NCBI GenBank assembly: GCA_001942045.1
Contig: MSTD01000014.1
Span: 40,206-98,875 of the forward strand
Source of the DNA: Mycolicibacterium porcinum
GTDB lineage: Bacteria > Actinomycetota > Actinomycetes > Mycobacteriales > Mycobacteriaceae
Direction of reading: 5' to 3'
Length of the DNA stretch: 58,670 bases
Every line of letters starts with the position of its first letter. Position 1 is the first letter of the stretch. This document shows positions 1 to 58,670 of the stretch, in pieces. Both the position numbers and the translations under genes were made by a program. The notes under the pieces were generated by a model that saw only the letters and a list, made by a program, of their open reading frames with translations, was not told the origin of the DNA and did no database searches.

Positions 1-327
1 ACGTTGGCCGTCGACCGGGCCGTCGAACGGGGGACCAACCGGTATCAGGCGATCGCCGCGGGGATGCTGGGAAAGTCGATGTCGCCGTTCATCGTGCGCC
101 CGACGCTCAAGTTCGCCGACCACCCCCACCCCGAACACGGCGGGCAGGAATTGGTGTTCGTTCATGCCGGCACCGTGGAGCTGCGTTACCAAGACGAGTT
201 GGTCGTCCTGGAGCCCGGGGACTGCGCCTATTTCGACGCCTCCCTGCCGCACCAACTCCGACAGCGAGGCAGCACGCCGAGTCAGGTTCTGGTGATCACC
301 CACACCGAGTACAGCCGTAGTCGCTGA
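1..327 (+). CDS. Cupin-domain transcriptional regulator, C-terminal part (5' end outside window)
   Basis: The reading frame is open from the first base, so the gene starts upstream of the window. The visible part is a single cupin barrel: motif 1 around HPHPEHGGQE and motif 2 around GDCAYFDASLPHQL. In XRE-cupin regulators this small-molecule sensing barrel follows an N-terminal helix-turn-helix, which would lie off the left edge. The neighbouring class II aldolase and DapA-type aldolase genes fit a substrate-responsive regulator of a small catabolic unit. The cupin fold is well supported. That the full protein is a DNA-binding regulator is inferred; a stand-alone cupin enzyme is possible. Confidence 0.7.
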   Translation, partial: TLAVDRAVERGTNRYQAIAAGMLGKSMSPFIVRPTLKFADHPHPEHGGQELVFVHAGTVELRYQDELVVLEPGDCAYFDASLPHQLRQRGSTPSQVLVITHTEYSRSR

Positions 328-358
328 TAGCGCCGGGTCGGGCCCCAGCGGCAGACCG

Positions 359-658
359 TCAGCATGTGAGGTTCACGTGCACCGTGGGGATCGGTTCGAA
401 ATCCGGTAGGCCGTGGATGGTGACCGTCTTCGCCTGCGGACGCACCACGACCGTGTGGACATTGGTCACTGTGCACTCGCTGAGCGGGCCGCTGCCGACC
501 TTGTTGACGATCACCCGCTTGCCGTCGGCCTGTAGGCGCGCGATCGTTTCGGCTGCCGATGGGCCGGTGGGCGCGGCGGCGCCGACGGCGGATCCCACCG
601 TGAGCCAGCTCGCAGTCGCACCGATAGCCAACGCCATGGACGTTGCGTTGTGCTTCAT
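359..658 (-). CDS. Small secreted protein, 99 aa, unknown function
   Basis: An N-terminal signal peptide is visible: a hydrophobic stretch at residues 8-28 followed by AVGA-A, a plausible signal peptidase I site. The mature part has about 70 residues, with two cysteines (C62 and the last residue, C99) that could form a disulfide. I chose the ATG at 658 because a good ribosome binding site (AGAAGGAG) lies about 9 bases upstream; an in-frame ATG further upstream has none. The gene is divergent from the class II aldolase. A perfect 17-bp palindrome lies 48 bases before this start, and its twin lies 47 bases before the aldolase start, so the two genes are probably controlled together. No family recognised. 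Confidence 0.65.
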   Translation of the reverse strand: MKHNATSMALAIGATASWLTVGSAVGAAAPTGPSAAETIARLQADGKRVIVNKVGSGPLSECTVTNVHTVVVRPQAKTVTIHGLPDFEPIPTVHVNLTC

Positions 659-705
659 GGCTTTTCGCTCCTTCTTCGGGGGTTTCGAACTACACCGCCG
701 ATCGT

Positions 706-722
706 ATGACACAAAGTGTCAT
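706..722. promoter_or_regulatory. Operator palindrome 1, ATGACAC-AAA-GTGTCAT
   Basis: This is a perfect inverted repeat with 7-bp arms and a 3-bp spacer, 48 bases upstream of the start of the secreted-protein gene. It shares the core GACAC-AAN-GTGTC with the palindrome at 779-795; the two centres are 73 bp apart, about seven helical turns. It is probably the site of a dimeric repressor or activator. The cupin regulator just to the left is the nearest candidate. Confidence 0.6.
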
Positions 723-730
723 AGGAGAAA

Positions 731-744
731 CGTGATTAATCACG
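731..744. promoter_or_regulatory. Perfect 14-bp palindrome CGTGATT-AATCACG
   Basis: This spacer-less inverted repeat lies between the two GACAC-N3-GTGTC operators in the divergent promoter region. Its sequence is unrelated to them, so it may bind a second regulator or be part of a core promoter. Function not assigned. Confidence 0.4.
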
Positions 745-778
745 CGGAATATTCGGCCAGTTCACAAGGGTTGACCGA

Positions 779-795
779 AGGACACAATGTGTCCT
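779..795. promoter_or_regulatory. Operator palindrome 2, AGGACAC-AAT-GTGTCCT
   Basis: This is a perfect inverted repeat with 7-bp arms and a 3-bp spacer, 47 bases upstream of the class II aldolase start. It is the twin of the site at 706-722. The mirror-image distances to the two divergent start codons suggest one regulator controls both directions. Confidence 0.6.
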
Positions 796-841
796 ACTGT
801 TCGTGTTGTGTCTCCGATGTCTCACGGAAAGGAATGTCGAG

Positions 842-1627
842 ATGACCACCACGCTCGGTGATTCGAAACAAGTTCTGATGCAGCGTGCGCTCGATGGGTT
901 GTCCACCCATATCGAGGAGTCCACGCTGACGACGCGGCAGAAGCTGGCCTTGACGTGCCGGGCCCTGTTCGACGCGGGCCACGACTCGGGACTGGCCGGC
1001 CAGATTACCGCCCGAGCCGAGGAACCGGGTACGTATTACACCCAACGCCTCGGGCTGGGTTTCGACGAGATCACCGAAGACAATCTGCTGCTCGTCGACG
1101 AAGATCTCAACGTTCTCGAAGGTGGAGGGATGGCGAACCCCGCCAACCGGTTCCACAGCTGGATCTACCGCGCGCGGCCGGACGTGCAGTGCATCGTGCA
1201 CACGCACCCGTTCCACGTCGCCGCACTGTCGATGCTGGAAGTTCCGTTGCAGGTGTCGCAGATGGACATCGCGCCGCTCTATGGCGATTGTGCCTTCCTG
1301 GCCGATTGGCCCGGTGTTCCGGTGGGCAACGAAGAAGGCGATATCATCAGTGCCGCACTGGGAGACAAGAAGGCAATCCTGTTGGCCCACCACGGCCATG
1401 TGATCGCCGGGGCCAGTATCGAGGAATCGTGCTCGCTGGCGATGCTGATCGAGCGTGGCGCCAAATTGCAATTGGCGGCCATGGCCGCAGGAACCATCGC
1501 CGACCTGCCTCCGCGGCTGGCGCGTGAGGCCCATGACTGGACGTTGCGGCCCAAGCGCAGCCAGGCCAATTTCGCCTACTACGCCCGCCGTGCGCTCCGC
1601 AATCATCCCGACGCGTTGACCAGCTGA
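842..1627 (+). CDS. Class II aldolase/adducin family protein
   Basis: The protein has 261 aa, normal for the zinc-dependent fuculose-phosphate aldolase / adducin-head family. The metal-binding HTHPFH motif sits near residue 120 and a second conserved LLAHHGHV block follows, with the family's usual spacing. Members cleave or epimerise small sugar phosphates or dehydrate hydroxyacids; the substrate cannot be told from sequence. I start at the ATG at 842, preceded by GAAAGGAA, rather than an in-frame ATG 39 bases upstream. The next gene, a DapA-type aldolase, begins 37 bases downstream, so the two are probably one operon under the 779-795 operator. Confidence 0.85.
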   Translation: MTTTLGDSKQVLMQRALDGLSTHIEESTLTTRQKLALTCRALFDAGHDSGLAGQITARAEEPGTYYTQRLGLGFDEITEDNLLLVDEDLNVLEGGGMANPANRFHSWIYRARPDVQCIVHTHPFHVAALSMLEVPLQVSQMDIAPLYGDCAFLADWPGVPVGNEEGDIISAALGDKKAILLAHHGHVIAGASIEESCSLAMLIERGAKLQLAAMAAGTIADLPPRLAREAHDWTLRPKRSQANFAYYARRALRNHPDALTS

Positions 1628-1664
1628 CCCTGAAACCGCCCAACCGCACGGAAAGGACTCCAAG

Positions 1665-2543
1665 ATGCCCTCTAACTCCGAGATCCACGGAATTCTCGCC
1701 TATCCCGTCACCCCCTTCACCGAAGACCAGCGGGTCGACACGGGCAAGCTTGCCGCCCTCGTCGACCAGTTGGTGACAGACGGAGCCCACGGCATCGTCC
1801 CGCTGGGCAGCACCGGCGAGTCGGCCTATCTCACCGAGGCCGAGTTCGACGCCGTCATCGACACCACGATCGGCGTGGTCGACCGTCGGGTTCCTGTCAT
1901 CATCGGCGCGTCAGATCTGACCACTGCCAACACCATTCGCCGGGTGCAGTATGCCGAGCGGGCCGGTGCGGACGCGGTGATGGTGTTGCCCATCTCCTAC
2001 TGGAAACTGTCCGAGCGCGAGATCGCCCAGCACTACGCTGCGATCGGCGCTGCGATCGGCATTCCGATCATGGTGTACAACAACCCGGCCACCAGTGGCA
2101 TCGATATGCGGCCGGAGCTGCTGGTCCAGATGTTCGACGATATCGACAACGTCACCATGGTCAAGGAGTCCACCGGGGACATCACCCGCATGGAGCGCCT
2201 CTCCGAACTCACCGACGGCAAGCTGCCGTTCTACAACGGCAGTAATCCCATGATCCTCAAGGCTTTCAAGGCGGGAGCCAAGGGGTGGTGCACAGCGGCT
2301 CCGAATCTGCTGCCGCAGCCGTGCCTGGACCTCTATGCGGCGGCACGGGCCGGAGACTGGTCCAAAGCCGAGGCGATCTACACCGAATTCAAGCCCTTCC
2401 TGGAGTTCATCGTGGCGGGTGGACTACCCACCACGATCAAGGGTGGACTCGAGTTGCTCGGCCGGAGTGTCGGAGACCCGCGTCCGCCACTGCTGCCGCT
2501 CGACGCCGGCGGCCGTGAGGAGCTGGGCCGGCTCCTGCTCTGA
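1665..2543 (+). CDS. Dihydrodipicolinate synthase family (DapA/NanA-type) aldolase
   Basis: A 292-aa class I aldolase of the DapA superfamily. Visible hallmarks are the GSTGES substrate-binding loop near residue 46, the YNNP tyrosine motif near residue 139, and the Schiff-base lysine in MVKESTGD near residue 167. The pyruvate-dependent TIM-barrel family includes DapA, NanA, KDG aldolases and hydratase-aldolases. Context beside a class II aldolase and a cupin regulator, rather than lysine genes, argues for a catabolic role. GAAAGGA precedes the start. It converges on the Rrf2 gene with a 3-base gap. Confidence 0.87.
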   Translation: MPSNSEIHGILAYPVTPFTEDQRVDTGKLAALVDQLVTDGAHGIVPLGSTGESAYLTEAEFDAVIDTTIGVVDRRVPVIIGASDLTTANTIRRVQYAERAGADAVMVLPISYWKLSEREIAQHYAAIGAAIGIPIMVYNNPATSGIDMRPELLVQMFDDIDNVTMVKESTGDITRMERLSELTDGKLPFYNGSNPMILKAFKAGAKGWCTAAPNLLPQPCLDLYAAARAGDWSKAEAIYTEFKPFLEFIVAGGLPTTIKGGLELLGRSVGDPRPPLLPLDAGGREELGRLLL

Positions 2544-2546
2544 TTC

Positions 2547-3014
2547 TCACCTGCCCAACAACTTTCGGGTGCGGGCCGGTGCTGTGTCCGGGATGTCGGC
2601 GAGGATGTCGGCAAGGGTGACGCTCTCGAGGCTGGCCCGCCAGGCCTGGTGGGCTTCAGCCATCTTCACCGCCAGGATGCACTCGTGGCGGCACCACGAG
2701 GCCGGCAGGGCGCCCCGGCCCTGCCGGCGGATCTCGCGACACTCGTACGGCGCCGACGCGCCGTCGACCGCCTCGACGATCTGCAGCAGGGTGATGTCGG
2801 CAGGGCGCCGGCCGAGCCGGAACCCGCCGCGCGGGCCGGTCGTCGCGGCCAGCACACCTGCGCGCGTCAACGCCTGCAGTTGCTTGGCGAGGTAGGCGGC
2901 GGGCAGGTCGAAATACTCGGCGAGATCGGCGGCCGACGCGGTGGTCCCCGGCTCGAGCTGCGCCAGCGACGTCGCGCAGTGCAGGGCCCACTCGGTGGCC
3001 ACGGGAAGTTTCAC
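2547..3014 (-). CDS. Rrf2 family transcriptional regulator with three-cysteine cluster motif
   Basis: A 155-aa protein with an N-terminal winged helix (residues about 1-65) and the Rrf2 wing sequence GPRGGFRL. Three cysteines in the order C-x15-C-x3-C (around YEC, SWC and HEC, residues about 92-112) are positioned like the Fe-S ligands of IscR and NsrR. It could therefore sense redox state, nitric oxide or iron-sulfur status through a cluster, or through thiols. It is transcribed away from the NAD(P)H-binding protein gene. An interrupted 33-bp palindrome fills the gap between them and is the probable autoregulatory site. Confidence 0.87.
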   Translation of the reverse strand: MKLPVATEWALHCATSLAQLEPGTTASAADLAEYFDLPAAYLAKQLQALTRAGVLAATTGPRGGFRLGRRPADITLLQIVEAVDGASAPYECREIRRQGRGALPASWCRHECILAVKMAEAHQAWRASLESVTLADILADIPDTAPARTRKLLGR

Positions 3015-3031
3015 AGCCCGTAGTTTATTAC

Positions 3032-3064
3032 AGATATTGCGGACCTATATAGTCCGAGATATCT
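3032..3064. promoter_or_regulatory. Interrupted palindrome, probable Rrf2 operator
   Basis: Symmetry is centred on base 3048: AGATAT, 2 nt, CGGAC, 7 nt, GTCCG, 2 nt, ATATCT. Eleven positions on each side match exactly. It lies in the 72-bp divergent gap between the Rrf2 gene (start 3014) and the oxidoreductase gene (start 3087), so one dimer pair could control both. Confidence 0.65.
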
Positions 3065-3086
3065 ATCGGCGAGGACGGGAGACATC

Positions 3087-3830
3087 ATGCGAATCGCAGT
3101 TGCCGGAGCTACGGGAAACATCGGGGCGCGCGTGGTCGCCGCCCTGCAGGCCGCAGGGCACGAGGTGGTGGCCATCAGCCGTTCGTCGGGGGTGGACCTG
3201 TCCACCGGGGAGGGTCTCGACGCTGCCTTGGACGGGGTGCAGGCCGTGGTCGACGCGATCAGCGCCCCGCCCACCGATCGGGACAGCACCGTGGACTACC
3301 TGGGCACCGCGACCCGCAACCTGTTGGCCGCCGAGGCGCACGCCGGGGTGGGCCATCACGTGCTGCTGTCCATCGTGGGGATTCACGGTATCGACGGCAA
3401 TCCGCACTACGCCGGAAAACGTGAGCAGGAGCGGCTGATCGAGGCGGGGCCGGTGCCGTGGACCATCGTGCCGGCCACCCAGTTCCACGATTTCGCCGAG
3501 ATGGTGGTGGGCTGGACCGAGCAGGACGGCCGGGCCGAAATCGCGCCGCTGTTGGTGCAGCCGATCGATCCTGATGACGTGGCCGCCGTGCTCGCCGAGG
3601 TCGCCGTGGGCGCCCCGCAAGGCCGCTACGCCGACGTGGCCGGCCCGCAGACCCAGGATCTGGTGGACCTGGCCCGGCGGACCCTGGCCGCCCGCGGCCG
3701 GGAGGTGACCTTGGTGCCGACGTGGTCGTCGATCTTCAGTGTCGAGATGGCGGGCAATGCGCTGCTGCCCGGCGCCGACGCGCGCATCGCGCCCACCACC
3801 TTCGACCAGTGGCTGAGCCGGCAGCGATAG
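3087..3830 (+). CDS. NAD(P)H-binding (NmrA-like, atypical SDR) protein
   Basis: A 247-aa Rossmann protein. The nucleotide-binding motif GATGNIG is at residues 8-14, followed by an acidic/basic selector region. The central SIVGIHG and the NPHYAGKREQE stretch resemble the Tyr/Lys region of NmrA-like atypical SDRs. Some relatives are NAD(P)H-quinone or flavin reductases, others are redox sensors without catalysis. A ribosome binding site (GGACGGGAGA) precedes the ATG. The divergent Rrf2 regulator and shared operator suggest redox- or electrophile-induced expression. The substrate is unknown. Confidence 0.8.
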   Translation: MRIAVAGATGNIGARVVAALQAAGHEVVAISRSSGVDLSTGEGLDAALDGVQAVVDAISAPPTDRDSTVDYLGTATRNLLAAEAHAGVGHHVLLSIVGIHGIDGNPHYAGKREQERLIEAGPVPWTIVPATQFHDFAEMVVGWTEQDGRAEIAPLLVQPIDPDDVAAVLAEVAVGAPQGRYADVAGPQTQDLVDLARRTLAARGREVTLVPTWSSIFSVEMAGNALLPGADARIAPTTFDQWLSRQR

Positions 3831-3866
3831 ACGGCGCTCCCATACCTGTCACCGGTCTCTGACACC

Positions 3867-5990
3867 ATGGAGCGCATGCCGTTGGAGGCTCCCTCGCCCG
3901 CGCTGGGCGATCTGGACGATGAGCAGCGGGAGGCTGTGCTGGCCGCCCGCGGCCCGGTGTGCGTGCTGGCCGGCGCAGGCACCGGCAAGACCCGCACCAT
4001 CACCCGGCGGATCGCGCACCTGGTCGCCGGTGGCCATGTCGCGCCCAGCCAGGTGCTCGCGGTGACCTTCACCGCTCGCGCAGCGGGGGAGATGCGCGGC
4101 CGGTTGCGGGTGCTGGGCCAGGAGTCGGGTGTGAACACCTCTGCGGTGCAGGCGGTGACGTTTCACGCCGCGGCGCGCCGGCAGTTGCAGTACTTCTGGC
4201 CCCGGCTGGTCGGCGACACCGGATGGGAGCTTCTCGACAGCAAGTTCGCCGTGGTCGCGCAAGCCGCGAACCGCGCCGGCATGCAGACCAGCACCGACGA
4301 CGTCCGCGACCTGGCCGGCGAAATCGAGTGGGCCAAGGCGTCTTTGATCACTCCGGAGGGCTACAGCACCGCGGTGGCCAAGGTGGGCCGCGACATCCCG
4401 TTCGATGCGGCCAAGGTCGCCGCGGTGTATTCGAACTACGAGAAGCTCAAGGCCCGCCGGGACGGCTCGGCGCTGTTGGACTTCGACGATCTGTTGCTGC
4501 ACACCGCCGCGGCCATCGAGAACGACGCCGCCGTCGCGCAGGAGTTCCGCGATCGCTATCGCTGCTTCGTCGTCGATGAGTACCAGGACGTCACGCCCTT
4601 GCAGCAGCGCGTGCTCGATGCCTGGCTGGGCGAGCGCGACGATCTCACGGTGGTCGGTGACGCGAACCAGACCATCTATTCGTTCACCGGCGCCACCCCG
4701 CGCTTCCTGCTGGACTTCTCACGACGGTTCCCCGACGCCGCGGTGGTGCGGCTGGAGCGGGACTACCGGTCCACCCCGCAGGTGGTGTCGCTGGCCAACC
4801 GGGTGATCGCGGCCGCCCGCGGCCGGATGGCGGGCAGCAAGCTGCACCTGGTGGGTCAGCGTGACCCTGGTCCGGAGCCGACGTTCTCGGAGTATCCCGA
4901 CGAGGTGGCCGAGGCCAATGCCGTGGCCCGGTCCATCAAGAAGCTGATCGAAAACGGAACGGAGCCCGCCGAAATCGCGGTGCTCTACCGGATCAACGCG
5001 CAGTCCGAGGTGTATGAGGAGGCGCTCACCGAGGCCGGGATCGCGTTCCAGGTGCGCGGCGGCGAAGGTTTCTTCAGCCGCCAGGAGATCCGCCAGGCGC
5101 TGGTTGCCATGCAGCGCTTCGCCGAACGTGACATTCCCGAGGATGATCTGCCCGCGCTGGTGCGTGAGCTGCTCGAGCCACTCGGATTGACCGCCGAGCC
5201 GCCGGCCGGCACCAAGGCCCGCGAGCGCTGGGAGGCGCTGACGGCGTTGGCCGAGTTGGTCGACGAGGAGGTGGCGCTGCGTCCGGAGCTGGATCTGCGG
5301 GCTTTGGTCGCCGAGCTGCGCCAGCGGGCCGACGCGCGGCATCCACCGGTGGTGCAGGGCGTGACGCTGGCGTCTCTGCACGCGGCCAAGGGTCTGGAGT
5401 GGGATGCGGTGTTCCTGGTCGGCCTGGCCGACAACACGCTGCCCATCTCGCATGCGCTCGCGCACGGGCCCGACAGCGAACCGGTGGAAGAGGAGCGTCG
5501 TCTGCTCTATGTCGGGGTTACTCGCGCCCGGGTGCACCTGGGGTTGAGTTGGGCGCTGGCCCGTACGCCCGGCGGGCGGCAGGGTCGTCGGCCGTCGCGG
5601 TTCCTCAACGGCATCGCACCGCAGCTGCAGAATTCGGTTGGCTCGGGCCCGGATCGCACGCGTCGTCAACGTGGCCCGGCTCCGCGCTGCCGGGTGTGCA
5701 ACGCCGCGTTGACGACTCCGCCGGCGATCATGTTGCGCCGCTGCGAAACCTGTCCCTCGGACCTGGATGAGGAGCTGCTCACCGAGCTCAAAGAGTGGCG
5801 GCTGCGCGTCTCCAAGGAGATGAAAGTGCCGGCGTACGTGGTGTTCACCGACAACACCCTGATCGCGATCGCCGAGTCGTTGCCGGCCGACGAGGCCGCG
5901 CTGGTGGCGCTCCCCGGGATCGGCGCGCGCAAGCTCGAGCAGTACGGCCCGGACGTTCTCGAGTTGGTCAAAGGCCGCCAAAATTCGTAA
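3867..5990 (+). CDS. uvrD2: ATP-dependent DNA helicase UvrD2
   Basis: A 707-aa SF1A helicase close in length to mycobacterial UvrD2 (about 700 aa). Walker A GAGTGKT is at residues 36-42; the Walker B/DExx box is VVDEYQDV near residue 237; motif VI ([16 protein letters not shown]) lies near residues 540-556. After the helicase core come the features that separate UvrD2 from UvrD1: a tetracysteine module (CRVC...CETC, residues about 608-630) and a C-terminal HRDC domain (about 635-705). It unwinds 3'-to-5' in DNA repair and replication. The start is uncertain: ATG 3867 or ATG 3876; neither has a strong ribosome binding site. It is followed by whiB7, as in M. tuberculosis. Confidence 0.93.
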
Positions 5991-6014
5991 AGATCATGCC
6001 AAAACCGCAGGTAG

Positions 6015-6052
6015 AAAATAGGTTGTGCGATTCGGCTGTTAGGCTTTAGCCT
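6015..6052 (+). promoter_or_regulatory. whiB7 promoter with WhiB7-type AT-rich element
   Basis: AAAATA (6015-6020) lies 3 bases before a -35 element TTGTGC (6023-6028), followed after 18 bases by TAGCCT (6047-6052) as -10. An AT-rich patch just upstream of a SigA -35 is the known signature of WhiB7-activated promoters, consistent with autoactivation. Confidence 0.6.
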
Positions 6053-6095
6053 CGTAGCACAGCTCTGGTGACGAGACGGAAGGAGGGTGCCCGCA

Positions 6096-6311
6096 ATGGA
6101 TAACAACATCGAATTCAGCGGTGTAGCGGTTGCAGGCATGCCGTCGTCCGTGCTCGCCGTCGCCGCTGCCGCGGTTTCCCCGGCAGCCGACCGGCACGCC
6201 GCACCCGCTGCCCCCGCCGCCGCATGGTTGGCCGCCGCTGCTATTTCCCCGCAGCACAAGCGCCGTCCGGCCGCCGCGACTGGCGCGTCCGTGGATCGGA
6301 GCCCCCACTAG
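6096..6311 (+). CDS. whiB7 upstream ORF (leader peptide, 71 aa)
   Basis: This ATG-initiated ORF follows a strong ribosome binding site (GGAAGGAGGG, 6078-6087) and lies between the whiB7 promoter and an intrinsic terminator. The peptide is rich in alanine and proline and ends with a basic stretch (HKRRPAA...). It is not expected to have a function as a protein. Known mycobacterial whiB7 leaders contain such an ORF, whose translation is read out by the attenuator. The last codons contain an 8-base sequence (6287-6294) complementary to the 5' arm of the terminator, which links ribosome progress to terminator formation. An upstream in-frame GTG at 6087 overlaps the ribosome binding site and is unlikely to be used. 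Confidence 0.75.
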   Translation: MDNNIEFSGVAVAGMPSSVLAVAAAAVSPAADRHAAPAAPAAAWLAAAAISPQHKRRPAAATGASVDRSPH

Positions 6312-6345
6312 GTAGAGCTCCCATCACCGCCAAATGGCCACGGAC
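6287..6345 (+). promoter_or_regulatory. Alternative antiterminator helix in whiB7 leader
   Basis: GTCCGTGG at 6287-6294, inside the final codons of the leader ORF, is exactly complementary to CCACGGAC at 6338-6345, most of the 5' arm of the terminator. Pairing of the two would prevent terminator formation. A ribosome completing the ORF would cover 6287-6294 and let the terminator form. A ribosome stalled upstream by a drug would leave it free. This is inference from base-pairing only. Confidence 0.55.
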
Positions 6346-6378
6346 CCGCAGTCAACCGGATCCGTGGCCAAATTTTTT
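6335..6378 (+). terminator. Intrinsic terminator (attenuator) before whiB7
   Basis: A perfect 10-bp stem (TGGCCACGGA at 6335-6344 pairing with TCCGTGGCCA at 6361-6370) with a 16-nt loop is followed by six T residues (6373-6378). It lies about 90 bases before the whiB7 start codon and after the leader ORF, so it must be overcome for whiB7 to be expressed. Confidence 0.8.
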
Positions 6379-6469
6379 GGGAGTTGTTCCACCCCGAAAA
6401 AGCTGGTCGCAGATCCCTCGAAGAGACAGATCGCCGACAACTACGACCAGGAAGCAGGGGGACATACAC

Positions 6470-6769
6470 ATGTCCATTGCGATGACCGCTCCAGAGATGA
6501 GCGTCGCGCCGGTGACATGCGAAGAGCGGCTACCGGCGGTGCCGTGCCACATCGGGAATCCCGATCTGTGGTTCGCCGAGAGCCCAGTCGATCTGGAGCA
6601 GGCCAAGGCCCTGTGCGCGGATTGCCCGATCCGCCGCGAGTGCCTGGCTGCCGCGCTGGAACGGCAAGAGCCGTGGGGCGTTTGGGGCGGCGAGATCCTC
6701 GACCGCGGAACGATCGTGGCCCGCAAGCGGCCGCGTGGGCGTCCGCGGAAGAACGTGGCCGCGGCCTGA
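6470..6769 (+). CDS. whiB7: Transcriptional regulator WhiB7
   Basis: A 99-aa Wbl protein. Four cluster-ligating cysteines, C26, C49, C52 and C58, are in the C-x22-C-x2-C-x5-C pattern that holds a [4Fe-4S] cluster. The EPWGVWGGE turn (67-75) contacts the SigA sigma factor. The C-terminal AT-hook RGRPRK (89-94) reads the AT-rich element upstream of -35 and distinguishes WhiB7 from other Wbl proteins. WhiB7 activates intrinsic resistance genes in response to ribosome-targeting antibiotics. The preceding promoter, leader ORF and attenuator form the expected control region. An extra cysteine (C17) lies outside the motif. Confidence 0.95.
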   Translation: MSIAMTAPEMSVAPVTCEERLPAVPCHIGNPDLWFAESPVDLEQAKALCADCPIRRECLAAALERQEPWGVWGGEILDRGTIVARKRPRGRPRKNVAAA

Positions 6770-6790
6770 CACCGGGCGCCGGCGTCGATC

Positions 6791-6837
6791 CTGCGCTCAG
6801 GGTGCGAATGTTCGAGAAGAACGCACCCTGAGCGCAG
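6791..6837. terminator. Bidirectional terminator, 16-bp perfect stem
   Basis: CTGCGCTCAGGGTGCG (6791-6806) pairs perfectly with 6822-6837 across a 15-nt loop and is followed by TTTCGTCGTT. It lies between the convergent whiB7 and ABC1-kinase genes and probably serves both. Confidence 0.8.
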
Positions 6838-6848
6838 TTTCGTCGTTG

Positions 6849-8183
6849 CTAAGCGGCTTCCTCGTCAAACCCCGGAACCAGTTGTGTGGCAATCGCTTTC
6901 ACCGGCACATGGGCATCAAGCTGACAGCAGATCGCCGTTATCGAGGCGATCACCCGAGCCGGGATCGCCAGATTCGCCGGGAGATCGAGCTGACGGGCCA
7001 TCTTGATCTGTGCGACCGAGTTGTCCATCTGCCCGGCAGCCATCTTCTGCAGCCACCGCCGGGTGTAGTGGAAGACGTCGACCTCGATGGGTTCGACGTA
7101 CTGGCGCAGCATGTCGTTGACCTCTTCGATGGAGACCTGTTCACCCTTCTGGATGAACCCCGCCGCTTCCATCACGGGCAGCAGCTCGTCGTAGTTCTTG
7201 TCGCGGGCCAGCCGGATCATCTCGCCCAGCGCGTACGGCAGCCCGCCGGGCAGTGGCGCCACCGCTCCGAAGTCGATGACGCCCATGCGGCCATCGGGCA
7301 GGAGCATGAAGTTTCCGGGATGCGCGTCGCCGTGCATCATCTCGAGCCGTTCCGGTGCTCCGAACGTCAGCTCGGTCAGCCGGGTACCCATCAGGTCGCG
7401 TTGCTCAGGCGTCCCGTTGCGGATGATCTCCGACATCGGGATGCCCTCCATCCATTCCGCGATCACCACCTTGGGGGCGCTGGCCACGATGTGGGGAATC
7501 GCGAAATGAGGATCGTTCGCGTAGGCCTTGGCGAACGCCCGCTGGTTGTCTGCCTCCAGCCGGTAATCGAGCTCCATCTCGGTACGTTCGATCAGCTCGT
7601 CGACCACACCCTGGATGTCCGCGCCCGGGGCCAGCTGCTTGAACACCCCGACGAGACGCTGGATGGTCTTGAGGTCGGCACGCAGCGCCTCGTCGGCACC
7701 GGGGTACTGGATCTTGACGGCGACCTCACGCCCGTCGGACCACACCGCCTTGTGCACCTGGCCGATGCTGGCCGAGGCCACCGGTGTGTCATCAAATGAG
7801 GTGAACCGGTCCCGCCACTTCGTGCCCAGCTGGGCGTCGAGCATCCGGTGCACCTTCGCGGCGGGCAGCGGCGGTGCCTCCCGCTGCAGTTTCGTGAGTG
7901 CCTCGCGGTACGGCTTGCCGTACTGCTCGGGGATGGCTGCTTCCATCACCGACAGGGCCTGGCCCACCTTCATCGCGCCGCCCTTGAGTTCACCCAACAC
8001 GGTGAACAGTTGTTGCGCGGCTTTGTCCATCAACTCGGCAGTGACCTCGTCCTTGGACTTGCCGGTCAGACGCTTGCCGAAGCCCAGTGCGGCCCGACCC
8101 GCCATGCCGCCGGCCAGGCCGGCGAGCTTCGCATTCCGTGCCACGCTTCCACGTTTGATGTCAGACACCAGACCATCATCCAT
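6849..8183 (-). CDS. ABC1/UbiB (AarF) family atypical kinase
   Basis: 444 aa with the ADCK/UbiB set of motifs: KVGQ (the family KxGQ), the alanine-rich loop ASIGQVH replacing a P-loop, lysine in VAVKIQYPG, the catalytic segment MHGDAHPGNF and the metal-binding DFG in GVIDFGAV. The family binds ATP and supports isoprenoid-quinone or lipid homeostasis. The M. tuberculosis counterpart in this position is Rv3197. I start at ATG 8183 (MDDGLVSD), with a purine-rich sequence upstream, rather than the in-frame ATG 36 bases earlier. It lies 42 bases downstream of the cyclodehydratase-like gene and is probably co-transcribed with it. Confidence 0.88.
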   Translation of the reverse strand: MDDGLVSDIKRGSVARNAKLAGLAGGMAGRAALGFGKRLTGKSKDEVTAELMDKAAQQLFTVLGELKGGAMKVGQALSVMEAAIPEQYGKPYREALTKLQREAPPLPAAKVHRMLDAQLGTKWRDRFTSFDDTPVASASIGQVHKAVWSDGREVAVKIQYPGADEALRADLKTIQRLVGVFKQLAPGADIQGVVDELIERTEMELDYRLEADNQRAFAKAYANDPHFAIPHIVASAPKVVIAEWMEGIPMSEIIRNGTPEQRDLMGTRLTELTFGAPERLEMMHGDAHPGNFMLLPDGRMGVIDFGAVAPLPGGLPYALGEMIRLARDKNYDELLPVMEAAGFIQKGEQVSIEEVNDMLRQYVEPIEVDVFHYTRRWLQKMAAGQMDNSVAQIKMARQLDLPANLAIPARVIASITAICCQLDAHVPVKAIATQLVPGFDEEAA

Positions 8184-8225
8184 GACTCGCCTGAATCCCC
8201 CACAACCAACTGGCAACAAACGTTT

Positions 8226-9086
8226 TCAACACGGACAGTCGGGGTGCCGGGACCAGCGGCGCGCGACGATCGAATACCCCTCGGAGTCGAGTTCCAGGGT
8301 GGTGTTCAGGGTGGGCGGCGCGTCGGGGGCAGGCTGGTCCCCGCCACGGTGTCCGACTGCCCGGATGACCAGGTCCACCTGGCGCATCGCCAGGGCCGCA
8401 GTGGCCAGGATGGTCGACCGGCTGGCGCTGCCGACCGCACCTCGGAGCTGGGTGGCCAAGGCCGGCCACGCCGCGTCCCGATCGGTGCGGTGAAGATCGG
8501 CGCAATGCAGACAGCTCGTCAGACCAGGGATGACGAGCGGCCCCACCAGCCCGGCGCCGTCGCGGACGCACACCGACAGGTGGGCGATGCCGTCGCGGTG
8601 CAGGTCCTGCAGCAGCCGCGGGTCGTTGAGCTGATCGTCGGCCAGCACCACCAGGTCGGTGGAGGCCGCCACGTTCCCGGTGTGCGGATTGGTACTGCGC
8701 CTGACCTTCGCGCCCGAACAGCGCAGGCCGCTGGCCAGCAGTTCGGACAGGGGGCCGCGGCCGTGGACCCGGATGGAAGCCGCACGGGCCGGTCTTGCGC
8801 GCCGCGTGGGTACCGCGGTGAGCAGGCCGGTTTCGGTGAGCGCCGAGATCAACTCGTCGATCGCCGCGGCGTCGTCGAATGATTCTGCGGCCATGACCAA
8901 TTCGTCGACCAATTCGTCACGGGTGGCGCCGGCCTGCAGCATGCGGAGCAATCTGGCCAGATGGTTCTGGGGCATCCCGGTGGGAGGACGGACCAGCACC
9001 GCGCGTCGCGGATCCCAGCCGAGCTGAACCTTCTCGTCGGGACGCAGCAGAATCTGGCGGCCGGCGGCGAGCACATAGCGCGTCAT
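8226..9086 (-). CDS. TOMM cyclodehydratase / E1-like precursor-binding protein (Rv3196-like)
   Basis: A 286-aa protein. The N-terminal 90 residues look like a winged-helix leader-peptide recognition module. The rest is ThiF/E1-like without an obvious ATP motif: an alpha/beta segment with DLVVLADD near residue 140, then SCLHCADLHRTDRDAAW near residue 190, a signature of cyclodehydratase 'C' proteins of azoline-forming (TOMM) systems. Such proteins normally bring a precursor peptide to a YcaO enzyme. No YcaO gene or precursor is visible nearby, so its role is open. Position between the ABC1 kinase and the zincin-like gene matches M. tuberculosis Rv3196. Confidence 0.7.
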   Translation of the reverse strand: MTRYVLAAGRQILLRPDEKVQLGWDPRRAVLVRPPTGMPQNHLARLLRMLQAGATRDELVDELVMAAESFDDAAAIDELISALTETGLLTAVPTRRARPARAASIRVHGRGPLSELLASGLRCSGAKVRRSTNPHTGNVAASTDLVVLADDQLNDPRLLQDLHRDGIAHLSVCVRDGAGLVGPLVIPGLTSCLHCADLHRTDRDAAWPALATQLRGAVGSASRSTILATAALAMRQVDLVIRAVGHRGGDQPAPDAPPTLNTTLELDSEGYSIVARRWSRHPDCPC

Positions 9087-9144
9087 GCGATGACTCTGCC
9101 ACGGCGGCGACGACCGCCGTTTCAGTTATCCACAGGGTCGCGGA

Positions 9145-10563
9145 TCAGTCGTCGTCGCCCTTGTCGTCGCGCTTGCCCTGTTCCTTCTCCAGGTCTGCGA
9201 TGGCCTGTTCGAAGGCACTGTCGATGCCGGTGGTGTCGCCGCCGATCATGCGGTCGATGAACCCGGCCGGCTCGTCGAGATCGGCCGCGCTGGGCAGCAG
9301 ATCGGGGTGCTGCCACACGCTGTCGCGGGCGTCGGTGCCGACCGCCTCGGTCAGCCGCTCCCACAGTGCGGCGGCCTCGCGCATCTTGCGGGGGCGCAAT
9401 TCCAGGCCGACGAGCGTGGCGAAGGTCTGTTCGGCGGGGCCGCCGGTGGCGCGACGACGACGCAGCGTCTCGGCCAGTGCCGAGGTGCCGGGGATGCGAT
9501 CGCCGAGTGCCGCGGTGACGACGGTCTGCACCCAGCCCTCGATCAGCGCGAGCAGGGTTTCCAGTCGCTCCAGGGCGGCTTCCTGCTCGGGGGTGGCCTT
9601 CGGTTCGAAGATGCCCTGGTTGAGCAGTTGCTCCATCTCCGAGGGGTCGCCGAGGGAGGCCGGGTTGAAGCCGCGGGCGAAGTCTTCGATGCCGGTCATA
9701 TCGACCTTCATGCCCTTGGCGAAGGCCTCGACCGTGCCGAGCAGTTGGCTGGACAGCCACGGCACGTGGCTGAACAGGCGGTGATGGGCGGCCTCGCGGG
9801 CGGCCAGGAAGGTCAGGATCTCGCTGTGCGGGCGTTCCAGCCCTTCGGCCAGCGATTCGATGGCCTCGGGCATGAGCGCCGCGACACCCTTAGGGCCCAG
9901 CGGCAGACCGACGTCGGTGGAGGTCAGCACCTCACGGGACAGCTTGCCCAGCGCCTGGCCCAATTGAGAGCCGAACGCCATGCCACCCATTTGCGACATC
10001 ATCGCCAGCAGGGGACCGGCCATGCTCTTGGCCTCTTCGGGCAGCGCCGACGCCCACACCGAGGAGATCTGCTCGGCCACCGGGTCGCAGAGCCGCTTCC
10101 AGGTGTCCAGAGTGTTGTCCAGCCAGTCGCTGGGAGTCCAGGCCACCGATCGGGTGGTGCCTGCGGGCAGCGGGGTGGCCCCGTCGAGCCACGTCTCGGC
10201 CAACCGCACGGCGTCGGCGACCGCACCGGTGGTCTTCTCCGGCACCGGCGCGACGAACCCGATCGAGTTGGACGCCAACTGCCGGGCCAGGTCGTAGTTC
10301 ACCGGGCCGGATTGTTTGCCACCGGCCATCGCGCTGCCTGCGCCGCTGAACATCTCGCCGAGCTTGGTGAAGATCTGCCCCAGGTCACCCATGTCGAAGT
10401 TGGCTCCGCCCATGCCGAAACCGAACGGATCCGATCCCGGACCTGGTCCGGGATTGCCGGAGCCGGACCCCGAATCGGGGTCCTTCTTGTCTTTGTCTCG
10501 GTCGGGGTCGTTCCCGGCGGAGAAGCCGAAAGGCAGGTCAGCCATACCCACAACGGTACTCAT
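9145..10563 (-). CDS. Zincin-like DUF2342 family protein (Rv3195-like)
   Basis: 472 aa. The N-terminal 60 residues are low complexity (Asp/Lys/Gly/Pro with FGFGMGGANFDMGD). The body contains the conserved block FLAAREAAHHRLFSHVPW near residue 250 that marks the DUF2342 'zinc-dependent metalloprotease / F420-biosynthesis-associated' family; its histidines may bind metal. A highly charged tail (GKRDDKGDDD) ends the protein. Function is not established. The gene is divergent from the Lon-like protease gene across 73 bp. An alternative start is the ATG at 10545 (MADLPFGF). Confidence 0.8.
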   Translation of the reverse strand: MSTVVGMADLPFGFSAGNDPDRDKDKKDPDSGSGSGNPGPGPGSDPFGFGMGGANFDMGDLGQIFTKLGEMFSGAGSAMAGGKQSGPVNYDLARQLASNSIGFVAPVPEKTTGAVADAVRLAETWLDGATPLPAGTTRSVAWTPSDWLDNTLDTWKRLCDPVAEQISSVWASALPEEAKSMAGPLLAMMSQMGGMAFGSQLGQALGKLSREVLTSTDVGLPLGPKGVAALMPEAIESLAEGLERPHSEILTFLAAREAAHHRLFSHVPWLSSQLLGTVEAFAKGMKVDMTGIEDFARGFNPASLGDPSEMEQLLNQGIFEPKATPEQEAALERLETLLALIEGWVQTVVTAALGDRIPGTSALAETLRRRRATGGPAEQTFATLVGLELRPRKMREAAALWERLTEAVGTDARDSVWQHPDLLPSAADLDEPAGFIDRMIGGDTTGIDSAFEQAIADLEKEQGKRDDKGDDD

Positions 10564-10623
10564 GACCGGGTGTCCGGGTGCGGTCGTGGGTCACGCTGTG
10601 GGTGAACACGACGGCGCAGGCTT

Positions 10624-10629
10624 TACTGT
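10624..10629 (+). promoter_or_regulatory. Probable -10 (TACTGT) of leaderless Lon-like protease gene
   Basis: TACTGT ends 7 bases before the GTG start at 10637, so transcription would begin at or next to the start codon. No ribosome binding site is present there. Confidence 0.4.
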
Positions 10630-10636
10630 GGGCGGC

Positions 10637-11665
10637 GTGAACAGGCGGATTTTGACGCTGCTGGTTGCGCTGGTGCCGATCGTGGCGTTCGGCGTACTGC
10701 TGTCGGTGGTGACGGTGCCCTTCGTGTCGTTGGGTCCCGGTCCGACCTTCAACACCCTCGGCGAGGTCGAGGGCAAGCAGGTCGTCGACATCCACGGACC
10801 CGACGCCGACGTGCACCCCACTTCGGGGCACCTGAACATGACCACGGTGTCCCAGCGCGACGGGCTGACCTTGGGGCAAGCCATGGCGTTGTGGATGTCG
10901 GGCCGCGAGCAACTGGTGCCGCGCGACCTGGTGTACCCGCCGGACAAGTCCAAGAACGAGATCGACGAGGCCAACAACTCCGACTTCAAGAAGTCCGAGG
11001 ACAGCGCCGAGTACGCGGCGCTGTCCTACCTGAAGTACCCGGTGGCGGTGACGGTGCAGAGCGTCACCGACCCCGGTCCTTCGGCGGGCAAGCTCCGTGA
11101 CGGCGATGCGATCGACGGCGTGAACGGCACCCCGGTGGCGAACCTCGACGCGTTCCAGGCGATCTTGAAGAAGACCAAGCCCGGCGACCAGCTGGTGATC
11201 GACTTTCGTCGCAAGAATGCGCCGCCCGGGGTCGCGACCATCACCCTCGGCGACAACCCCGACCGGGATTACGGATTCCTCGGCGTCGGCGTGCTCGATG
11301 CCCCGTGGGCCCCGTTCGACATCGACTTCAACTTGGCCAACATCGGCGGCCCGTCGGCCGGGTTGATGTTCAGCCTCGCCGTCGTCGACAAACTGACCAC
11401 CGGTGACCTCAACGATGGCAAGTTCATCGCCGGCACCGGAACCATCACCGGTGAGGGCAAGGTCGGATCGATCGGCGGGATCACCCACAAGATGCTGGCC
11501 GCCAAGGAAGCCGGCGCGACCGCGTTCCTCGTGCCCGCCGACAACTGCACCGAGGCGCGCTCGGCGCCCCAGGACGGCATGGATTTGGTCCGGGTGGAAA
11601 CCCTGACCCAGGCGGTCGACGCGCTGCACACGATTTCTGCCGGTGGCGAACCACCTCGCTGCTAG
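10637..11665 (+). CDS. Membrane-anchored PDZ / Lon-like serine protease (Rv3194c-like)
   Basis: 342 aa. One N-terminal membrane segment (residues about 6-28), a PDZ domain (about 115-200: SAGKLRDGDAIDGVNG) and a C-terminal Lon-type protease domain. The catalytic Ser-Lys dyad is visible: S240 in GGPSAGLMF and K285 in GGITHKMLAA, 45 residues apart as in Lon. The ATPase module is absent, as in the secreted/anchored Lon-like group. I chose the GTG at 10637 because it starts just before the membrane segment and gives the 340-aa length of the M. tuberculosis protein. It probably trims proteins on the outer face of the membrane. Confidence 0.88.
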   Translation: MNRRILTLLVALVPIVAFGVLLSVVTVPFVSLGPGPTFNTLGEVEGKQVVDIHGPDADVHPTSGHLNMTTVSQRDGLTLGQAMALWMSGREQLVPRDLVYPPDKSKNEIDEANNSDFKKSEDSAEYAALSYLKYPVAVTVQSVTDPGPSAGKLRDGDAIDGVNGTPVANLDAFQAILKKTKPGDQLVIDFRRKNAPPGVATITLGDNPDRDYGFLGVGVLDAPWAPFDIDFNLANIGGPSAGLMFSLAVVDKLTTGDLNDGKFIAGTGTITGEGKVGSIGGITHKMLAAKEAGATAFLVPADNCTEARSAPQDGMDLVRVETLTQAVDALHTISAGGEPPRC

Positions 11666-11761
11666 ACCGCACCCGGCCGGTGGATGGCTAGAGTTGTAGA
11701 AAATCGGGCGGCCCCGTCGGGCATGTCACGAGTCCACCGAGGCTGAAACGGGAGTTCACGA

Positions 11762-14700
11762 GTGGGGATGCGGCCGGCGGCGAGGATGCCGAAGCTGACG
11801 CGACGTAGCCGAGTACTGATCGGGCTGGCACTGGTGGCGGTGCTGGCGTTGTTGATCGGACCTCGAGTGGTCGACGGTTACGTGGACTGGCTGTGGTTCG
11901 GCGAGTTGGGGTACCGCTCGGTGTTCACCACCGTGCTGGCCACCCGTCTCATCGTGTTCCTCGTGGTGGGTCTGCTCATCGGGGCAGTGGTGTTCGCTGG
12001 GCTGGCGTTGGCCTACCGCAGCCGTCCGGTGTTCGTCCCGGCCGCCGGCCCGAATGATCCGGTGGCGCGCTACCGCACCACCGTGCTGGCCCGGCTGCGG
12101 CTGTTCGGGATCGGCGTGCCGGTCTTCATCGGCCTACTCGCCGGTGTGATCGCGCAGAGCTACTGGGTGCGGGTGCAGCTGTTCCTGCACGGCAGCGATT
12201 TCGGGATCACCGATCCGCAGTTCGGCCGGGATCTGGGTTTCTACGCGTTCGATCTGCCGTTCTACCGCCTGGTGCTGACCTATCTGTTCGTCGCGACGTT
12301 CCTGGCGTTCGTGGCGAACCTGCTGGGGCACTACGTGTTCGGCGGGATCCGGCTGACCGGGCGCAGCGGGGCGCTGAGCCGTGCCGCGCGCATCCAGCTG
12401 ATCAGCCTGGTCGGTTTCCTGATCCTGCTCAAGGCTTTCGCGTACTGGCTGGACCGCTACGAGCTGTTGAGTAACACCCGCGCCGCCAAGCCCTTCACCG
12501 GTGCCGGCTACACCGACATCAACGCCGTGCTGCCGGCCAAGCTGATCCTGCTGGCCATCGCACTGATCTGCGCGGTCGCGGTGTTCTCGGCGATCGTGCT
12601 GCGCGACTTGCGGATTCCGGCTATCGGCGTGGTGCTGTTGCTGCTGAGCTCGCTGGTCGTCGGCGCGGGCTGGCCGCTGATCGTCGAGCAGTTCAGCGTC
12701 AAGCCCAACGCCGCGCAGAAGGAAAGCGAGTACATCAGCCGCAGTATCACCGCGACGAGGCAGGCCTACGGGCTCACCGACGACACGGTGACGTACCGCA
12801 ATTACGAGAGCAACGGCCAGACCACGGCTGCGCAGGTGGCCGCGGACCGGGCCACCACGTCGAACATCCGGCTGCTCGATCCGACGATCGTCAGCCCCGC
12901 GTTCACCCAGTTCCAGCAGGGCAAGAACTTCTACTTCTTCCCGGACCAGCTGGCCATCGACCGCTACGCCGGTCCGGACGGCAGCCTGCGCGACTTCGTC
13001 GTCGCCGCACGCGAACTCAACCCGGACCGGTTGATCGAGAACCAGCGCGACTGGATCAACCGGCACACCGTCTACACCCACGGCAACGGCTTCATCGCCT
13101 CACCGGCCAACACGGTGCGCGGAATCGCCAACGACCCCAACCAGAACGGTGGTTACCCCGAGTTCCTGGCCAGCGTCGTCGGTGCCAACGGCAAGGTGGT
13201 CTCGCCCGGGCCGGCACCGCTGGACCAGCCCCGGGTCTACTTCGGTCCGGTGATCGCCGACACCTCGGCCGACTACGCGATCGTCGGCAAGAACGGTGAC
13301 GTCGACCGCGAGTACGACTACGAGACCAACACCGACACCAAGAACTACACGTACTCGGGCACCGGTGGTGTGCCGATCGGCAACTGGCTGGCCCGGACGG
13401 TGTTCGCCGCCAAGTTCGCCGAGCGGAATTTCCTGCTGTCCAACGTGATCGGCGAGAACAGCAAGATCCTGTTCAACCGGGATCCCGCCAAGCGTGTGGA
13501 GGCGGTGGCGCCGTGGCTGACCACCGACACCAGCGTGTACCCGGCGATCGTCAACAAGCGCATGGTCTGGATCGTCGACGGCTACACCACGTTGGACAAC
13601 TATCCGTATTCGGAGTTGACCACGCTGTCGAGTGCGACGGCCGATTCCAACGAGGTCGCGGTGAACCGGCTGGCTCCGGACAAGCAGGTGTCCTACATCC
13701 GCAACTCGGTCAAGGCCACCGTCGACGCCTACGACGGCACCGTGACGCTGTATGCCCAGGATGAACAGGATCCGGTGCTCAAGGCCTGGATGAGCGTCTT
13801 CCCGGGCACCGTCAAACCGAAATCGGACATCACCCCGGAATTGCAGGCGCACCTGCGGTATCCCGAGGATCTGTTCAAGGTGCAGCGGTCCTTGCTGACC
13901 AAGTACCACGTCGACGATCCGGTGAAGTTCTTCACCAACGCCGACTTCTGGAACGTCCCGCTGGACCCGAACCCGACGGCGAGCAGCTATCAGCCGCCGT
14001 TCTACATCGTCGCCAAAGACCTTGTGAACAACGATGGTTCGGCGTCATTCCAGTTGACCAGCGCGCTGAACTGGCTGCAGCGCGAGTTCCTGGCCGCCTA
14101 TGTCAGTGCCAGCTCGGATCCGTCGACATACGGCAAGATCACCGTGCTGACGATCCCGGGTGAGGTCAAGGGTCCCAAACAGGCCTTCAACGCGATCAGT
14201 ACCGACACTGCCGTCACGCAGGATCTCGGCGTGATCGGACGCGACAACCTGAACCGGATCCGATGGGGAAACCTGTTGACCCTGCCGGTAGCGGATGGCG
14301 GATTGCTGTACGTGGCACCGGTTTACGCATCGCCGGGGACCAGTGACGCGGCTTCGACATACCCACGCCTGATCCGGGTGGCCATGCTCTACGGCGACAA
14401 GGTCGGCTACGGCCCGACGGTCAGTGACGCCCTCACCGAACTGTTCGGCCCGGGGGCGGGTGCCACCGCCACCAATGTGGCTCCCACCGACGGCAAGCCG
14501 CAGGCTGCCGGTGCTCCGGAAACGCCGCCGGCCGCGCCACCGCCGGCGAATGCCGACGGACAGGCACCGCAGGTGGCCGCACCGCCGCCCGCGGCGGTCC
14601 CGCCGGGTGAGCCCGTGCAGTTGTCACCGGCCAAGTCCGCGGCGCTCAAGGAGGTCGAGTCGGCCCTGTCGGCGGCGCAGGATGCCCAGCGCAGCGGTGA

Positions 14701-14770
14701 CTTCGGCAAGTACGGGCAGGCGTTGCAGCGGTTGAACGATGCGATGAACAAGTTCAATTCGTCCAAGTAG
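11762..14770 (+). CDS. UPF0182 family large membrane protein (Rv3193c-like)
   Basis: 1002 aa. The first 330 residues hold about seven hydrophobic membrane segments. A large soluble part follows, with conserved blocks such as [17 protein letters not shown], and the C-terminus is a Pro/Ala-rich linker (about 905-955) followed by a short helical, coiled-coil-like tail. This architecture and length match UPF0182/Rv3193c, which is conserved in actinobacteria and has no established function. It starts with GTG at 11762 about 95 bases after the Lon-like protease gene, so the two may be expressed together. A strong hairpin follows the stop. Confidence 0.92.
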
Positions 14771-14778
14771 GTCCTCCC

Positions 14779-14838
14779 GCGAGCAGACGCAGATGTACCG
14801 CGGCGCCCGGCGTGTCGGGTACATCTGCGTCTGCTCGC
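14779..14838. repeat. Perfect 21-bp inverted repeat, hairpin after UPF0182 gene
   Basis: Arms 14779-14799 and 14818-14838 are exact reverse complements around an 18-nt loop. The arms contain GAGCAGACGCAGA, a word that recurs in mycobacterial intergenic hairpins in my experience. There is no T-run, so it may act as a non-canonical terminator, an mRNA-end stabiliser or a dispersed REP-like element. Confidence 0.7.
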
Positions 14839-14939
14839 CGTGAGTTGACCTGGGCACCAAGTCAACACCAAGAGGTCCCGGTAATGCTTTGCGCCGAAAT
14901 TCGCGCCGGCTGCTGAGCAGCATTCCTGGGAGGACCCCG

Positions 14940-16334
14940 ATGACCCTGACCGACCTTGCGCACGACGGCCTGGACGACGCGCTGGAGGGTTTGCGCGCCC
15001 ACGTCGCCGCCCCGGTCGCGCTGCCGGGCGAGGCCGGCTATGAGCGCGCCACCCCGTGGAACCTGGCGGCCACCGTTGAGCCGGCCGCGGTGGTGTTGGC
15101 GACCTCGGCGTACGACATCGCCAACACGGTCGGTTACGCGGCCGCCCGGGGATATCGGGTGGCCGTCCAGGCCACCGGCCACGGTGCCCTGTCGGTCGCC
15201 TCCGACACGATCCTCGTGGTGACATCCGGAATGACGGACGTCACCGTGGATCCGGTGGCCCGCACCGCGCGGGTGGCGGCCGGGGCGACGTGGCAGCACG
15301 TGCTCGACGCGGCGGCTCCGCACGGTCTGGCCGGATTGTGCGGAGCCTCACCACAGGTCGGTGTCGTGGGATACCTGACCGGTGCGGGAATCGGCCCGCT
15401 CGTGCGCACCGTCGGGCTGTCCTCGGACTATGTGCGATCCTTCGAGTTGGTCACCGGCGCAGGCGAGTTGCTGCGCGCGACGCCGGAGGAGAACGCCGAG
15501 CTGTTCTGGGGCCTGCGTGGCGGGAAGTCGACGTTGGGCATCGTCACTTCAGTCGAGATCGACCTTCTGCCGATCTCGGAGTTCTACGGCGGGGCCGTGT
15601 ATTTCGATGGCAGCGATGCCGCAGTAGTGCTGCGCGCATGGGCCCGCTGGTGTGCCGACCTGCCCGAGTCCATCTCTACTTCCGTTGCACTGCTGCAGCT
15701 TCCAGCATTGCCCGGGGTTCCCGAGCCGTTGGCCGGCCGCTTCACCGTCGCGGTACGCTACGCCGCCCTCGGCGACTTCACCGAGGCCGAACGACTCCTG
15801 GCGCCGATGCGCGCGGTCGCTGCCCCGCTGCTCGACACCGTCGCTGTGATGCCGTACGCCGCGATCGGTGCTGTGCATGCCGATCCGGTCGATCCGATGC
15901 CGATCTACGAACACCACACGCTGCTGCGGGAATTGACCGCGGAGACGGTTGAGGTGCTCCTGGCGATGGCCGGTCCGGATTCGGGCTCGGTGCAGACGAT
16001 CGTCGAAGTCCGGATGCTCGGCGGAGCGTTGGCGCGTGAGGCGCAACACCGGAGTGCGTTCTGCCACCGCGACGCCGCCTTCGCGGTAGCCGTCATCGGC
16101 GTCTTGGCACCTCCGGTAGCCGAGCTGGTGGTGCCGCGGGCCGGCGCGCTTGTCGTGGCCCTCTCGCAATGGTCCAGTGGCGGCCAGATCGCCAATTTCG
16201 CGCCGTCTGAGGATGCTGGGTGGGCCGTGCGGGTCTACGACGAGGAGACCCGGCACTGGCTGGCCGCGCTGGCCGAGCGGCACGACCCGGCCGGGGTGTT
16301 CCGCTGCGGCCAGGTGGTGCGTTTCGTGGACTGA
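14940..16334 (+). CDS. FAD-linked (PCMH/BBE-type) oxidase
   Basis: 464 aa. The N-terminal FAD-binding PCMH domain spans about residues 35-205, with the ATGHGA motif whose histidine can carry FAD covalently. The LCGASPQVGVVGY segment has a cysteine at the place used for a second covalent link in berberine-bridge-type enzymes, which hints at bicovalent flavin. The C-terminus ends in the BBE-like consensus HDPAGVFRCGQVVRF. Family members oxidise alcohols, sugars or alkaloid-like substrates with O2. The start at 14940 follows TGGGAGGA. It stands alone between the UPF0182 hairpin and the tRNA gene. Confidence 0.82.
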   Translation: MTLTDLAHDGLDDALEGLRAHVAAPVALPGEAGYERATPWNLAATVEPAAVVLATSAYDIANTVGYAAARGYRVAVQATGHGALSVASDTILVVTSGMTDVTVDPVARTARVAAGATWQHVLDAAAPHGLAGLCGASPQVGVVGYLTGAGIGPLVRTVGLSSDYVRSFELVTGAGELLRATPEENAELFWGLRGGKSTLGIVTSVEIDLLPISEFYGGAVYFDGSDAAVVLRAWARWCADLPESISTSVALLQLPALPGVPEPLAGRFTVAVRYAALGDFTEAERLLAPMRAVAAPLLDTVAVMPYAAIGAVHADPVDPMPIYEHHTLLRELTAETVEVLLAMAGPDSGSVQTIVEVRMLGGALAREAQHRSAFCHRDAAFAVAVIGVLAPPVAELVVPRAGALVVALSQWSSGGQIANFAPSEDAGWAVRVYDEETRHWLAALAERHDPAGVFRCGQVVRFVD

Positions 16335-16376
16335 TTTCCGGTCGTTTTGGGGCCAGAAAACCCTCTGAGCACCCGA

Positions 16377-16407
16377 TTTGGAGCTCCGCGTAAGACCCCG
16401 GTAACCT
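16377..16407 (+). promoter_or_regulatory. Probable tRNA promoter
   Basis: TTTGGA (16377-16382) and TAACCT (16402-16407) are separated by 19 bases, with the -10 ending 11 bases before the first tRNA nucleotide. A modest match to SigA promoters, supported mainly by position. Confidence 0.35.
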
Positions 16408-16418
16408 TGTATTCGCAA

Positions 16419-16495
16419 CGCGGGGTGGAGCAGCTCGGTAGCTCGCTGGGCTCATAACCCAGAGGTCGCAGGTTCGAATCCTGTCCCCGCTACCA
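16419..16495 (+). tRNA. Initiator tRNA-fMet (CAT)
   Basis: A 77-nt cloverleaf with an encoded CCA end. The acceptor stem pairs from position 2 onward (GCGGGG with CCCCGC), but the first base C faces a T at position 72. This unpaired end is the identity mark of initiator tRNA. The anticodon stem carries the three consecutive G-C pairs (GGG...CCC) required for P-site entry, around a CTCATAA loop with anticodon CAT at 16453-16455. Both features separate it from elongator tRNA-Met. Confidence 0.95.
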
Positions 16496-16500
16496 AGAGG

Positions 16501-16535
16501 AAATGGCCCTCGGAGATTATCTCCGGGGGCCATTT
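16501..16535. terminator. Terminator after tRNA-fMet
   Basis: 15-base arms (16501-16515 and 16521-16535) pair with one G-T wobble across a 5-nt ATTAT loop, followed by TCTATT on the plus strand. It separates the tRNA from the convergent methyltransferase gene and may serve both. Confidence 0.7.
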
Positions 16536-16552
16536 CTATTGAGCGGGAAGGC

Positions 16553-17596
16553 TCACACCGGCCGACAGGCCGACGCGAACAAGTTGATTCCGGTGGCTTC
16601 GCGTCGCACGTCGACCGGCGCATCGCCGAACTGCGACTGTGCGAACAAAGCCGCCAGATCCTGCGGTGAGCGGTGGATCAGTTTCCAGTCGAGCAGGTGG
16701 TCCATGAAGGCCCGGTCGGGATTGTCGATATCGAAGTTCCCGACGATCGCGGTTCCGCCCGGGCGCAGGTGGCGGTAGATCCAGTCGAGCAGCTTCACCA
16801 CGAGATGATCGGCGAGATAGTCGATGAGGCCGATCGAATACACCAGATCCTGATCGGCCAGCTCGAGAGGTTGGCGTCCCAGCGCGACTTTGACGATGTT
16901 GGCTTGTACGAAGGCAACTCGTCCGGTAACTCCGATGCTGTCCGCGATGCCGTGGGCGTAGGTCAAGGCCTGGTCGTCGATGTCCAGGCAGGTAGCGACG
17001 ATGTCCGGGTAGTGGGCCTCGCCGAAGATGTCGAAGATCTCACGGGCCGGCCCGCAGGCCAGGCTCGTGATCGCAGCGGGCCGGTCGTGGCAGTGCAGCG
17101 CGGTGTCGATAATGATGTCGCGCAATAGTTCTCGTCGGTTCTTTACCGCGCACGAGGCGGGTATGCCGAGAAACCACCGGTCAATGTACGGGCCGAGTCG
17201 GCGCACACCGTCCGGCTGGTCGTCGTACACCATCTGCAACGTCAGGTAGTCACCCGCGTAACCCCGGGGCTTGGTGTAGGAGCGGTCGATCAGAGTGCTC
17301 AGCCCCAGATACGGGTAGGTCTCCTTGTGCACGAAGGCGCCCAGCTCATCGGCGTCAGGGGCACCGGGCCGCAAGTGCACGCGGATCTGGTCGGATAGGG
17401 CATTGCAGGCGGCGATAACTTGGGCCTGCACATCGTCGCGGGTGGCACGACCGTCGATGATCAGTCGATCCGCGGCCGACATCGCCGTCTTGAAACGTGC
17501 TGTGGTGAGGGCCAGCGGATGCGGCGTCCCGCTGGCAGTCAGCGGAAATGATGGGATCGCGCTCTCGAGGTGCGGTGCCGCGTCGATGATGGTCAT
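16553..17596 (-). CDS. SAM-dependent methyltransferase, PhcB/EF-type
   Basis: 347 aa. The class I SAM-binding fold starts near residue 175 (SLACGPAREIF as motif I, CLDIDD as the acidic motif II). The N-terminal 150 residues carry the RGYAGDYLTLQMVYDD block that I associate with proteins annotated as 'extracellular factor 3-hydroxypalmitate methyl ester biosynthesis' methyltransferases (Ralstonia PhcB relatives). If that is right, it methylates a fatty acid or similar carboxylate. The actual substrate is unproven. It is divergent from a 14-TM exporter. A perfect palindrome AGTAGTGCACTACT lies 38 bases upstream of this start, at the same distance as a near-identical site upstream of the PKD protein at 56716-58296. 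Confidence 0.7.
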   Translation of the reverse strand: MTIIDAAPHLESAIPSFPLTASGTPHPLALTTARFKTAMSAADRLIIDGRATRDDVQAQVIAACNALSDQIRVHLRPGAPDADELGAFVHKETYPYLGLSTLIDRSYTKPRGYAGDYLTLQMVYDDQPDGVRRLGPYIDRWFLGIPASCAVKNRRELLRDIIIDTALHCHDRPAAITSLACGPAREIFDIFGEAHYPDIVATCLDIDDQALTYAHGIADSIGVTGRVAFVQANIVKVALGRQPLELADQDLVYSIGLIDYLADHLVVKLLDWIYRHLRPGGTAIVGNFDIDNPDRAFMDHLLDWKLIHRSPQDLAALFAQSQFGDAPVDVRREATGINLFASACRPV

Positions 17597-17632
17597 TTCC
17601 TGATGCTTTCGCTCCGCCGGCTCGATGTATGC

Positions 17633-17646
17633 AGTAGTGCACTACT
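17633..17646. promoter_or_regulatory. Palindrome AGTAGTG-CACTACT between methyltransferase and exporter
   Basis: A perfect 14-bp palindrome in the divergent gap. Its 12-bp core GTAGTGCACTAC begins 38 bases from the methyltransferase start codon. The same core recurs at 19226-19237, and GTAGTCGACTAC occurs at 58334-58345. The sequence looks like a binding site for a dimeric regulator; no regulator gene of an obvious matching type lies close by. Confidence 0.6.
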
Positions 17647-17774
17647 CAATTTCTCTTGGCGTCAATTTGCGGAGCCGCGCCACCCCAGCAAAAACCGGTT
17701 TCCCTGATGTCGGGTGTCCCACCTACCCTGGGTGGCTGCGCAAACGAAGTCTCGGGGGAGACAGGGGAGAGGTA

Positions 17775-19208
17775 ATGAGCACGGGGGAGATCGCGACGCA
17801 ACCGCGTGCCCAGGCGAGCGCCAACGTCATCATCGCGCTGCTGGTGGGTTCGGCGTTCGTGATGATCCTCAACGAGACGATCATGAGTGTGGCGCTGCCG
17901 GCGCTGATCGTGGACCTGGACATCACCGCGAGCACGGCGCAATGGCTGACCAGTGGCTTCCTGTTGACGATGGCCGTGGTCATCCCGATGTCCGGTTCGC
18001 TGCTGCAGCGCTACCCGGTGCGGAGCATCTACCTGGCGTCGATGGGGTTGTTCTGTACCGGCACCCTGGTCGCCGCGCTGGCGCCGGGGTTCGCGGTGCT
18101 GTTGGTCGGACGGATCGTGCAGGCGTGCGGGACCGCCGTGATGATGCCGCTGCTGATGACGACGGTCATGACGTTGATCCCGGCCGACCGGCGCGGCCAG
18201 ATGATGGGCACCATCTCGATCGTCATCGCCGTCGCGCCGGCGATCGGTCCCACGCTGTCGGGGTTCATCCTGGGCTCGCTCGACTGGCGCTGGATGTTCT
18301 GGATCGTGCTGCCCATCGCACTGGTGGCGCTCAGCGCCGGTCTGGCCTGGCTGCGGGTCGACGATGAGCGGGAGGAACCGACCCCGATCGATCCCGTCTC
18401 GGTACCGCTGTCGGCGGTTGCGTTCGCGGGCTTGGTGTTCGGGCTGTCGCTGATGGGCGAGGGGGCCCACGGTCAGCAGTCGCTACCGGCGTGGGTGCCG
18501 ATGACGGTGGGTGCGGTGGCGATGGTGCTGTTCGGCGCGCGCCAGATCCAGCTGCAGCGACGCGACCGCGCGTTCCTCGACCTGCGCCCGTTCACCTATC
18601 GCCGGTTCTCGGTGTCGCTGGGCCTGGTGATCCTCGGGTTCATGGGATTGTTCGGCGCCATCATCATGGTGCCGCTGTACGTCCAGGACGTGTTGAAGCA
18701 GAGCGCGTTGGTCGCCGGACTCGCGACCCTGCCGGGCGGGCTGCTGATGGGGTTGGCCGGCCCGCTGGTCGGGCGGGCGTATGACCGGCACGGTGCCCGG
18801 GTGCTCGTCGTGCCGGGGTCGCTTCTGCTGTGCGCGTCGCTGTGGGGATTCACCCTGCTGTCGGCGGCGTCGCCGGTGTGGGAACTCGTTGTCCTGCAGA
18901 CGATCATGATGGTCGGCCTGTCGATGATGTTCACCCCGTTGATGACTGACGCACTCGGTGTCCTGCCCGACCGGTTCTATTCACACGGCAGTGCCATCTT
19001 GACGACGCTGCAACAGGTCGCGGGTGCGGCCGGAACGGCCTTGTTCGTGACGGTCATGACGAAGGCGTCGCAGGCGGGCGGGGCCCCGGATCTGCCGGGT
19101 GTCCATGCCGCGTTCACGGTCGCCGCGATGATCAGCGTGATCGCGGTGGTGGCGGCGTTTTTCACGGCGCCGCGCCCGAGTCCCGCGGGCGGTACGCCGA
19201 CGCATTAG
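17775..19208 (+). CDS. MFS exporter, DHA2 (14-TM, EmrB/QacA-type)
   Basis: 477 aa with about 14 hydrophobic segments. MFS motif A-like and motif C (the antiporter signature GPTLSGFILG) are visible near residues 155-165, and the N-terminal FVMILNETIMSVALPAL matches motif D1 of the DHA2 family. These are proton-driven exporters of drugs or of self-made lipids and signals. I start at the ATG at 17775, after a GGGGAGAGGT ribosome binding site, 50 codons inside the longest open frame. It is divergent from the methyltransferase, shares the 17633 palindrome with it, and is followed by a second copy of the palindrome. This suggests the exporter ships a product connected with the methyltransferase. 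Confidence 0.88.
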   Translation: MSTGEIATQPRAQASANVIIALLVGSAFVMILNETIMSVALPALIVDLDITASTAQWLTSGFLLTMAVVIPMSGSLLQRYPVRSIYLASMGLFCTGTLVAALAPGFAVLLVGRIVQACGTAVMMPLLMTTVMTLIPADRRGQMMGTISIVIAVAPAIGPTLSGFILGSLDWRWMFWIVLPIALVALSAGLAWLRVDDEREEPTPIDPVSVPLSAVAFAGLVFGLSLMGEGAHGQQSLPAWVPMTVGAVAMVLFGARQIQLQRRDRAFLDLRPFTYRRFSVSLGLVILGFMGLFGAIIMVPLYVQDVLKQSALVAGLATLPGGLLMGLAGPLVGRAYDRHGARVLVVPGSLLLCASLWGFTLLSAASPVWELVVLQTIMMVGLSMMFTPLMTDALGVLPDRFYSHGSAILTTLQQVAGAAGTALFVTVMTKASQAGGAPDLPGVHAAFTVAAMISVIAVVAAFFTAPRPSPAGGTPTH

Positions 19209-19224
19209 CGCCGGATCCCGGTCG

Positions 19225-19237
19225 AGTAGTGCACTAC
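19225..19237. promoter_or_regulatory. Palindrome copy 2, AGTAGTGCACTAC
   Basis: The 12-bp core GTAGTGCACTAC (19226-19237) is identical to the site at 17634-17645. It lies in the 112-bp gap after the exporter gene, 84 bases before the start codon of the two-repeat protein. Confidence 0.55.
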
Positions 19238-19270
19238 GCGTGCACGGTGCCGTGCCCACGGCTGACAGTG

Positions 19271-19297
19271 GATGTGCCCATCGACCGGGGGCACATC
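19271..19297. promoter_or_regulatory. Inverted repeat in leader of the two-repeat protein gene
   Basis: GATGTGCCC (19271-19279) and GGGCACATC (19289-19297) are exact reverse complements around a 9-nt spacer. The element ends 23 bases before the start codon, close to the ribosome binding site CAGGAG. It could be a second operator or an mRNA hairpin that affects translation. Confidence 0.45.
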
Positions 19298-19320
19298 GGC
19301 ACTCGACACAGGAGTTCAAC

Positions 19321-19614
19321 ATGAGCTGGAGATGGACTGGTAATCACGGGGACGCACCGTCGGCCGCGGCTGCGGCCACCGCATCGGGAGCAGGACCCGG
19401 TGAGGCGATCTTCGAGGTCAACGACGGTGGGACCGTCGGCCTTTACATATTCGACAACCACACCGGCACCGGTGGTCGCGCCTGGCACTGGACCGGCAAT
19501 CACGCTGACGCCCCGTCGGCGGTGGCTGCGGCCAACGCAGCCGGCGCCGGCCCGGGTGAGGCCGTCTATGCCGTGAATGACGGTGGCACGGTCGGTCTAT
19601 ACCTGCTCAACTGA
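19321..19614 (+). CDS. Small protein built of two tandem 52-residue repeats, unknown function
   Basis: 97 aa, composed almost entirely of two copies of one unit: W-x-W-TGNH-x-DAPSA, an Ala-rich stretch, GAGPGEA and VNDGGTVGLY. Residues 3-44 and 55-96 match at 32 of 42 positions, with a period of 52. There is no signal peptide, membrane segment or cysteine. The alternating aromatic/Gly pattern suggests two small beta modules, perhaps a lectin-like or propeller-blade-like unit, but I do not recognise a family. The ribosome binding site CAGGAG is well placed. The gene carries the GTAGTGCACTAC palindrome upstream and its own terminator downstream, so it is an independent, probably regulated unit. 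Confidence 0.8.
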   Translation: MSWRWTGNHGDAPSAAAAATASGAGPGEAIFEVNDGGTVGLYIFDNHTGTGGRAWHWTGNHADAPSAVAAANAAGAGPGEAVYAVNDGGTVGLYLLN

Positions 19615-19618
19615 ACTC

Positions 19619-19663
19619 CCTCGCCTCAGCGCAACCGGCGATCCCGGATGCGCTGAGGCGAGG
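19619..19663 (+). terminator. Hairpin terminator after two-repeat protein
   Basis: CCTCGCCTCAGCGCA (19619-19633) pairs perfectly with 19649-19663 across a 15-nt loop, immediately after the stop codon. There is no T-run, as is common for mycobacterial terminators. Confidence 0.65.
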
Positions 19664-19681
19664 TCGGGCACAATCGAACCC

Positions 19682-19844
19682 GTGCAGGAATCCCCGAAAG
19701 TTGTGGTCATCACGGGCGGCTTCGATCTCCAATATCGACGATGAGCGGTGGCGCTCCACGCGACGGGCGGATCGTCAACAACGGGTCGATCTGCGCGCGT
19801 CGTCCCCGTCCCGGGAGCCTGGCCTACACCGTCACGAAACACGC
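19682..19844 (+). pseudogene. Remnant of SDR gene (decayed copy of 28726-29472)
   Basis: From about 19666 this stretch matches the promoter and start of the intact SDR gene at 28726, sharing the word ATCGAACCCGTGCAG before and over the start codon and AAAGTTGTGGTCATCACGGG after it. The match then jumps twice. About 230 bp of the intact gene are missing after the glycine-rich motif and about 70 bp after GAGCGGTGGC. It ends at AAACACGC (19844), in the YxxxK active-site region. The frame is destroyed and the catalytic core is missing. It marks the left edge of the sugar cassette. Confidence 0.85.
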
Positions 19845-19870
19845 CCGGCCCTGTCATTACGCGCGAATTC

Positions 19871-21040
19871 TCAGCCGCTGCAGGCCGGCGTCGAGGCGAT
19901 CGTGACAGTGCCGTCGCGAAGGATTCTGCGGCATAGCTCAGCAGTGGAATCGGTGAGTGCTGAGGCACTTTTCCGGAGCGCTTGCTGTAGCGGCGTTCCA
20001 GGCGGAGTGATCGCGATGATTTCGTGGACACCGTGATCCAGCATGACGGAGGCGTCGGGGCTGACCCGGCCGGCAAAGATCACTGCAGGCGTGTTGTTGG
20101 CCAGTGCAAGCTGCGCAACCCCGAATGGGGTCTTGCCCAGTGCCGTTTGAGCGTCGACACTGCCCTCCCCGGTGAGCACCCAGTCCGCGTCTCGGAGGTG
20201 TTCTTCGAGTCCGACAGTTTCCGCGACGATGCTCACCCCGGGCTGCATTTCGGCGGAGAGGTATTCGAGAAGCGCGAATCCGAGTCCGCCGGCGGCCCCT
20301 GCGCCCGGACGCTCGGGCCATGCCCGGCCCAGTGCAGTCGACGTGGCCGCGACCAGCTCTGTGAGTGCCGACTCCAACGTTCTGACATCGGCTGCTGTAG
20401 CGCCCTTTTGCGGCCCGAATACGGCGCTCGCGCCTCCAGCGCCCAGCAGGGGCGCGGTAACGTCGCACGCCAGACGGACACGGACGTCGCGCAGACGGCG
20501 GTCCAGACTGCTCAGCTCAATCCGGTGAAGACGCTGAAGCGCGGCTCCGCCCGGTGCTACGCAACGGCCGTCCACGTCGACGAACCGGGCGCCGAGGGCC
20601 GTGAGCATTCCAGTCCCGCCGTCGTTGGTTGCCGAGCCACCCAATCCGACCAGGATTTCTGTGGCGCCGGCGTCCAGGGCCGAGGTGATTAGCTGGCCGA
20701 CTCCGAAAGTGCTGGAACGGAGAACATCTCGCTCACGCGGGGCGACGAGTTCGATACCCGCTGCCGCAGCGCTCTCGATCACTGCCAAGCGCCGGTGCGG
20801 CACGTAACCGTAGCTGGCGGTGACGGCCCGGCCCAGCGGATCCTGCACGTCGACGAAATTGCGTCGCCCGCCCAGCGCATCGACGATCGCGTCGACTGTC
20901 CCTTCGCCACCGTCGGCCATCGGAACTCCGACGCATTCCGCGTCGGGAATGACCGACAGCACACCTGTACGCATGGCCTGCACCGCTTGCGCTGCGCTCA
21001 ACGACTCCTTGAACGAATCGGGCGCCAGGACGAACTTCAC
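19871..21040 (-). CDS. Glycerate kinase (GlxK/GarK type)
   Basis: 389 aa, the usual length of the glycerate kinase type 1 family. Recognisable are the N-terminus [11 protein letters not shown], the [11 protein letters not shown] block, [15 protein letters not shown] near residue 135 and the late [16 protein letters not shown] near residue 290. It phosphorylates D-glycerate to 2- or 3-phosphoglycerate, feeding glycolysis. The start overlaps the stop of the hydroxyacid dehydrogenase (ATGA), so the two are translationally coupled. This is the last gene of the six-gene minus-strand operon led by the DeoR repressor, and it ends 26 bases from the decayed SDR copy. Confidence 0.92.
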
Positions 21041-22029
21041 CGGACCGGGGTCAGAGGGGGTTGCCCGTCGAGCACCGCTGCGACGTTGTCGATGGCGAGA
21101 ATGCCCATCGTGTCCCGGGTCGCTTCACCGGCGCTGGCGGTGTGCGGTGTGAGGGTGAGTCCGGGTGCGTTCAGCAGGGCCGGGTTGACGTGTGGTTCGC
21201 CCTCGAACACATCCAGTGCGGCACCGCGGATTTGGCCGCCGTGCAACGCGGCGATCAACGCGGTCTCGTCGACGACGCCGCCGCGGGCGGTGTTGATCAG
21301 GTAGGCGGTGGGCTTCATGGTCCGTAGCGCGTCCGCGTCGATCAGGTGATGTGTCTCGGGGGTGAGTGGAGTATGGACGCTGACGATATCGCTTTCGGCG
21401 AGTAGGACGGACGGCTCGACGAACCTCACACCGTCCTCGACGGTGCCCGGTACACGGCTGCGCGAGGACGCGATGACAGTCATGTCGAAGGCGTGGGCGC
21501 GCCGCGCAACCGCTTTCCCGATACGGCCATAGCCGAGGATGCCCAGGGTCGCGCCGGCGCTGATGTCGAGCCCGACCAGCATCCGCGGTCCCCACACCCA
21601 GGGCTGCCGGGAACGGATGAGCCGGTCGCCTTCGGTGACCCGGCGGGTGGCGTCGAGGATCAACGCGAAGGCGTGGTCCGCCGACGCGCGGTCCAGCACC
21701 CCGGGGGTGTTGGTTACGGTGATCCCTGCTGAGTTGGCAGCCGCCAGGTCGATGTTGTCGAATCCGACTGCGACGTTGGCGATGACCTTCAATTGCGGTC
21801 CGGCGGCGGCCAGCAATTGTGCGTCGACGCGTTCGGTCAGGGTGATCACCGCAGCGCTGGCGCCGGCGATGCCCGTTTCCAGTTCGGCGCGGCTCGGCGG
21901 CAACTCGGACCCGATCCGCACCTCGGCGCCGAGCGCGTGGAGATGATCCATGGCGCGGTCGGTGAGAAGCCGTGAGACATAGATCAATCCGGCCACGGTT
22001 CGGGTGGGGGACACCGGCGACATCGTCAC
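21037..22029 (-). CDS. D-2-hydroxyacid dehydrogenase (glyoxylate/hydroxypyruvate reductase-like)
   Basis: 330 aa with the NAD-binding GYGRIG motif near residue 160, the catalytic arginine in INTARGGVVDE, the glutamate in FEGEPHVNP and the histidine in LTPHTASAG. The usual role is NAD(P)H reduction of glyoxylate or hydroxypyruvate to glycolate or D-glycerate. Being directly upstream of glycerate kinase makes hydroxypyruvate-to-glycerate the best guess. I keep the GTG at 22029, because AGGAG lies 9 bases before it; the ATG two codons later is the alternative. One base separates it from the FGGY kinase stop. Confidence 0.88.
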   Translation of the reverse strand: MTMSPVSPTRTVAGLIYVSRLLTDRAMDHLHALGAEVRIGSELPPSRAELETGIAGASAAVITLTERVDAQLLAAAGPQLKVIANVAVGFDNIDLAAANSAGITVTNTPGVLDRASADHAFALILDATRRVTEGDRLIRSRQPWVWGPRMLVGLDISAGATLGILGYGRIGKAVARRAHAFDMTVIASSRSRVPGTVEDGVRFVEPSVLLAESDIVSVHTPLTPETHHLIDADALRTMKPTAYLINTARGGVVDETALIAALHGGQIRGAALDVFEGEPHVNPALLNAPGLTLTPHTASAGEATRDTMGILAIDNVAAVLDGQPPLTPVR

Positions 22030-22030
22030 G

Positions 22031-23578
22031 TCAAGACACTCCTACTGAGGCGCTGCGGGTTCGGGCCGCTGGGTCGAGGGATTCGTCGAGCGTGGCCGGC
22101 GGCTGGATTCCGGTGACGGTGGACCAGACCTGCCGGTAGTGCTGCCAGCGCTCGGCCACGATGTTGCGCCACTGCGGGCGGGGCCGCACCAGGCGCGCCT
22201 GCGGCGGGTTCACCGAATGCCCGACGAGCACCGTCACACACATCGCTGCGGCACCGATAGCGGGAAGATGACTCTCGTCGATGACCAGGATGTCGCGGTC
22301 CAACGAATCAGCCAGTAACTGCGGCAGTTCGGGCTCGAAGCCGAAAGCCCCGCTGACGTACAGGGTGCGCTGTCGTTCCTCGATGCAGGCTTCGATGATC
22401 ATCCGGTCGGCGAACAGCACCCCTTCGACGATGCCACGGGCGGCAGCCGGTGCCGCCGGATGGGGGATTGCGCCCAGTATCGCTGTCCTCGGTTCGGCGA
22501 ACCACAGAGGGCCGCGTTCGGGCCGGGTATGAGGAACGAACACCGGCGCCTGGTCCATCTCCTCGGGCTGGGCCCGGAAAGCGCTCGACACCAGGGCTTC
22601 TACCGCGATGTCACCTTGCCCGTAGCCCAGATGCGCGGCACCTTCGGCCAGCGCGTCACCGCCGTTGATCACTCCGTTGATCAGCCACCGGCCGGCGTGT
22701 ACGTCGACCCGCTGCAGCGCTTTGGCGCGATGGTCGGGCGCCGACAACGCATTCGACACGACATGGGTTGTCCCCATGATCAGTAAGGGCCGTCCACCGG
22801 GCTCGGTTCCCAGCGCGAACGAGGCGGCAGGCGTGTCGCCGGAGCCGACGATCACCGGAATGCCCTGGGGCAGCCCAAGAGTCGCCGCCGTACTCGCCAG
22901 CAACGTGCCGAGTACGCTCAGTGACGGCCGCACCGGCGGTAGTTGCCGAGCCGGGATTCCCAGCTGCTGAGCGACCGCATCGAGCCAGCGGCAGGATCCG
23001 TCGGTGCTGGCCATCAGACCGGTGTAGGACGCCTGGGTGGGGTCGATCGCGCGTTCGCCGGTCAGCCACTGGCCCAGCCAGGTTCCGGCGAGTCCGAATG
23101 TGGTTGCCACAGAGACGGCTTGGGGTTCGATATCCTGCAGCAGCCGGTGCGCTGCCCCCATTGCGGTGGCCGGCATCAGGTGGTTTCCGAGCAGCTTTCG
23201 GTGCTCGGGGCTCAGCGAGGCGATCAATGCAGCGGTGGGTTCGGCCAGGCCGGGGTGATCCCAGGTGACGCCGGGAACCAGCGGCACACCGCATTCGTCG
23301 AGCAGTAATGCGGTGGGGCAGTGGGTATCCATCCCGACCCCGGCGACGGTCGCGGTATGCGGCGCCAGCCCACGTACGGCCGCGGTGATGCTGGCCCTCC
23401 ATGCAGACGGATCGGCCCGCCCGGCCCCGGCTCCGCGTGCTGCGGGATGCGGAACCCTGGACCGGGCGAGGACCGTGCCGTCCCCGGCGAGGATCACGGC
23501 TTTGGTCGCGGATGTGCCGACGTCGATTCCGAGGTAGGTCGTCGAAGTGGCGTCCTGCGGATGCTGATTCTCAGACAT
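22031..23578 (-). CDS. FGGY-family carbohydrate kinase
   Basis: 515 aa, typical of the FGGY (xylulokinase/gluconokinase/LsrK) family. The N-terminal phosphate loop is YLGIDVGTSATKAVI, the substrate region includes VTWDHPG near residue 115, and the second actin-fold half carries VIVGSGDTPAASFALG and MGTTHVV; LYVSGAFG replaces the usual C-terminal GG motif. It phosphorylates an open-chain sugar, ketose or sugar acid. Position between the LsrF-like aldolase and the hydroxyacid dehydrogenase suggests it primes the substrate for aldol cleavage. The GAAGGAG site precedes the ATG. The sugar cannot be named from sequence. Confidence 0.87.
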   Translation of the reverse strand: MSENQHPQDATSTTYLGIDVGTSATKAVILAGDGTVLARSRVPHPAARGAGAGRADPSAWRASITAAVRGLAPHTATVAGVGMDTHCPTALLLDECGVPLVPGVTWDHPGLAEPTAALIASLSPEHRKLLGNHLMPATAMGAAHRLLQDIEPQAVSVATTFGLAGTWLGQWLTGERAIDPTQASYTGLMASTDGSCRWLDAVAQQLGIPARQLPPVRPSLSVLGTLLASTAATLGLPQGIPVIVGSGDTPAASFALGTEPGGRPLLIMGTTHVVSNALSAPDHRAKALQRVDVHAGRWLINGVINGGDALAEGAAHLGYGQGDIAVEALVSSAFRAQPEEMDQAPVFVPHTRPERGPLWFAEPRTAILGAIPHPAAPAAARGIVEGVLFADRMIIEACIEERQRTLYVSGAFGFEPELPQLLADSLDRDILVIDESHLPAIGAAAMCVTVLVGHSVNPPQARLVRPRPQWRNIVAERWQHYRQVWSTVTGIQPPATLDESLDPAARTRSASVGVS

Positions 23579-23634
23579 TCGGAATACCCACTCCTTCGGG
23601 GGTCGCGCACGAATCGGTTCGGCCGGTGATCGGG

Positions 23635-24477
23635 TCAGTCGAGCAGCTTGGCGGCGACCTCGGGGCTGTCGCCACCGTGGATGACGGCCTTGAGAGCGGC
23701 GACCATCTTGCCGGGATTCTCGGCCTGCCAGATGTTGCGGCCCGCGGTCATTCCGTGGGCGCCGGCTTCGACGACGGACGCGGCCTGCTTCAGCACGTCC
23801 AGCGGGCTGTTGGCGGGTGCGCCGCCGGCGGCCACCACGATGGCAGGGGTTCCCTCGACAACCTTGGCGAACTCCGCGGTGGAGCCGGTGTACCAGGTCT
23901 TGACGATGTCGGTACCGAGCTCGGCCGCGGCACGGGAGGCGTACAGCACGGATTCGGTGGAACCCTTACGGTCACCCCACAATTCGCCCGACGGGTAGGC
24001 GTGGCAGACCACCGGCAGACCCCAGGTGTGGGCTTCCTCCACCACGCTGTTGAGCATCTCGAACATGGCAACCTGGTTGGACGAGCCGGCCGAGATACCC
24101 ACGGCGACGGCGTCGGCGCCGAGCCGGACGGCGTCCTGCACCTTGGCGATGGTGGCGTCGTAGGTCGGGTGGAACTCGACGGAGAACATCGAGGCTTTCA
24201 GGATCCAGGGCAGCGGAGCGCGATTGCCGCCGAGCAGGGGGCCGGCCAGGCCCTTCGTGATGGTGACGGCGTCGGGCTCACCGTCGGCGATGCTGGCGAA
24301 CGTGGAGCCGATGGTGGCCAGGCGGGGTGCGACGCCGCGGGGCACAGCCTGGTCCAGTGCCACGGTCAGGGTGCGGCCATCGGCACCGAACAGCCTGCGC
24401 AGGCGCAGGTTTCGGCCCAGCGCTGCGGTGGTTCCGGACGGATTGATGTCGAATGCGGGCGTAAAACTGGTGCTCAT
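23635..24477 (-). CDS. Class I aldolase, DeoC/LsrF/FbaB-type
   Basis: 280 aa, related to the LsrF/archaeal-FbaB group of TIM-barrel class I aldolases. The N-terminal VALDQAVPRG stretch, the Schiff-base lysine region DIVKTWYTGS near residue 185, and the phosphate-binding end VVAAGGAPA...TAGRNIWQ fit that group. It should cleave or thiolyse a phosphorylated keto-sugar. I use the ATG at 24477, which follows AAGGAG; the longer frame has no site. It lies between the dehydrogenase and the FGGY kinase, with gaps of about 50 bases each side. Confidence 0.83.
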   Translation of the reverse strand: MSTSFTPAFDINPSGTTAALGRNLRLRRLFGADGRTLTVALDQAVPRGVAPRLATIGSTFASIADGEPDAVTITKGLAGPLLGGNRAPLPWILKASMFSVEFHPTYDATIAKVQDAVRLGADAVAVGISAGSSNQVAMFEMLNSVVEEAHTWGLPVVCHAYPSGELWGDRKGSTESVLYASRAAAELGTDIVKTWYTGSTAEFAKVVEGTPAIVVAAGGAPANSPLDVLKQAASVVEAGAHGMTAGRNIWQAENPGKMVAALKAVIHGGDSPEVAAKLLD

Positions 24478-24523
24478 TGCGTGCTGCTCCTTGTGATGTG
24501 GGTGGACGAGTTCGGGGGCGGGA

Positions 24524-25615
24524 TCAGGCCCAGGGATCGACACCGACGCGCATGTCGGCGCCGGAGCCGGCGAGGGTGAGCGCCTCGACGGCGCGGTCCA
24601 GCGGCAATTGGGTGCCGATCAGTTCGGCGACCGGAAGTTCACCGCTGGAGACCATGGGGGCGACAGCGTGGAAACCGTCGAGGCGGCACGAGGACGCGCC
24701 GACGATGTTCCATTCGTTGTAATGCACATCGTTGGCGGACACCGCGAGGTCTGCGTCGGACCCGAACCCGGCGAACACGGACACGCTGGCGCCCGGCGCC
24801 AGACATCCCAAATAGGGTGTCAGCGCATCGATTCGGCCGATCGCCATGACCAGCACGTCGATCCCGCCGTTGCTGAACTCGTTGAGCTGCTCGGCGGCAT
24901 CGGGGCCGGGTTCGAGTACCAGATCCGCGCCGAACCGGGTTGCCATGGCACGGCGTTTGGCGATCGGGTCGACGGCGGCCACCTTCTCCACGCCGAGGTT
25001 CTTGGCGAGGCCGGTGTGGATCAGTCCGAGGGGACCGCAGCCGACGATCAACGCTGTCTCGGCCCGCGACATCCCGGCGAGCTTCTGGCCGTTGTATGCG
25101 CATGCGACGGGTTCGATGATGGCGGCTTCGGCGGCTGACACTCCCCGTACCGGCACCAGATTCTGCCGTGCTTCGGCCGGGACGTACACGTACTGGGACA
25201 GGCCGCCGGTGAGCTGGTAGCCGAACGCCTTGCGGTTCTTGCAGATGTTTTCGTGCCCCTTGCGGCAGGCTACACACTTGCCGCAGCTGACCAAGGGGTA
25301 TACGGCGACCTGGTCGCCCATGGAAACACCCTCGGGCAGTGGCCCGTTGGCATCGACCACGGTGCCGGCGAACTCGTGCCCCAGCACAGTGGGGAACGTA
25401 ACGTTCTTCTGCTTGCGGCCCTCGTAGATACGAACATCGGTGCCGCACAACAGGGCTGCGTCGACCCGAAGGAGAACATCGCCGGGTTGCAGCGTCGGCA
25501 TCGCCACCTCTTCGATCCTGAGATCGTTGGGGCGGTGCAGTACGGCCTGGCGCAGTGAGCGGTCAGAGTAGGCGGCCGCCGCGGCTGAGGTGGCGGAGTC
25601 CGATGTGGTGGTCAC
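24524..25615 (-). CDS. Zinc-dependent medium-chain dehydrogenase (polyol/sugar-acid dehydrogenase-like)
   Basis: 363 aa MDR enzyme. Catalytic zinc ligands lie in ALLCGTDVR and LGHEFAG. The structural zinc site is the four-cysteine run CGKCVACRKGHENIC, and the nucleotide fold starts with ALIVGCGPLGLI. This subgroup oxidises a secondary alcohol in sugars, polyols or sugar acids with NAD(P). The GTG at 25615 overlaps the DeoR stop by four bases (GTGA) and has GAAAGG upstream, so translation is coupled to the repressor. It is the likely first catabolic step of the operon. Confidence 0.88.
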   Translation of the reverse strand: MTTTSDSATSAAAAAYSDRSLRQAVLHRPNDLRIEEVAMPTLQPGDVLLRVDAALLCGTDVRIYEGRKQKNVTFPTVLGHEFAGTVVDANGPLPEGVSMGDQVAVYPLVSCGKCVACRKGHENICKNRKAFGYQLTGGLSQYVYVPAEARQNLVPVRGVSAAEAAIIEPVACAYNGQKLAGMSRAETALIVGCGPLGLIHTGLAKNLGVEKVAAVDPIAKRRAMATRFGADLVLEPGPDAAEQLNEFSNGGIDVLVMAIGRIDALTPYLGCLAPGASVSVFAGFGSDADLAVSANDVHYNEWNIVGASSCRLDGFHAVAPMVSSGELPVAELIGTQLPLDRAVEALTLAGSGADMRVGVDPWA

Positions 25616-26505
25616 GGCTGAGTGCCTTTCAGGTCGGTGATCTCGGAGAGGGCTCGTAGGGGTTCGGCGAGATCGATCTGGGCCCCGACGGCCCGCAGTT
25701 CGTCCAGTGCGGTCGCGTCTGCGGCATCGTCGGTGATCAGTCGCCACCGTGCCGGTATCGGCGACCAGTAGTTGAATTGGTCGGTGCTGACCTTGCGCCG
25801 GTCGGCGACTACCACGATCTGACGGGCGCGCTGCATCATCAGGGTCTTGAGCCGGCTCTGTTCCAGGGTGCGCGACGCGACGCCGTATCGCGGGTGCACC
25901 GCGTCAGCACCGATGAACGCGTAATCCGCGACGACGGAATGCAGCATGTTTTCGGCCTCGGATCCGCTGATCGTCTGGTTCACAGTCCGAAGCCGTCCCC
26001 CCAGCACGACCACCGAGACATCCTCGTTGCCGAGAAGTACGTTGACCGCACCAATGCCATTGGTGAAGACGGTGACACCGTTTGCGTCGAGGTGGCGGGC
26101 GACGAATTCCGTTGTGGTGCCTGCATCCAGGATCACGACCGCACTGTCGCCGACCAGTTCGGCCGCCCGCCGGCCGATGGCGTCCTTCTCGGCGGTGAAC
26201 TCGAGGTGCCGTTGGTGGATCGACTGCTCGGCGGGGCCGGTCAATGCCACACCACCATAGGTCCGGGTGATGTGCCGATCCTGATGCAAGCGGCTCAGAT
26301 CCCGTCGGACCGTGGCGAAGGAGACACCGAAGCGTTCGGCAATCTCCTCCACGCTGAGCGCGCCGGACTCGACGGTCTGCAGGAGCTGGAGGATCTGTTC
26401 GCGGCGCCGCGCCCCACGGACGTCGCGACGCCGGGCGATCAATTCGTCGTCGTTGCCGTCCGCGGCAATGGTGTCAGGTCGCTGCTCGTCGCTGCTCACA
26501 GTCAT
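25612..26505 (-). CDS. DeoR/GlpR family repressor of the sugar cassette
   Basis: 297 aa. The N-terminal DeoR helix-turn-helix is clear: RRREQILQLLQ...SVEEIAERFGVSFATVRRDLSRL (residues about 33-75). The sensor half follows with the ISOCOT-type fold (VVILDAGTTTEFVARHL, FTNG, VVVLGGRLR, FIGADAVHPRYG) that binds a sugar phosphate. It heads the catabolic operon and is divergent from the MFS importer, across a 258-bp gap that contains two palindromes and repeated TGCGC words. Repression of both directions, relieved by a phosphorylated intermediate, is the expected control. Confidence 0.92.
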   Translation of the reverse strand: MTVSSDEQRPDTIAADGNDDELIARRRDVRGARRREQILQLLQTVESGALSVEEIAERFGVSFATVRRDLSRLHQDRHITRTYGGVALTGPAEQSIHQRHLEFTAEKDAIGRRAAELVGDSAVVILDAGTTTEFVARHLDANGVTVFTNGIGAVNVLLGNEDVSVVVLGGRLRTVNQTISGSEAENMLHSVVADYAFIGADAVHPRYGVASRTLEQSRLKTLMMQRARQIVVVADRRKVSTDQFNYWSPIPARWRLITDDAADATALDELRAVGAQIDLAEPLRALSEITDLKGTQP

Positions 26506-26510
26506 CGAAG

Positions 26511-26605
26511 TTACATGCGCGATATGCGCAAGTCAACCTTATATGAGTGAAACACTCATATAAGTGTCGACCGTTGCGCGATGATGCGCGTAGTTGCGCA
26601 TGTAA
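26511..26605. promoter_or_regulatory. TGCGC repeat cluster, likely DeoR operators
   Basis: The word TTACATGCGC (26511-26520) and its exact reverse complement GCGCATGTAA (26596-26605) bracket the region. Between them TGCGC recurs at about 26526, 26575 and 26586. DeoR-type repressors commonly bind several spaced repeats and loop the DNA, which fits this layout in the divergent gap. Confidence 0.5.
26539..26563. promoter_or_regulatory. 25-bp perfect palindrome in divergent gap
   Basis: TTATATGAGTG (26539-26549), AAA, CACTCATATAA (26553-26563). The 11-bp arms are exact. This is the most symmetrical element between the repressor and the importer and a strong operator candidate. Confidence 0.65.
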
Positions 26606-26636
26606 TCGTGGCTGCAATCACTTCTTGACAATCTGA

Positions 26637-26653
26637 ATGATTGCATCAATCAT
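26637..26653. promoter_or_regulatory. 17-bp palindrome ATGATTG-CAT-CAATCAT
   Basis: A perfect inverted repeat, 110 bases upstream of the MFS importer start. Its sequence differs from the other two element types in this gap, so a second regulator (for example a GntR-type protein or CRP) may act here. Confidence 0.45.
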
Positions 26654-26763
26654 GTTGCAGAAGAATTCTGATTGTGTCGCGCACCACACTCGCGCTCATT
26701 CAGCGTTCGTACTCACCCCAAGGTGAGCGAAACAATCAAGAACCGCACAGCTTGGAGACACGG

Positions 26764-28113
26764 ATGACTAGCATTCCGGCTACGAAGGCAGACCCCGGGG
26801 AACCCGCAGGCCCTACGGGCGGAAGCCGCGCCACCAAGGTGCGGTGGGCCGTCGCGGTGTTTTGCGCCGTCGGCCTCGCCATCAACTACATCGACCGGTC
26901 TGCCATCTCGGTGAGCCTGCCGTTCATGACGGAGGACTTCCACCTCACTCCCACGGAGAAGGGGCTGATCCTGAGCGCCTTCTCGTGGAGCTATGCGTTG
27001 ATGCAGATCCCGGCGGGACGCCTCATCGACCGGTTCGGCGAACGCGTGATGTTCGGCGCATCTGTTCTCGTGTGGTCGTTGTTCACCGCCGCGACGGCGG
27101 GCGTCTCAAGCTTTGCCGCCCTGCTCGGTCTGCGTCTCGGTCTGGGCGTCGGAGAGGCGGGTGCTTACCCCGCAGCTGCCAAGACGGTGTCGCACTGGTT
27201 CCCCCTGCGGTTGCGTGGCCGGGCCACCTCGGTCTACGACAGTGGTGCTCGCATCGGCAGTGCCGCCGCGACGCCGCTGATCGCGCTCATCATCGGCTTG
27301 TTCAGCTGGCATGCCGCGTTTCTCTTCGCCGGCGGCCTGGGCATTCTCTGGGCCATCGGCTGGTGGGCGTGGTACAGACGGCCGGAGGTCATGGCCGCGG
27401 TGAATGATGCCGAGTTGGCGATCATCCACGAAAGCCACCGCGAACAGGGCGCCAGCAATGTGAATCCGGACGTCAAGCCGATGCGAATCGTCGACCTGTT
27501 CAGGTCACGCACCGTGTGGGGGATGATGCTCGGGTTCTTCTGCCTGAACTTCATGATCACCTTCTTCCTCACCTGGTTCCCCTCGTACCTGGTGGAGGAT
27601 CGCGGGTTCGACCTACTCAAGCTCGGTGCTTTCGGCATGATCCCGCCGCTGGCGGCCATCGCGGGCAGTTGGGCCGGAGGCATCATGGGGGACTACCTCC
27701 TGGACCGCGGATGGTCACTGAACAAGGTTCGCAAGTCCTGCCTCGTCGGTGGCATGTTGGTGTGCTCGGTAATCGCACTGGCTGCAGTCGCTCCTGCGGC
27801 GTGGCAGGCACTCGTGTTGATGTCGATCTCCTATGCCGCAGCGGCTTTCACGATCGTTTCGATCTGGTGCCTACCCGCTGACGTGGTCGACTCCAGCACC
27901 GTGGCCAGCCTCGGCTCGACGCAGAACTTCTTCTCCAACATCGGCAGCGCGCTGAGCCCCATCGTCATCGGCGCGCTTTACGGAGCGACCGGTTCCTTCG
28001 AGATGCCGTTGCTGCTCACTGCCGGCGTCATCATCGCCGGTGCGCTGTGCTTCGGTCTGCTGATCAAGAAGGTCGAGCCGATCCGCCGTCCCGACGTGGA
28101 TATAGCGTGCTAA
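26764..28113 (+). CDS. MFS importer, ACS family (sugar-acid/anion:proton symporter)
   Basis: 449 aa with 12 predicted membrane segments. The start of TM1 (AINYIDRSAISVSLPFM), motif A after TM2 (GRLIDRFGERVMFG) and GLRLGLGVGEAGAYPAAAKTVSHWF are characteristic of the anion:cation symporter family that includes GudP, GarP, ExuT and DgoT. Those carry aldonates, aldarates and uronates, so the substrate is more likely an acid than a neutral sugar. The ATG at 26764 follows TTGGAGAC. It is divergent from the DeoR operon and convergent with RpiB, and probably supplies the cassette's substrate. Confidence 0.88.
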   Translation: MTSIPATKADPGEPAGPTGGSRATKVRWAVAVFCAVGLAINYIDRSAISVSLPFMTEDFHLTPTEKGLILSAFSWSYALMQIPAGRLIDRFGERVMFGASVLVWSLFTAATAGVSSFAALLGLRLGLGVGEAGAYPAAAKTVSHWFPLRLRGRATSVYDSGARIGSAAATPLIALIIGLFSWHAAFLFAGGLGILWAIGWWAWYRRPEVMAAVNDAELAIIHESHREQGASNVNPDVKPMRIVDLFRSRTVWGMMLGFFCLNFMITFFLTWFPSYLVEDRGFDLLKLGAFGMIPPLAAIAGSWAGGIMGDYLLDRGWSLNKVRKSCLVGGMLVCSVIALAAVAPAAWQALVLMSISYAAAAFTIVSIWCLPADVVDSSTVASLGSTQNFFSNIGSALSPIVIGALYGATGSFEMPLLLTAGVIIAGALCFGLLIKKVEPIRRPDVDIAC

Positions 28114-28149
28114 TCCCACCATCCTCGTGGTGCCCTGGCTGAGCGCCGC

Positions 28150-28638
28150 TCAGTCGGGTGCGCCCGGCACCGCCGGTGCCGCGTGGGTCTGTTCGTACTC
28201 CGCCATGATTGCTACCCGTCGTTCATGGCGGGGTGCTTCAGACCACGGCGTCGACAGAAATGCGTCGACGATCGCCAGGGCCTGCTCAACGGTATGCATC
28301 CGGCCGCCGATCCCGATCAAGAGTGCGTTGTTGTGCTCGCGGGCAAGCGATGCGGTCTCAGGGCTCCAGCCCAGCGCGCATCGAGCGCCGGGGACCTTGT
28401 TGGCGGCGATCTGTTCGCCGTTTCCGGAGCCGCCCAACACGATGCCAAGACTGCCGGGGTCGGCTACGGTCTTCTCGGCCGCTGCGATGCAGAACGCCGG
28501 GTAGTCGTCGTCGGCATCGTAGGAGTACGCGCCGCAGTCGATCGGCTCGTGCCCGGTCTCACGCAGATGTTCGATGATGGCTTGCTTGAGTTCATAGCCG
28601 CCGTGGTCGGCCCCGAGGTATACGCGCATGACGGCCAT
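28150..28638 (-). CDS. rpiB: Ribose-5-phosphate isomerase B
   Basis: 162 aa RpiB/LacAB isomerase. GADHGGYELK at the N-terminus, the catalytic-loop cysteine region DYPAFCIAAAE, GIVLGGSGNGEQIAANKVPGARCAL, and HNNALLIGIGGRMH are all present. As I recall it, the sequence is very like the M. tuberculosis housekeeping RpiB, including the C-terminal PGAP tail. Its place at the edge of a sugar cassette nevertheless suggests a pathway-linked copy. I choose the ATG at 28638 (MAVMRVYLG) by analogy; 28629 is possible. It interconverts aldose and ketose phosphates such as ribose-5-P/ribulose-5-P or tetrose phosphates. Confidence 0.9.
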   Translation of the reverse strand: MAVMRVYLGADHGGYELKQAIIEHLRETGHEPIDCGAYSYDADDDYPAFCIAAAEKTVADPGSLGIVLGGSGNGEQIAANKVPGARCALGWSPETASLAREHNNALLIGIGGRMHTVEQALAIVDAFLSTPWSEAPRHERRVAIMAEYEQTHAAPAVPGAPD

Positions 28639-28725
28639 TCTGCCGTAGCGGCCAACGGCATCATGCACTGTTCATCCACGAGTCCGCTGGTCGCAACGCT
28701 CGATGTGCGGGGCACAATCGAACCC

Positions 28726-29472
28726 GTGCAGAAAGACCAGAAAGTTGTGGTCATCACGGGCGCGGGTAGCGGAATCGGCCGCGCGACGGCCCGAGTCCTG
28801 TTGGCGGCCGGCCATCAGGTGGTGCTGTCGGGACGTCGCGCCGAGCCACTGAGGGCCGTCGCCGACGGGAACCCGAATGCCCGTGTCGTCCCGACGGACG
28901 TCACGGATTCAGCTTCGGTGCGGGCGCTGTTCGCCGATACGGTATCGGCTTTCGGCCGCGTCGACGTGCTGTTCAACAACGCCGGGGTGTTCGGCCCGTC
29001 CGCGTCGATCATCGATATCGATGACGAGCGGTGGCACTCCACGTGGCGCACGAACGTCGACGGGGCGGTGTTCTGCGCCAGGGAAGCCGCACGTGCCATG
29101 GCGGCTCAGCTGCCCCGGGGCGGGCGGATCATCAACAACGGGTCGATCTCCGCGCATCGCCCCCGTCCCAAGAGCCTGGCCTACACGGTCACCAAACACG
29201 CGATGAGCGGCCTGACCGCGTCAATGTTGTTGGATCTACGCGATATCGACATCTGTGTCACCCAGATCGACATCGGCAACGCCGCCACGGACATGACCGC
29301 CGGATTCAGCCATCAGACGTTGCAGGCCGATGGAAGTCTCGCGGCCGAACCGACTTTCGACGTCGAGCATGTGGCGCGTGCCGTCGCGCACCTCGTCGAT
29401 CTGCCGCTGGAGGTGTCGGTTCCGTCGCTGACGGTGATGGCTCGGGCCATGCCGTACTTCGGCCGCGGCTAA
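28726..29472 (+). CDS. Short-chain dehydrogenase/reductase (intact copy)
   Basis: 248 aa classical SDR. Cofactor motif TGAGSGIG is at residues 12-19, NNAG near 84, catalytic Ser in NNGSISAHRPRP and Tyr-Lys in YTVTKHA. The substrate is unknown. The GTG at 28726 lacks a ribosome binding site; CACAAT 7 bases upstream may be a weak -10 for a leaderless transcript. Promoter and gene are partly duplicated, in decayed form, at 19666-19844, on the other side of the sugar cassette. A terminator hairpin follows. Confidence 0.88.
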   Translation: MQKDQKVVVITGAGSGIGRATARVLLAAGHQVVLSGRRAEPLRAVADGNPNARVVPTDVTDSASVRALFADTVSAFGRVDVLFNNAGVFGPSASIIDIDDERWHSTWRTNVDGAVFCAREAARAMAAQLPRGGRIINNGSISAHRPRPKSLAYTVTKHAMSGLTASMLLDLRDIDICVTQIDIGNAATDMTAGFSHQTLQADGSLAAEPTFDVEHVARAVAHLVDLPLEVSVPSLTVMARAMPYFGRG

Positions 29473-29493
29473 CGGAGGTGACCGCCGAAAACA

Positions 29494-29527
29494 ACAGAGC
29501 CGGAGGCCGTGGGGCCACCGGCTCTGT
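29494..29527. terminator. Bidirectional terminator after SDR
   Basis: ACAGAGCCGG (29494-29503) pairs with CCGGCTCTGT (29518-29527). It lies between the convergent SDR gene and the 49-residue ORF. Confidence 0.65.
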
Positions 29528-29544
29528 ACAGCGGGATCGTCATT

Positions 29545-29694
29545 TCAGTGATGCGAATCCTGAAGCTCGTGCCGCTGGACGACTGCGATCAACTCTTCGC
29601 GAACCGACGAGTCGGGCAGTTCGTTGATTCGCGCGTAGAGGCGGCGCCGCATGTTGGCGCGCTTCTGGTTTGCACGGAATTGTGCGAACGACAT
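29545..29694 (-). CDS. Small basic helical protein, 49 aa, unknown function
   Basis: A short ORF that begins MSFAQFRANQKRANMRRRLY and ends QDSHH. It has an ideal ribosome binding site (AAGGAG, 6 bases before the ATG) and a terminator just beyond its stop. The composition (RRRLYARINELP...REELIAVVQRHE) predicts two amphipathic helices; it is very basic at the N-terminus and has no cysteine or membrane segment. No family recognised. About 240 bases separate its start from the PucR gene, which is divergent. The strong start signals make it more credible than a chance ORF. Confidence 0.6.
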   Translation of the reverse strand: MSFAQFRANQKRANMRRRLYARINELPDSSVREELIAVVQRHELQDSHH

Positions 29695-29933
29695 ACTTCT
29701 CACTCCTTGAAAGTGCCCCGGATCACGGGTACTCGTTTGTTTTCACATCCACGCATCGGGGATCGCCCGAAAAGGGATGCCTCCATGCTCCCGCTCGGCG
29801 TAGATTAAAACCAATTCTTAGAGTGTGAGTTTTGCTACAGCTCAAGCTGATTGGGCACCGTGAAGTGCCCGCGGTCACAACCACGTGCCGAGGGTGACGC
29901 CGGTGACCGCAGAAAAGGAGTAAGACTGCTTCT

Positions 29934-31427
29934 GTGGCGCTCACCGTGCGGGACCTGGCCGAGGTCGACAGCCTCGGCCTCGTTGTGGTGGCCGGAGCAC
30001 GCGGCGCCGACCACGAGATCTCCTGGGCGCATGCGATCGAACTGAGCGATCCCACCCCGTACCTGGCCGGCGGTGAGTTGGTGATGACGACGGGCATCAA
30101 CATCGGTGCCGACGCTGCCGCGCAATCCGCTTACGTCGCGCGCCTGGCCGCGGCCGGGACGGCGGCGCTGGCCATCGACACCGGCACCACGATCGCCTAT
30201 GTGCCAGCTGCCGTGCGGGCGGCCGGCGACGATTTCGGGTTGCCCGTGCTTGAAGTGCCGCCGTCGACACCGTTCATCGCGATTGCGCGGGTGGTGATCG
30301 ATGCGCTCAAGGCCGACGAACTGCGCTCGGTGCAGGCTGTGGTCGATGCTCAGGAGGTGTTGGCCCGCGCCACGTTGCGCGGTGGCATTCCCGGCGTGGT
30401 CGGTGCGTTGGCCGACGCTCTGTCGGCGACGGTGGTGGTGGTCGATACCGACGCCACGGTGCTGGCGGCGGCCGGCCATGCGCAGGAGCGGTTGGTCGCG
30501 GTGCTGGGCGAGCAGGCCGGCACCGCGGCCCGGCACGGCGCCCAGGTCACCGTTGACGGCGATGCCTACGTGACGATCCAGAATCTCCGGGCCGCCCAGC
30601 CCGTGCGCGGGCGGCTCGCGGTGCGCACGTCCGGTGCGATGTCCAACGCCGACCGTCTCCTGGTCGCACATGCGGTGTCGCTCATCTCGATTGCGATCGA
30701 GAAGCCGGCCCGGCTGGTCGACGCCGAGCAACTGCTGCGGATCGCGGTCACCCGGGAGCTGCTCGCCGGGTCGGGTGCCGTCGACGATGCGGTGTTGCGG
30801 TACTTCGGTTTCGAGCCTGATGGTGACGTCGTGGTGGCGTCGTTCACCGGAGCGGGACCGCTGTTGGCCGCCGAGCATGTCCTGGGCCGGGTACTGACTT
30901 CGTTTCTGATGGCACCGACGGGCGACGAGATCGTGATCGTGGTTCCGGCGGCGGGGAGCCGACGCCGAATCCGCACCCTCGTCGAGGAGCTCGAGCGACA
31001 GACGGGCCACCCGGTCAGCGGCGGGATGAGCCTGCCCGGTCGCCTGGCAGACGTCCAGACGGCTGTGGAGCAGGCCCGGATCGCGGCGCATTCCAGCGCC
31101 GGGCGGTTCAGCGAGTTCGGTGCACTCAGCCCGATGGGGGTGCTGCTCGACGGCCGCAGTGCCGCCGAACTTCGCGTCTTGGCGGCACCATTGGACTCAC
31201 TGGCCGGTGGGGACGAGCTGATTCCCACGCTGGCCGCGTTCCTCGGGCGCAACGGCCAGATGGAAGCCGCAGCCGCCGAGCTCGCGGTCCATCGCCACAC
31301 CATGCGTAATCGGATGCGACGCATCTGTCAGTTGTTGGGCGACGACCTGGAATCTGCGGACACCCGGGCCCAGCTGTGGCTGGCGCTCAGGGCGTGGCAG
31401 CTGCTGGAGTCTCGTCGGCCGGGCTGA
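29934..31427 (+). CDS. PucR family transcriptional regulator
   Basis: 497 aa. The N-terminal PucR ligand domain (residues about 1-120: LTVRDLAEV...AHAIELSDPTPYLAGGELVMTTG) is typical. A variable middle follows, and the C-terminal PucR helix-turn-helix (about 440-490: FLGRNGQMEAAAAELAVHRHTMRNRMRRI) is complete. Actinobacterial members control catabolism of amino acids, purines or amino-acid-derived acids such as 4-aminobutyrate and proline. It converges on, and overlaps by 41 bp, the CoA-transferase gene of the glutarate-type operon, which makes that operon the likely target. The GTG start has AAAAGGAG about 14 bases upstream, further than usual. Confidence 0.88.
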   Translation: MALTVRDLAEVDSLGLVVVAGARGADHEISWAHAIELSDPTPYLAGGELVMTTGINIGADAAAQSAYVARLAAAGTAALAIDTGTTIAYVPAAVRAAGDDFGLPVLEVPPSTPFIAIARVVIDALKADELRSVQAVVDAQEVLARATLRGGIPGVVGALADALSATVVVVDTDATVLAAAGHAQERLVAVLGEQAGTAARHGAQVTVDGDAYVTIQNLRAAQPVRGRLAVRTSGAMSNADRLLVAHAVSLISIAIEKPARLVDAEQLLRIAVTRELLAGSGAVDDAVLRYFGFEPDGDVVVASFTGAGPLLAAEHVLGRVLTSFLMAPTGDEIVIVVPAAGSRRRIRTLVEELERQTGHPVSGGMSLPGRLADVQTAVEQARIAAHSSAGRFSEFGALSPMGVLLDGRSAAELRVLAAPLDSLAGGDELIPTLAAFLGRNGQMEAAAAELAVHRHTMRNRMRRICQLLGDDLESADTRAQLWLALRAWQLLESRRPG

Positions 31428-32544
31428 GCTCGTCGTCAGCGCCGCCGAGCCGCGGCGGCGCACTGCGGTAGGTGACCGGGGTTGCCGATAACGTGATCGG
31501 GTTGGCCACCTGGGGTGTGGACGTTCCCGGCACCGAGACCGTCGCCTCGATCCCGAGTTGCCGGGCGAACGCGAAGGCTTCCGAGAGGTCGTTGATCGGC
31601 CCGGCCGGCACACTCGCGGCGGTGAGCACCGAGTACCAGTGATCGGCACCGTCCTTCTTGAGCGCGGTTTCGATGATGGGGCACAACGTGTCCCGATGGG
31701 CGACGCGTTGCGGGTTGGTGCTGAACCGGGGGTCGTCGGCCAGCTCGGGTACACCGATGGCCGCGGCGAAGGCACGGAACTGCTTGTCGTTGCCGACGGC
31801 GACCGCGATGGGTCGGTCGGCGGTGTCGAACGTCTGGTACGGCGCGATGCTCGGGTGGCGGTTGCCCATGATCTGGGGCACCACGCCGGCGCCGAGATAC
31901 CCGGAGGCCTGGTTCACCATGGAGGACAACAACACGGAGAACAGGTTGGTGTCGACGCGCTGTCCGGCTCCGGTGCGGTCACGGTGGGCCAGCGCGGCCA
32001 GGATTCCGCTCAGCGCGTGTAGGCCGGCCAGCACGTCGACCAGTGCCACACCGGCCTTCGTCGGATCGCCTGGTTCCGTTCCGGTGACGCTCATCAGCCC
32101 GCCGACCGCCTGCACCAGCAGGTCATAGCCGGGTAACTCGGCACCGCCGTCGCGGCCGAACCCGGTGATCGAGCAGTAGATCAGATCGGGGCGGATCGTG
32201 CGCAGATCCTCGTAGCCGAGGCCCAGTCTCTCCATGGTGCCAGGCCGGAAGTTCTCCACCACGATGTCGGCGCCGGCCACCAGAGACCGGGCCTGTTCCT
32301 GATCGGCCGGGTCGGTCAGATCCAGCACCACGGACCGCTTGTTGCGGTTGACCGCGTTGAAATACGTTGCCACACCGGATGAGTCGTAGGGCGGTCCCCA
32401 GGCCCGGGTGTCGTCGCCGATACCGGGGCGTTCGATCTTGATCACCTCGGCGCCGAAGTCGCCCAGCATCATCGTGGCGTACGGTCCGGCCAGCACCCGG
32501 CTGAAATCCACCACGACGACACCGTCGAGGGCGCTGGTACTCAT
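31387..32544 (-). CDS. CaiB/BaiF family CoA-transferase (probable glutarate CoA-transferase)
   Basis: 385 aa class III CoA-transferase. Visible are the N-terminal VVVDFSRVLAGPYATMMLGDFGAEVIKIE, the NRNKRSVVLDL block, the catalytic aspartate in LPGYDLLVQAVGG near residue 165, and GNRHPSIAPYQTF. Linked to glutaryl-CoA dehydrogenase, the best substrate guess is glutarate (compare GcdG of Pseudomonas and human SUGCT, which activate glutarate with succinyl-CoA). The ATG at 32544 overlaps the aldehyde dehydrogenase stop by four bases. The 3' end overlaps the convergent PucR gene by 41 bp. Confidence 0.87.
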   Translation of the reverse strand: MSTSALDGVVVVDFSRVLAGPYATMMLGDFGAEVIKIERPGIGDDTRAWGPPYDSSGVATYFNAVNRNKRSVVLDLTDPADQEQARSLVAGADIVVENFRPGTMERLGLGYEDLRTIRPDLIYCSITGFGRDGGAELPGYDLLVQAVGGLMSVTGTEPGDPTKAGVALVDVLAGLHALSGILAALAHRDRTGAGQRVDTNLFSVLLSSMVNQASGYLGAGVVPQIMGNRHPSIAPYQTFDTADRPIAVAVGNDKQFRAFAAAIGVPELADDPRFSTNPQRVAHRDTLCPIIETALKKDGADHWYSVLTAASVPAGPINDLSEAFAFARQLGIEATVSVPGTSTPQVANPITLSATPVTYRSAPPRLGGADDELSPADETPAAATP

Positions 32545-34001
32545 ACCCGCGCCTGCCCGCCGCGCAGGTACACCGTGGTGGTGTGGGTGAAGAATTCGCG
32601 CGCGGCACCGCCCTGCTCTTTCGGTCCGAGTCCGCTCTTCTTGGCGCCTCCGAACGGTACGTGCGGGTCGGCGCCGGCCGACTCGGAGTTCACGTGCAGC
32701 ACACCCACGTCGATCTGCTCGACGGCCTGCAGCGCGCGAGTCAGATCTTGGGTGAAAACCGCTGCCGAGAGCCCGAACTCGCTGTCGTTGGCCATGGCGA
32801 ACGCCGCGTCGGCATCGGCGGCCCGCCGGACGGCGAGCACCGGCCCGAACAGTTCGTCGGTCCACACGTCGGCCGGTGTCCCGTCGAGTGCGACGATGGT
32901 CGGCGCGATGAAATATCCCTCGGCCAGTGGGCCGTCAGCGTAGGGGAGGCCGCCGGTCAACACCGAGGCGCCCTGGGCGGTGGCGGTCTGGATTCCCGTC
33001 GAAATGTACTGGTGTGCAGTGTCATTGATGACCGGACCCATCTGGGTCGCGTCGTCGGTCGGGTCGCCGACAGTCAGCGCTGCGGCGCGCTCGGCCAGCG
33101 CGTCCAGGAACTGATCGGCGATCCCGTCGGTGACGATCAGGCGGGATGTCGCCGTGCACTTCTGGCCCGTCGAGCGGAAGGCGCCGAGCATGACCTGTTC
33201 AAGCGCGAGGTCGATATCGGCGTCGTCGAGGACGATGGCGGCGTTCTTGCCGCCCATCTCGGCCTGCGCCGGGATGCCGCGCGCCGCGGCGGCAGCGGCG
33301 ATGCGGCGGCCGACACCGGTGGAACCGGTGAACGTGACGGCGTCGACGCCGGGATGTTCGACGATGGCGTTGCCGATGTCGGATCCACCGATCAGCAGGT
33401 TGAGCACGCCCGCGGGCAATCCGGCCTCGGTAAGCGCTTGCGCCAGCCGGATCGCCAGCAGCGGAACGGTGCTCGCCGGCTTCCACACCACGCTGTTGCC
33501 GAAGATCAACGCGGGCGCGATCTTCCAGGCCGGGATGGCGATGGGGAAGTTGAACGGGGTGATCACCCCGACCACACCGAGGGGCTTGTGGGTGACCAGG
33601 ATCTGTTCGCCTGCCCGGGGCGAGGAGAAGATCTGGCCCGCCTGCCGATCGCCCTCATTGCCGTAATAGCGCAGGATCTGGGCGGCACGGCGCACCTCGC
33701 CGATGCCTTCGGCTTTCGTCTTTCCCTCTTCGCAGGCCAGTTCCAGGCCCCACGCCTCGGCGTTACGGTCGACGACGTCGGCAGCGCTCACGAGCACCGC
33801 GCCGCGCCGGTGCATCGGGGTGGCGGCCCAGGCCGGCGTGGCCGCGGTGGCGGCATCGACGGCGGCGTCGACATCGGCGGAGCGGGCGTTACTTCCTTGG
33901 GCCACAATCAGACTCGGGCGCGCCGGGTTCACGCTGAGCAACGCGGCGCCGCTGCCGGGCAGCCATCGCCCGTCGATCAGGTGCTCGATGGTGGCAGTCA
34001 T
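32541..34001 (-). CDS. Aldehyde dehydrogenase (semialdehyde dehydrogenase type)
   Basis: 486 aa. The NAD-binding GSTGVGRRIA, the general-base glutamate in AQAEMGGKNAAIV and the nucleophile in FRSTGQKCTATSRL are intact. The GQKCTATSR active site is typical of alpha-ketoglutaric and glutaric semialdehyde dehydrogenases. In an operon with glutaryl-CoA dehydrogenase and a CoA-transferase, oxidation of glutarate semialdehyde to glutarate is the most coherent role. The start codon overlaps the preceding stop (TGATG), so translation is coupled. Confidence 0.88.
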   Translation of the reverse strand: MTATIEHLIDGRWLPGSGAALLSVNPARPSLIVAQGSNARSADVDAAVDAATAATPAWAATPMHRRGAVLVSAADVVDRNAEAWGLELACEEGKTKAEGIGEVRRAAQILRYYGNEGDRQAGQIFSSPRAGEQILVTHKPLGVVGVITPFNFPIAIPAWKIAPALIFGNSVVWKPASTVPLLAIRLAQALTEAGLPAGVLNLLIGGSDIGNAIVEHPGVDAVTFTGSTGVGRRIAAAAAARGIPAQAEMGGKNAAIVLDDADIDLALEQVMLGAFRSTGQKCTATSRLIVTDGIADQFLDALAERAAALTVGDPTDDATQMGPVINDTAHQYISTGIQTATAQGASVLTGGLPYADGPLAEGYFIAPTIVALDGTPADVWTDELFGPVLAVRRAADADAAFAMANDSEFGLSAAVFTQDLTRALQAVEQIDVGVLHVNSESAGADPHVPFGGAKKSGLGPKEQGGAAREFFTHTTTVYLRGGQARV

Positions 34002-35197
34002 CAGCGGAAGGCCGCCTGGCCGGTCAGTGCCTTGCCGATGGACAGGAGGTGCATCTCGGAGGTGCCCTCGTAGGTGAGGACCGATTCGAGGTTGTTGGCG
34101 TGCCGCAGCGGCGAGTATTCGAGTGTGATTCCGCTGCCGCCCAACAAGGTCCGGCATTCCCGCGCGATGGCCAGGGCTTCGCGCACGTTGTTGACCTTGC
34201 CGAGGCTGATCTGCTCGGGCCGGACACCTTCGGCGTCTTTGATGCGGCCCAGGTGGATCGCCAGCAGCATGCCCTTGCCGAGTTCGACGGTCATGTTGGC
34301 CAGCTTCTCCTGGGTGAGCTGGTAGCTCGACAGCGACTTGTCGAACACCTCACGTGAGCCGGCGTAGTCGATCGCGGTCTCGAGGCTGTCGCGGGCCGCG
34401 CCGAGGGAGCCGAACACGATGCCGAACCGGGCTTCGTTGAGGCACGACAGCGGGGCGGACAGCCCTTCGGCCAGCGGCAGCTGGGCCGAGGCGGGCAGCC
34501 GGACGTTGTCGAGGACGAGCTCGGAGGTCACCGAGGCACGCAGCGAGAGCTTGCGGTGAATCTCGTTGGCGGTGAACCCCGGGGTGTCGGTGGGCACCAG
34601 GAAGCCCCGGATCCCGTCGTCGGTCTGGGCCCACACCGTCGCCACGTCGGCGAGGTTGCCGTTGGTGATCCACATCTTGGTGCCGTTAAGTACCCAATCG
34701 CTACCGTCGCGACGGGCGCGGGTGCGCATGCCGGCGGGGTTGGAGCCGAAGTCCGGTTCGGTCAGGCCGAAGCAGCCGATCGCGTCGCCGGCCGCGAGCC
34801 GGGGCAGCCATTCGTCCTTCTGCTCCTCGGATCCGTAGCGGTAGATCGAGAACATCGACAGCGAGCCCTGCACGGAGACGAAGCTGCGGAATCCACTGTC
34901 GCCGGCTTCCAGTTCCATGCACGCCAGGCCGTAGCTGACGGCGTTCGTGCCGGCGCAGCCGTACCCCTGCAGATGCATCCCGAGTACCCCGAGCTTGCCG
35001 AACTCCTTGGCCAACTCCCGAGGTAACGTGGCCGACTCGAACCACTGACCGACGTTGGGCTTGAGCCTGGTGTCGACAAACTTGCGTACGGTGGCGGCGA
35101 TCTCACGCTCGTCGGCGTCGAGCAGTCGGTCGGTATCGAACAGCTCCAGCGGCCGGTAGGTGGACTTCTTGGCAGCCGGTGCGGTGGTGGCGGTCAT
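34001..35197 (-). CDS. gcdH: Glutaryl-CoA dehydrogenase-like acyl-CoA dehydrogenase
   Basis: 398 aa ACAD. CFGLTEPDFGSNPAGM and the WITNGNLADVATVWAQT stretch bind FAD. The catalytic glutamate lies in the late LTYEGTSEMHLLSIGKALTG (residue about 376), and LLGGSGITLEYSPLRHANNLESV is the glutaryl-CoA dehydrogenase version of that region. M. tuberculosis FadE7 is the closest type I recall. It oxidises and decarboxylates glutaryl-CoA to crotonyl-CoA. The first gene of a three-gene operon. TAGCCT ends 6 bases before the ATG, so the operon is probably transcribed without a leader. Confidence 0.85.
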   Translation of the reverse strand: MTATTAPAAKKSTYRPLELFDTDRLLDADEREIAATVRKFVDTRLKPNVGQWFESATLPRELAKEFGKLGVLGMHLQGYGCAGTNAVSYGLACMELEAGDSGFRSFVSVQGSLSMFSIYRYGSEEQKDEWLPRLAAGDAIGCFGLTEPDFGSNPAGMRTRARRDGSDWVLNGTKMWITNGNLADVATVWAQTDDGIRGFLVPTDTPGFTANEIHRKLSLRASVTSELVLDNVRLPASAQLPLAEGLSAPLSCLNEARFGIVFGSLGAARDSLETAIDYAGSREVFDKSLSSYQLTQEKLANMTVELGKGMLLAIHLGRIKDAEGVRPEQISLGKVNNVREALAIARECRTLLGGSGITLEYSPLRHANNLESVLTYEGTSEMHLLSIGKALTGQAAFR

Positions 35198-35203
35198 GAG
35201 ACC

Positions 35204-35209
35204 AGGCTA
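35204..35209 (-). promoter_or_regulatory. Probable -10 (TAGCCT) of the glutarate operon
   Basis: On the minus strand TAGCCT is followed by six bases and then the ATG at 35197, the spacing of a leaderless mycobacterial promoter. No ribosome binding site fits in between. Confidence 0.45.
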
Positions 35210-35405
35210 GATTTGCCGCGCACATCCGCCTATGGCCGGTTCGTACAACTCCCAATCGACTCACTGTCCACTTCGGCGCTTCCAGGCGCCTGGGCGCCCG
35301 AACTGGCCGCCCCTCCCGGTGGCTTATGCTCGGTCCGACGAACGGCGTGGCCCCAGGTGTTCTCGTCGTCGATGACCGGCGAAGACAGGCCAGGGGAAGT
35401 ACAGC

Positions 35406-37469
35406 GTGCAAGCGATTGTTGGCGATCTGGTTCGCGTCCCCGCTGTCCGGCAGCGGGTGCGGGACGACCTGATCGGATTGAGTGGCGTCGCCGCCGTGAT
35501 GGTCGTCGTTTGCCATCTCTGGTTCGGTCGGGCACCCGGCGGTCTGGACGTCCTGCTGGTGCTGTCCGGCTTCTTCGTCGGAGGACGGGTTCTTCGCGAC
35601 ATCGGTACGGCGAGCCCTTCCGCCCTGGCCGCCGAGTTCGGGCGGGTGGTGCGCTGGCTGGTGCCGCCGTTGGTTCTCGTGGTCGCCGTGAGTGCGGTGC
35701 TCACCGTGCTCGTCCAGCCGGAGACCCGGTGGGAGGCGTTCGCCGACCAGACGTTGGCCGGCCTGGGCTTCTATCAGAACTGGGAGCTGCTCGGTTCGGC
35801 GGATGACTATGTGCAGGCCGGGGAGGCGGTGACCCCGCTGCATCACCTGTGGGCCGTCTCGGTGCTGGGTCAGTTCGTGCTGGCGTTCTTCCTGTTCGCC
35901 GGCGCCGTCCTCGCGGTGACGGTGCGGCGGGGTCGGGACGCGCGCCGCACGAGCCTCGTCGTCGGGTCCGGTGTCGCGGCTTCGGCATCGCTGTATTACG
36001 CGATCACGACCCAGTCGGACAATCCGATGCTCGCCTACTACAGCACTGCCGCCCGTGCCTGGGAGCCTTTGGTCGGGGTGCTGGCCGCGGCGCTGGTGGC
36101 CGGCCCGGCCCGGGGAACCCGGTGGCCCGGTTGGCTGCGCGCCGGCGCGGCGGTGATCGGCCTCGTGGCGATCCTGGTGTGCGGGCTGCTCACCGGCCGG
36201 GCCGCGCAGTCCCCGGGTATCTGGACCTTGATTCCGGTGGCGGCGACGGTGCTGGTGATCGTGAGTGCCGCCCGCGGGACTTCGCCGCGGACGAACGAAT
36301 TCCTCCGCAGCGCCCCGCTGGTTGCCATCGGGGCCGCGGCGTATCCGCTGTATCTGTGGCACTGGCCGCTGCTGATCTTCTGGCTGGCGACGATCAACGA
36401 CGATGCGGTCGGCCTGGCCGACGGCATCGCGGTCATGCTGGCCGTAGGGGCGTTGGCGATGCTCACCGCGCGGTGGGCCCAGTTGCCGTGGCGTCGCGGG
36501 CCGGGCCTGCGGGTGGCGTCGGGCGCGGTGGTGGTGCTGGTCGCGGTGGTGCTGGCGGCGACATCGCTGATGTGGCAGGAGCACGTCGCACGGGCCCGTG
36601 CCAGCGGTGCCGAACTCGGCATGCTCTCCATCCGCGACTATCCGGGCGCGCAGGCGCTCATCGAGAATCGACCGGTCGCGAAGCTGCCGATGCGGCCGAG
36701 CGCGTTGGAGGCCGACGACAACATTCCGCCCTCATCGGTCGACCATTGCGTCACCGGATTCACCGGCGCTGAGGTCATCAGCTGCGTATACGGAGACCCC
36801 AAGGGGGCTCACACGATCGCGCTGGCCGGCGGGTCGCATTCGGAGCACTGGCTGACCGCGCTGCACCAGCTCGGGCGCCAGCACGGCTTCAAGGTGACCA
36901 CCTACCTGAAGTTCGGCTGCCCGCTGACCACCAAGCGGCTGCCGATCATCGCGGGATCGTTCGAGCCGTATCCGTCCTGCCGGACCTGGTCGGACAACGC
37001 GCTGGCGCAGATCATCGCCGACCGGCCCGACTATGTGTTCTTCACCTCGACGCGCCCGATCCTCAACAGCCCGGGCGATTATGTGCCCGACTACTATCTG
37101 GGGATCTGGGATGAGCTGTCCGCCAACGGGATTCCGATGCTCGGTATGCGTGACACGCCGTGGATGATCCGGGACGGATGGTTCTTCTCGCCGGTGGACT
37201 GCCTGTCCAGAGGCGGCGACGCGGAATCCTGCGGGTTGCCGAGGGACGAAGCCCTGGCCGAGCGCAATCCCACCCTCGACTATCTGGCCGACTATCCGCT
37301 GATGAAGGTTCTGGACCTCACCGACGCGGTGTGCCGCCCGACGATCTGCCGCGCCGTGGAGGGCAACGTGCTCGTCTACCACGATGCCCACCACCTGTCG
37401 GCGGCCTACGTCCGCACCCTCACCACCGAGTTGGCGCGGCAGATGTCCGACGCGCTCGGGTGGTGGTGA
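35406..37469 (+). CDS. Acyltransferase-3 / SGNH two-domain membrane protein with altered RX10H motif
   Basis: 687 aa. The N-terminal half has about ten membrane segments of the acyltransferase-3 fold (GGLDVLLVLSGFFVGGR; AAYPLYLWHWPLLIFW). The C-terminal 240 residues form a periplasmic SGNH domain, with serine in LAGGSHSEHW and Asp/His in YHDAHHLSAAY. Such proteins O-acylate cell-envelope glycans or glycolipids. The AT3 domain normally starts with R-x10-H, but here the arginine is serine (S26, codon AGT at 35481-35483) and the histidine is H37. An AGT from CGT would need one base change. The start is the GTG at 35406 after AGGGGAAG. Confidence 0.85.
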   Translation: MQAIVGDLVRVPAVRQRVRDDLIGLSGVAAVMVVVCHLWFGRAPGGLDVLLVLSGFFVGGRVLRDIGTASPSALAAEFGRVVRWLVPPLVLVVAVSAVLTVLVQPETRWEAFADQTLAGLGFYQNWELLGSADDYVQAGEAVTPLHHLWAVSVLGQFVLAFFLFAGAVLAVTVRRGRDARRTSLVVGSGVAASASLYYAITTQSDNPMLAYYSTAARAWEPLVGVLAAALVAGPARGTRWPGWLRAGAAVIGLVAILVCGLLTGRAAQSPGIWTLIPVAATVLVIVSAARGTSPRTNEFLRSAPLVAIGAAAYPLYLWHWPLLIFWLATINDDAVGLADGIAVMLAVGALAMLTARWAQLPWRRGPGLRVASGAVVVLVAVVLAATSLMWQEHVARARASGAELGMLSIRDYPGAQALIENRPVAKLPMRPSALEADDNIPPSSVDHCVTGFTGAEVISCVYGDPKGAHTIALAGGSHSEHWLTALHQLGRQHGFKVTTYLKFGCPLTTKRLPIIAGSFEPYPSCRTWSDNALAQIIADRPDYVFFTSTRPILNSPGDYVPDYYLGIWDELSANGIPMLGMRDTPWMIRDGWFFSPVDCLSRGGDAESCGLPRDEALAERNPTLDYLADYPLMKVLDLTDAVCRPTICRAVEGNVLVYHDAHHLSAAYVRTLTTELARQMSDALGWW

Positions 37470-37473
37470 CGCG

Positions 37474-37896
37474 TCACTCGACGACGAAGACCGGAATCTG
37501 TCGGTCGGTCTTGGTCTGGTATTCGGCGTACGGCGGGTAGGCCTCGACGGCCAGCTTCCACCAGTGCTCGCGCTCGTCGCCGGCCAGTTCACGCGCGGTC
37601 AGCGCCACGGTCTTGTCGCCGTCCTGCACCGTCACGGCCGGGTTGGCCTTGACGTTGAAGTACCACGACGGGTGCTCCGGGGCGCCACCCTTGGAGGCCA
37701 CCATCGCGTAGCGGCCGTTCTCCTCGACGCGCATGAGCGGTACATACCGCTTCTTGCCGGACTTGGCGCCCGTCGTCGTGAACAGCACGATCGGGCGGTC
37801 CAGCACCTCGACGCCTTCGGTGGTGCCTTGTTCCAGGATGCGCTGGGTCTGGTCGCGTACCCAGTCGGTCGGGCTCAATTCGGCATGTTCAGTCAC
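37474..37896 (-). CDS. Ddn-like F420-dependent nitroreductase/quinone reductase family protein
   Basis: 140 aa from the GTG at 37896; an in-frame ATG upstream would add 20 unconserved residues. The split-barrel family motifs are present: IVLFTTTGAKSGKKRYVPLMRVEENGRYAMVASKGGAPEHPSWYFN, the deazaflavin-binding signature of the Ddn/Rv3178-type family. These proteins reduce quinones or nitro compounds with F420H2, near the membrane. It converges on the acyltransferase gene with a 4-base gap. Confidence 0.85.
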   Translation of the reverse strand: MTEHAELSPTDWVRDQTQRILEQGTTEGVEVLDRPIVLFTTTGAKSGKKRYVPLMRVEENGRYAMVASKGGAPEHPSWYFNVKANPAVTVQDGDKTVALTARELAGDEREHWWKLAVEAYPPYAEYQTKTDRQIPVFVVE

Positions 37897-37943
37897 GCAC
37901 CCCGCAACACCGGGCGTCGCCCTGCTATTCCGCGGGGCGCGGG

Positions 37944-39131
37944 TCAGGTCGGGCACGGCACCACGGGCTGCGGCCGTGCGCCGGCCCGGTCACCCCGAGC
38001 CAGCGCGGTATCCGCCACGAACAGCCCCAGAGCACCGACAGCCAGTCCGGCGCCGATCCACGGCACCACTGGATAGCCCGCCCCGGCCGTGAGAGCCATT
38101 CCGGCCAGCCACGGCCCGACGGCTATCCCGACGTTGAACGCGGAGGTGGTTCCGGCCGCGGTCAGTGTCGGAGCGGACGCGCCCAGGGCGAAGACCCGCG
38201 AATTCAGCGCCGGGTTCGTGCCGAATCCGGCCAGCCCGAGCAGCACGGTCAGCACGCCGACCGGCAACGCGTGGTGGCTGACGATCCCGATCGCGACCAG
38301 AACCGCGCACAATGCGCTGAATCCGATCAACAGCACCCCGTATGGCCAGCGATCGGCCGCGTAGCCACCCACCGCCATCCCGGTCAGTGCGCCCACGCCG
38401 TAGCCGAGTAGCACCACCGGCACCCACCCGGCCCCTAGGCCGCTGGTGGTGATCAGCATGGCGCCGAGATAGGTGAAGGTGCCCAGCAATGCCGCGGTGC
38501 TGACCGCGGTCATGGCGTAGGACAACCACAGCCGGGGCACGGCCAGCCCGCGCAACTCGTCGGCCATCCGTGGTGCGGTGGCGGGGCGTGCCGTCGGGAC
38601 AGCGGCCAGCACCGCGCCCGCGGCCAGGGTGGACATGGCGGCGACGGCCCAGAACGCGCCGCGCCAGCCCAGATTCTGGCCGATCCAGGTGCCCGCAGGC
38701 AGCCCGATCACCGTGGCGACCGTGAGCCCACCGGCGACGACGCTCATCGCGCGGCCGCGCCGGTCGGGGGAGACCAGTGACATCGCGGTACCCGCGCCGA
38801 CGGCCCAGAAGCCGGCGTAGACGAATGCCGCGACGAATCTGACTGCCAGCAGCACCGGGTAGGAATCGGTGAGCGCACCGGCGACGTGCGCCAGCACGAA
38901 GATCGTCAGGAACGCCAGCAGGGCCCGCCGGCGCGGCCAACGCAGGGTGAACACGGCGAGCACGGGAGCGCCGATCAGCATGCCGAGCGCGAACACCGAT
39001 ACCAGGAGGCCAGCTTGTGGAATCGTCACTCCGAGATCGGCCGACATTTCGGGAAGCAGCCCGGCCAGCATGAGTTCGCTTGTGCCCTGGGCGAATATCG
39101 CAGCGCCGAGGATCCAGATCGCGACCGGCAT
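37944..39131 (-). CDS. MFS efflux transporter, DHA1 (CmlA/Cmx-type)
   Basis: 395 aa with 12 hydrophobic segments. GTSELMLAGLLPEMSADLGVTIPQAGLLVSVFALGMLIGAPVLA matches the chloramphenicol/arabinose exporter type, and the motif C-like region GLTVATVIGLPAGTWIGQNLGWRGAFW is conserved. I start at the ATG at 39131, which overlaps the SDR stop (TGATG) and begins just before TM1. A longer form from 39164 or 39179 is possible but would lie inside the SDR gene. Co-transcribed with the SDR and probably repressed by the TetR protein divergent from it. Confidence 0.85.
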   Translation of the reverse strand: MPVAIWILGAAIFAQGTSELMLAGLLPEMSADLGVTIPQAGLLVSVFALGMLIGAPVLAVFTLRWPRRRALLAFLTIFVLAHVAGALTDSYPVLLAVRFVAAFVYAGFWAVGAGTAMSLVSPDRRGRAMSVVAGGLTVATVIGLPAGTWIGQNLGWRGAFWAVAAMSTLAAGAVLAAVPTARPATAPRMADELRGLAVPRLWLSYAMTAVSTAALLGTFTYLGAMLITTSGLGAGWVPVVLLGYGVGALTGMAVGGYAADRWPYGVLLIGFSALCAVLVAIGIVSHHALPVGVLTVLLGLAGFGTNPALNSRVFALGASAPTLTAAGTTSAFNVGIAVGPWLAGMALTAGAGYPVVPWIGAGLAVGALGLFVADTALARGDRAGARPQPVVPCPT

Positions 39132-39883
39132 CAGAGCATCGACCCACCGCTGGCGTCGATCCATTGCCCGGTCACCCACCGGGAGTCCTCGGAGGCCAGG
39201 AACGCGACGATGTCGGCGACGTCGTCCGGCTGGGCGACTCGGTTGAACGGCGACTGTGCCGCCACCGCTGCCCGGCCCTCAGCAGAGGCCAGTCGGGCCG
39301 CGTTCATGTCGGTGTCGGTGCTCCCCGGTCCCACGGCATTCACCGTGATGCCGCGCGGTGCAACGTGTTTGGCCAGGGTCGCGGTGAACGAGTCGAGGGC
39401 GGCCTTGGACATCGCGTAGGTGAGCAGCTCCGGTACCCGGGAGCCGTGGGTGAAGCGCGTCGAGATGTTGACGATGCGGCCGTTGTCGCGGATGCGGGAT
39501 AGTCCCTGCTGGGTGATGAAGACCGGTGCGCGGGTGTTCACCGCGAAGATCTCGTCGTAAGTCGATTCGTTCAGATCGTCGAAAGCGATACGACCGCCGA
39601 GTATCCCGGCATTGTTCACCAGGATGTCGAGGCCATCGGCGTGGCGGTCGAAGGCTTCCCAGAGTTGTGCTGCGTCGCCGGTGACGCCGAGCGTCGCCGA
39701 CACCGCGAACGCCTCGCCGCCGGCGTCGGCGATCTGCCGCACGGTCTGTTCGGCGGCGTCGGCCCGGCTGCCGTAATGCACGCCGATCCGGGCCCCCTCG
39801 TGGGCCAGGCGAAGGGCGATGGCCCGGCCGATTCCCCGGCTGGCGCCGGTCACCAGGGCGGTCTTGCCGATCAGAGCGGGCAT
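39131..39883 (-). CDS. Short-chain dehydrogenase/reductase
   Basis: 250 aa classical SDR. Cofactor motif TGASRGIG is at residues 13-20, NNAG at about 92, the catalytic serine in VNISTRF and Tyr-Lys in YAMSK, and the C-terminal WVTGQWIDASGG is complete. Divergent from a TetR gene over 77 bases that contain inverted repeats, and translationally coupled to the MFS exporter. A common arrangement is a TetR-controlled detoxification unit. Substrate unknown. Confidence 0.88.
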   Translation of the reverse strand: MPALIGKTALVTGASRGIGRAIALRLAHEGARIGVHYGSRADAAEQTVRQIADAGGEAFAVSATLGVTGDAAQLWEAFDRHADGLDILVNNAGILGGRIAFDDLNESTYDEIFAVNTRAPVFITQQGLSRIRDNGRIVNISTRFTHGSRVPELLTYAMSKAALDSFTATLAKHVAPRGITVNAVGPGSTDTDMNAARLASAEGRAAVAAQSPFNRVAQPDDVADIVAFLASEDSRWVTGQWIDASGGSML

Positions 39884-39921
39884 GTTGCCATCCTTTCTTT
39901 AGCGGTCGATACAAAATTTGA

Positions 39922-39948
39922 CGCTAGCACATTAACTAGCGAGCGCTA
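39922..39948. promoter_or_regulatory. Overlapping inverted repeats, TetR operator candidates
   Basis: CGCTAG (39922-39927) pairs with CTAGCG (39936-39941), and TAGCG-AG-CGCTA (39937-39948) overlaps it. Both lie between the SDR and TetR genes and directly upstream of the TetR -10. Confidence 0.5.
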
Positions 39949-39954
39949 TAGAAT
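39949..39954 (+). promoter_or_regulatory. Probable -10 (TAGAAT) of leaderless tetR
   Basis: TAGAAT ends 6 bases before the GTG at 39961; no ribosome binding site precedes the start. Confidence 0.5.
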
Positions 39955-39960
39955 GACTGG

Positions 39961-40548
39961 GTGACCCCGGTACGTGGACGGCCCCGCTCATTCGACCGTG
40001 ACGCGGCCCTGGACAAGGCGATCCTGCTGTTCTGGGAGCGTGGCTACGAGGCCACGTCCACGCGTGACCTGAGCAGCGCGCTGGGCATCGGAATCCCCAG
40101 CATCTACGCCGCTTTCGGGGACAAGCAGTGCCTGTTCAACGAAGCGGTACAGGTCTACGACGAGCGGTACGGCGGGTTCATCAACGCCGCCTTGCGCGAA
40201 GAGCCCACCGCCCGAGACGCCTTCGGACGCATACTCCGCGAAGCTCCGGCCCGCTATACCCGCCGCGGCCTGCCCAACGGATGTCTCATCGTCAGCGGCG
40301 ACGACGGCACCGTCGATCCGGCGGTGCGGGCAGCCCTGCAACGCATTCGCCGTCAGAAGACCGGTGAGCTCGCCGACAAGGTCAGCGCGGACATCGCCGC
40401 CGGGCAGGTGCCGGCCGACACCGACCCGCAGGCGCTGGCCCAGTACGTCATGTCAACGCTGAGCGGTATCGCCCAAGCTTCCCGTGACCGCGTTCCGCGG
40501 GCCACCCTCGACCGGGTCGCCACGATCGCAGCCCGGGCACTGCCGTGA
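39961..40548 (+). CDS. TetR family transcriptional regulator
   Basis: 195 aa. The N-terminal helix-turn-helix is clear (residues about 10-55: FDRDAALDKAILLFWERGYEATSTRDLSSALGIGIPSIYAAFGDKQCLF). The C-terminal ligand domain is the type often paired with SDRs and exporters. The GTG start has a -10 at leaderless distance. The divergent SDR and MFS genes are its probable targets, through the repeats at 39922-39948. Confidence 0.88.
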   Translation: MTPVRGRPRSFDRDAALDKAILLFWERGYEATSTRDLSSALGIGIPSIYAAFGDKQCLFNEAVQVYDERYGGFINAALREEPTARDAFGRILREAPARYTRRGLPNGCLIVSGDDGTVDPAVRAALQRIRRQKTGELADKVSADIAAGQVPADTDPQALAQYVMSTLSGIAQASRDRVPRATLDRVATIAARALP

Positions 40549-40554
40549 GTCCGG

Positions 40555-41529
40555 CTACCTGAGCTTCAGCACCACTTTGCCCTTGGCGCTGCGGTTTTCC
40601 AGTGACGCGATGGCCTGCGCGGCCTGCTCGAGCGGGTACACCTCGGGCTGGGGTGCGGGCACCGCGCCGGAGGCCAGCAGTGGCTGAAGTTCGGCCCACT
40701 GCTCCTGCAGGTAGCCCGGGTGGGAGAACGTCCAGGCGCCCCAACCCGCGCCGATCACGTCGACGTTGTTGAGCAGCAGGCGATTCACCTTGACCGTCGG
40801 GATCTCACCCCCGGTGAAACCGACGACCAGCAACCGCCCGCCGACGGCCAGCGACCGCAGGGAGTCGGTGAACCGGTCGCCGCCGACCGGGTCGAGGACG
40901 ACATCCACTCCGCGGCCGCCGGTGAGTTCCTTGACCGCGTCACGGAACCCGTCGGCCAGCACCACATCCGATGCACCTGCGGCCCTGGCGATCTCGGCCT
41001 TCTCCTCGGTGGACACCACTGCGATGGTGCGCTCTGCGCCCAGTGCCGGCGCCAGCCGCAGCGCCGAGGTGCCGATGCCGCCGGCCGCGCCGTGCACCAG
41101 CACCGTCTCGCCCTTGGCGAGCCTGCCGCGGGTGCGCAACGCGAACTGCACCGTCAGGTCGTTGAACAGGATGCCGGCGCCGGCCTCGAATGACACCGAG
41201 TCGGGCAGCGCGAACACCCGCTCAGCGGGCAGCGCCACCACTTCTGCCATGCCGCCGGACAGCATGGTCAGGCCGAGCACGCGGTCACCGGCGGAAACCT
41301 GGGCGCCGGCAGGTGCGCTGCGCACCACGCCCGCGATCTCGGCTCCCGGGGTGAACGGCAGGTCCGGCTTGTACTGGTAGAGCCCGCGGGTGAGCAGGGC
41401 GTCGGGGAAGGCGACCCCGGCGGCGTGGACGTCGATCACCACGGCGTCGTCGTCGCCGGTGGGTTCCTCGACCTCGGCCACCCGCACCGCGTCGGGACCG
41501 TCGAGGGCGGTGATCTGTGCTGCACGCAT
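40555..41529 (-). CDS. NADPH:quinone oxidoreductase-like MDR protein (zinc-free)
   Basis: 324 aa of the quinone oxidoreductase branch: no zinc-binding cysteines, the GVAFPDALLTRGLYQYKPDLPFTPGAEIAGVV substrate domain, and the nucleotide motif VHGAAGGIGTSALRLA near residue 145. The usual role is NADPH-dependent reduction of quinones or enones. The ATG at 41529 follows AGAAGGAG. It converges on the TetR gene with a 6-base gap and is divergent from the zinc dehydrogenase over 68 bases that contain TGACAGGTGTCA. Confidence 0.88.
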   Translation of the reverse strand: MRAAQITALDGPDAVRVAEVEEPTGDDDAVVIDVHAAGVAFPDALLTRGLYQYKPDLPFTPGAEIAGVVRSAPAGAQVSAGDRVLGLTMLSGGMAEVVALPAERVFALPDSVSFEAGAGILFNDLTVQFALRTRGRLAKGETVLVHGAAGGIGTSALRLAPALGAERTIAVVSTEEKAEIARAAGASDVVLADGFRDAVKELTGGRGVDVVLDPVGGDRFTDSLRSLAVGGRLLVVGFTGGEIPTVKVNRLLLNNVDVIGAGWGAWTFSHPGYLQEQWAELQPLLASGAVPAPQPEVYPLEQAAQAIASLENRSAKGKVVLKLR

Positions 41530-41564
41530 CGGTGTCTCCTTCTGGTGGGGTCGCCAGCCAATTG

Positions 41565-41591
41565 TGACAGGTGTCAAGTGGTGGTTAGCAT
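41565..41591. promoter_or_regulatory. Operator TGACA-GG-TGTCA and adjoining -10 TAGCAT
   Basis: The 12-bp palindrome (41565-41576) lies where the -35 of the right-hand gene would be. TAGCAT (41586-41591) ends 6 bases before the ATG at 41598, the spacing of a leaderless promoter. A repressor bound here would block the zinc dehydrogenase promoter and probably the divergent gene too. Confidence 0.5.
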
Positions 41592-41597
41592 CACCCG

Positions 41598-42683
41598 ATG
41601 CTCAACGCCCGCGCCGCGGTGGTGTTCGACGCCGGAGCCGATCCGCAGCTCACCGACGTCCAGATCCGCGAACCCGTCGGCGACGAGGTGCTGGTCCGCA
41701 TCGACGCGGTGGGAATCTGCCACACCGATGTCAGCGTGGCCGCGCGTTTTCGCAAGCTGCCGATGGTGTTCGGCCATGAAGGTGCGGGCACTGTGGTCCA
41801 AGCCGGTCCGGAGGCCACGCCGCGGGTCGGTGACCAGGTCGTTCTCACGTTCGCCAGTTGCGGCACCTGCGGCAACTGCCGGTCTGACGCGCCGGCGTAC
41901 TGCGCGCAGTCGACCGACCTCAACATGCGCGGTAACCGCGACGCGCTGCACCTCGATGGTGCCCCCGTCGGCGGCGGATTCTTCGGCCAGTCCAGCTTCT
42001 GCACCTATGCGATCGCCGGCAGCCGCAATGCGGTGGTGCTGCCCGACCTGCTCGACCCTGCCCTGGCCGCGCCGTTGGGCTGCAGCGTGCAAACCGGTGT
42101 CGGCGCGGTCCTCAATGTGCTTGCGCCGCAACCGGCGGACGCGCTCGTGGTGTTCGGGGCCGGCGCCGTCGGGCTCTCGGCCGTGATGGCGGCCCGGATC
42201 GCGGGGTGCCGCACCATCGTCGCGGTCGACCCGATCGCGCAGAGGCGCGCGCTGGCAACCGAATTGGGCGCGACCGCGACCATCGACCCTACGGGGTGCG
42301 ACGCCGCCGCGGCGGTGCTCGAACTGACCGGGGGAGCGGCCAGCGCCGTCGACACCACCGCCCGCCCCGAAGTTCTGGCGGCGGCGGTCGGGGTGCTGCG
42401 GGAGCGCGGCACCCTGGCGCTACTGGGCCTCGGCGCGTTGACGGCCGACCTGCCCGTGGCGGCCATCATGGGCAAGGGGCTGACCTTGCGCGGCGTGGTG
42501 GAGGGCGACAGCGAGCCGCAGACCTTCATCCCGCGCTTGGTCGAGCTGCACCGACGTGGCGAACTTCCGCTCGACAAGTTGGTGAGCCGCTACCCGTTCG
42601 ACGACTTCGACCGGGCGTGGGTCGCTGCAAAGGCCGCTGACGTCGTCAAACCGGTGTTGATCACCGGCGCGGTAGGCTCGTAA
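41598..42683 (+). CDS. Zinc-dependent alcohol dehydrogenase (aryl/benzyl alcohol dehydrogenase-like)
   Basis: 361 aa MDR. The catalytic zinc sites are GICHTDVSV and FGHEGAGTV, and the structural site is CGTCGNCRSDAPAYC. Cofactor motif VVFGAGAVGLSAV is near residue 192. The long loop MRGNRDALHLDGAPVGGGFFGQSSFCTYA resembles aryl-alcohol and mycothiol/glutathione-type class III enzymes. It probably oxidises a primary alcohol with NAD. It is followed after 43 bases by an alpha/beta hydrolase gene on the same strand. Confidence 0.87.
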   Translation: MLNARAAVVFDAGADPQLTDVQIREPVGDEVLVRIDAVGICHTDVSVAARFRKLPMVFGHEGAGTVVQAGPEATPRVGDQVVLTFASCGTCGNCRSDAPAYCAQSTDLNMRGNRDALHLDGAPVGGGFFGQSSFCTYAIAGSRNAVVLPDLLDPALAAPLGCSVQTGVGAVLNVLAPQPADALVVFGAGAVGLSAVMAARIAGCRTIVAVDPIAQRRALATELGATATIDPTGCDAAAAVLELTGGAASAVDTTARPEVLAAAVGVLRERGTLALLGLGALTADLPVAAIMGKGLTLRGVVEGDSEPQTFIPRLVELHRRGELPLDKLVSRYPFDDFDRAWVAAKAADVVKPVLITGAVGS

Positions 42684-42726
42684 ACCCTCAGTCTCACCCG
42701 GCAACGACGCCAACGATCGGAGGATC

Positions 42727-43653
42727 ATGACCCTTCCCCAGCTACCACCGGGACGCAGTGTCGAGGTTCATGCCGTCGACGGTGTGCGGTTGCATGCCGA
42801 GGTGTTCGGGCCTGAGGACGGCTACCCGATCGTGCTGGCTCACGGCATCACCTGCGCCATCGGGGTGTGGGCCCACCAGATCGCCGATCTGGCGACCGAC
42901 TACCGCGTCATCGCTTATGACCATCGTGGGCACGGCCGCAGCGAGGCCCCGCACGGCCGGCGCCGGTATAGCCTCAACCACCTCGCCGCCGACCTGGACG
43001 CGATACTCGATGCGACGCTGAAGCCGGGTGAGCGGGCGGTCATCGCCGGGCATTCGATGGGCGGCATCGCGATCACCGCCTGGTCGCAGCGCTATCCGGC
43101 CCGGGTGGCCGCCCGCGCCGACGCTGTCGCGCTGATCAACACCACCACTGGTGACTTGGTCCGGGATGTGCAGTTGCTGCGGGCCCCGGCCCCGCTGGCG
43201 TCGACGCGCATCCGTGCGGCCGGCACCGCCATCCGGACGTTCGGCGGCGCATGGGTGCCACGGATCACCGAGCGGCCCAACAAGCGGCTCGTCGCGCACC
43301 TCGCCGTGGGCCACGACGCGGAGCCGTGGGTGGCGGAGTTCGTCTATCGGCTGTTCGCCGGTACCCCCGCCGCCGGCCGCGGCGGTTGGGCCAGGGCACT
43401 GGTCAACAGTCTTGGACCGCAACATATCTCGCTGCAGAACCTGTCGGTGCCCACGCTTGTGATCGGTAGTGCCAAAGATCGCCTGCTGCCCATCAACGCC
43501 GCCCGACGTATCGCTGCTGAGGCCCCGAATCTGAGCGCCTTCGTCGAGATGCCCGGCGGGCATTGCGCGATTCTGGAATGCCCGTCGCAGGTGAACGCCC
43601 AATTGCGGGTCTTGGCCGAGTCGGTGGCGTTGCCGCGGGCGGTCAATCAGTAA
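42727..43653 (+). CDS. Alpha/beta hydrolase (Rv3171c/Hpx-like)
   Basis: 308 aa. The oxyanion-hole motif HGIT is near residue 39, the nucleophile elbow GHSMGG near residue 103, the acid in SAKDRLLP near 252, and the histidine in GGHCAI near 278. It fits the non-haem haloperoxidase-like esterases; in M. tuberculosis the analogous neighbour of the monoamine oxidase is Rv3171c (hpx). GGAGG precedes the ATG closely. The gene converges on, and overlaps by 11 bp, the monoamine oxidase gene. The physiological ester is unknown. Confidence 0.85.
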
Positions 43654-44995
43654 GCCGGCCCGCGACTTCGGCGGCTGCGCGCTGCCCGGACCGGACCGCG
43701 CCGTCGAGGAAGCCGGTCCACTCGTCGGCGGTTTCGGTGCCGGCCCAGTGGATGGAGTCCACCGGTTCGCGCAGCCACCGGCCGTACTGTGTCCACGATC
43801 CCGGTGGTACCGCCGCGGTCGGCCCGCCGGGCGCGAATTGTTCTGTGCTCCAACAGTGGTCGATGTAGTCGACCGGCTGCAGGGCGGCATCGCCGAACAG
43901 GGTGGCAAAGCCGGCCAGGGCCTGCTCGCGTCGTTGCTCCGGCGTCAGCCGGTCGAACGTGCGGGCATCGGTGAACCCCAACAGGATTCCGGGGCCACTG
44001 TCGCCCGGGCTGACGTCGAACGTGATGAACACCGGGCCGTCGTCCGACAACGCTTCTCCGGAACAGCCGTTGGCGCGCCAGAACGGTTTTTCATAGGCGG
44101 CGTAGGCCTTGCTGAGGTTGCCCTGAGGCCAGTTCTCGGCCAGGTCGCCGTAGGCCTTGGGCAGTGGCGGGTTGAACTCGATGGCGGTCCGGTGCTGCGG
44201 CGGGATCGCCACGATCACCGCGCGGGCGTGTACCTCGCCGGCCGGGCAGCTCACCGCCACGCTGCCGTCGGGACGGCGTCCGATACCGCTCACAGCGGCG
44301 TTGAGCACCACCCGGTCTCCGAGTTCCTCGGCCATCTTGATCGCGATCTGTTGGGTGCCACCGAGAAACCGGTCCTGCTGGGCGCCGCCGCGGACATCGA
44401 GCATGCGGTCGAGCCCACCGGCCGCCTTGACGTAGCGGGCGGCGTGGAGCATCGACACCTCGTCGGGCTCGGCACCCCAGGTGACCCGGGACATGATTGC
44501 CATCAGGTTGCGGGTCGAGGCGTTGGCACCGACCGAACGCAGCCACTTCTCCAAGGTGAGCTCGTCGAGTTTCTGGGCATTCGAACTCCGCCACGGCTCA
44601 CTGACCCGGATCGCCCGGCAGAGCCGTTCGAAGCGCCACTGGATGCGGGACACATCGAACAGTTCCATCATCGACAGGCGGGGGATGGTGCTGCGGTATG
44701 AGCGCACCCGGCCGTGCCACAGGATCAGGTTCTTGCCACGGTCGTAGGTAGGCACGGTGCGGCACCCGAGTTCGTCGGCCAGCGCCAGCACCGCGTCCTG
44801 GGTGGGGCCGACGAACGTCCCGCCGAGGTCGACCGGCACGTCGGCGATGGTGGCGGTCGACGAGCGCCCACCGACGCGGTCCCGGCCCTCCAGCACCACC
44901 ACCTGGTGTCCGAGTCGGACCAGGGTGCGGGCTGCGGTCAGGCCGGCGAAACCGGCGCCGACCACGACGACGTCGGTGCTCGTTGGGATGCTCAC
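43643..44995 (-). CDS. Flavin monoamine oxidase (Rv3170/AofH-like)
   Basis: 450 aa FAD amine oxidase. [13 protein letters not shown] at residues 13-25 binds the ADP moiety, followed by [22 protein letters not shown] is the second flavin contact, and the C-terminal [19 protein letters not shown] contains the conserved amine-oxidase tail. It oxidises amines to aldehydes with O2. The GTG start lies only 18 bases from the start of the divergent F420-type oxidoreductase gene, so their promoters must overlap each other or extend into the opposite coding sequence. Confidence 0.9.
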
Positions 44996-45000
44996 CTGTC

Positions 45001-45006
45001 TAGGCT
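45001..45006 (+). promoter_or_regulatory. Probable -10 (TAGGCT) of leaderless oxidoreductase gene
   Basis: TAGGCT ends 7 bases before the GTG at 45014. The matching -35 would lie inside the first codons of the divergent amine oxidase gene. Confidence 0.45.
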
Positions 45007-45013
45007 CTCACGC

Positions 45014-46006
45014 GTGAAGGTCATGACTGCGTTGTTCGGGCCGCGAGGCGCGATCGATCGGGCGGCAGCCCTGCGTGAGGCCGGTGCCAGTGGGGTGTTC
45101 ACCTTCGAGGGGCCGCACGATGTGTTCACCCCGTTGACGCTGGCCGCCACGGTCGAGGGTCTCGACCTGATGACCAACGTGGCAATCGCCTTTCCCCGCA
45201 ACCCGATTCACCTGGCACACCAGGCGATCGACCACCAGATCCTGTCCGGCGGGCGCTTCACCCTGGGGCTCGGCACGCAGATCCGCACACAGATCGAGAA
45301 GCGGTTCGGCGCGGACTTCGACCGGCCCGTGGCGCGGATGTCCGAGTTCGTCGCGGCGCTGCGGGCGATCTTCGCGGCCTGGGACAGCGGCGAGCGGCTG
45401 GATTTTCGGGGCGAGTTCTATCGCCACACCCTGATGACGCCGACGTTCACCCCCCGGGACAACCCGTACGGTGCGCCGCCGATCTATGTCGGTGCCCTCG
45501 GCCCCCGTCTCACCCGGGCGACCGCGCAATTCGCGGACGGTCTGCTGGTCATGCCGTTCGGGTCGAAGCGGTTCCTGCACGAGGCCACGCTGCCCGCGGT
45601 GCGTGACGGGCTCGCCGCCGCCGGGCGCGACGAGGGGGAGTTGGCCATCGTCCCGGAGATCATCGTGTCGACCGGATCCGAAACGGACCCGACTCACGAG
45701 GCAACACGACGGTTGCTCGCCTTCTACGGCTCCACGCCGGCGTACCGCCCGGTGCTGGAGGTGCACGGCTGGGGTGATTTGCAGCCGGAGCTCAACGCAC
45801 TGTCCAAGCAGGGGCGGTGGCAGGAGATGGGTTCGCTGATCAACGACGAGGTGCTGCACACCATTGCGGCCTGCGGTACCCCCGCCGACATCGCCGCCCA
45901 TATTCGTGACCGGGTGGGCGGCGTGTCAGACCGAATCTGCCTGTATCAACCGGGGCCGATCGCGCTCGACGCGCTTGCCCAGATCGTTGACGCACTGCGC
46001 GACTGA
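45014..46006 (+). CDS. LLM class F420-dependent oxidoreductase
   Basis: 330 aa luciferase-like monooxygenase fold. Recognisable are FTFEGPHDVFTPLTLAAT, the NVAIAFPRNPIHLAHQAIDHQILSGGRFTLGLGTQIRTQIEKRFG block typical of mycobacterial F420-binding LLM proteins, and APPIYVGALGPRLTRATAQFADGLLV. It probably uses F420H2 or F420 to reduce or oxidise a small substrate. I take the GTG at 45014; an ATG three codons later is possible. Confidence 0.86.
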   Translation: MKVMTALFGPRGAIDRAAALREAGASGVFTFEGPHDVFTPLTLAATVEGLDLMTNVAIAFPRNPIHLAHQAIDHQILSGGRFTLGLGTQIRTQIEKRFGADFDRPVARMSEFVAALRAIFAAWDSGERLDFRGEFYRHTLMTPTFTPRDNPYGAPPIYVGALGPRLTRATAQFADGLLVMPFGSKRFLHEATLPAVRDGLAAAGRDEGELAIVPEIIVSTGSETDPTHEATRRLLAFYGSTPAYRPVLEVHGWGDLQPELNALSKQGRWQEMGSLINDEVLHTIAACGTPADIAAHIRDRVGGVSDRICLYQPGPIALDALAQIVDALRD

Positions 46007-46050
46007 GCACATAGGGTGGTGGTACTGCGCGGGACCAAAGGAGGTTCGGC

Positions 46051-47559
46051 ATGGACGGTGCTCGTCATGCTGCGGACATGGACTACTCGGATGTGCTGAT
46101 CATCGGGGCCGGCATCTCGGGGTTGGGCGCGGCCTACCGCGTCCATGAGAAGAGTCCCGGGCTGACCTACACCGTGCTGGAACGCCGGGAGCGGATCGGT
46201 GGTACCTGGGACCTGTTCCGCTACCCGGGGATCCGCTCGGACAGCGATATCTTCACGCTCAGCTTCCCGTACCAACCGTGGACCAGGCCGGAGAACGTGG
46301 CCGATGGCGACGACATCCGCGACTACCTCACCGAGACCGCCCGGGCGCACGGCATCGATCGCCACATCCAGTTCAACACCCATGTGCTGTCGGCCGATTG
46401 GGACTCGAACACCGACACCTGGACGGTGCAGGCCGAGCAGGACGGGCAGGCGCGGACCTACCGGTGCCGGTACCTGTTCTGCGGCACTGGCTACTACAAC
46501 TACGACGAGCCCTACACCCCGGACTTCCCCGGCATCGAGAGCTTCGGTGGTGACGTGGTGCACCCGCAGTTCTGGCCCGAATCGCTGGACTACGCCGGCA
46601 AACGCGTGGTGGTGATCGGCAGCGGCGCCACGGCGGTCAGCCTGGTGCCCGCGTTGGCCCAGCGGGCCGCGCACGTGACGATGCTGCAGCGGTCACCGAC
46701 CTACATGGTGTCGGCAGCCCGGATCGATCCGATGGTGCAGGCCATCCGGAAAGTTTTGCCGCGCAGGCTGTCTCACCAGGTGGTGCGGATGCGTAACGCG
46801 GCGATTCACGTGCTCAGCTACTTCTTCTTCCGCAAGGCGCCCGATCTCGGTCGCCGGTTCATCCGTAGCCGGACCGTTGCCGCGCTGCCCGAGGGGTATC
46901 CCGTCGACGTGCATTTCAAGCCGCGGTACAACCCATGGGACCAGCGATTGTGCCTGGTGCTCGACGGTGACCTGTTCGGGCATATCAGCGAGGGCCGCGT
47001 CGACGTCGTCACCGATCACGTCGACCACATCGATTCCACCGGCATCGTGCTGAAATCCGGTGCGCGGGTGGACGCGGACGTGATCGTCACCGCGACCGGC
47101 TTGCAACTGCAGGCGCTCGGCGGAATCAGGCTGGCGGTCGACGGTCACGAGGTCAAGCCGACCGAGCGGTTCGTCTACAAGGAATTTCTGCTGGAGGACG
47201 TGCCGAACCTGGCGTGGTGCATCGGGTACACCAACGCGTCGTGGACGCTGCGGGCCGACATGACCGCGCGGGCATTCGCAAACCTGTTGGCCTACATGGG
47301 GGCTCACGGGTACACCCATGCCTATCCGCACAAGGGCGCGGCACCGATGCCGGAGAAGCGGACCTGGGATCTGGAGGCCGGCTACATCCAGCGTTCTGCG
47401 CACGCGCTGCCGCGCTCGGGCACCAAGCGGCCGTGGCATGTGCGGCACAACTATGTGCTGGACGCCATCGACCATCGCTTCGACCGTATCGACGAGTCGA
47501 TGGTGTTCGGTCGTGCCCCCGCCGCCTCCGCGGCCCCCGCCGCCGAGGCGGCTTCCTAA
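46051..47559 (+). CDS. Flavin-containing Baeyer-Villiger-type monooxygenase (EthA-like)
   Basis: 502 aa. The FAD-binding GAGISGLGAA is near residue 18, the NADPH-binding GSGATAVSLVPAL near residue 190, and between them lies the Baeyer-Villiger fingerprint F-x-G-x3-H-x3-W-P (FGGDVVHPQFWP). ATGLQLQALGG provides the family's ATG motif. It inserts oxygen into ketones or sulfides; mycobacterial EthA activates ethionamide. Length and layout match that group. AAAGGAGG lies 8 bases before the ATG at 46051. The Ala/Pro-rich tail is unconserved. A strong hairpin follows the stop. Confidence 0.9.
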   Translation: MDGARHAADMDYSDVLIIGAGISGLGAAYRVHEKSPGLTYTVLERRERIGGTWDLFRYPGIRSDSDIFTLSFPYQPWTRPENVADGDDIRDYLTETARAHGIDRHIQFNTHVLSADWDSNTDTWTVQAEQDGQARTYRCRYLFCGTGYYNYDEPYTPDFPGIESFGGDVVHPQFWPESLDYAGKRVVVIGSGATAVSLVPALAQRAAHVTMLQRSPTYMVSAARIDPMVQAIRKVLPRRLSHQVVRMRNAAIHVLSYFFFRKAPDLGRRFIRSRTVAALPEGYPVDVHFKPRYNPWDQRLCLVLDGDLFGHISEGRVDVVTDHVDHIDSTGIVLKSGARVDADVIVTATGLQLQALGGIRLAVDGHEVKPTERFVYKEFLLEDVPNLAWCIGYTNASWTLRADMTARAFANLLAYMGAHGYTHAYPHKGAAPMPEKRTWDLEAGYIQRSAHALPRSGTKRPWHVRHNYVLDAIDHRFDRIDESMVFGRAPAASAAPAAEAAS

Positions 47560-47565
47560 GCACCG

Positions 47566-47624
47566 CGAGCGTGCGTGTTTGCTGGCCGACACACCGCATT
47601 TCGTCAGCAGTTTGCGCACGCTCG
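47566..47624. terminator. Hairpin between convergent monooxygenase and AraC genes
   Basis: CGAGCGTGCG (47566-47575) pairs with CGCACGCTCG (47615-47624); an inner GCTG/CAGC pair (47581-47584 and 47606-47609) extends the structure. The second arm abuts the AraC stop codon. Probably a bidirectional terminator, similar in style to the 14779-14838 element. Confidence 0.6.
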
Positions 47625-48380
47625 TCACGGGATGCGGATACGCAACCCTGTCGTCAGCAGTTGCGTGGCAGACAGCCCGAACGTGGTCTTGAAGCTGTCG
47701 GCGAGGTGTGACGGGCTGGCGAATCCGGACTCGGCGGCGGCTGTGGTCAGATTCCGACCGGCCGCCACGGCGGTCCCTGCTGCCACGAGCCTGCTCCACA
47801 TCCGGTAGCGGCGCAGGCTGGTCCCCGCCTCGCGCCGGAACAGATGCAGGAACCGCGATTCTGACAAGCCCGCGGTGGCAGCTAGCTCGCGTGCCGGCAC
47901 CGCCTCCGCCGGGTTTTCGCGAATCTGCTTGGCCACCCGCTCGATCCGGGGATCGATTCGGTGGGGCGCTTCCGGGGCGGCCGCGTCCAGCCAGCGCCGC
48001 GCCGCCTCGTCGTCGTCGGGCATCACGGTCAGTCTCGCCTCGGCGGCATGGCAGACACCGATGCCGTCCCGGTACTCGGTGAACTGCCGGCGGCACGCCG
48101 CGCTGCGCTGCGAACTCGGATCGAGATAGCTCGACACCAACCCACTCTGCATCGACAGATGGTGGGTGAGCCGCGGTGGAATCAACACACTGCGCGCGAC
48201 GATCGCGCTACCTGACACCGTTACCGTCAACGGTCCGTCGACCCCGACGGCCAGGCACCACACCGATCCCGAGTGCGGTTCCAAACCCAGACCGTGCCCG
48301 GCGTAGAGGGCCTGCCCTGGCCACAGCCACACCGTGGGGCAGCAGGTTTGTGGAAGCGCCGGCACGGTTTCAGTCTGCAT
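47625..48380 (-). CDS. AraC family transcriptional regulator
   Basis: 251 aa. The N-terminal part is a cupin-like sensor (GPLTVTVSGSAIVARSVLIPPRLTHHL). The C-terminal 100 residues hold the double helix-turn-helix of AraC proteins: ELAATAGLSESRFLHLFRREAGTSLRRYRMWSRL and TTAAAESGFASPSHLADSFKTTFG. It is divergent from the DUF4345 gene with only 30 bases between start codons, so that gene and itself are likely targets. The inducer is unknown. Confidence 0.88.
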   Translation of the reverse strand: MQTETVPALPQTCCPTVWLWPGQALYAGHGLGLEPHSGSVWCLAVGVDGPLTVTVSGSAIVARSVLIPPRLTHHLSMQSGLVSSYLDPSSQRSAACRRQFTEYRDGIGVCHAAEARLTVMPDDDEAARRWLDAAAPEAPHRIDPRIERVAKQIRENPAEAVPARELAATAGLSESRFLHLFRREAGTSLRRYRMWSRLVAAGTAVAAGRNLTTAAAESGFASPSHLADSFKTTFGLSATQLLTTGLRIRIP

Positions 48381-48410
48381 GCTGAACGGACAGGTGAACA
48401 GGAGGCTACC

Positions 48411-48776
48411 GTGACTATCGCTGTCATCGCCGTCGTCGGCGTGTTCTTCGCCGGGATGGGCGCTTACGCACTGGCGGCTCCGAAGACGATTCTGCGTCCC
48501 TTCGACTATGACCTCAGAACGGCCGCGTCCCGCGCGGAAGTTCGTGGCGTGTATGGCGGTTTCGGTCTTGCCATCGCCGCGGTGTTGGCGTACGCGGCCG
48601 TGACGCCGGGGGAGGTGTGCACCGGGATATTGATCACTGTCGGAGCCGCACTGGCTGGTATGGCAGTCGGCCGGGCCGTCTCGGCGCTGTTCGACGAACG
48701 GACGGCCTTCTACCCCAACTGGTTCTACTGCCTGGTCGAAGCAGTCGGAGCCGCCGCGCTGTTCTGGGCGGCCTGA
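48411..48776 (+). CDS. DUF4345 family small membrane protein
   Basis: 121 aa with four hydrophobic segments. The APKTILRPFDYDLRTAASRAEVRGVYGGFGLAIA stretch is the DUF4345 signature (conserved Glu/Arg after TM1). The GTG at 48411 has a perfect AGGAGG 5 bases before it. Function unknown in the family. It is expressed from the very short gap shared with the AraC regulator, and its 3' end meets a terminator. Confidence 0.85.
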   Translation: MTIAVIAVVGVFFAGMGAYALAAPKTILRPFDYDLRTAASRAEVRGVYGGFGLAIAAVLAYAAVTPGEVCTGILITVGAALAGMAVGRAVSALFDERTAFYPNWFYCLVEAVGAAALFWAA

Positions 48777-48795
48777 TGTCGGTTTGTCATGCCAA

Positions 48796-48821
48796 AGTGG
48801 CTGTCGCCGTTGACAGCCACT
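48796..48821. terminator. Hairpin terminator, 10-bp perfect stem
   Basis: AGTGGCTGTC (48796-48805) pairs with GACAGCCACT (48812-48821) over a 6-nt loop. It sits between the convergent DUF4345 gene and the Rv3169-like gene. Confidence 0.7.
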
Positions 48822-48850
48822 CCAGCGTGATGTTTTAGGTGCTCGAGAGG

Positions 48851-49963
48851 TTACGGAGCGACGGTGAGCCAGTCGGCGAACCCGGACGGGTCGTGCCGGC
48901 CGAGCGCTCCGTGCTCGAACAGGCCCCAGCCCTCAGACGTCTTACCGTCCTCGGTGCACACAGCTCGACCGACGTGATCGATCACGCCGAACGCGGTCCG
49001 CCCGACGACCGCCGGGTCGTTCATGTCGTAGGTGCGGCGCTCGGTGAACTTCTCGCCCTTCCAGACGCCGTGGATCCAGTCGACGTCGCCGCCGTAGCCG
49101 CCGCCGACGTGAATCGGCACGGGCAGTTTGGATTCCACGTCGAATCGGACCGGGGTGCCGTCGGGTGCGGTGGCCTCGATGGTGGCGCCGGTCGGGATCC
49201 GGGTGCCGGAGCGGTAGTGGATCTTCACCCGCGGCCAGCCGAGCTGCTCGACGCGGCCGTCCTTGAAGACCCGGCTGCAGTCGTTGAGCGAGCGGAACCC
49301 GCTGGGGTCTTCTTGGATGATGAAGACGATCGAGAAGTCGTCGAACGCCATCGGCACGTACAGCCACCACATGCCTTCGAACGGCGGGTCGGCCGGACGT
49401 CCGGCGGGTTCGGCCTCGCCGACCGGGCGGATGCCCCATGACCGGTCGCGCGAGCCGATCCAGGTGTCCGGGTCGACGTCGATGCGCCGGCCGTCGATCT
49501 CCAGATACCCGCTCCAGGAACCCAATTGGGCGAAGCGCTGCGCGTCGAGCGTGACCCGGTTGCCCTGGCGCATCAGGTGGGGTTGTTCCTGGACGACGTC
49601 GAACAGCCCGTTCCAGGTGAGATCCGCTGCGATGCCCTCGGTTTCCTCAAGCACGATGCGAACCTTCTTGAGCGGCTCGGGGACCTCGACGCGGTAGGCG
49701 CCGACATGCTGGTTGAGCCGGTCCTGGTCGATCGCGTCGGACAGGTGCACGGCGGTCTGCTCATCCCCGCGCCTCACCAGGAAGTAGGCGTCTTTCACCC
49801 CGAGGTTGGGGTAGTAGCCCATCCCGGTGATGACGAAGATGTCGCCGGTGCGGTCATGGGCGTTGAAGTACGAGCGGTCGTAGAAATTCCGGTCCGAAGA
49901 ACCGGGCCAGGCGATCGGCTGGGGGACTTGGTGGACGGGGAATTCGTCCAGCGGGCCGAGCAT
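48851..49963 (-). CDS. Rv3169-like conserved protein (DUF7064/lipocalin-like fold)
   Basis: 370 aa, close to the 374 aa of M. tuberculosis Rv3169. The sequence is rich in beta-strand patterns, with DRSYFNAHD near residue 30 and the conserved GSRDRSWGIRPVG near residue 170, a motif of the DUF7064-type proteins related to tocopherol-cyclase or AttH folds. These probably bind a lipophilic ligand; no catalytic role is established. The ATG directly abuts the stop codon of the phosphotransferase gene, so they are co-translated, as with Rv3168-Rv3169. Confidence 0.82.
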   Translation of the reverse strand: MLGPLDEFPVHQVPQPIAWPGSSDRNFYDRSYFNAHDRTGDIFVITGMGYYPNLGVKDAYFLVRRGDEQTAVHLSDAIDQDRLNQHVGAYRVEVPEPLKKVRIVLEETEGIAADLTWNGLFDVVQEQPHLMRQGNRVTLDAQRFAQLGSWSGYLEIDGRRIDVDPDTWIGSRDRSWGIRPVGEAEPAGRPADPPFEGMWWLYVPMAFDDFSIVFIIQEDPSGFRSLNDCSRVFKDGRVEQLGWPRVKIHYRSGTRIPTGATIEATAPDGTPVRFDVESKLPVPIHVGGGYGGDVDWIHGVWKGEKFTERRTYDMNDPAVVGRTAFGVIDHVGRAVCTEDGKTSEGWGLFEHGALGRHDPSGFADWLTVAP

Positions 49964-51109
<1,146 letters not shown>

Positions 51110-51134
51110 TCAACTGTTCCTTACGGGCACAATT

Positions 51135-51153
51135 ACGATACTGTTAGTAGCGT
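51135..51153. promoter_or_regulatory. Imperfect palindrome ACGATACT-GTT-AGTAGCGT, TetR operator candidate
   Basis: Eight-base arms with one mismatch, 3-base centre, ending just before the TetR start codon at 51155 and 25 bases from the divergent phosphotransferase start. Position fits autoregulation and control of the Rv3168-Rv3169-like pair. Confidence 0.5.
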
Positions 51154-51154
51154 T

Positions 51155-51763
51155 ATGAAAGCAGAGCCATCACCACTTGGCAAGAGTGCCGGAGCGGGAC
51201 GCCCCCGTGACCCGCGCATCGACGCTGCCATATTGCAGGCGACCACGGACCTGCTTGTCGAAATCGGTTACGCGAACCTGACCATGGCCGCGGTAGCCGA
51301 GCGGGCGCAGACCACGAAAACGGCGCTGTACCGCCGGTGGTCGAGCAAAGCGGAGTTGGTGCACGAGGCGGTGTTTCCGGCTGCCGCGACCGCTTTGACG
51401 ACGCCGGCCGGTGACATCGCCGGCGATATCCGGGCGATGATCGGTGCTGCCCGTGACGTGTTCACCAGTCCGGTGATGCGTGCGGCGTTGCCCGGGCTGG
51501 TCGCCGACGTCGTCGCCGACACCGACCTGAACGCCCGGGTGATGCAGCGGTTCGCCGGGACCTTTGTCACCGTGCGCGCCCGGATCGTCGACGGCATCAT
51601 GCGCGGCGAGGTCCAACCCGATGTCGACCCGGACCGCCTGGTGGAGCTGATCGGCGGGTCGACCATGCTGCGGATGCTGCTGTGGCCCGAACGCGAACTG
51701 GACGACGAGTGGGTGGCGCAGACGGCGGCCATCCTGGTGCACGGGGCCACCGTCAGCAAGTAA
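51155..51763 (+). CDS. TetR family regulator (Rv3167c-like)
   Basis: 202 aa. The helix-turn-helix occupies residues about 22-68 (IDAAILQATTDLLVEIGYANLTMAAVAERAQTTKTALYRRWSSKAELV), and the C-terminal ligand domain follows. Divergent from the Rv3168/Rv3169-type pair, the same arrangement as in M. tuberculosis, where Rv3167c is a TetR repressor. The ATG at 51155 is chosen because the N-terminal basic stretch before GRPRDPR is typical; longer open sequence upstream would run into the divergent gene. Confidence 0.87.
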   Translation: MKAEPSPLGKSAGAGRPRDPRIDAAILQATTDLLVEIGYANLTMAAVAERAQTTKTALYRRWSSKAELVHEAVFPAAATALTTPAGDIAGDIRAMIGAARDVFTSPVMRAALPGLVADVVADTDLNARVMQRFAGTFVTVRARIVDGIMRGEVQPDVDPDRLVELIGGSTMLRMLLWPERELDDEWVAQTAAILVHGATVSK

Positions 51764-51822
51764 CGCCTGACGCCCTTTACGTCAGACTGAGGACAAATCT
51801 TCCGAGCCGCTCCGAGGCCGCA

Positions 51823-51828
51823 TAGCCT
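51823..51828 (+). promoter_or_regulatory. Probable -10 (TAGCCT) for the transporter/monooxygenase unit
   Basis: TAGCCT ends 8 bases before the GTG at 51837, compatible with leaderless transcription. Confidence 0.35.
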
Positions 51829-51836
51829 GCGGCCAC

Positions 51837-53150
51837 GTGACTATTACCGACCCAGGTTCCCTGGCCACTGCCAAGCCGAGTGCGCGCACCGTCGCGTTGG
51901 GCAGCGCGGTCGGCACCACGATCGAGTGGTACGACTTCTATCTCTATGCCACGGCCGCGGCCCTGGTTTTCAAACCGCTGTTCTTCCCGAACATCTCGTC
52001 GACGGCCGGCACGCTGGCTTCGTTCGCGACCTATGCCGCCGGGTTCGGCGCCCGGCCGCTGGGCGCCCTGATATCGGGCCACTACGGAGATCGGCTGGGG
52101 CGCAAGACCGTCCTGGTGATCGCCCTGGTGGGCATGGGCCTGAGCACGTTCGCGATCGGACTCCTGCCGACCTATGCCCAGATCGGGTTGCTCGCGCCGG
52201 CACTGCTGGTGGGCCTGCGGCTGCTCCAGGGTTTGGCGGTGGGTGCCGAATGGGGCGGTGCGGCATTGCTTTCGGTGGAGCACGCGCCGCCCGGACGCCG
52301 CGGTCTGTTCGGCAGCTTCACCCAATTGGGTTCCCCGGCAGGCATGTTGCTGTCGACGGCGGTCTTCTATCTGACGCGGTCGGTTATCGGTCCCGACGCC
52401 TTCCTCGCCTACGGGTGGCGAATTCCCTTCCTGCTCAGTGCGGTTCTGGTTGTCGTCGGTCTGGTTATCCGGCTCCGGCTCACCGATGCCGAGATGTTCA
52501 CGCAAGTCCGGGACCGCGGCGAGGTGGCGCGGCTTCCGGTGCTGGAGGTACTGCGCACCCAGCCGCGTAATGTGTTGATCACCACGGGGCTGCGGTTCTC
52601 GCAGATCGCCCTGTTCGTCCTGTTGACCACGTATTCGTTGACGTAATTGCAGGATTCGTCGGCAGGCAGCCAGGTGGGCCTGACAGCCGTGCTGATCGCT
52701 TCGGCTGTCGGACTGATCAGCACGCCGGCCTGGGCCATGCTGTCCGACCGGATCGGCAGGCGGCCGCCGTATCTGTTCGGTGCGGTGGCCGGAGTGCTGG
52801 CTCTGATCCTGTTCTTCGTCGCGGCGGGAACCGGATCGCACATCGCGATCGTGTTGTCGATCGTGTTCGGCGTCAACATCGCTCACGACGCCATGTACGG
52901 GCCGCAGGCCGCCTGGTTCGGGGAACTGTTCGATACCCGAGTCCGCTACAGCGGTGCTTCGTTGGGCTATCAGATCGGTGCGGTGCTCTCGGGTGGATTC
53001 GCACCGTTGATCGCGGCGGCGCTGCTGGTCGCCGGTGGCGGTAGCCCCTGGCTGATCGTCGCGTATTTCGCGGTGCTGACCGCGATCACCTTCACCGCCG
53101 CCTACTTCGCGCGGGAGACACATCTGGACGAGATCGGGGACGCGCGATGA
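51837..53150 (+). pseudogene. MHS-family metabolite transporter interrupted by an in-frame TAA
   Basis: One continuous frame encodes a 12-TM transporter of the metabolite:H+ symporter family (ShiA/KgtP/ProP type; TIEWYDFYLYATAAALVF at TM1, GHYGDRLGRKTVLV as motif A, LQGLAVGAEWGGAALL at TM4). Codon 270 (52644-52646) is TAA, and the same frame resumes at once with the rest of the fold for 168 codons (AWAMLSDRIGRRPPYLFG is the second motif A). The family usually has Tyr or another residue here, and TAC or TAT needs one change to become TAA. The product would stop after about TM7. The 3' part overlaps the next start codon (ATGA), so translation of the monooxygenase may suffer too. A sequencing error cannot be excluded. 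Confidence 0.8.
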
Positions 53151-54535
53151 CCAGGATCTACCTCAACGCCTTCGACATGGCCTGCGTCGGTCATCAGTCC
53201 GCGGGATTGTGGCGTCATCCCGACGACCAGGGCTACCGGTACCGAGAACTCGGGTACTGGACCGAACTGGCCCGCACACTGGAGGCAGGGGGTTTCGACG
53301 CGTTGTTTCTGGCCGACGTGCTCGGCGTCTATGACGTGTACGGCGGTTCGCGGGACGCGGCGGTCGCCGACGCCGCCCAGGTGCCGGTCAACGACCCGAC
53401 GCTGGCTGTTTCGGCAATGGCGGCGGTCACCGAGACCCTGGGGTTCGGTGTCACGGCGTCGTTGACCTACGAGCAGCCGTACGCGTTGGCGCGCCGGTTC
53501 TCCACACTGGATCACCTGACGGGCGGCAGGGTGGCCTGGAACATCGTCACCTCCTACCTCGACAGTGCTGCGCGGAATCTGGGCCTGGATGCCCAGATCC
53601 CACATGACGAGCGGTACGAGATCGCCGAGGAGTACCTCGAGGTCTGCTACAAGCTGTGGGAGGCGTCCTGGGAACCAGGCGCTGTTGTCCGCGACCGGGA
53701 ACGCGGTGTGTTCACCGATCCGGCCAAAGTCCATGACATCGAACACAAAGGGCGCTACTTCAGCGTCCCGGGACCGTTCCTGTGTGAACCGTCTCCGCAG
53801 CGCACGCCGATGTTGTTTCAGGCGGGCGCCTCGCCGCGAGGGGTCCGGTTCGCCGCGGCTCACGCCGAAGCGGTGTTCGTATCGGGCCCGACGCCCGAAA
53901 TCGTGGCCAAGCCGGTCAAGGCATTGCGTGCCGCCGCCGCGGAACACGGACGAGACCCCCGGTCCATCAAGGTGTTCACGATGCTGACCCCGATCGTTGC
54001 CGAAACCCACGACGAGGCGGTCGCCAAGTTGCACGACTACCGGCGGTTTGTCAGCACCGAAGGTGCGCTCGCCCTGTTCGGTGGCTGGACCGGGGTCGAT
54101 CTGGCCGAACTCGCGGCCGACGAACCGCTGCGATACGTCCAGACCGAGGCCAATCGTTCGGCGCTGGCATCATTCACCACGTCGGACCGGAACTGGACGG
54201 CGGGAGAGCTGGCCGACGAGGTCGGGCTGGGCGGGCGTGGCCCGGTCGTGGTGGGCTCACCGGGTGAGGTGGCCGATGAACTCGAACGTTGGGTCGACGA
54301 GGCCGACGTCGACGGGTTCAACCTGGCCTATGTCACCACGCCGGGCACGTTCGGCGACTTTGCCCACCATGTCGTGCCCGAACTGCGTCGACGCGGCCGG
54401 GTACCCGATCGAGCCGAGCGGGTGACGCTGCGCGAACGGCTCGGCGGGACTGGGCCTTTGCTGTCACCCGACCATCCCGGTGCGGCTCAGCGCCCACCGG
54501 GCTGGTACCGAGACGTTGACATGAACCACTGTTGA
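53147..54535 (+). CDS. NtaA/DszA-type FMN-dependent monooxygenase
   Basis: 462 aa, the size of the NtaA/SnaA/DszA/SoxA luciferase-like monooxygenase group. N-terminal LNAFDMACVGHQSAGLWRHPDD, the FDALFLADVLGVYDVYGGS block and DHLTGGRVAWNIVTSYLDSAARNLG are diagnostic. These enzymes use FMNH2 from a separate reductase to oxidise chelators, thioethers or similar compounds. The ATG overlaps the transporter's stop (ATGA). SnoaL-like, PIG-L and zinc dehydrogenase genes follow on the same strand, so it may head a small degradation unit whose importer is now broken. Confidence 0.9.
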   Translation: MTRIYLNAFDMACVGHQSAGLWRHPDDQGYRYRELGYWTELARTLEAGGFDALFLADVLGVYDVYGGSRDAAVADAAQVPVNDPTLAVSAMAAVTETLGFGVTASLTYEQPYALARRFSTLDHLTGGRVAWNIVTSYLDSAARNLGLDAQIPHDERYEIAEEYLEVCYKLWEASWEPGAVVRDRERGVFTDPAKVHDIEHKGRYFSVPGPFLCEPSPQRTPMLFQAGASPRGVRFAAAHAEAVFVSGPTPEIVAKPVKALRAAAAEHGRDPRSIKVFTMLTPIVAETHDEAVAKLHDYRRFVSTEGALALFGGWTGVDLAELAADEPLRYVQTEANRSALASFTTSDRNWTAGELADEVGLGGRGPVVVGSPGEVADELERWVDEADVDGFNLAYVTTPGTFGDFAHHVVPELRRRGRVPDRAERVTLRERLGGTGPLLSPDHPGAAQRPPGWYRDVDMNHC

Positions 54536-54552
54536 GGTCGGACACTGGAGCC

Positions 54553-54951
54553 ATGAACGCCAAGGATCAGCGGGACATCATGGATGTCATGGCGACGACG
54601 ACCGATCTGTGGAAGGCGCACGATATGGACGGATGGGGGCGGTATTTCACCGAAGACGCCGATTTCGTCGCGCACAGCGGATTGTGGTGGACCTCGCGTC
54701 GCGACAATGTCGACGGACACCGAGACGTTCCGGAAACCGTTGTCCGGCAGAAGCGGAACTATAGTCAACGGGTCGAGACAATCGACGAGATTGCACCCGG
54801 TGTGGCGCTCGTGCACACCCGGTGGGACTGGCCCGACCACGTCCAGCCGGGCATGCCGGCGCAGAATCGCAGCGGCATCATCAGTTACGTCCTGATCGAA
54901 CACGACGGGCACTGGCTGATCCGCTCCGCCCACAACACGCGGGTGAGCTAG
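54553..54951 (+). CDS. SnoaL-like / NTF2-fold protein
   Basis: 132 aa. The pattern MATTTDLWKAHDMDGWGRYFTEDADFVAHSGLWW, then alternating strands and HDGHWLIRSAHNTRV at the end, is the DUF4440/SnoaL-like cone-shaped fold, which binds or isomerises small hydrophobic molecules. The ATG follows CTGGAG. It lies 17 bases after the monooxygenase gene and 2 bases before the PIG-L gene, so it is part of the same transcript. Catalysis is not evident. Confidence 0.8.
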   Translation: MNAKDQRDIMDVMATTTDLWKAHDMDGWGRYFTEDADFVAHSGLWWTSRRDNVDGHRDVPETVVRQKRNYSQRVETIDEIAPGVALVHTRWDWPDHVQPGMPAQNRSGIISYVLIEHDGHWLIRSAHNTRVS

Positions 54952-54953
54952 CC

Positions 54954-55628
54954 ATGGCCGTGCAACCGTTTCCTTCGGACTGGCATGTCGCGCTGGTGTT
55001 GGTGCCGCACCCGGACGACCCTGAGTACGGGGTCGGCGCTGCGGTCGCGAAGTGGACTTCAACGGGCAAGACTGTCCATTACGCCCTGGCCTCGCGGGGT
55101 GAGGTGGGTATCGCCGGGATGGCCCCCGAGGAGGCCGGGCCGCTGCGGGAAGGGGAGCAGCGCCAGTCGGCCGCCATCGTCGGCGTGGATGACGTGCAGT
55201 TCTGGGACTTTCCGGACGGCAACATCCGCAACACACCTGAACTGCGGGCGAAGATTGCCGAGACGATCGTGGCGTTGCATCCCGACGTGGTGATCACCCT
55301 CTACAGCGGGCCGAGCTGGGCGCCCGGCGCGCCCAACCAGCGGGACCACATCGAGTTCGCTCACGCGGTCGCTGCGGCATATGACGGCCTCGCCGACCCG
55401 CCGGCCTGGCTCTTCGAGAACGGGCCGGATCCGACGCATTGCGAGGTGGTCGACGGCTACACCGAAGTGGCAGTGAATTCACTTGCCGCCCATGAGGTTT
55501 ACCTGTCGGTGCTCGATCCGGAAACACCTGTCATCGAACAGGCGCGGAAGCAGGTGGAGATGTCGACCCCGCCGATTCCCGGGCTTGGCGGGCGGACCGT
55601 CGGCTTCATCCTGAAGCGTCCGACCTGA
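54954..55628 (+). CDS. PIG-L family (GlcNAc-PI de-N-acetylase-like) deacetylase
   Basis: 224 aa with the LmbE/PIG-L zinc motif PHPDDPEYG near residue 19 (usual form AHPDDxE) and a later QRDHIEFAHAV near residue 126 that should supply the third ligand. In actinobacteria the family includes MshB and Mca, which act on mycothiol intermediates or mycothiol S-conjugates, so a detoxification or conjugate-processing role is possible. The start is the ATG at 54954, 2 bases after the SnoaL-like stop. The substrate is unknown. Confidence 0.86.
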   Translation: MAVQPFPSDWHVALVLVPHPDDPEYGVGAAVAKWTSTGKTVHYALASRGEVGIAGMAPEEAGPLREGEQRQSAAIVGVDDVQFWDFPDGNIRNTPELRAKIAETIVALHPDVVITLYSGPSWAPGAPNQRDHIEFAHAVAAAYDGLADPPAWLFENGPDPTHCEVVDGYTEVAVNSLAAHEVYLSVLDPETPVIEQARKQVEMSTPPIPGLGGRTVGFILKRPT

Positions 55629-55645
55629 ACCGCGCGGGCTCGGCC

Positions 55646-55651
55646 TACCAT
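55646..55651 (+). promoter_or_regulatory. Probable -10 (TACCAT) of zinc dehydrogenase gene
   Basis: TACCAT ends 7 bases before the GTG at 55659; leaderless spacing, no ribosome binding site. Confidence 0.4.
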
Positions 55652-55658
55652 CGCACCT

Positions 55659-56696
55659 GTGCGTGCAGTGATGTATTCCGAGATCGGCGCGGCACCGACG
55701 GTGGTCGAGGCGGCAGATCCCGAGTGTCCTGACGACGGGGTCGTCATCGATGTCGCCGCCACGGGTCTCTGCCGGTCCGACTGGCACGCCTGGCGCGGAC
55801 ATGACCCCGTAGCGCTGCCGATCATTCCGGGGCACGAATTCGCCGGGACCATCGCGGCTGTCGGTGCCGATGTAACGGGCTGGCAGGTGGGCGACCGGGT
55901 GACGGCTCCCTTCGTGCTGGGCTGCGGGCGGTGCGAGTTCTGTGTGGCCGGTGACGCGCAGGTCTGTCCCGACCAGGAGCAGCCTGGTTTCACCTTGCCG
56001 GGATCGTTCGCCCAGCAGGTGGCGGTACCGCGGGCCCAGACCAATCTGGTTCGCCTGCCCGACGGGGTCTCCTTCGCCTCGGCCGCCTCGTTGGGGTGCC
56101 GGTTCGCGACATCGTTCCGGGCCCTGGTCACCCACGGAGAAGTGGAGCGCGGCCAGTGGGTCGCGGTCTACGGCTGCGGCGGGGTCGGCCTGTCGGCGGT
56201 GATGATCGCGAAAGCGTTCGGCGCCAACGTCATCGCGGTTGACGTCAACGAGGGCGCCCTGGCCGCGGCGCGTGGACTCGGTGCCGATGAGATCGTCAAC
56301 AGCAGCGAAAGTGGCGACATTGCCGCGGAAGTCGTGGCCCGCACCGGGGGCGGCGTGCACATCGGTGTCGATGCCCTCGGCCATCCGGACCTCGCGGCCG
56401 CCTCGGTCTTCTCACTTCGGCGGCGCGGGCGGCACATTCAGGTCGGCCTGCTCCTCGGGGACGCCGCCCTGACCACATTCCCCATGGACCGGGTGATCGC
56501 GCACGAACTCGCGATCCTCGGGTCGCACGGCATGCCTGCCGTCGACTATCCGGCGATGCTCGACCTCATCGCGTCAGGTGCGCTGGATCCGGAGCGGTTG
56601 GTGACCCGGCGAATCGGCCTCGTTGAGGCAGGTGCGGCGATGGCCGGCATGGATGCTCCGACGCCGGGGATGACGCTCATCGAGCCCGCCCGGTGA
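55659..56696 (+). CDS. Zinc-dependent alcohol dehydrogenase
   Basis: 345 aa MDR. The catalytic zinc residues lie in TGLCRSDWHAW and PGHEFAGT, and the structural zinc in CGRCEFCVAGDAQVC. Cofactor motif VYGCGGVGLSAVMIA is near residue 170, followed by an aspartate consistent with NAD (AVDVNE). It resembles the 6-hydroxyhexanoate / secondary alcohol dehydrogenase branch. It lies 30 bases after the PIG-L gene but has its own likely -10, so it may be transcribed both ways. It converges on the PKD protein gene with a 19-base gap. Confidence 0.88.
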   Translation: MRAVMYSEIGAAPTVVEAADPECPDDGVVIDVAATGLCRSDWHAWRGHDPVALPIIPGHEFAGTIAAVGADVTGWQVGDRVTAPFVLGCGRCEFCVAGDAQVCPDQEQPGFTLPGSFAQQVAVPRAQTNLVRLPDGVSFASAASLGCRFATSFRALVTHGEVERGQWVAVYGCGGVGLSAVMIAKAFGANVIAVDVNEGALAAARGLGADEIVNSSESGDIAAEVVARTGGGVHIGVDALGHPDLAAASVFSLRRRGRHIQVGLLLGDAALTTFPMDRVIAHELAILGSHGMPAVDYPAMLDLIASGALDPERLVTRRIGLVEAGAAMAGMDAPTPGMTLIEPAR

Positions 56697-56715
56697 TCGT
56701 GGGTGTGACTCGGGA

Positions 56716-58296
56716 TCAGGCCGGGGCAGTGACGGTGATGGCGAAGGTCTTGGACACCGTGTTGCCCTGGATGTCTGAGCCGGACAGCGTCACGGTATAG
56801 GGCCCCGGAGCGGCCCAACCGTGGGTCACGGTAGGGCCGGTACCCTCGGGTGTCCCGTCGCCGAAATCCCATTTGACGGCCCCCATCGGCGACCAGGTAT
56901 CGGCGATCCGGCTACGCAGTTGCACAACTTGATTCACCGCGACGGTCGCCGGGACGGCGGCCTCCGCAATGTCGGGTGGACCCGCGTCGAACGCAGTGGC
57001 GTAAGCGCGACTGGTCAACACGTCGTACAACGTCTCAGTAACCACCACGTTGCCCGATCGGTCGCTGACCACGTCGTCGATGGTGTGAGCTGGGCCCTGC
57101 TCAGCAAGATCCACGGCACTCTTCGGGTCCTTCAGGTACACCGGCCAGTGGCTGGCCCGGAAGATGCCCAACCCCGGGTCTCCTCCACCGAAACCGACGG
57201 CACCGGTGTATACCAACACAGCTTCCTCGCTTCCGAAGGGACCCTTACGGATGGCGATCTGACCGTCGCGGGACTCCGTGCCGAGGGGTGACACCACCTT
57301 CGGAGTCGCCCAGATGCCCGGATAGCTGCTGCGCGTCGCGCATATCGCAGTGTTTCCTGTGGTGCTCGGGCCGTCGCGGCGAACCAACGCGTAGCTCATA
57401 CCGCTGAAGGTGATTCCGACGTCGAGGCATGAACTCCCGGCTGCCGTGGAGGTATTGAACAGTGCTGTGAATGCCTGCCACGACCCGGTGTTGTTTTCCC
57501 GGGTAGCGACGTTCGCCTGTCCGCCGACGTACGCGCCGAGGACGGCCGCGCCGGAATAGTTCACGGCGAGGCGCACGCCACCGGCATCGGTCCCGTTCTC
57601 GGGCGTGAGGGCGACCGCCGACGGTGTCATACCCGTGGCGCTGGGCATGCACACCCGGATCGACGACCGAGGCGGCGATTCCTGGTAGCGGTGGACCCAG
57701 GCGACTGTAGGGTTTCCCAGCCCGTCGACCCCAAGGGCCATGCCGCCGTTGAGCCCGCCGGTCGGAGCGAGCTTTTGGGGCGCGGTCCACGTCCCGTTGG
57801 GCAGGTGAAAGGTGACGACGACCGAGCCGACCGCCGATCCGGCAGCACCGTCGAACCGATCCGCGATCACTACGGCGTTTCCGTTGTCGGCCACCTTCAC
57901 TCGCCGTTGCCGGATGAATTGGCTGGGGGCGCTCGCCGGCACCAACTCTGTTGGTGTCTCCCACTTCCGGGTCGCCGCCGGGGCATACGTGACGTAGTGG
58001 CGCCACTGGTAGGTGGCGGGGTCGGTGCTGCTGACGGTGGTGAAGCAGGCCGCGGCGCTGCCGTCCGCACCGGCTGCCAGCGTGATCTCGATCGGAATGT
58101 TCCCGGCGACCGACTTCTTCTCGAACACGTCGACCCACGTACCGTTCTTCCGCTCCGCGATCGCCACTCGGGTGGACACCGGGTCGAGCGACAGCAACTG
58201 GGCGTAGGCGACCCGCACCCGGCCGGAACTCTCGAGGCCGACACTGGGCCCGGACCAGTGCGAGGGAAGTGGTTGCGCGGGCGACCAATTTGCCAT
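56716..58296 (-). CDS. Propeller-like protein with C-terminal PKD domain, no signal peptide
   Basis: 526 aa. Residues about 1-430 contain repeating units of roughly 50-60 residues with hydrophobic-aromatic strand patterns (for example NGTWVDVF, RKWETPTEL, NGTWTAPQKL, GSWQAFTAL, GIWATPKVV), as in sialidase/BNR-like beta-propellers. The C-terminal 90 residues form a PKD domain: VKWDFGDGTPEGTGPTVTHGW and YTVTLSGSDIQG. Such proteins are usually extracellular and bind glycans, yet no signal peptide is visible from this ATG or from a longer frame. A GTAGTCGACTAC palindrome lies 38 bases upstream of the start, as with the methyltransferase at 17596. Function unknown. Confidence 0.75.
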   Translation of the reverse strand: MANWSPAQPLPSHWSGPSVGLESSGRVRVAYAQLLSLDPVSTRVAIAERKNGTWVDVFEKKSVAGNIPIEITLAAGADGSAAACFTTVSSTDPATYQWRHYVTYAPAATRKWETPTELVPASAPSQFIRQRRVKVADNGNAVVIADRFDGAAGSAVGSVVVTFHLPNGTWTAPQKLAPTGGLNGGMALGVDGLGNPTVAWVHRYQESPPRSSIRVCMPSATGMTPSAVALTPENGTDAGGVRLAVNYSGAAVLGAYVGGQANVATRENNTGSWQAFTALFNTSTAAGSSCLDVGITFSGMSYALVRRDGPSTTGNTAICATRSSYPGIWATPKVVSPLGTESRDGQIAIRKGPFGSEEAVLVYTGAVGFGGGDPGLGIFRASHWPVYLKDPKSAVDLAEQGPAHTIDDVVSDRSGNVVVTETLYDVLTSRAYATAFDAGPPDIAEAAVPATVAVNQVVQLRSRIADTWSPMGAVKWDFGDGTPEGTGPTVTHGWAAPGPYTVTLSGSDIQGNTVSKTFAITVTAPA

Positions 58297-58333
58297 ATGC
58301 CGACGCTACGACCCTTCTTGGCCGCCGCAGTGA

Positions 58334-58345
58334 GTAGTCGACTAC
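58334..58345. promoter_or_regulatory. Palindrome copy 3, GTAGT-CG-ACTAC
   Basis: A perfect 12-bp palindrome that differs from the 17634 and 19226 sites only in the two central bases. It begins 38 bases from the PKD protein start codon, exactly the distance seen for the methyltransferase. Confidence 0.5.
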
Positions 58346-58412
58346 CTGATTGTCCCGCCCGCCGGCAGGGCCGCACCGAGCAACACTTGCTCATCGAGCC
58401 AGGCCGGGATGC

Positions 58413-58670
58413 CTAACTGTCGATCTGGCCCCGGTTACGTTGAGCCACCGCCTGATACCGGTCGCTCAACCCGTCGAAGTCGCGGGCCTGGGTGCCGGCG
58501 ATCGCCTGCTCGGCGGCGAGCGCAGCGCCGATGACCGGCGCGCTGCCGCGGGTGTAGATCTCCTTGAGCCCGCTCATGGTGGGGCCCGGCACCTCGGCGA
58601 TCTGGCCGGCGAGTTCCAGTGCCCGGTCCAGCAGCCGCTCGTGCACCACCACCTCGGTCACCAGCCCCAG
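58413..58670 (-). CDS. Crotonase (enoyl-CoA hydratase/isomerase) C-terminal part
   Basis: The frame is open to the right edge, so the N-terminal two-thirds, including the oxyanion-hole motifs, lie outside the window. The visible 85 residues (LGLVTEVV...ERLLDRALELAGQIAEVPGPTMSGLKEIYTRG) match the C-terminal helical trimerisation region of crotonases, where GLV(T/N)EVV follows the active site. A specific reaction cannot be assigned. It is transcribed toward the PKD protein gene, 116 bases away. Confidence 0.75.
   Translation of the reverse strand: MGLVTEVVVHERLLDRALELAGQIAEVPGPTMSGLKEIYTRGSAPVIGAALAAEQAIAGTQARDFDGLSDRYQAVAQRNRGQIDS

Follow-up and report, generated by a model that had tools for sequence, protein, structure and literature searches.

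The palindrome GTAGTNNACTAC, present in three intergenic copies in a 58,670-nucleotide stretch of Mycolicibacterium porcinum DNA (hereafter the window), is real and regulatory. It has the appearance of a fixed element of promoters, through which diverse genes are driven in many mycobacteria. Copies of this box have preferred flanking bases and a direction, lie at a set distance from a -10-like hexamer, are mostly intergenic in site-rich genomes and are conserved upstream of orthologous genes. The action of one shared regulator behind these copies is well supported. That regulator is probably a family of large, little-studied proteins, and we propose with moderate confidence that the LAL proteins are the best candidates, which would bind the box and activate transcription.

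Palindrome copies in the window and the genes they face

A scan of the whole window for GTAGTNNACTAC returned three exact copies, all of them intergenic (Table 1). The original prediction had placed the palindrome at these three sites; its coordinates were right for the third copy and differed by one base for the first two, unless a flanking A/T was counted in. With up to one mismatch allowed, the window held four matches, compared with 0.21 expected from 100 shuffles. The inexact match, at 3020-3031, was rejected as a fourth site, as it scored 6.8 with a flank-inclusive directional profile built without any window site, versus 27.7 to 30.0 for the exact three. The same profile favored one orientation of each copy, with scores of 30.0 toward the PKD protein gene (18.6 in reverse), 27.8 toward the two-repeat protein gene (21.8 in reverse), and 27.7 toward the methyltransferase gene (26.3 toward the exporter gene, which is divergent to it).

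Table 1. Boxes, -10-like hexamers and genes in the window
Feature	Position	Strand	Remarks
SAM-dependent methyltransferase, 347 aa	16553..17596	-	Pfam Methyltransf_25, Methyltransf_20
-10-like hexamer AAGCAT	17603..17608	-	25 bases after box, 6 before methyltransferase start codon
Palindromic box GTAGTGCACTAC	17634..17645	-	Exact match; orientation toward methyltransferase gene favored
DHA2-type efflux transporter, major facilitator superfamily	17775..19208	+	MFS_1; TIGR00711 efflux_EmrB above cut-off
Palindromic box GTAGTGCACTAC	19226..19237	+	Exact match; faces two-repeat protein
-10-like hexamer GACAGT	19264..19269	+	26 bases after box
Two-repeat protein, 97 aa	19321..19614	+	Orthologues L001-L004
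PKD-domain protein, 526 aa	56716..58296	-	Pfam PKD_4 and PKD
-10-like hexamer TAGCGT	58303..58308	-	25 bases after box, 6 before ATG of PKD gene
Palindromic box GTAGTCGACTAC	58334..58345	-	Exact match; faces PKD protein

Four genes had been proposed to form a regulon. We count three, those for the methyltransferase, the two-repeat protein and the PKD protein, because the exporter gene lacks the right geometry. As no NANNNT occurs at offsets 20 to 31 after the box in its direction, it was rejected as a direct target, and the geometry gives no support to its membership. The methyltransferase matched no solved structure at E 0.001, and the two-repeat protein had no match in Pfam or NCBIfam. Neither a LAL nor a SARP-like gene, the two regulator types searched for, was found in the window by tblastn.

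Conservation of the box upstream of orthologues, which had been proposed as a check, was observed for all three genes. The box precedes six of six methyltransferase relatives for which upstream DNA was available, with zero to two mismatches, and all four orthologues of the two-repeat protein (98 to 100% identical), being exact in L001 and L004 and altered by one mismatch in L002 and L003. At the -10-like hexamer of the latter gene, GCTGACAGTGGATG also occurs in L001 and L003, with a near-identical form in L004. The sole orthologue found for the PKD protein (L194, 83% identical, the one match among 148 genomes at E 1e-20) is preceded by an exactly conserved box and by the same TAGCGT hexamer, the neighboring bases of which differ.

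A fixed directional layout

Aligned copies of the box follow a fixed, directional layout, with an A at -6 and other flank preferences, then GTAGTNNACTAC, and then a -10-like hexamer 25 to 26 bases downstream. Among 50 one-directional sites, which take in two of the window and include orthologous promoters and thus are not independent, A was found at -6 in 36, T at -4 in 31 and G at -2 in 33 on the upstream side, and C at +13 in 40, A at column 38 in 30 and T at column 42 in 33 on the downstream side. A second set of 33 different sites had A at -6 in 25 cases and YANNNT at offset 25 or 26 in 15. By comparison, among 16 copies in coding DNA the A at -6 was present in two on one strand and in one on the other. 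Many of the -10-like hexamers that follow the box are weak, e.g., AAGCAT or GAGGAT.

All 15 facing genes at a spacing of 38 to 39 bases (distances in the list of facing genes are approximate), belonging to seven gene families, read NANNNT, six or seven bases, and then the start codon. This arrangement suggests that they give rise to leaderless transcripts, and the methyltransferase promoter with its AAGCAT hexamer appears to be of this type. It also explains why the original prediction found "exactly 38 bases" from palindrome to start codon for both the methyltransferase and PKD genes. The equal offset was borne out, with starts at 17596 and 58296 and 37 bases between box and start in each case, and it is a rule with a likely cause. 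The gene caller was trained on the window genes and may misplace starts, as for the repeat protein in L001 and L004 and for the PKD gene.

LuxR, NarL and DosR are LuxR/NarL-type class II activators that bind inverted repeats; NarL-type sites have a 2-base spacer, and the LuxR-box-like position is near -42. The box shares with the sites of such activators the inverted repeat, the 2-base spacer and the predicted position near -42, whereas its half-site differs. With respect to the predicted starts, it lies about 43 bases upstream, within the 40 to 44 bases expected for the center of a class II activator site, and the -10 is at a fixed distance.

Genome distribution and the link to LAL proteins

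In 15 fully examined genomes, which contain between 5 and 17 exact sites each, 119 of 127 exact copies were intergenic (counting also those that run a few bases into the end of a gene), compared with 13 of 20 examined sites, of 31 found, for a control palindrome (Fisher p 0.001). Six of these genomes were chosen for a methyltransferase relative, three because they are site-rich, and six because they are site-rich without a strong LAL. The 127 copies leave out the window sites and the loci L174, L175, L193, L194, L214, L233 and L234, picked because they matched a LAL or the PKD protein or had a LAL close by; these seven loci and the three window sites are included in the list of sites and facing genes. 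When one site per genome was taken from 30 less selected genomes, 22 of 30 were intergenic, a proportion similar to that of the control (p 0.55). Such weaker placement would be expected if few-copy genomes carry mostly chance copies. The promoter enrichment by which the original prediction was to be judged is thus seen in the chosen genomes and is weaker in the one-per-genome sample.

An excess over control in raw whole-genome counts, proposed as a further check, was not seen, since the 148 genomes of the genus hold 466 copies of the motif and 631 of the reversed pattern. The latter is a poor yardstick because of its higher intrinsic frequency (0.73 versus 0.14 copies per Mb in weak-LAL genomes), and this count was set aside as uninformative. 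Motif counts were overdispersed over the 148 genomes, with a variance-to-mean ratio of 3.17 versus 1.26 for the reversed pattern, and 27 of these genomes are motif-free. In the family as a whole, 133 of 201 genomes have at least one copy.

The LAL candidate carries a LuxR-type helix-turn-helix at its C terminus (Pfam GerE, E 7e-11, residues 810 to 861); AAA_16 was above cut-off in the L055 LAL protein and below it in that of L090, and Pfam detected no REC or autoinducer domain. When six candidates were scored per genome, motif density followed the LAL class over the 148 genomes, at 0.89 copies per Mb with a strong, 0.47 with a mid and 0.14 with a weak LAL, a 6-fold difference uncorrected for phylogeny, while the control remained flat. 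A LAL match at E 1e-30 was present in 140 of the 148 genomes, and the LAL-rich ones may simply form a single branch of the genus. Another 24 genomes were selected by motif count, and a LAL was found in 11 of the 12 with five or more sites and in 2 of the 12 with none (p 6e-4).

Boxes also occur next to LAL genes themselves. The 63 LAL loci examined contain 12 distinct exact sites (4 in 20, 3 in 19 and 5 in 24), compared with approximately 0.3 expected. Most LAL loci lack a site, including 13 of 19 mid-class loci, picked from a partial list of LAL matches, in which no copy occurs even with one mismatch allowed. The sites in L180, L261 and L263 lie some 0.7 to 1.4 kb from the LAL gene and do not touch it, and L174 is closely related to other cases among the 12, as is the pair L251/L253. 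At the level of genomes, 7 of 55 with a strong LAL have one exact site only, the site-free genomes G153 and G294 possess a good LAL, G245 has five sites and no LAL at E 1e-20, and ten genomes have five or more sites without a strong LAL.

The genes had been proposed to form a surface or signaling program, which proved too narrow, the sampled members being more varied. Pfam scans of the 4 window proteins and of 22 neighbor proteins, out of 149 facing proteins in total, revealed P450s, FAD enzymes, peptidases, a CotH-kinase-like protein, a peroxidase and a WhiB protein among those linked to a box. Many sampled box-linked proteins are of no known type.

A candidate mechanism, related systems and alternatives

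Taken as a whole, the explanation that we consider probable is that the box is an operator-promoter element bound by a dimeric LAL activator. The operator would be roughly G-N-GTAGT-NN-ACTAC-N-C, i.e., two 7-base half-sites around a 2-base spacer, located approximately 43 bases upstream of the predicted transcription start and immediately ahead of the -35 region, if not overlapping it. The -10 hexamer of these promoters is often weak. The activator would bind the box and recruit RNA polymerase from a class II position. With moderate confidence, this activator would be a LAL protein of approximately 870 residues with an N-terminal AAA ATPase and a C-terminal LuxR/GerE helix-turn-helix. Several LAL genes have a box in their own promoters, which would fit autoregulation, and LAL may also turn on a small SARP-like regulator in some lineages and a WhiB-like protein in one genome examined. 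Of the window genes, those for the methyltransferase, the two-repeat protein and the PKD protein would be driven by the box, under a regulator presumably encoded elsewhere in the genome.

More tentatively, a whole set of paralogous LAL proteins within the bacterial family might share the box and cross-regulate, with the box and a weak -10 recruiting genes, leaderless starts, and a cascade from LAL to SARP or WhiB. If so, the box would define a fast-changing common program of secreted, redox and biosynthetic genes, open to any gene that gains it; the protein starts of leaderless members would be set by the box, and the cascade would amplify the response. The box marks promoters of mycobacterial genes with a signature that is readable and has a direction; many of these genes belong to no recognized family, and the box ties them to a little-studied regulator class common in the genus. 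Its sharp consensus predicts transcription and translation starts, making signal, regulator and targets directly testable.

To our knowledge, few LAL binding sites have been defined, and none of three literal forms of the box turned up in a paper of the library searched. The LAL candidate reached 39.5 bits with the NCBIfam IniR model NF038181 (E 2e-10, best over the C terminus), far under the cut-off of 750, and IniR was rejected as the regulator. With the TransRegAbsR2 model NF050132 it reached 196.2 bits (E 1e-57), below the cut-off of 850, and it is thus not an AbsR2 equivalog; AbsR2 is another name for SCO6993 of Streptomyces coelicolor. Rv0560c is a methyltransferase shorter than and different from that of the window.

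IniR (Rv0339c/MMAR_0612), an ATPase with a LuxR-like C-terminal DNA-binding domain like the LAL considered here, induces iniBAC in mycobacteria; the main text of that paper gives no box and does not contain "palindrome," "inverted repeat" or "consensus" (PMC5760070). SCO6993 is a LAL reported to bind short palindromes in target promoters and its own, as proposed here, but it is described as a repressor of 606 residues whose sites do not resemble GTAGTNNACTAC and lack a common consensus, none having been predictable (PMC9628970). TpdR of Rhodococcus jostii TMP1 is likewise a LAL regulator of an inducible actinomycete promoter, although its proposed site is a 15-base direct repeat rather than a palindrome (PMC6099782). 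The MarR regulator Rv2887 has a palindromic site and controls a mycobacterial gene, Rv0560c, a parallel to the box and the methyltransferase here, but this system was rejected because the protected sequence described holds CGATCG and not the box (PMC5526998, PMC3317779).

The link to LAL might partly reflect shared ancestry, the box being bound by another dimeric regulator with the same distribution, for instance one of the GntR type or a response regulator of the NarL type. Dimers of the latter type generally fit a 7-2-7 inverted repeat, and the LAL correlation is uncorrected for phylogeny. Many LuxR-domain candidates may co-vary, M. smegmatis having 32 such proteins and M. bovis BCG Pasteur 7 (PMC3466318). 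We nevertheless find this unlikely, as boxes beside LAL genes recur in several LAL branches, an observation independent of genome-wide co-variation, and no other regulator class except the SARP-like proteins was noticed beside boxes so often, with 22 neighbor proteins covered by Pfam scans.

Palindromes near promoters are commonly repressor sites, and neither the orientation nor the placement of the box is in itself proof of activation. That the box is a repressor operator is nonetheless rather improbable, because it ends approximately 25 bases before the -10-like hexamer, leaving hexamer and start uncovered, and because the many weak hexamers suit activation.

Binding by the SARP-like protein, which would regulate its own gene from a site 38 bases upstream and leave LAL genes as mere targets, is distinctly improbable. 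All 17 SARP-like genes at least 44% identical to the query have a promoter box (14 exact, 3 with one mismatch), and in two genomes a second box lies at the 3' end of the gene. However, only 21 of 148 genomes contain a SARP-like match at E 1e-5, and the protein was rejected as the main binder because it is missing from several site-rich genomes, G115, G034 and G049 having 13, 11 and 11 sites, respectively, and no match. Beyond the 17, the broken gene of G085 keeps its box and three weaker relatives (31 to 41% identity) lack an exact one; the control pattern is enriched in SARP-bearing genomes too, and SARP proteins prefer direct repeats. The protein has 165 to 195 residues and resembles the N-terminal DNA-binding part of AfsR-type regulators. 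Its SARP label is tentative: the L032 protein gave a weak match to the AfsR model (E 0.03 over residues 5 to 100; none for L126), and no Pfam family was matched at E 1.

Finally, we give almost no credence to the three window copies being due to chance or a general intergenic feature, even though raw genome counts do not exceed those of the reversed pattern and the control palindrome is often intergenic too, as were 22 of 30 sites in the one-per-genome sample, since the directional flanks, the fixed distance to the -10, the conservation upstream of orthologues and the boxes in 17 of 17 SARP-like promoters contradict it.

Placement of the box and the genes it faces

The palindrome GTAGTNNACTAC, here called the box, occurs in three exact copies in the window, all of them intergenic, as the original prediction had observed. 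Four matches were found when up to one mismatch was allowed, against 0.21 expected. A directional profile trained on 81 sites, all outside the window, retrieved the three exact sites alone, with a runner-up score of 7.4. It scored the PKD box 30.0 toward the PKD gene and 18.6 in reverse, the repeat-protein box 27.8 toward the repeat protein and 21.8 in reverse, and the box at 17634 27.7 toward the methyltransferase and 26.3 toward the exporter. As the exporter side has no NANNNT at offsets 20-31 after the box, we count three window genes as probably box-controlled, and the exporter, included in the original prediction, as a possible but unsupported member.

Box copies, a further inverted repeat and neighboring genes
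Feature	Location	Size	Context
Exact box	17634		Intergenic
Exact box	19226		Intergenic
Exact box	58334		Intergenic
Inverted repeat CCCACCTACCCTGGGTGG	17718-17735		Between box and exporter start
Methyltransferase		347 aa	Adjoins box at 17634
DHA2 efflux transporter (exporter)			Neighbor of window boxes
Two-repeat protein		97 aa	Neighbor of window boxes
PKD protein		526 aa	Neighbor of window boxes
Tandem LAL genes	G171:C4:54634-60084		Box between genes
Tandem LAL genes	G196:C5:436804-442215		Box between genes
Tandem LAL genes	G227:C16:16090-21391		Box between genes
SARP-like gene, 5′ and 3′ boxes	L126:2001 and 2586		
SARP-like gene, 5′ and 3′ boxes	L136:2001 and 2584		

The second inverted repeat, CCCACCTACCCTGGGTGG, is retained in loci L002-L004 and carries one change in L001; it may be part of the exporter's own promoter or operator.

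The palindrome is kept before orthologues of the three genes. Relatives of the methyltransferase were found in Mycolicibacterium porcinum, M. septicum, M. setense, Mycobacterium sp. URHD0025, M. chlorophenolicum and M. chubuense, and on one MAG contig that lacks the 5′ end of the gene. Ahead of the methyltransferase, the window, L003 and L004 carry the box unaltered, L001, L002 and L007 carry it with a single mismatch, and L005 with two. For the repeat protein, the copies of the window, L001 and L004 match perfectly and those of L002 and L003 each differ at one position; the repeat protein is absent from L005 and L007. The PKD protein was matched in a single genome among 148 of the genus at E 1e-20, where the box and the hexamer TAGCGT are identical to those of the window and the flanking bases differ.

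In 15 genomes that were chosen rather than drawn at random (six with a methyltransferase relative, three among the site-richest, and six with at least five sites but no strong LAL regulator), 119 of 127 exact sites were intergenic, compared with 13 of 20 examined cases of the control pattern, i.e., the palindrome written backwards (Fisher p 0.001). Coding sites numbered 2/46 in G001-G006, 1/43 in G039, G115 and G148, and 5/38 in G026, G055, G099, G116, G138 and G139, with three LAL-selected loci left out. Part of the intergenic bias is general, since the control is also mostly intergenic. The promoter excess expected by the original prediction held in the chosen genomes but not when one site was taken from each of 30 genomes (22 intergenic and 8 coding, indistinguishable from the control at p 0.55). 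Seven of the 18 single sites from genomes with at most three sites were coding, versus 1/12 from genomes with more; this skew, although not significant (p 0.10), is as expected from a chance background in site-poor genomes. The control pattern, CATCANNTGATG (L092-L111), is intergenic more often than coding density suggests and may be another regulatory motif.

A regulon was right in kind, but its proposed scope of four genes was too small; the facing genes, i.e., those downstream of a box, group into 84 clusters. Recurrent members include the SARP-like gene and its divergent neighbor, which we take to be LtrA-like, LAL regulators, cytochrome P450s, small proteins with an ITEQQVLF-type motif, a family that we presume to be DUF2235-like, and a CotH-kinase-like protein. 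Pfam families matched by sampled members included CotH, DUF732, NlpC/P60, p450, Peptidase_M43, Peptidase_S8, animal haem peroxidase, WhiB and FAD-binding domains. Nine small proteins carry a VLITEQQVLF-like motif (L034, L039, L045, L122, L138, L149, L204, L219 and L222); they start 82-95 bases past the box in six cases and 143-167 in three. A text search of one literature collection for the box as literal text (GTAGTCGACTAC, GTAGTGCACTAC or GTAGTNNACTAC) found no paper, and among the matches listed for Rv0560c, IniR, LAL, LuxR and mycobacteria, no title was recognized as describing it.

Promoter geometry downstream of the box

Fifty sites facing a single gene were aligned so as to read toward it; orthologous promoters are included, and the sites are not independent. 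Upstream of the box, A occurs at -6 in 36, T at -4 in 31, G at -2 in 33 and A at -1 in 32; downstream, G or T occurs at +12 in 46, C at +13 in 40 and G at +16 in 33. Farther along, A is found at column 38 in 30 sites and T at column 42 in 33, presumably the two key positions of the mycobacterial -10 hexamer. Of the 50 sites, 12 have a TANNNT beginning at offset 25 or 26; no other offset has more than one. The pattern recurred in 33 other sites, likewise not independent and with orthologous promoters among them: 25 had A at -6, and 15 had YANNNT at one of these two offsets (25 or 26), compared with three or fewer at any other. Among 16 coding sites, A at -6 occurred in two on one strand and one on the other. 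If the hexamer spans -12 to -7, this geometry would place the palindrome center near -43.5, a class II activator position.

The 38-base distance to the start codon, noticed originally for the methyltransferase and PKD genes, proved to be the commonest among 149 facing genes (12 cases, plus three at 39). All 15 of these genes, from seven families (SARP-like, seven; methyltransferase, two; cytochrome P450, two; and four single proteins), read NANNNT, then 6-7 bases, then the start codon. The PKD gene, for which the gene caller picked a later start codon, has the identical arrangement with the hexamer TAGCGT. The simplest reading of these sequences is that transcripts at the 38-39 spacing would be leaderless, beginning with the first base of the start codon.

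Candidate regulators

Two types of regulator carry the box: LAL proteins (an AAA ATPase of about 870 aa with a C-terminal GerE helix-turn-helix) and small SARP-like proteins (165-195 aa). LAL fits the distribution of the box better than SARP-like proteins do. When 148 genomes were classed by best LAL hit as strong (55), mid (54) or weak (39), the motif occurred at 0.89, 0.47 and 0.14 per Mb, respectively, kinship being ignored, versus 0.77, 0.79 and 0.73 for the control pattern. When the comparison was limited to genomes no smaller than 5.5 Mb, those with a strong LAL had 5.98 sites (n=47) and those without 2.05 (n=41), again ignoring kinship. A family-level comparison of 24 genomes picked by motif count, kinship likewise ignored, found LAL at E 1e-20 in 11/12 site-rich genomes versus 2/12 site-free ones. 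The correspondence is imperfect, however: just one site was present in 7/55 strong-LAL genomes, at least five occur in ten genomes that lack a strong LAL, G245 has five with no LAL found at E 1e-20, and the LAL of the two site-free genomes is a good one.

The position of the box in LAL loci gives support separate from this genome-wide co-occurrence. Exact sites were present in 4/20 strong LAL loci and in 3/19 mid loci, each of the latter 57-88 bases 5′ of the LAL gene, and the 24 family-level loci held five distinct sites, including those separating tandem LAL genes in G171, G196 and G227; all LAL loci together contained 12, compared with about 0.3 expected. Nevertheless, some of the 12 lie 0.7-1.4 kb off the LAL gene, some cases are closely related, and 13/19 mid loci lack the box even when one mismatch is allowed. 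In G138, the box leads a three-gene row that ends with LAL. Judged by the model cut-offs, the LAL proteins belong to neither IniR nor AbsR2. The most likely mechanism, judged from sequence, is that LAL-type regulators would activate transcription through a fixed directional box, the promoters probably often being leaderless.

SARP-like proteins were matched in only 21/148 genomes. Genes at least 44% identical to the query all had the box (17/17; 14 exact, three with one mismatch); three weaker matches had no exact box, and a broken match in G085 retained it. In the latter (L169/L173), the gene was matched in two frames, with a TAG within one part and the exact box upstream. In two genomes, the SARP-like gene is boxed at both ends.
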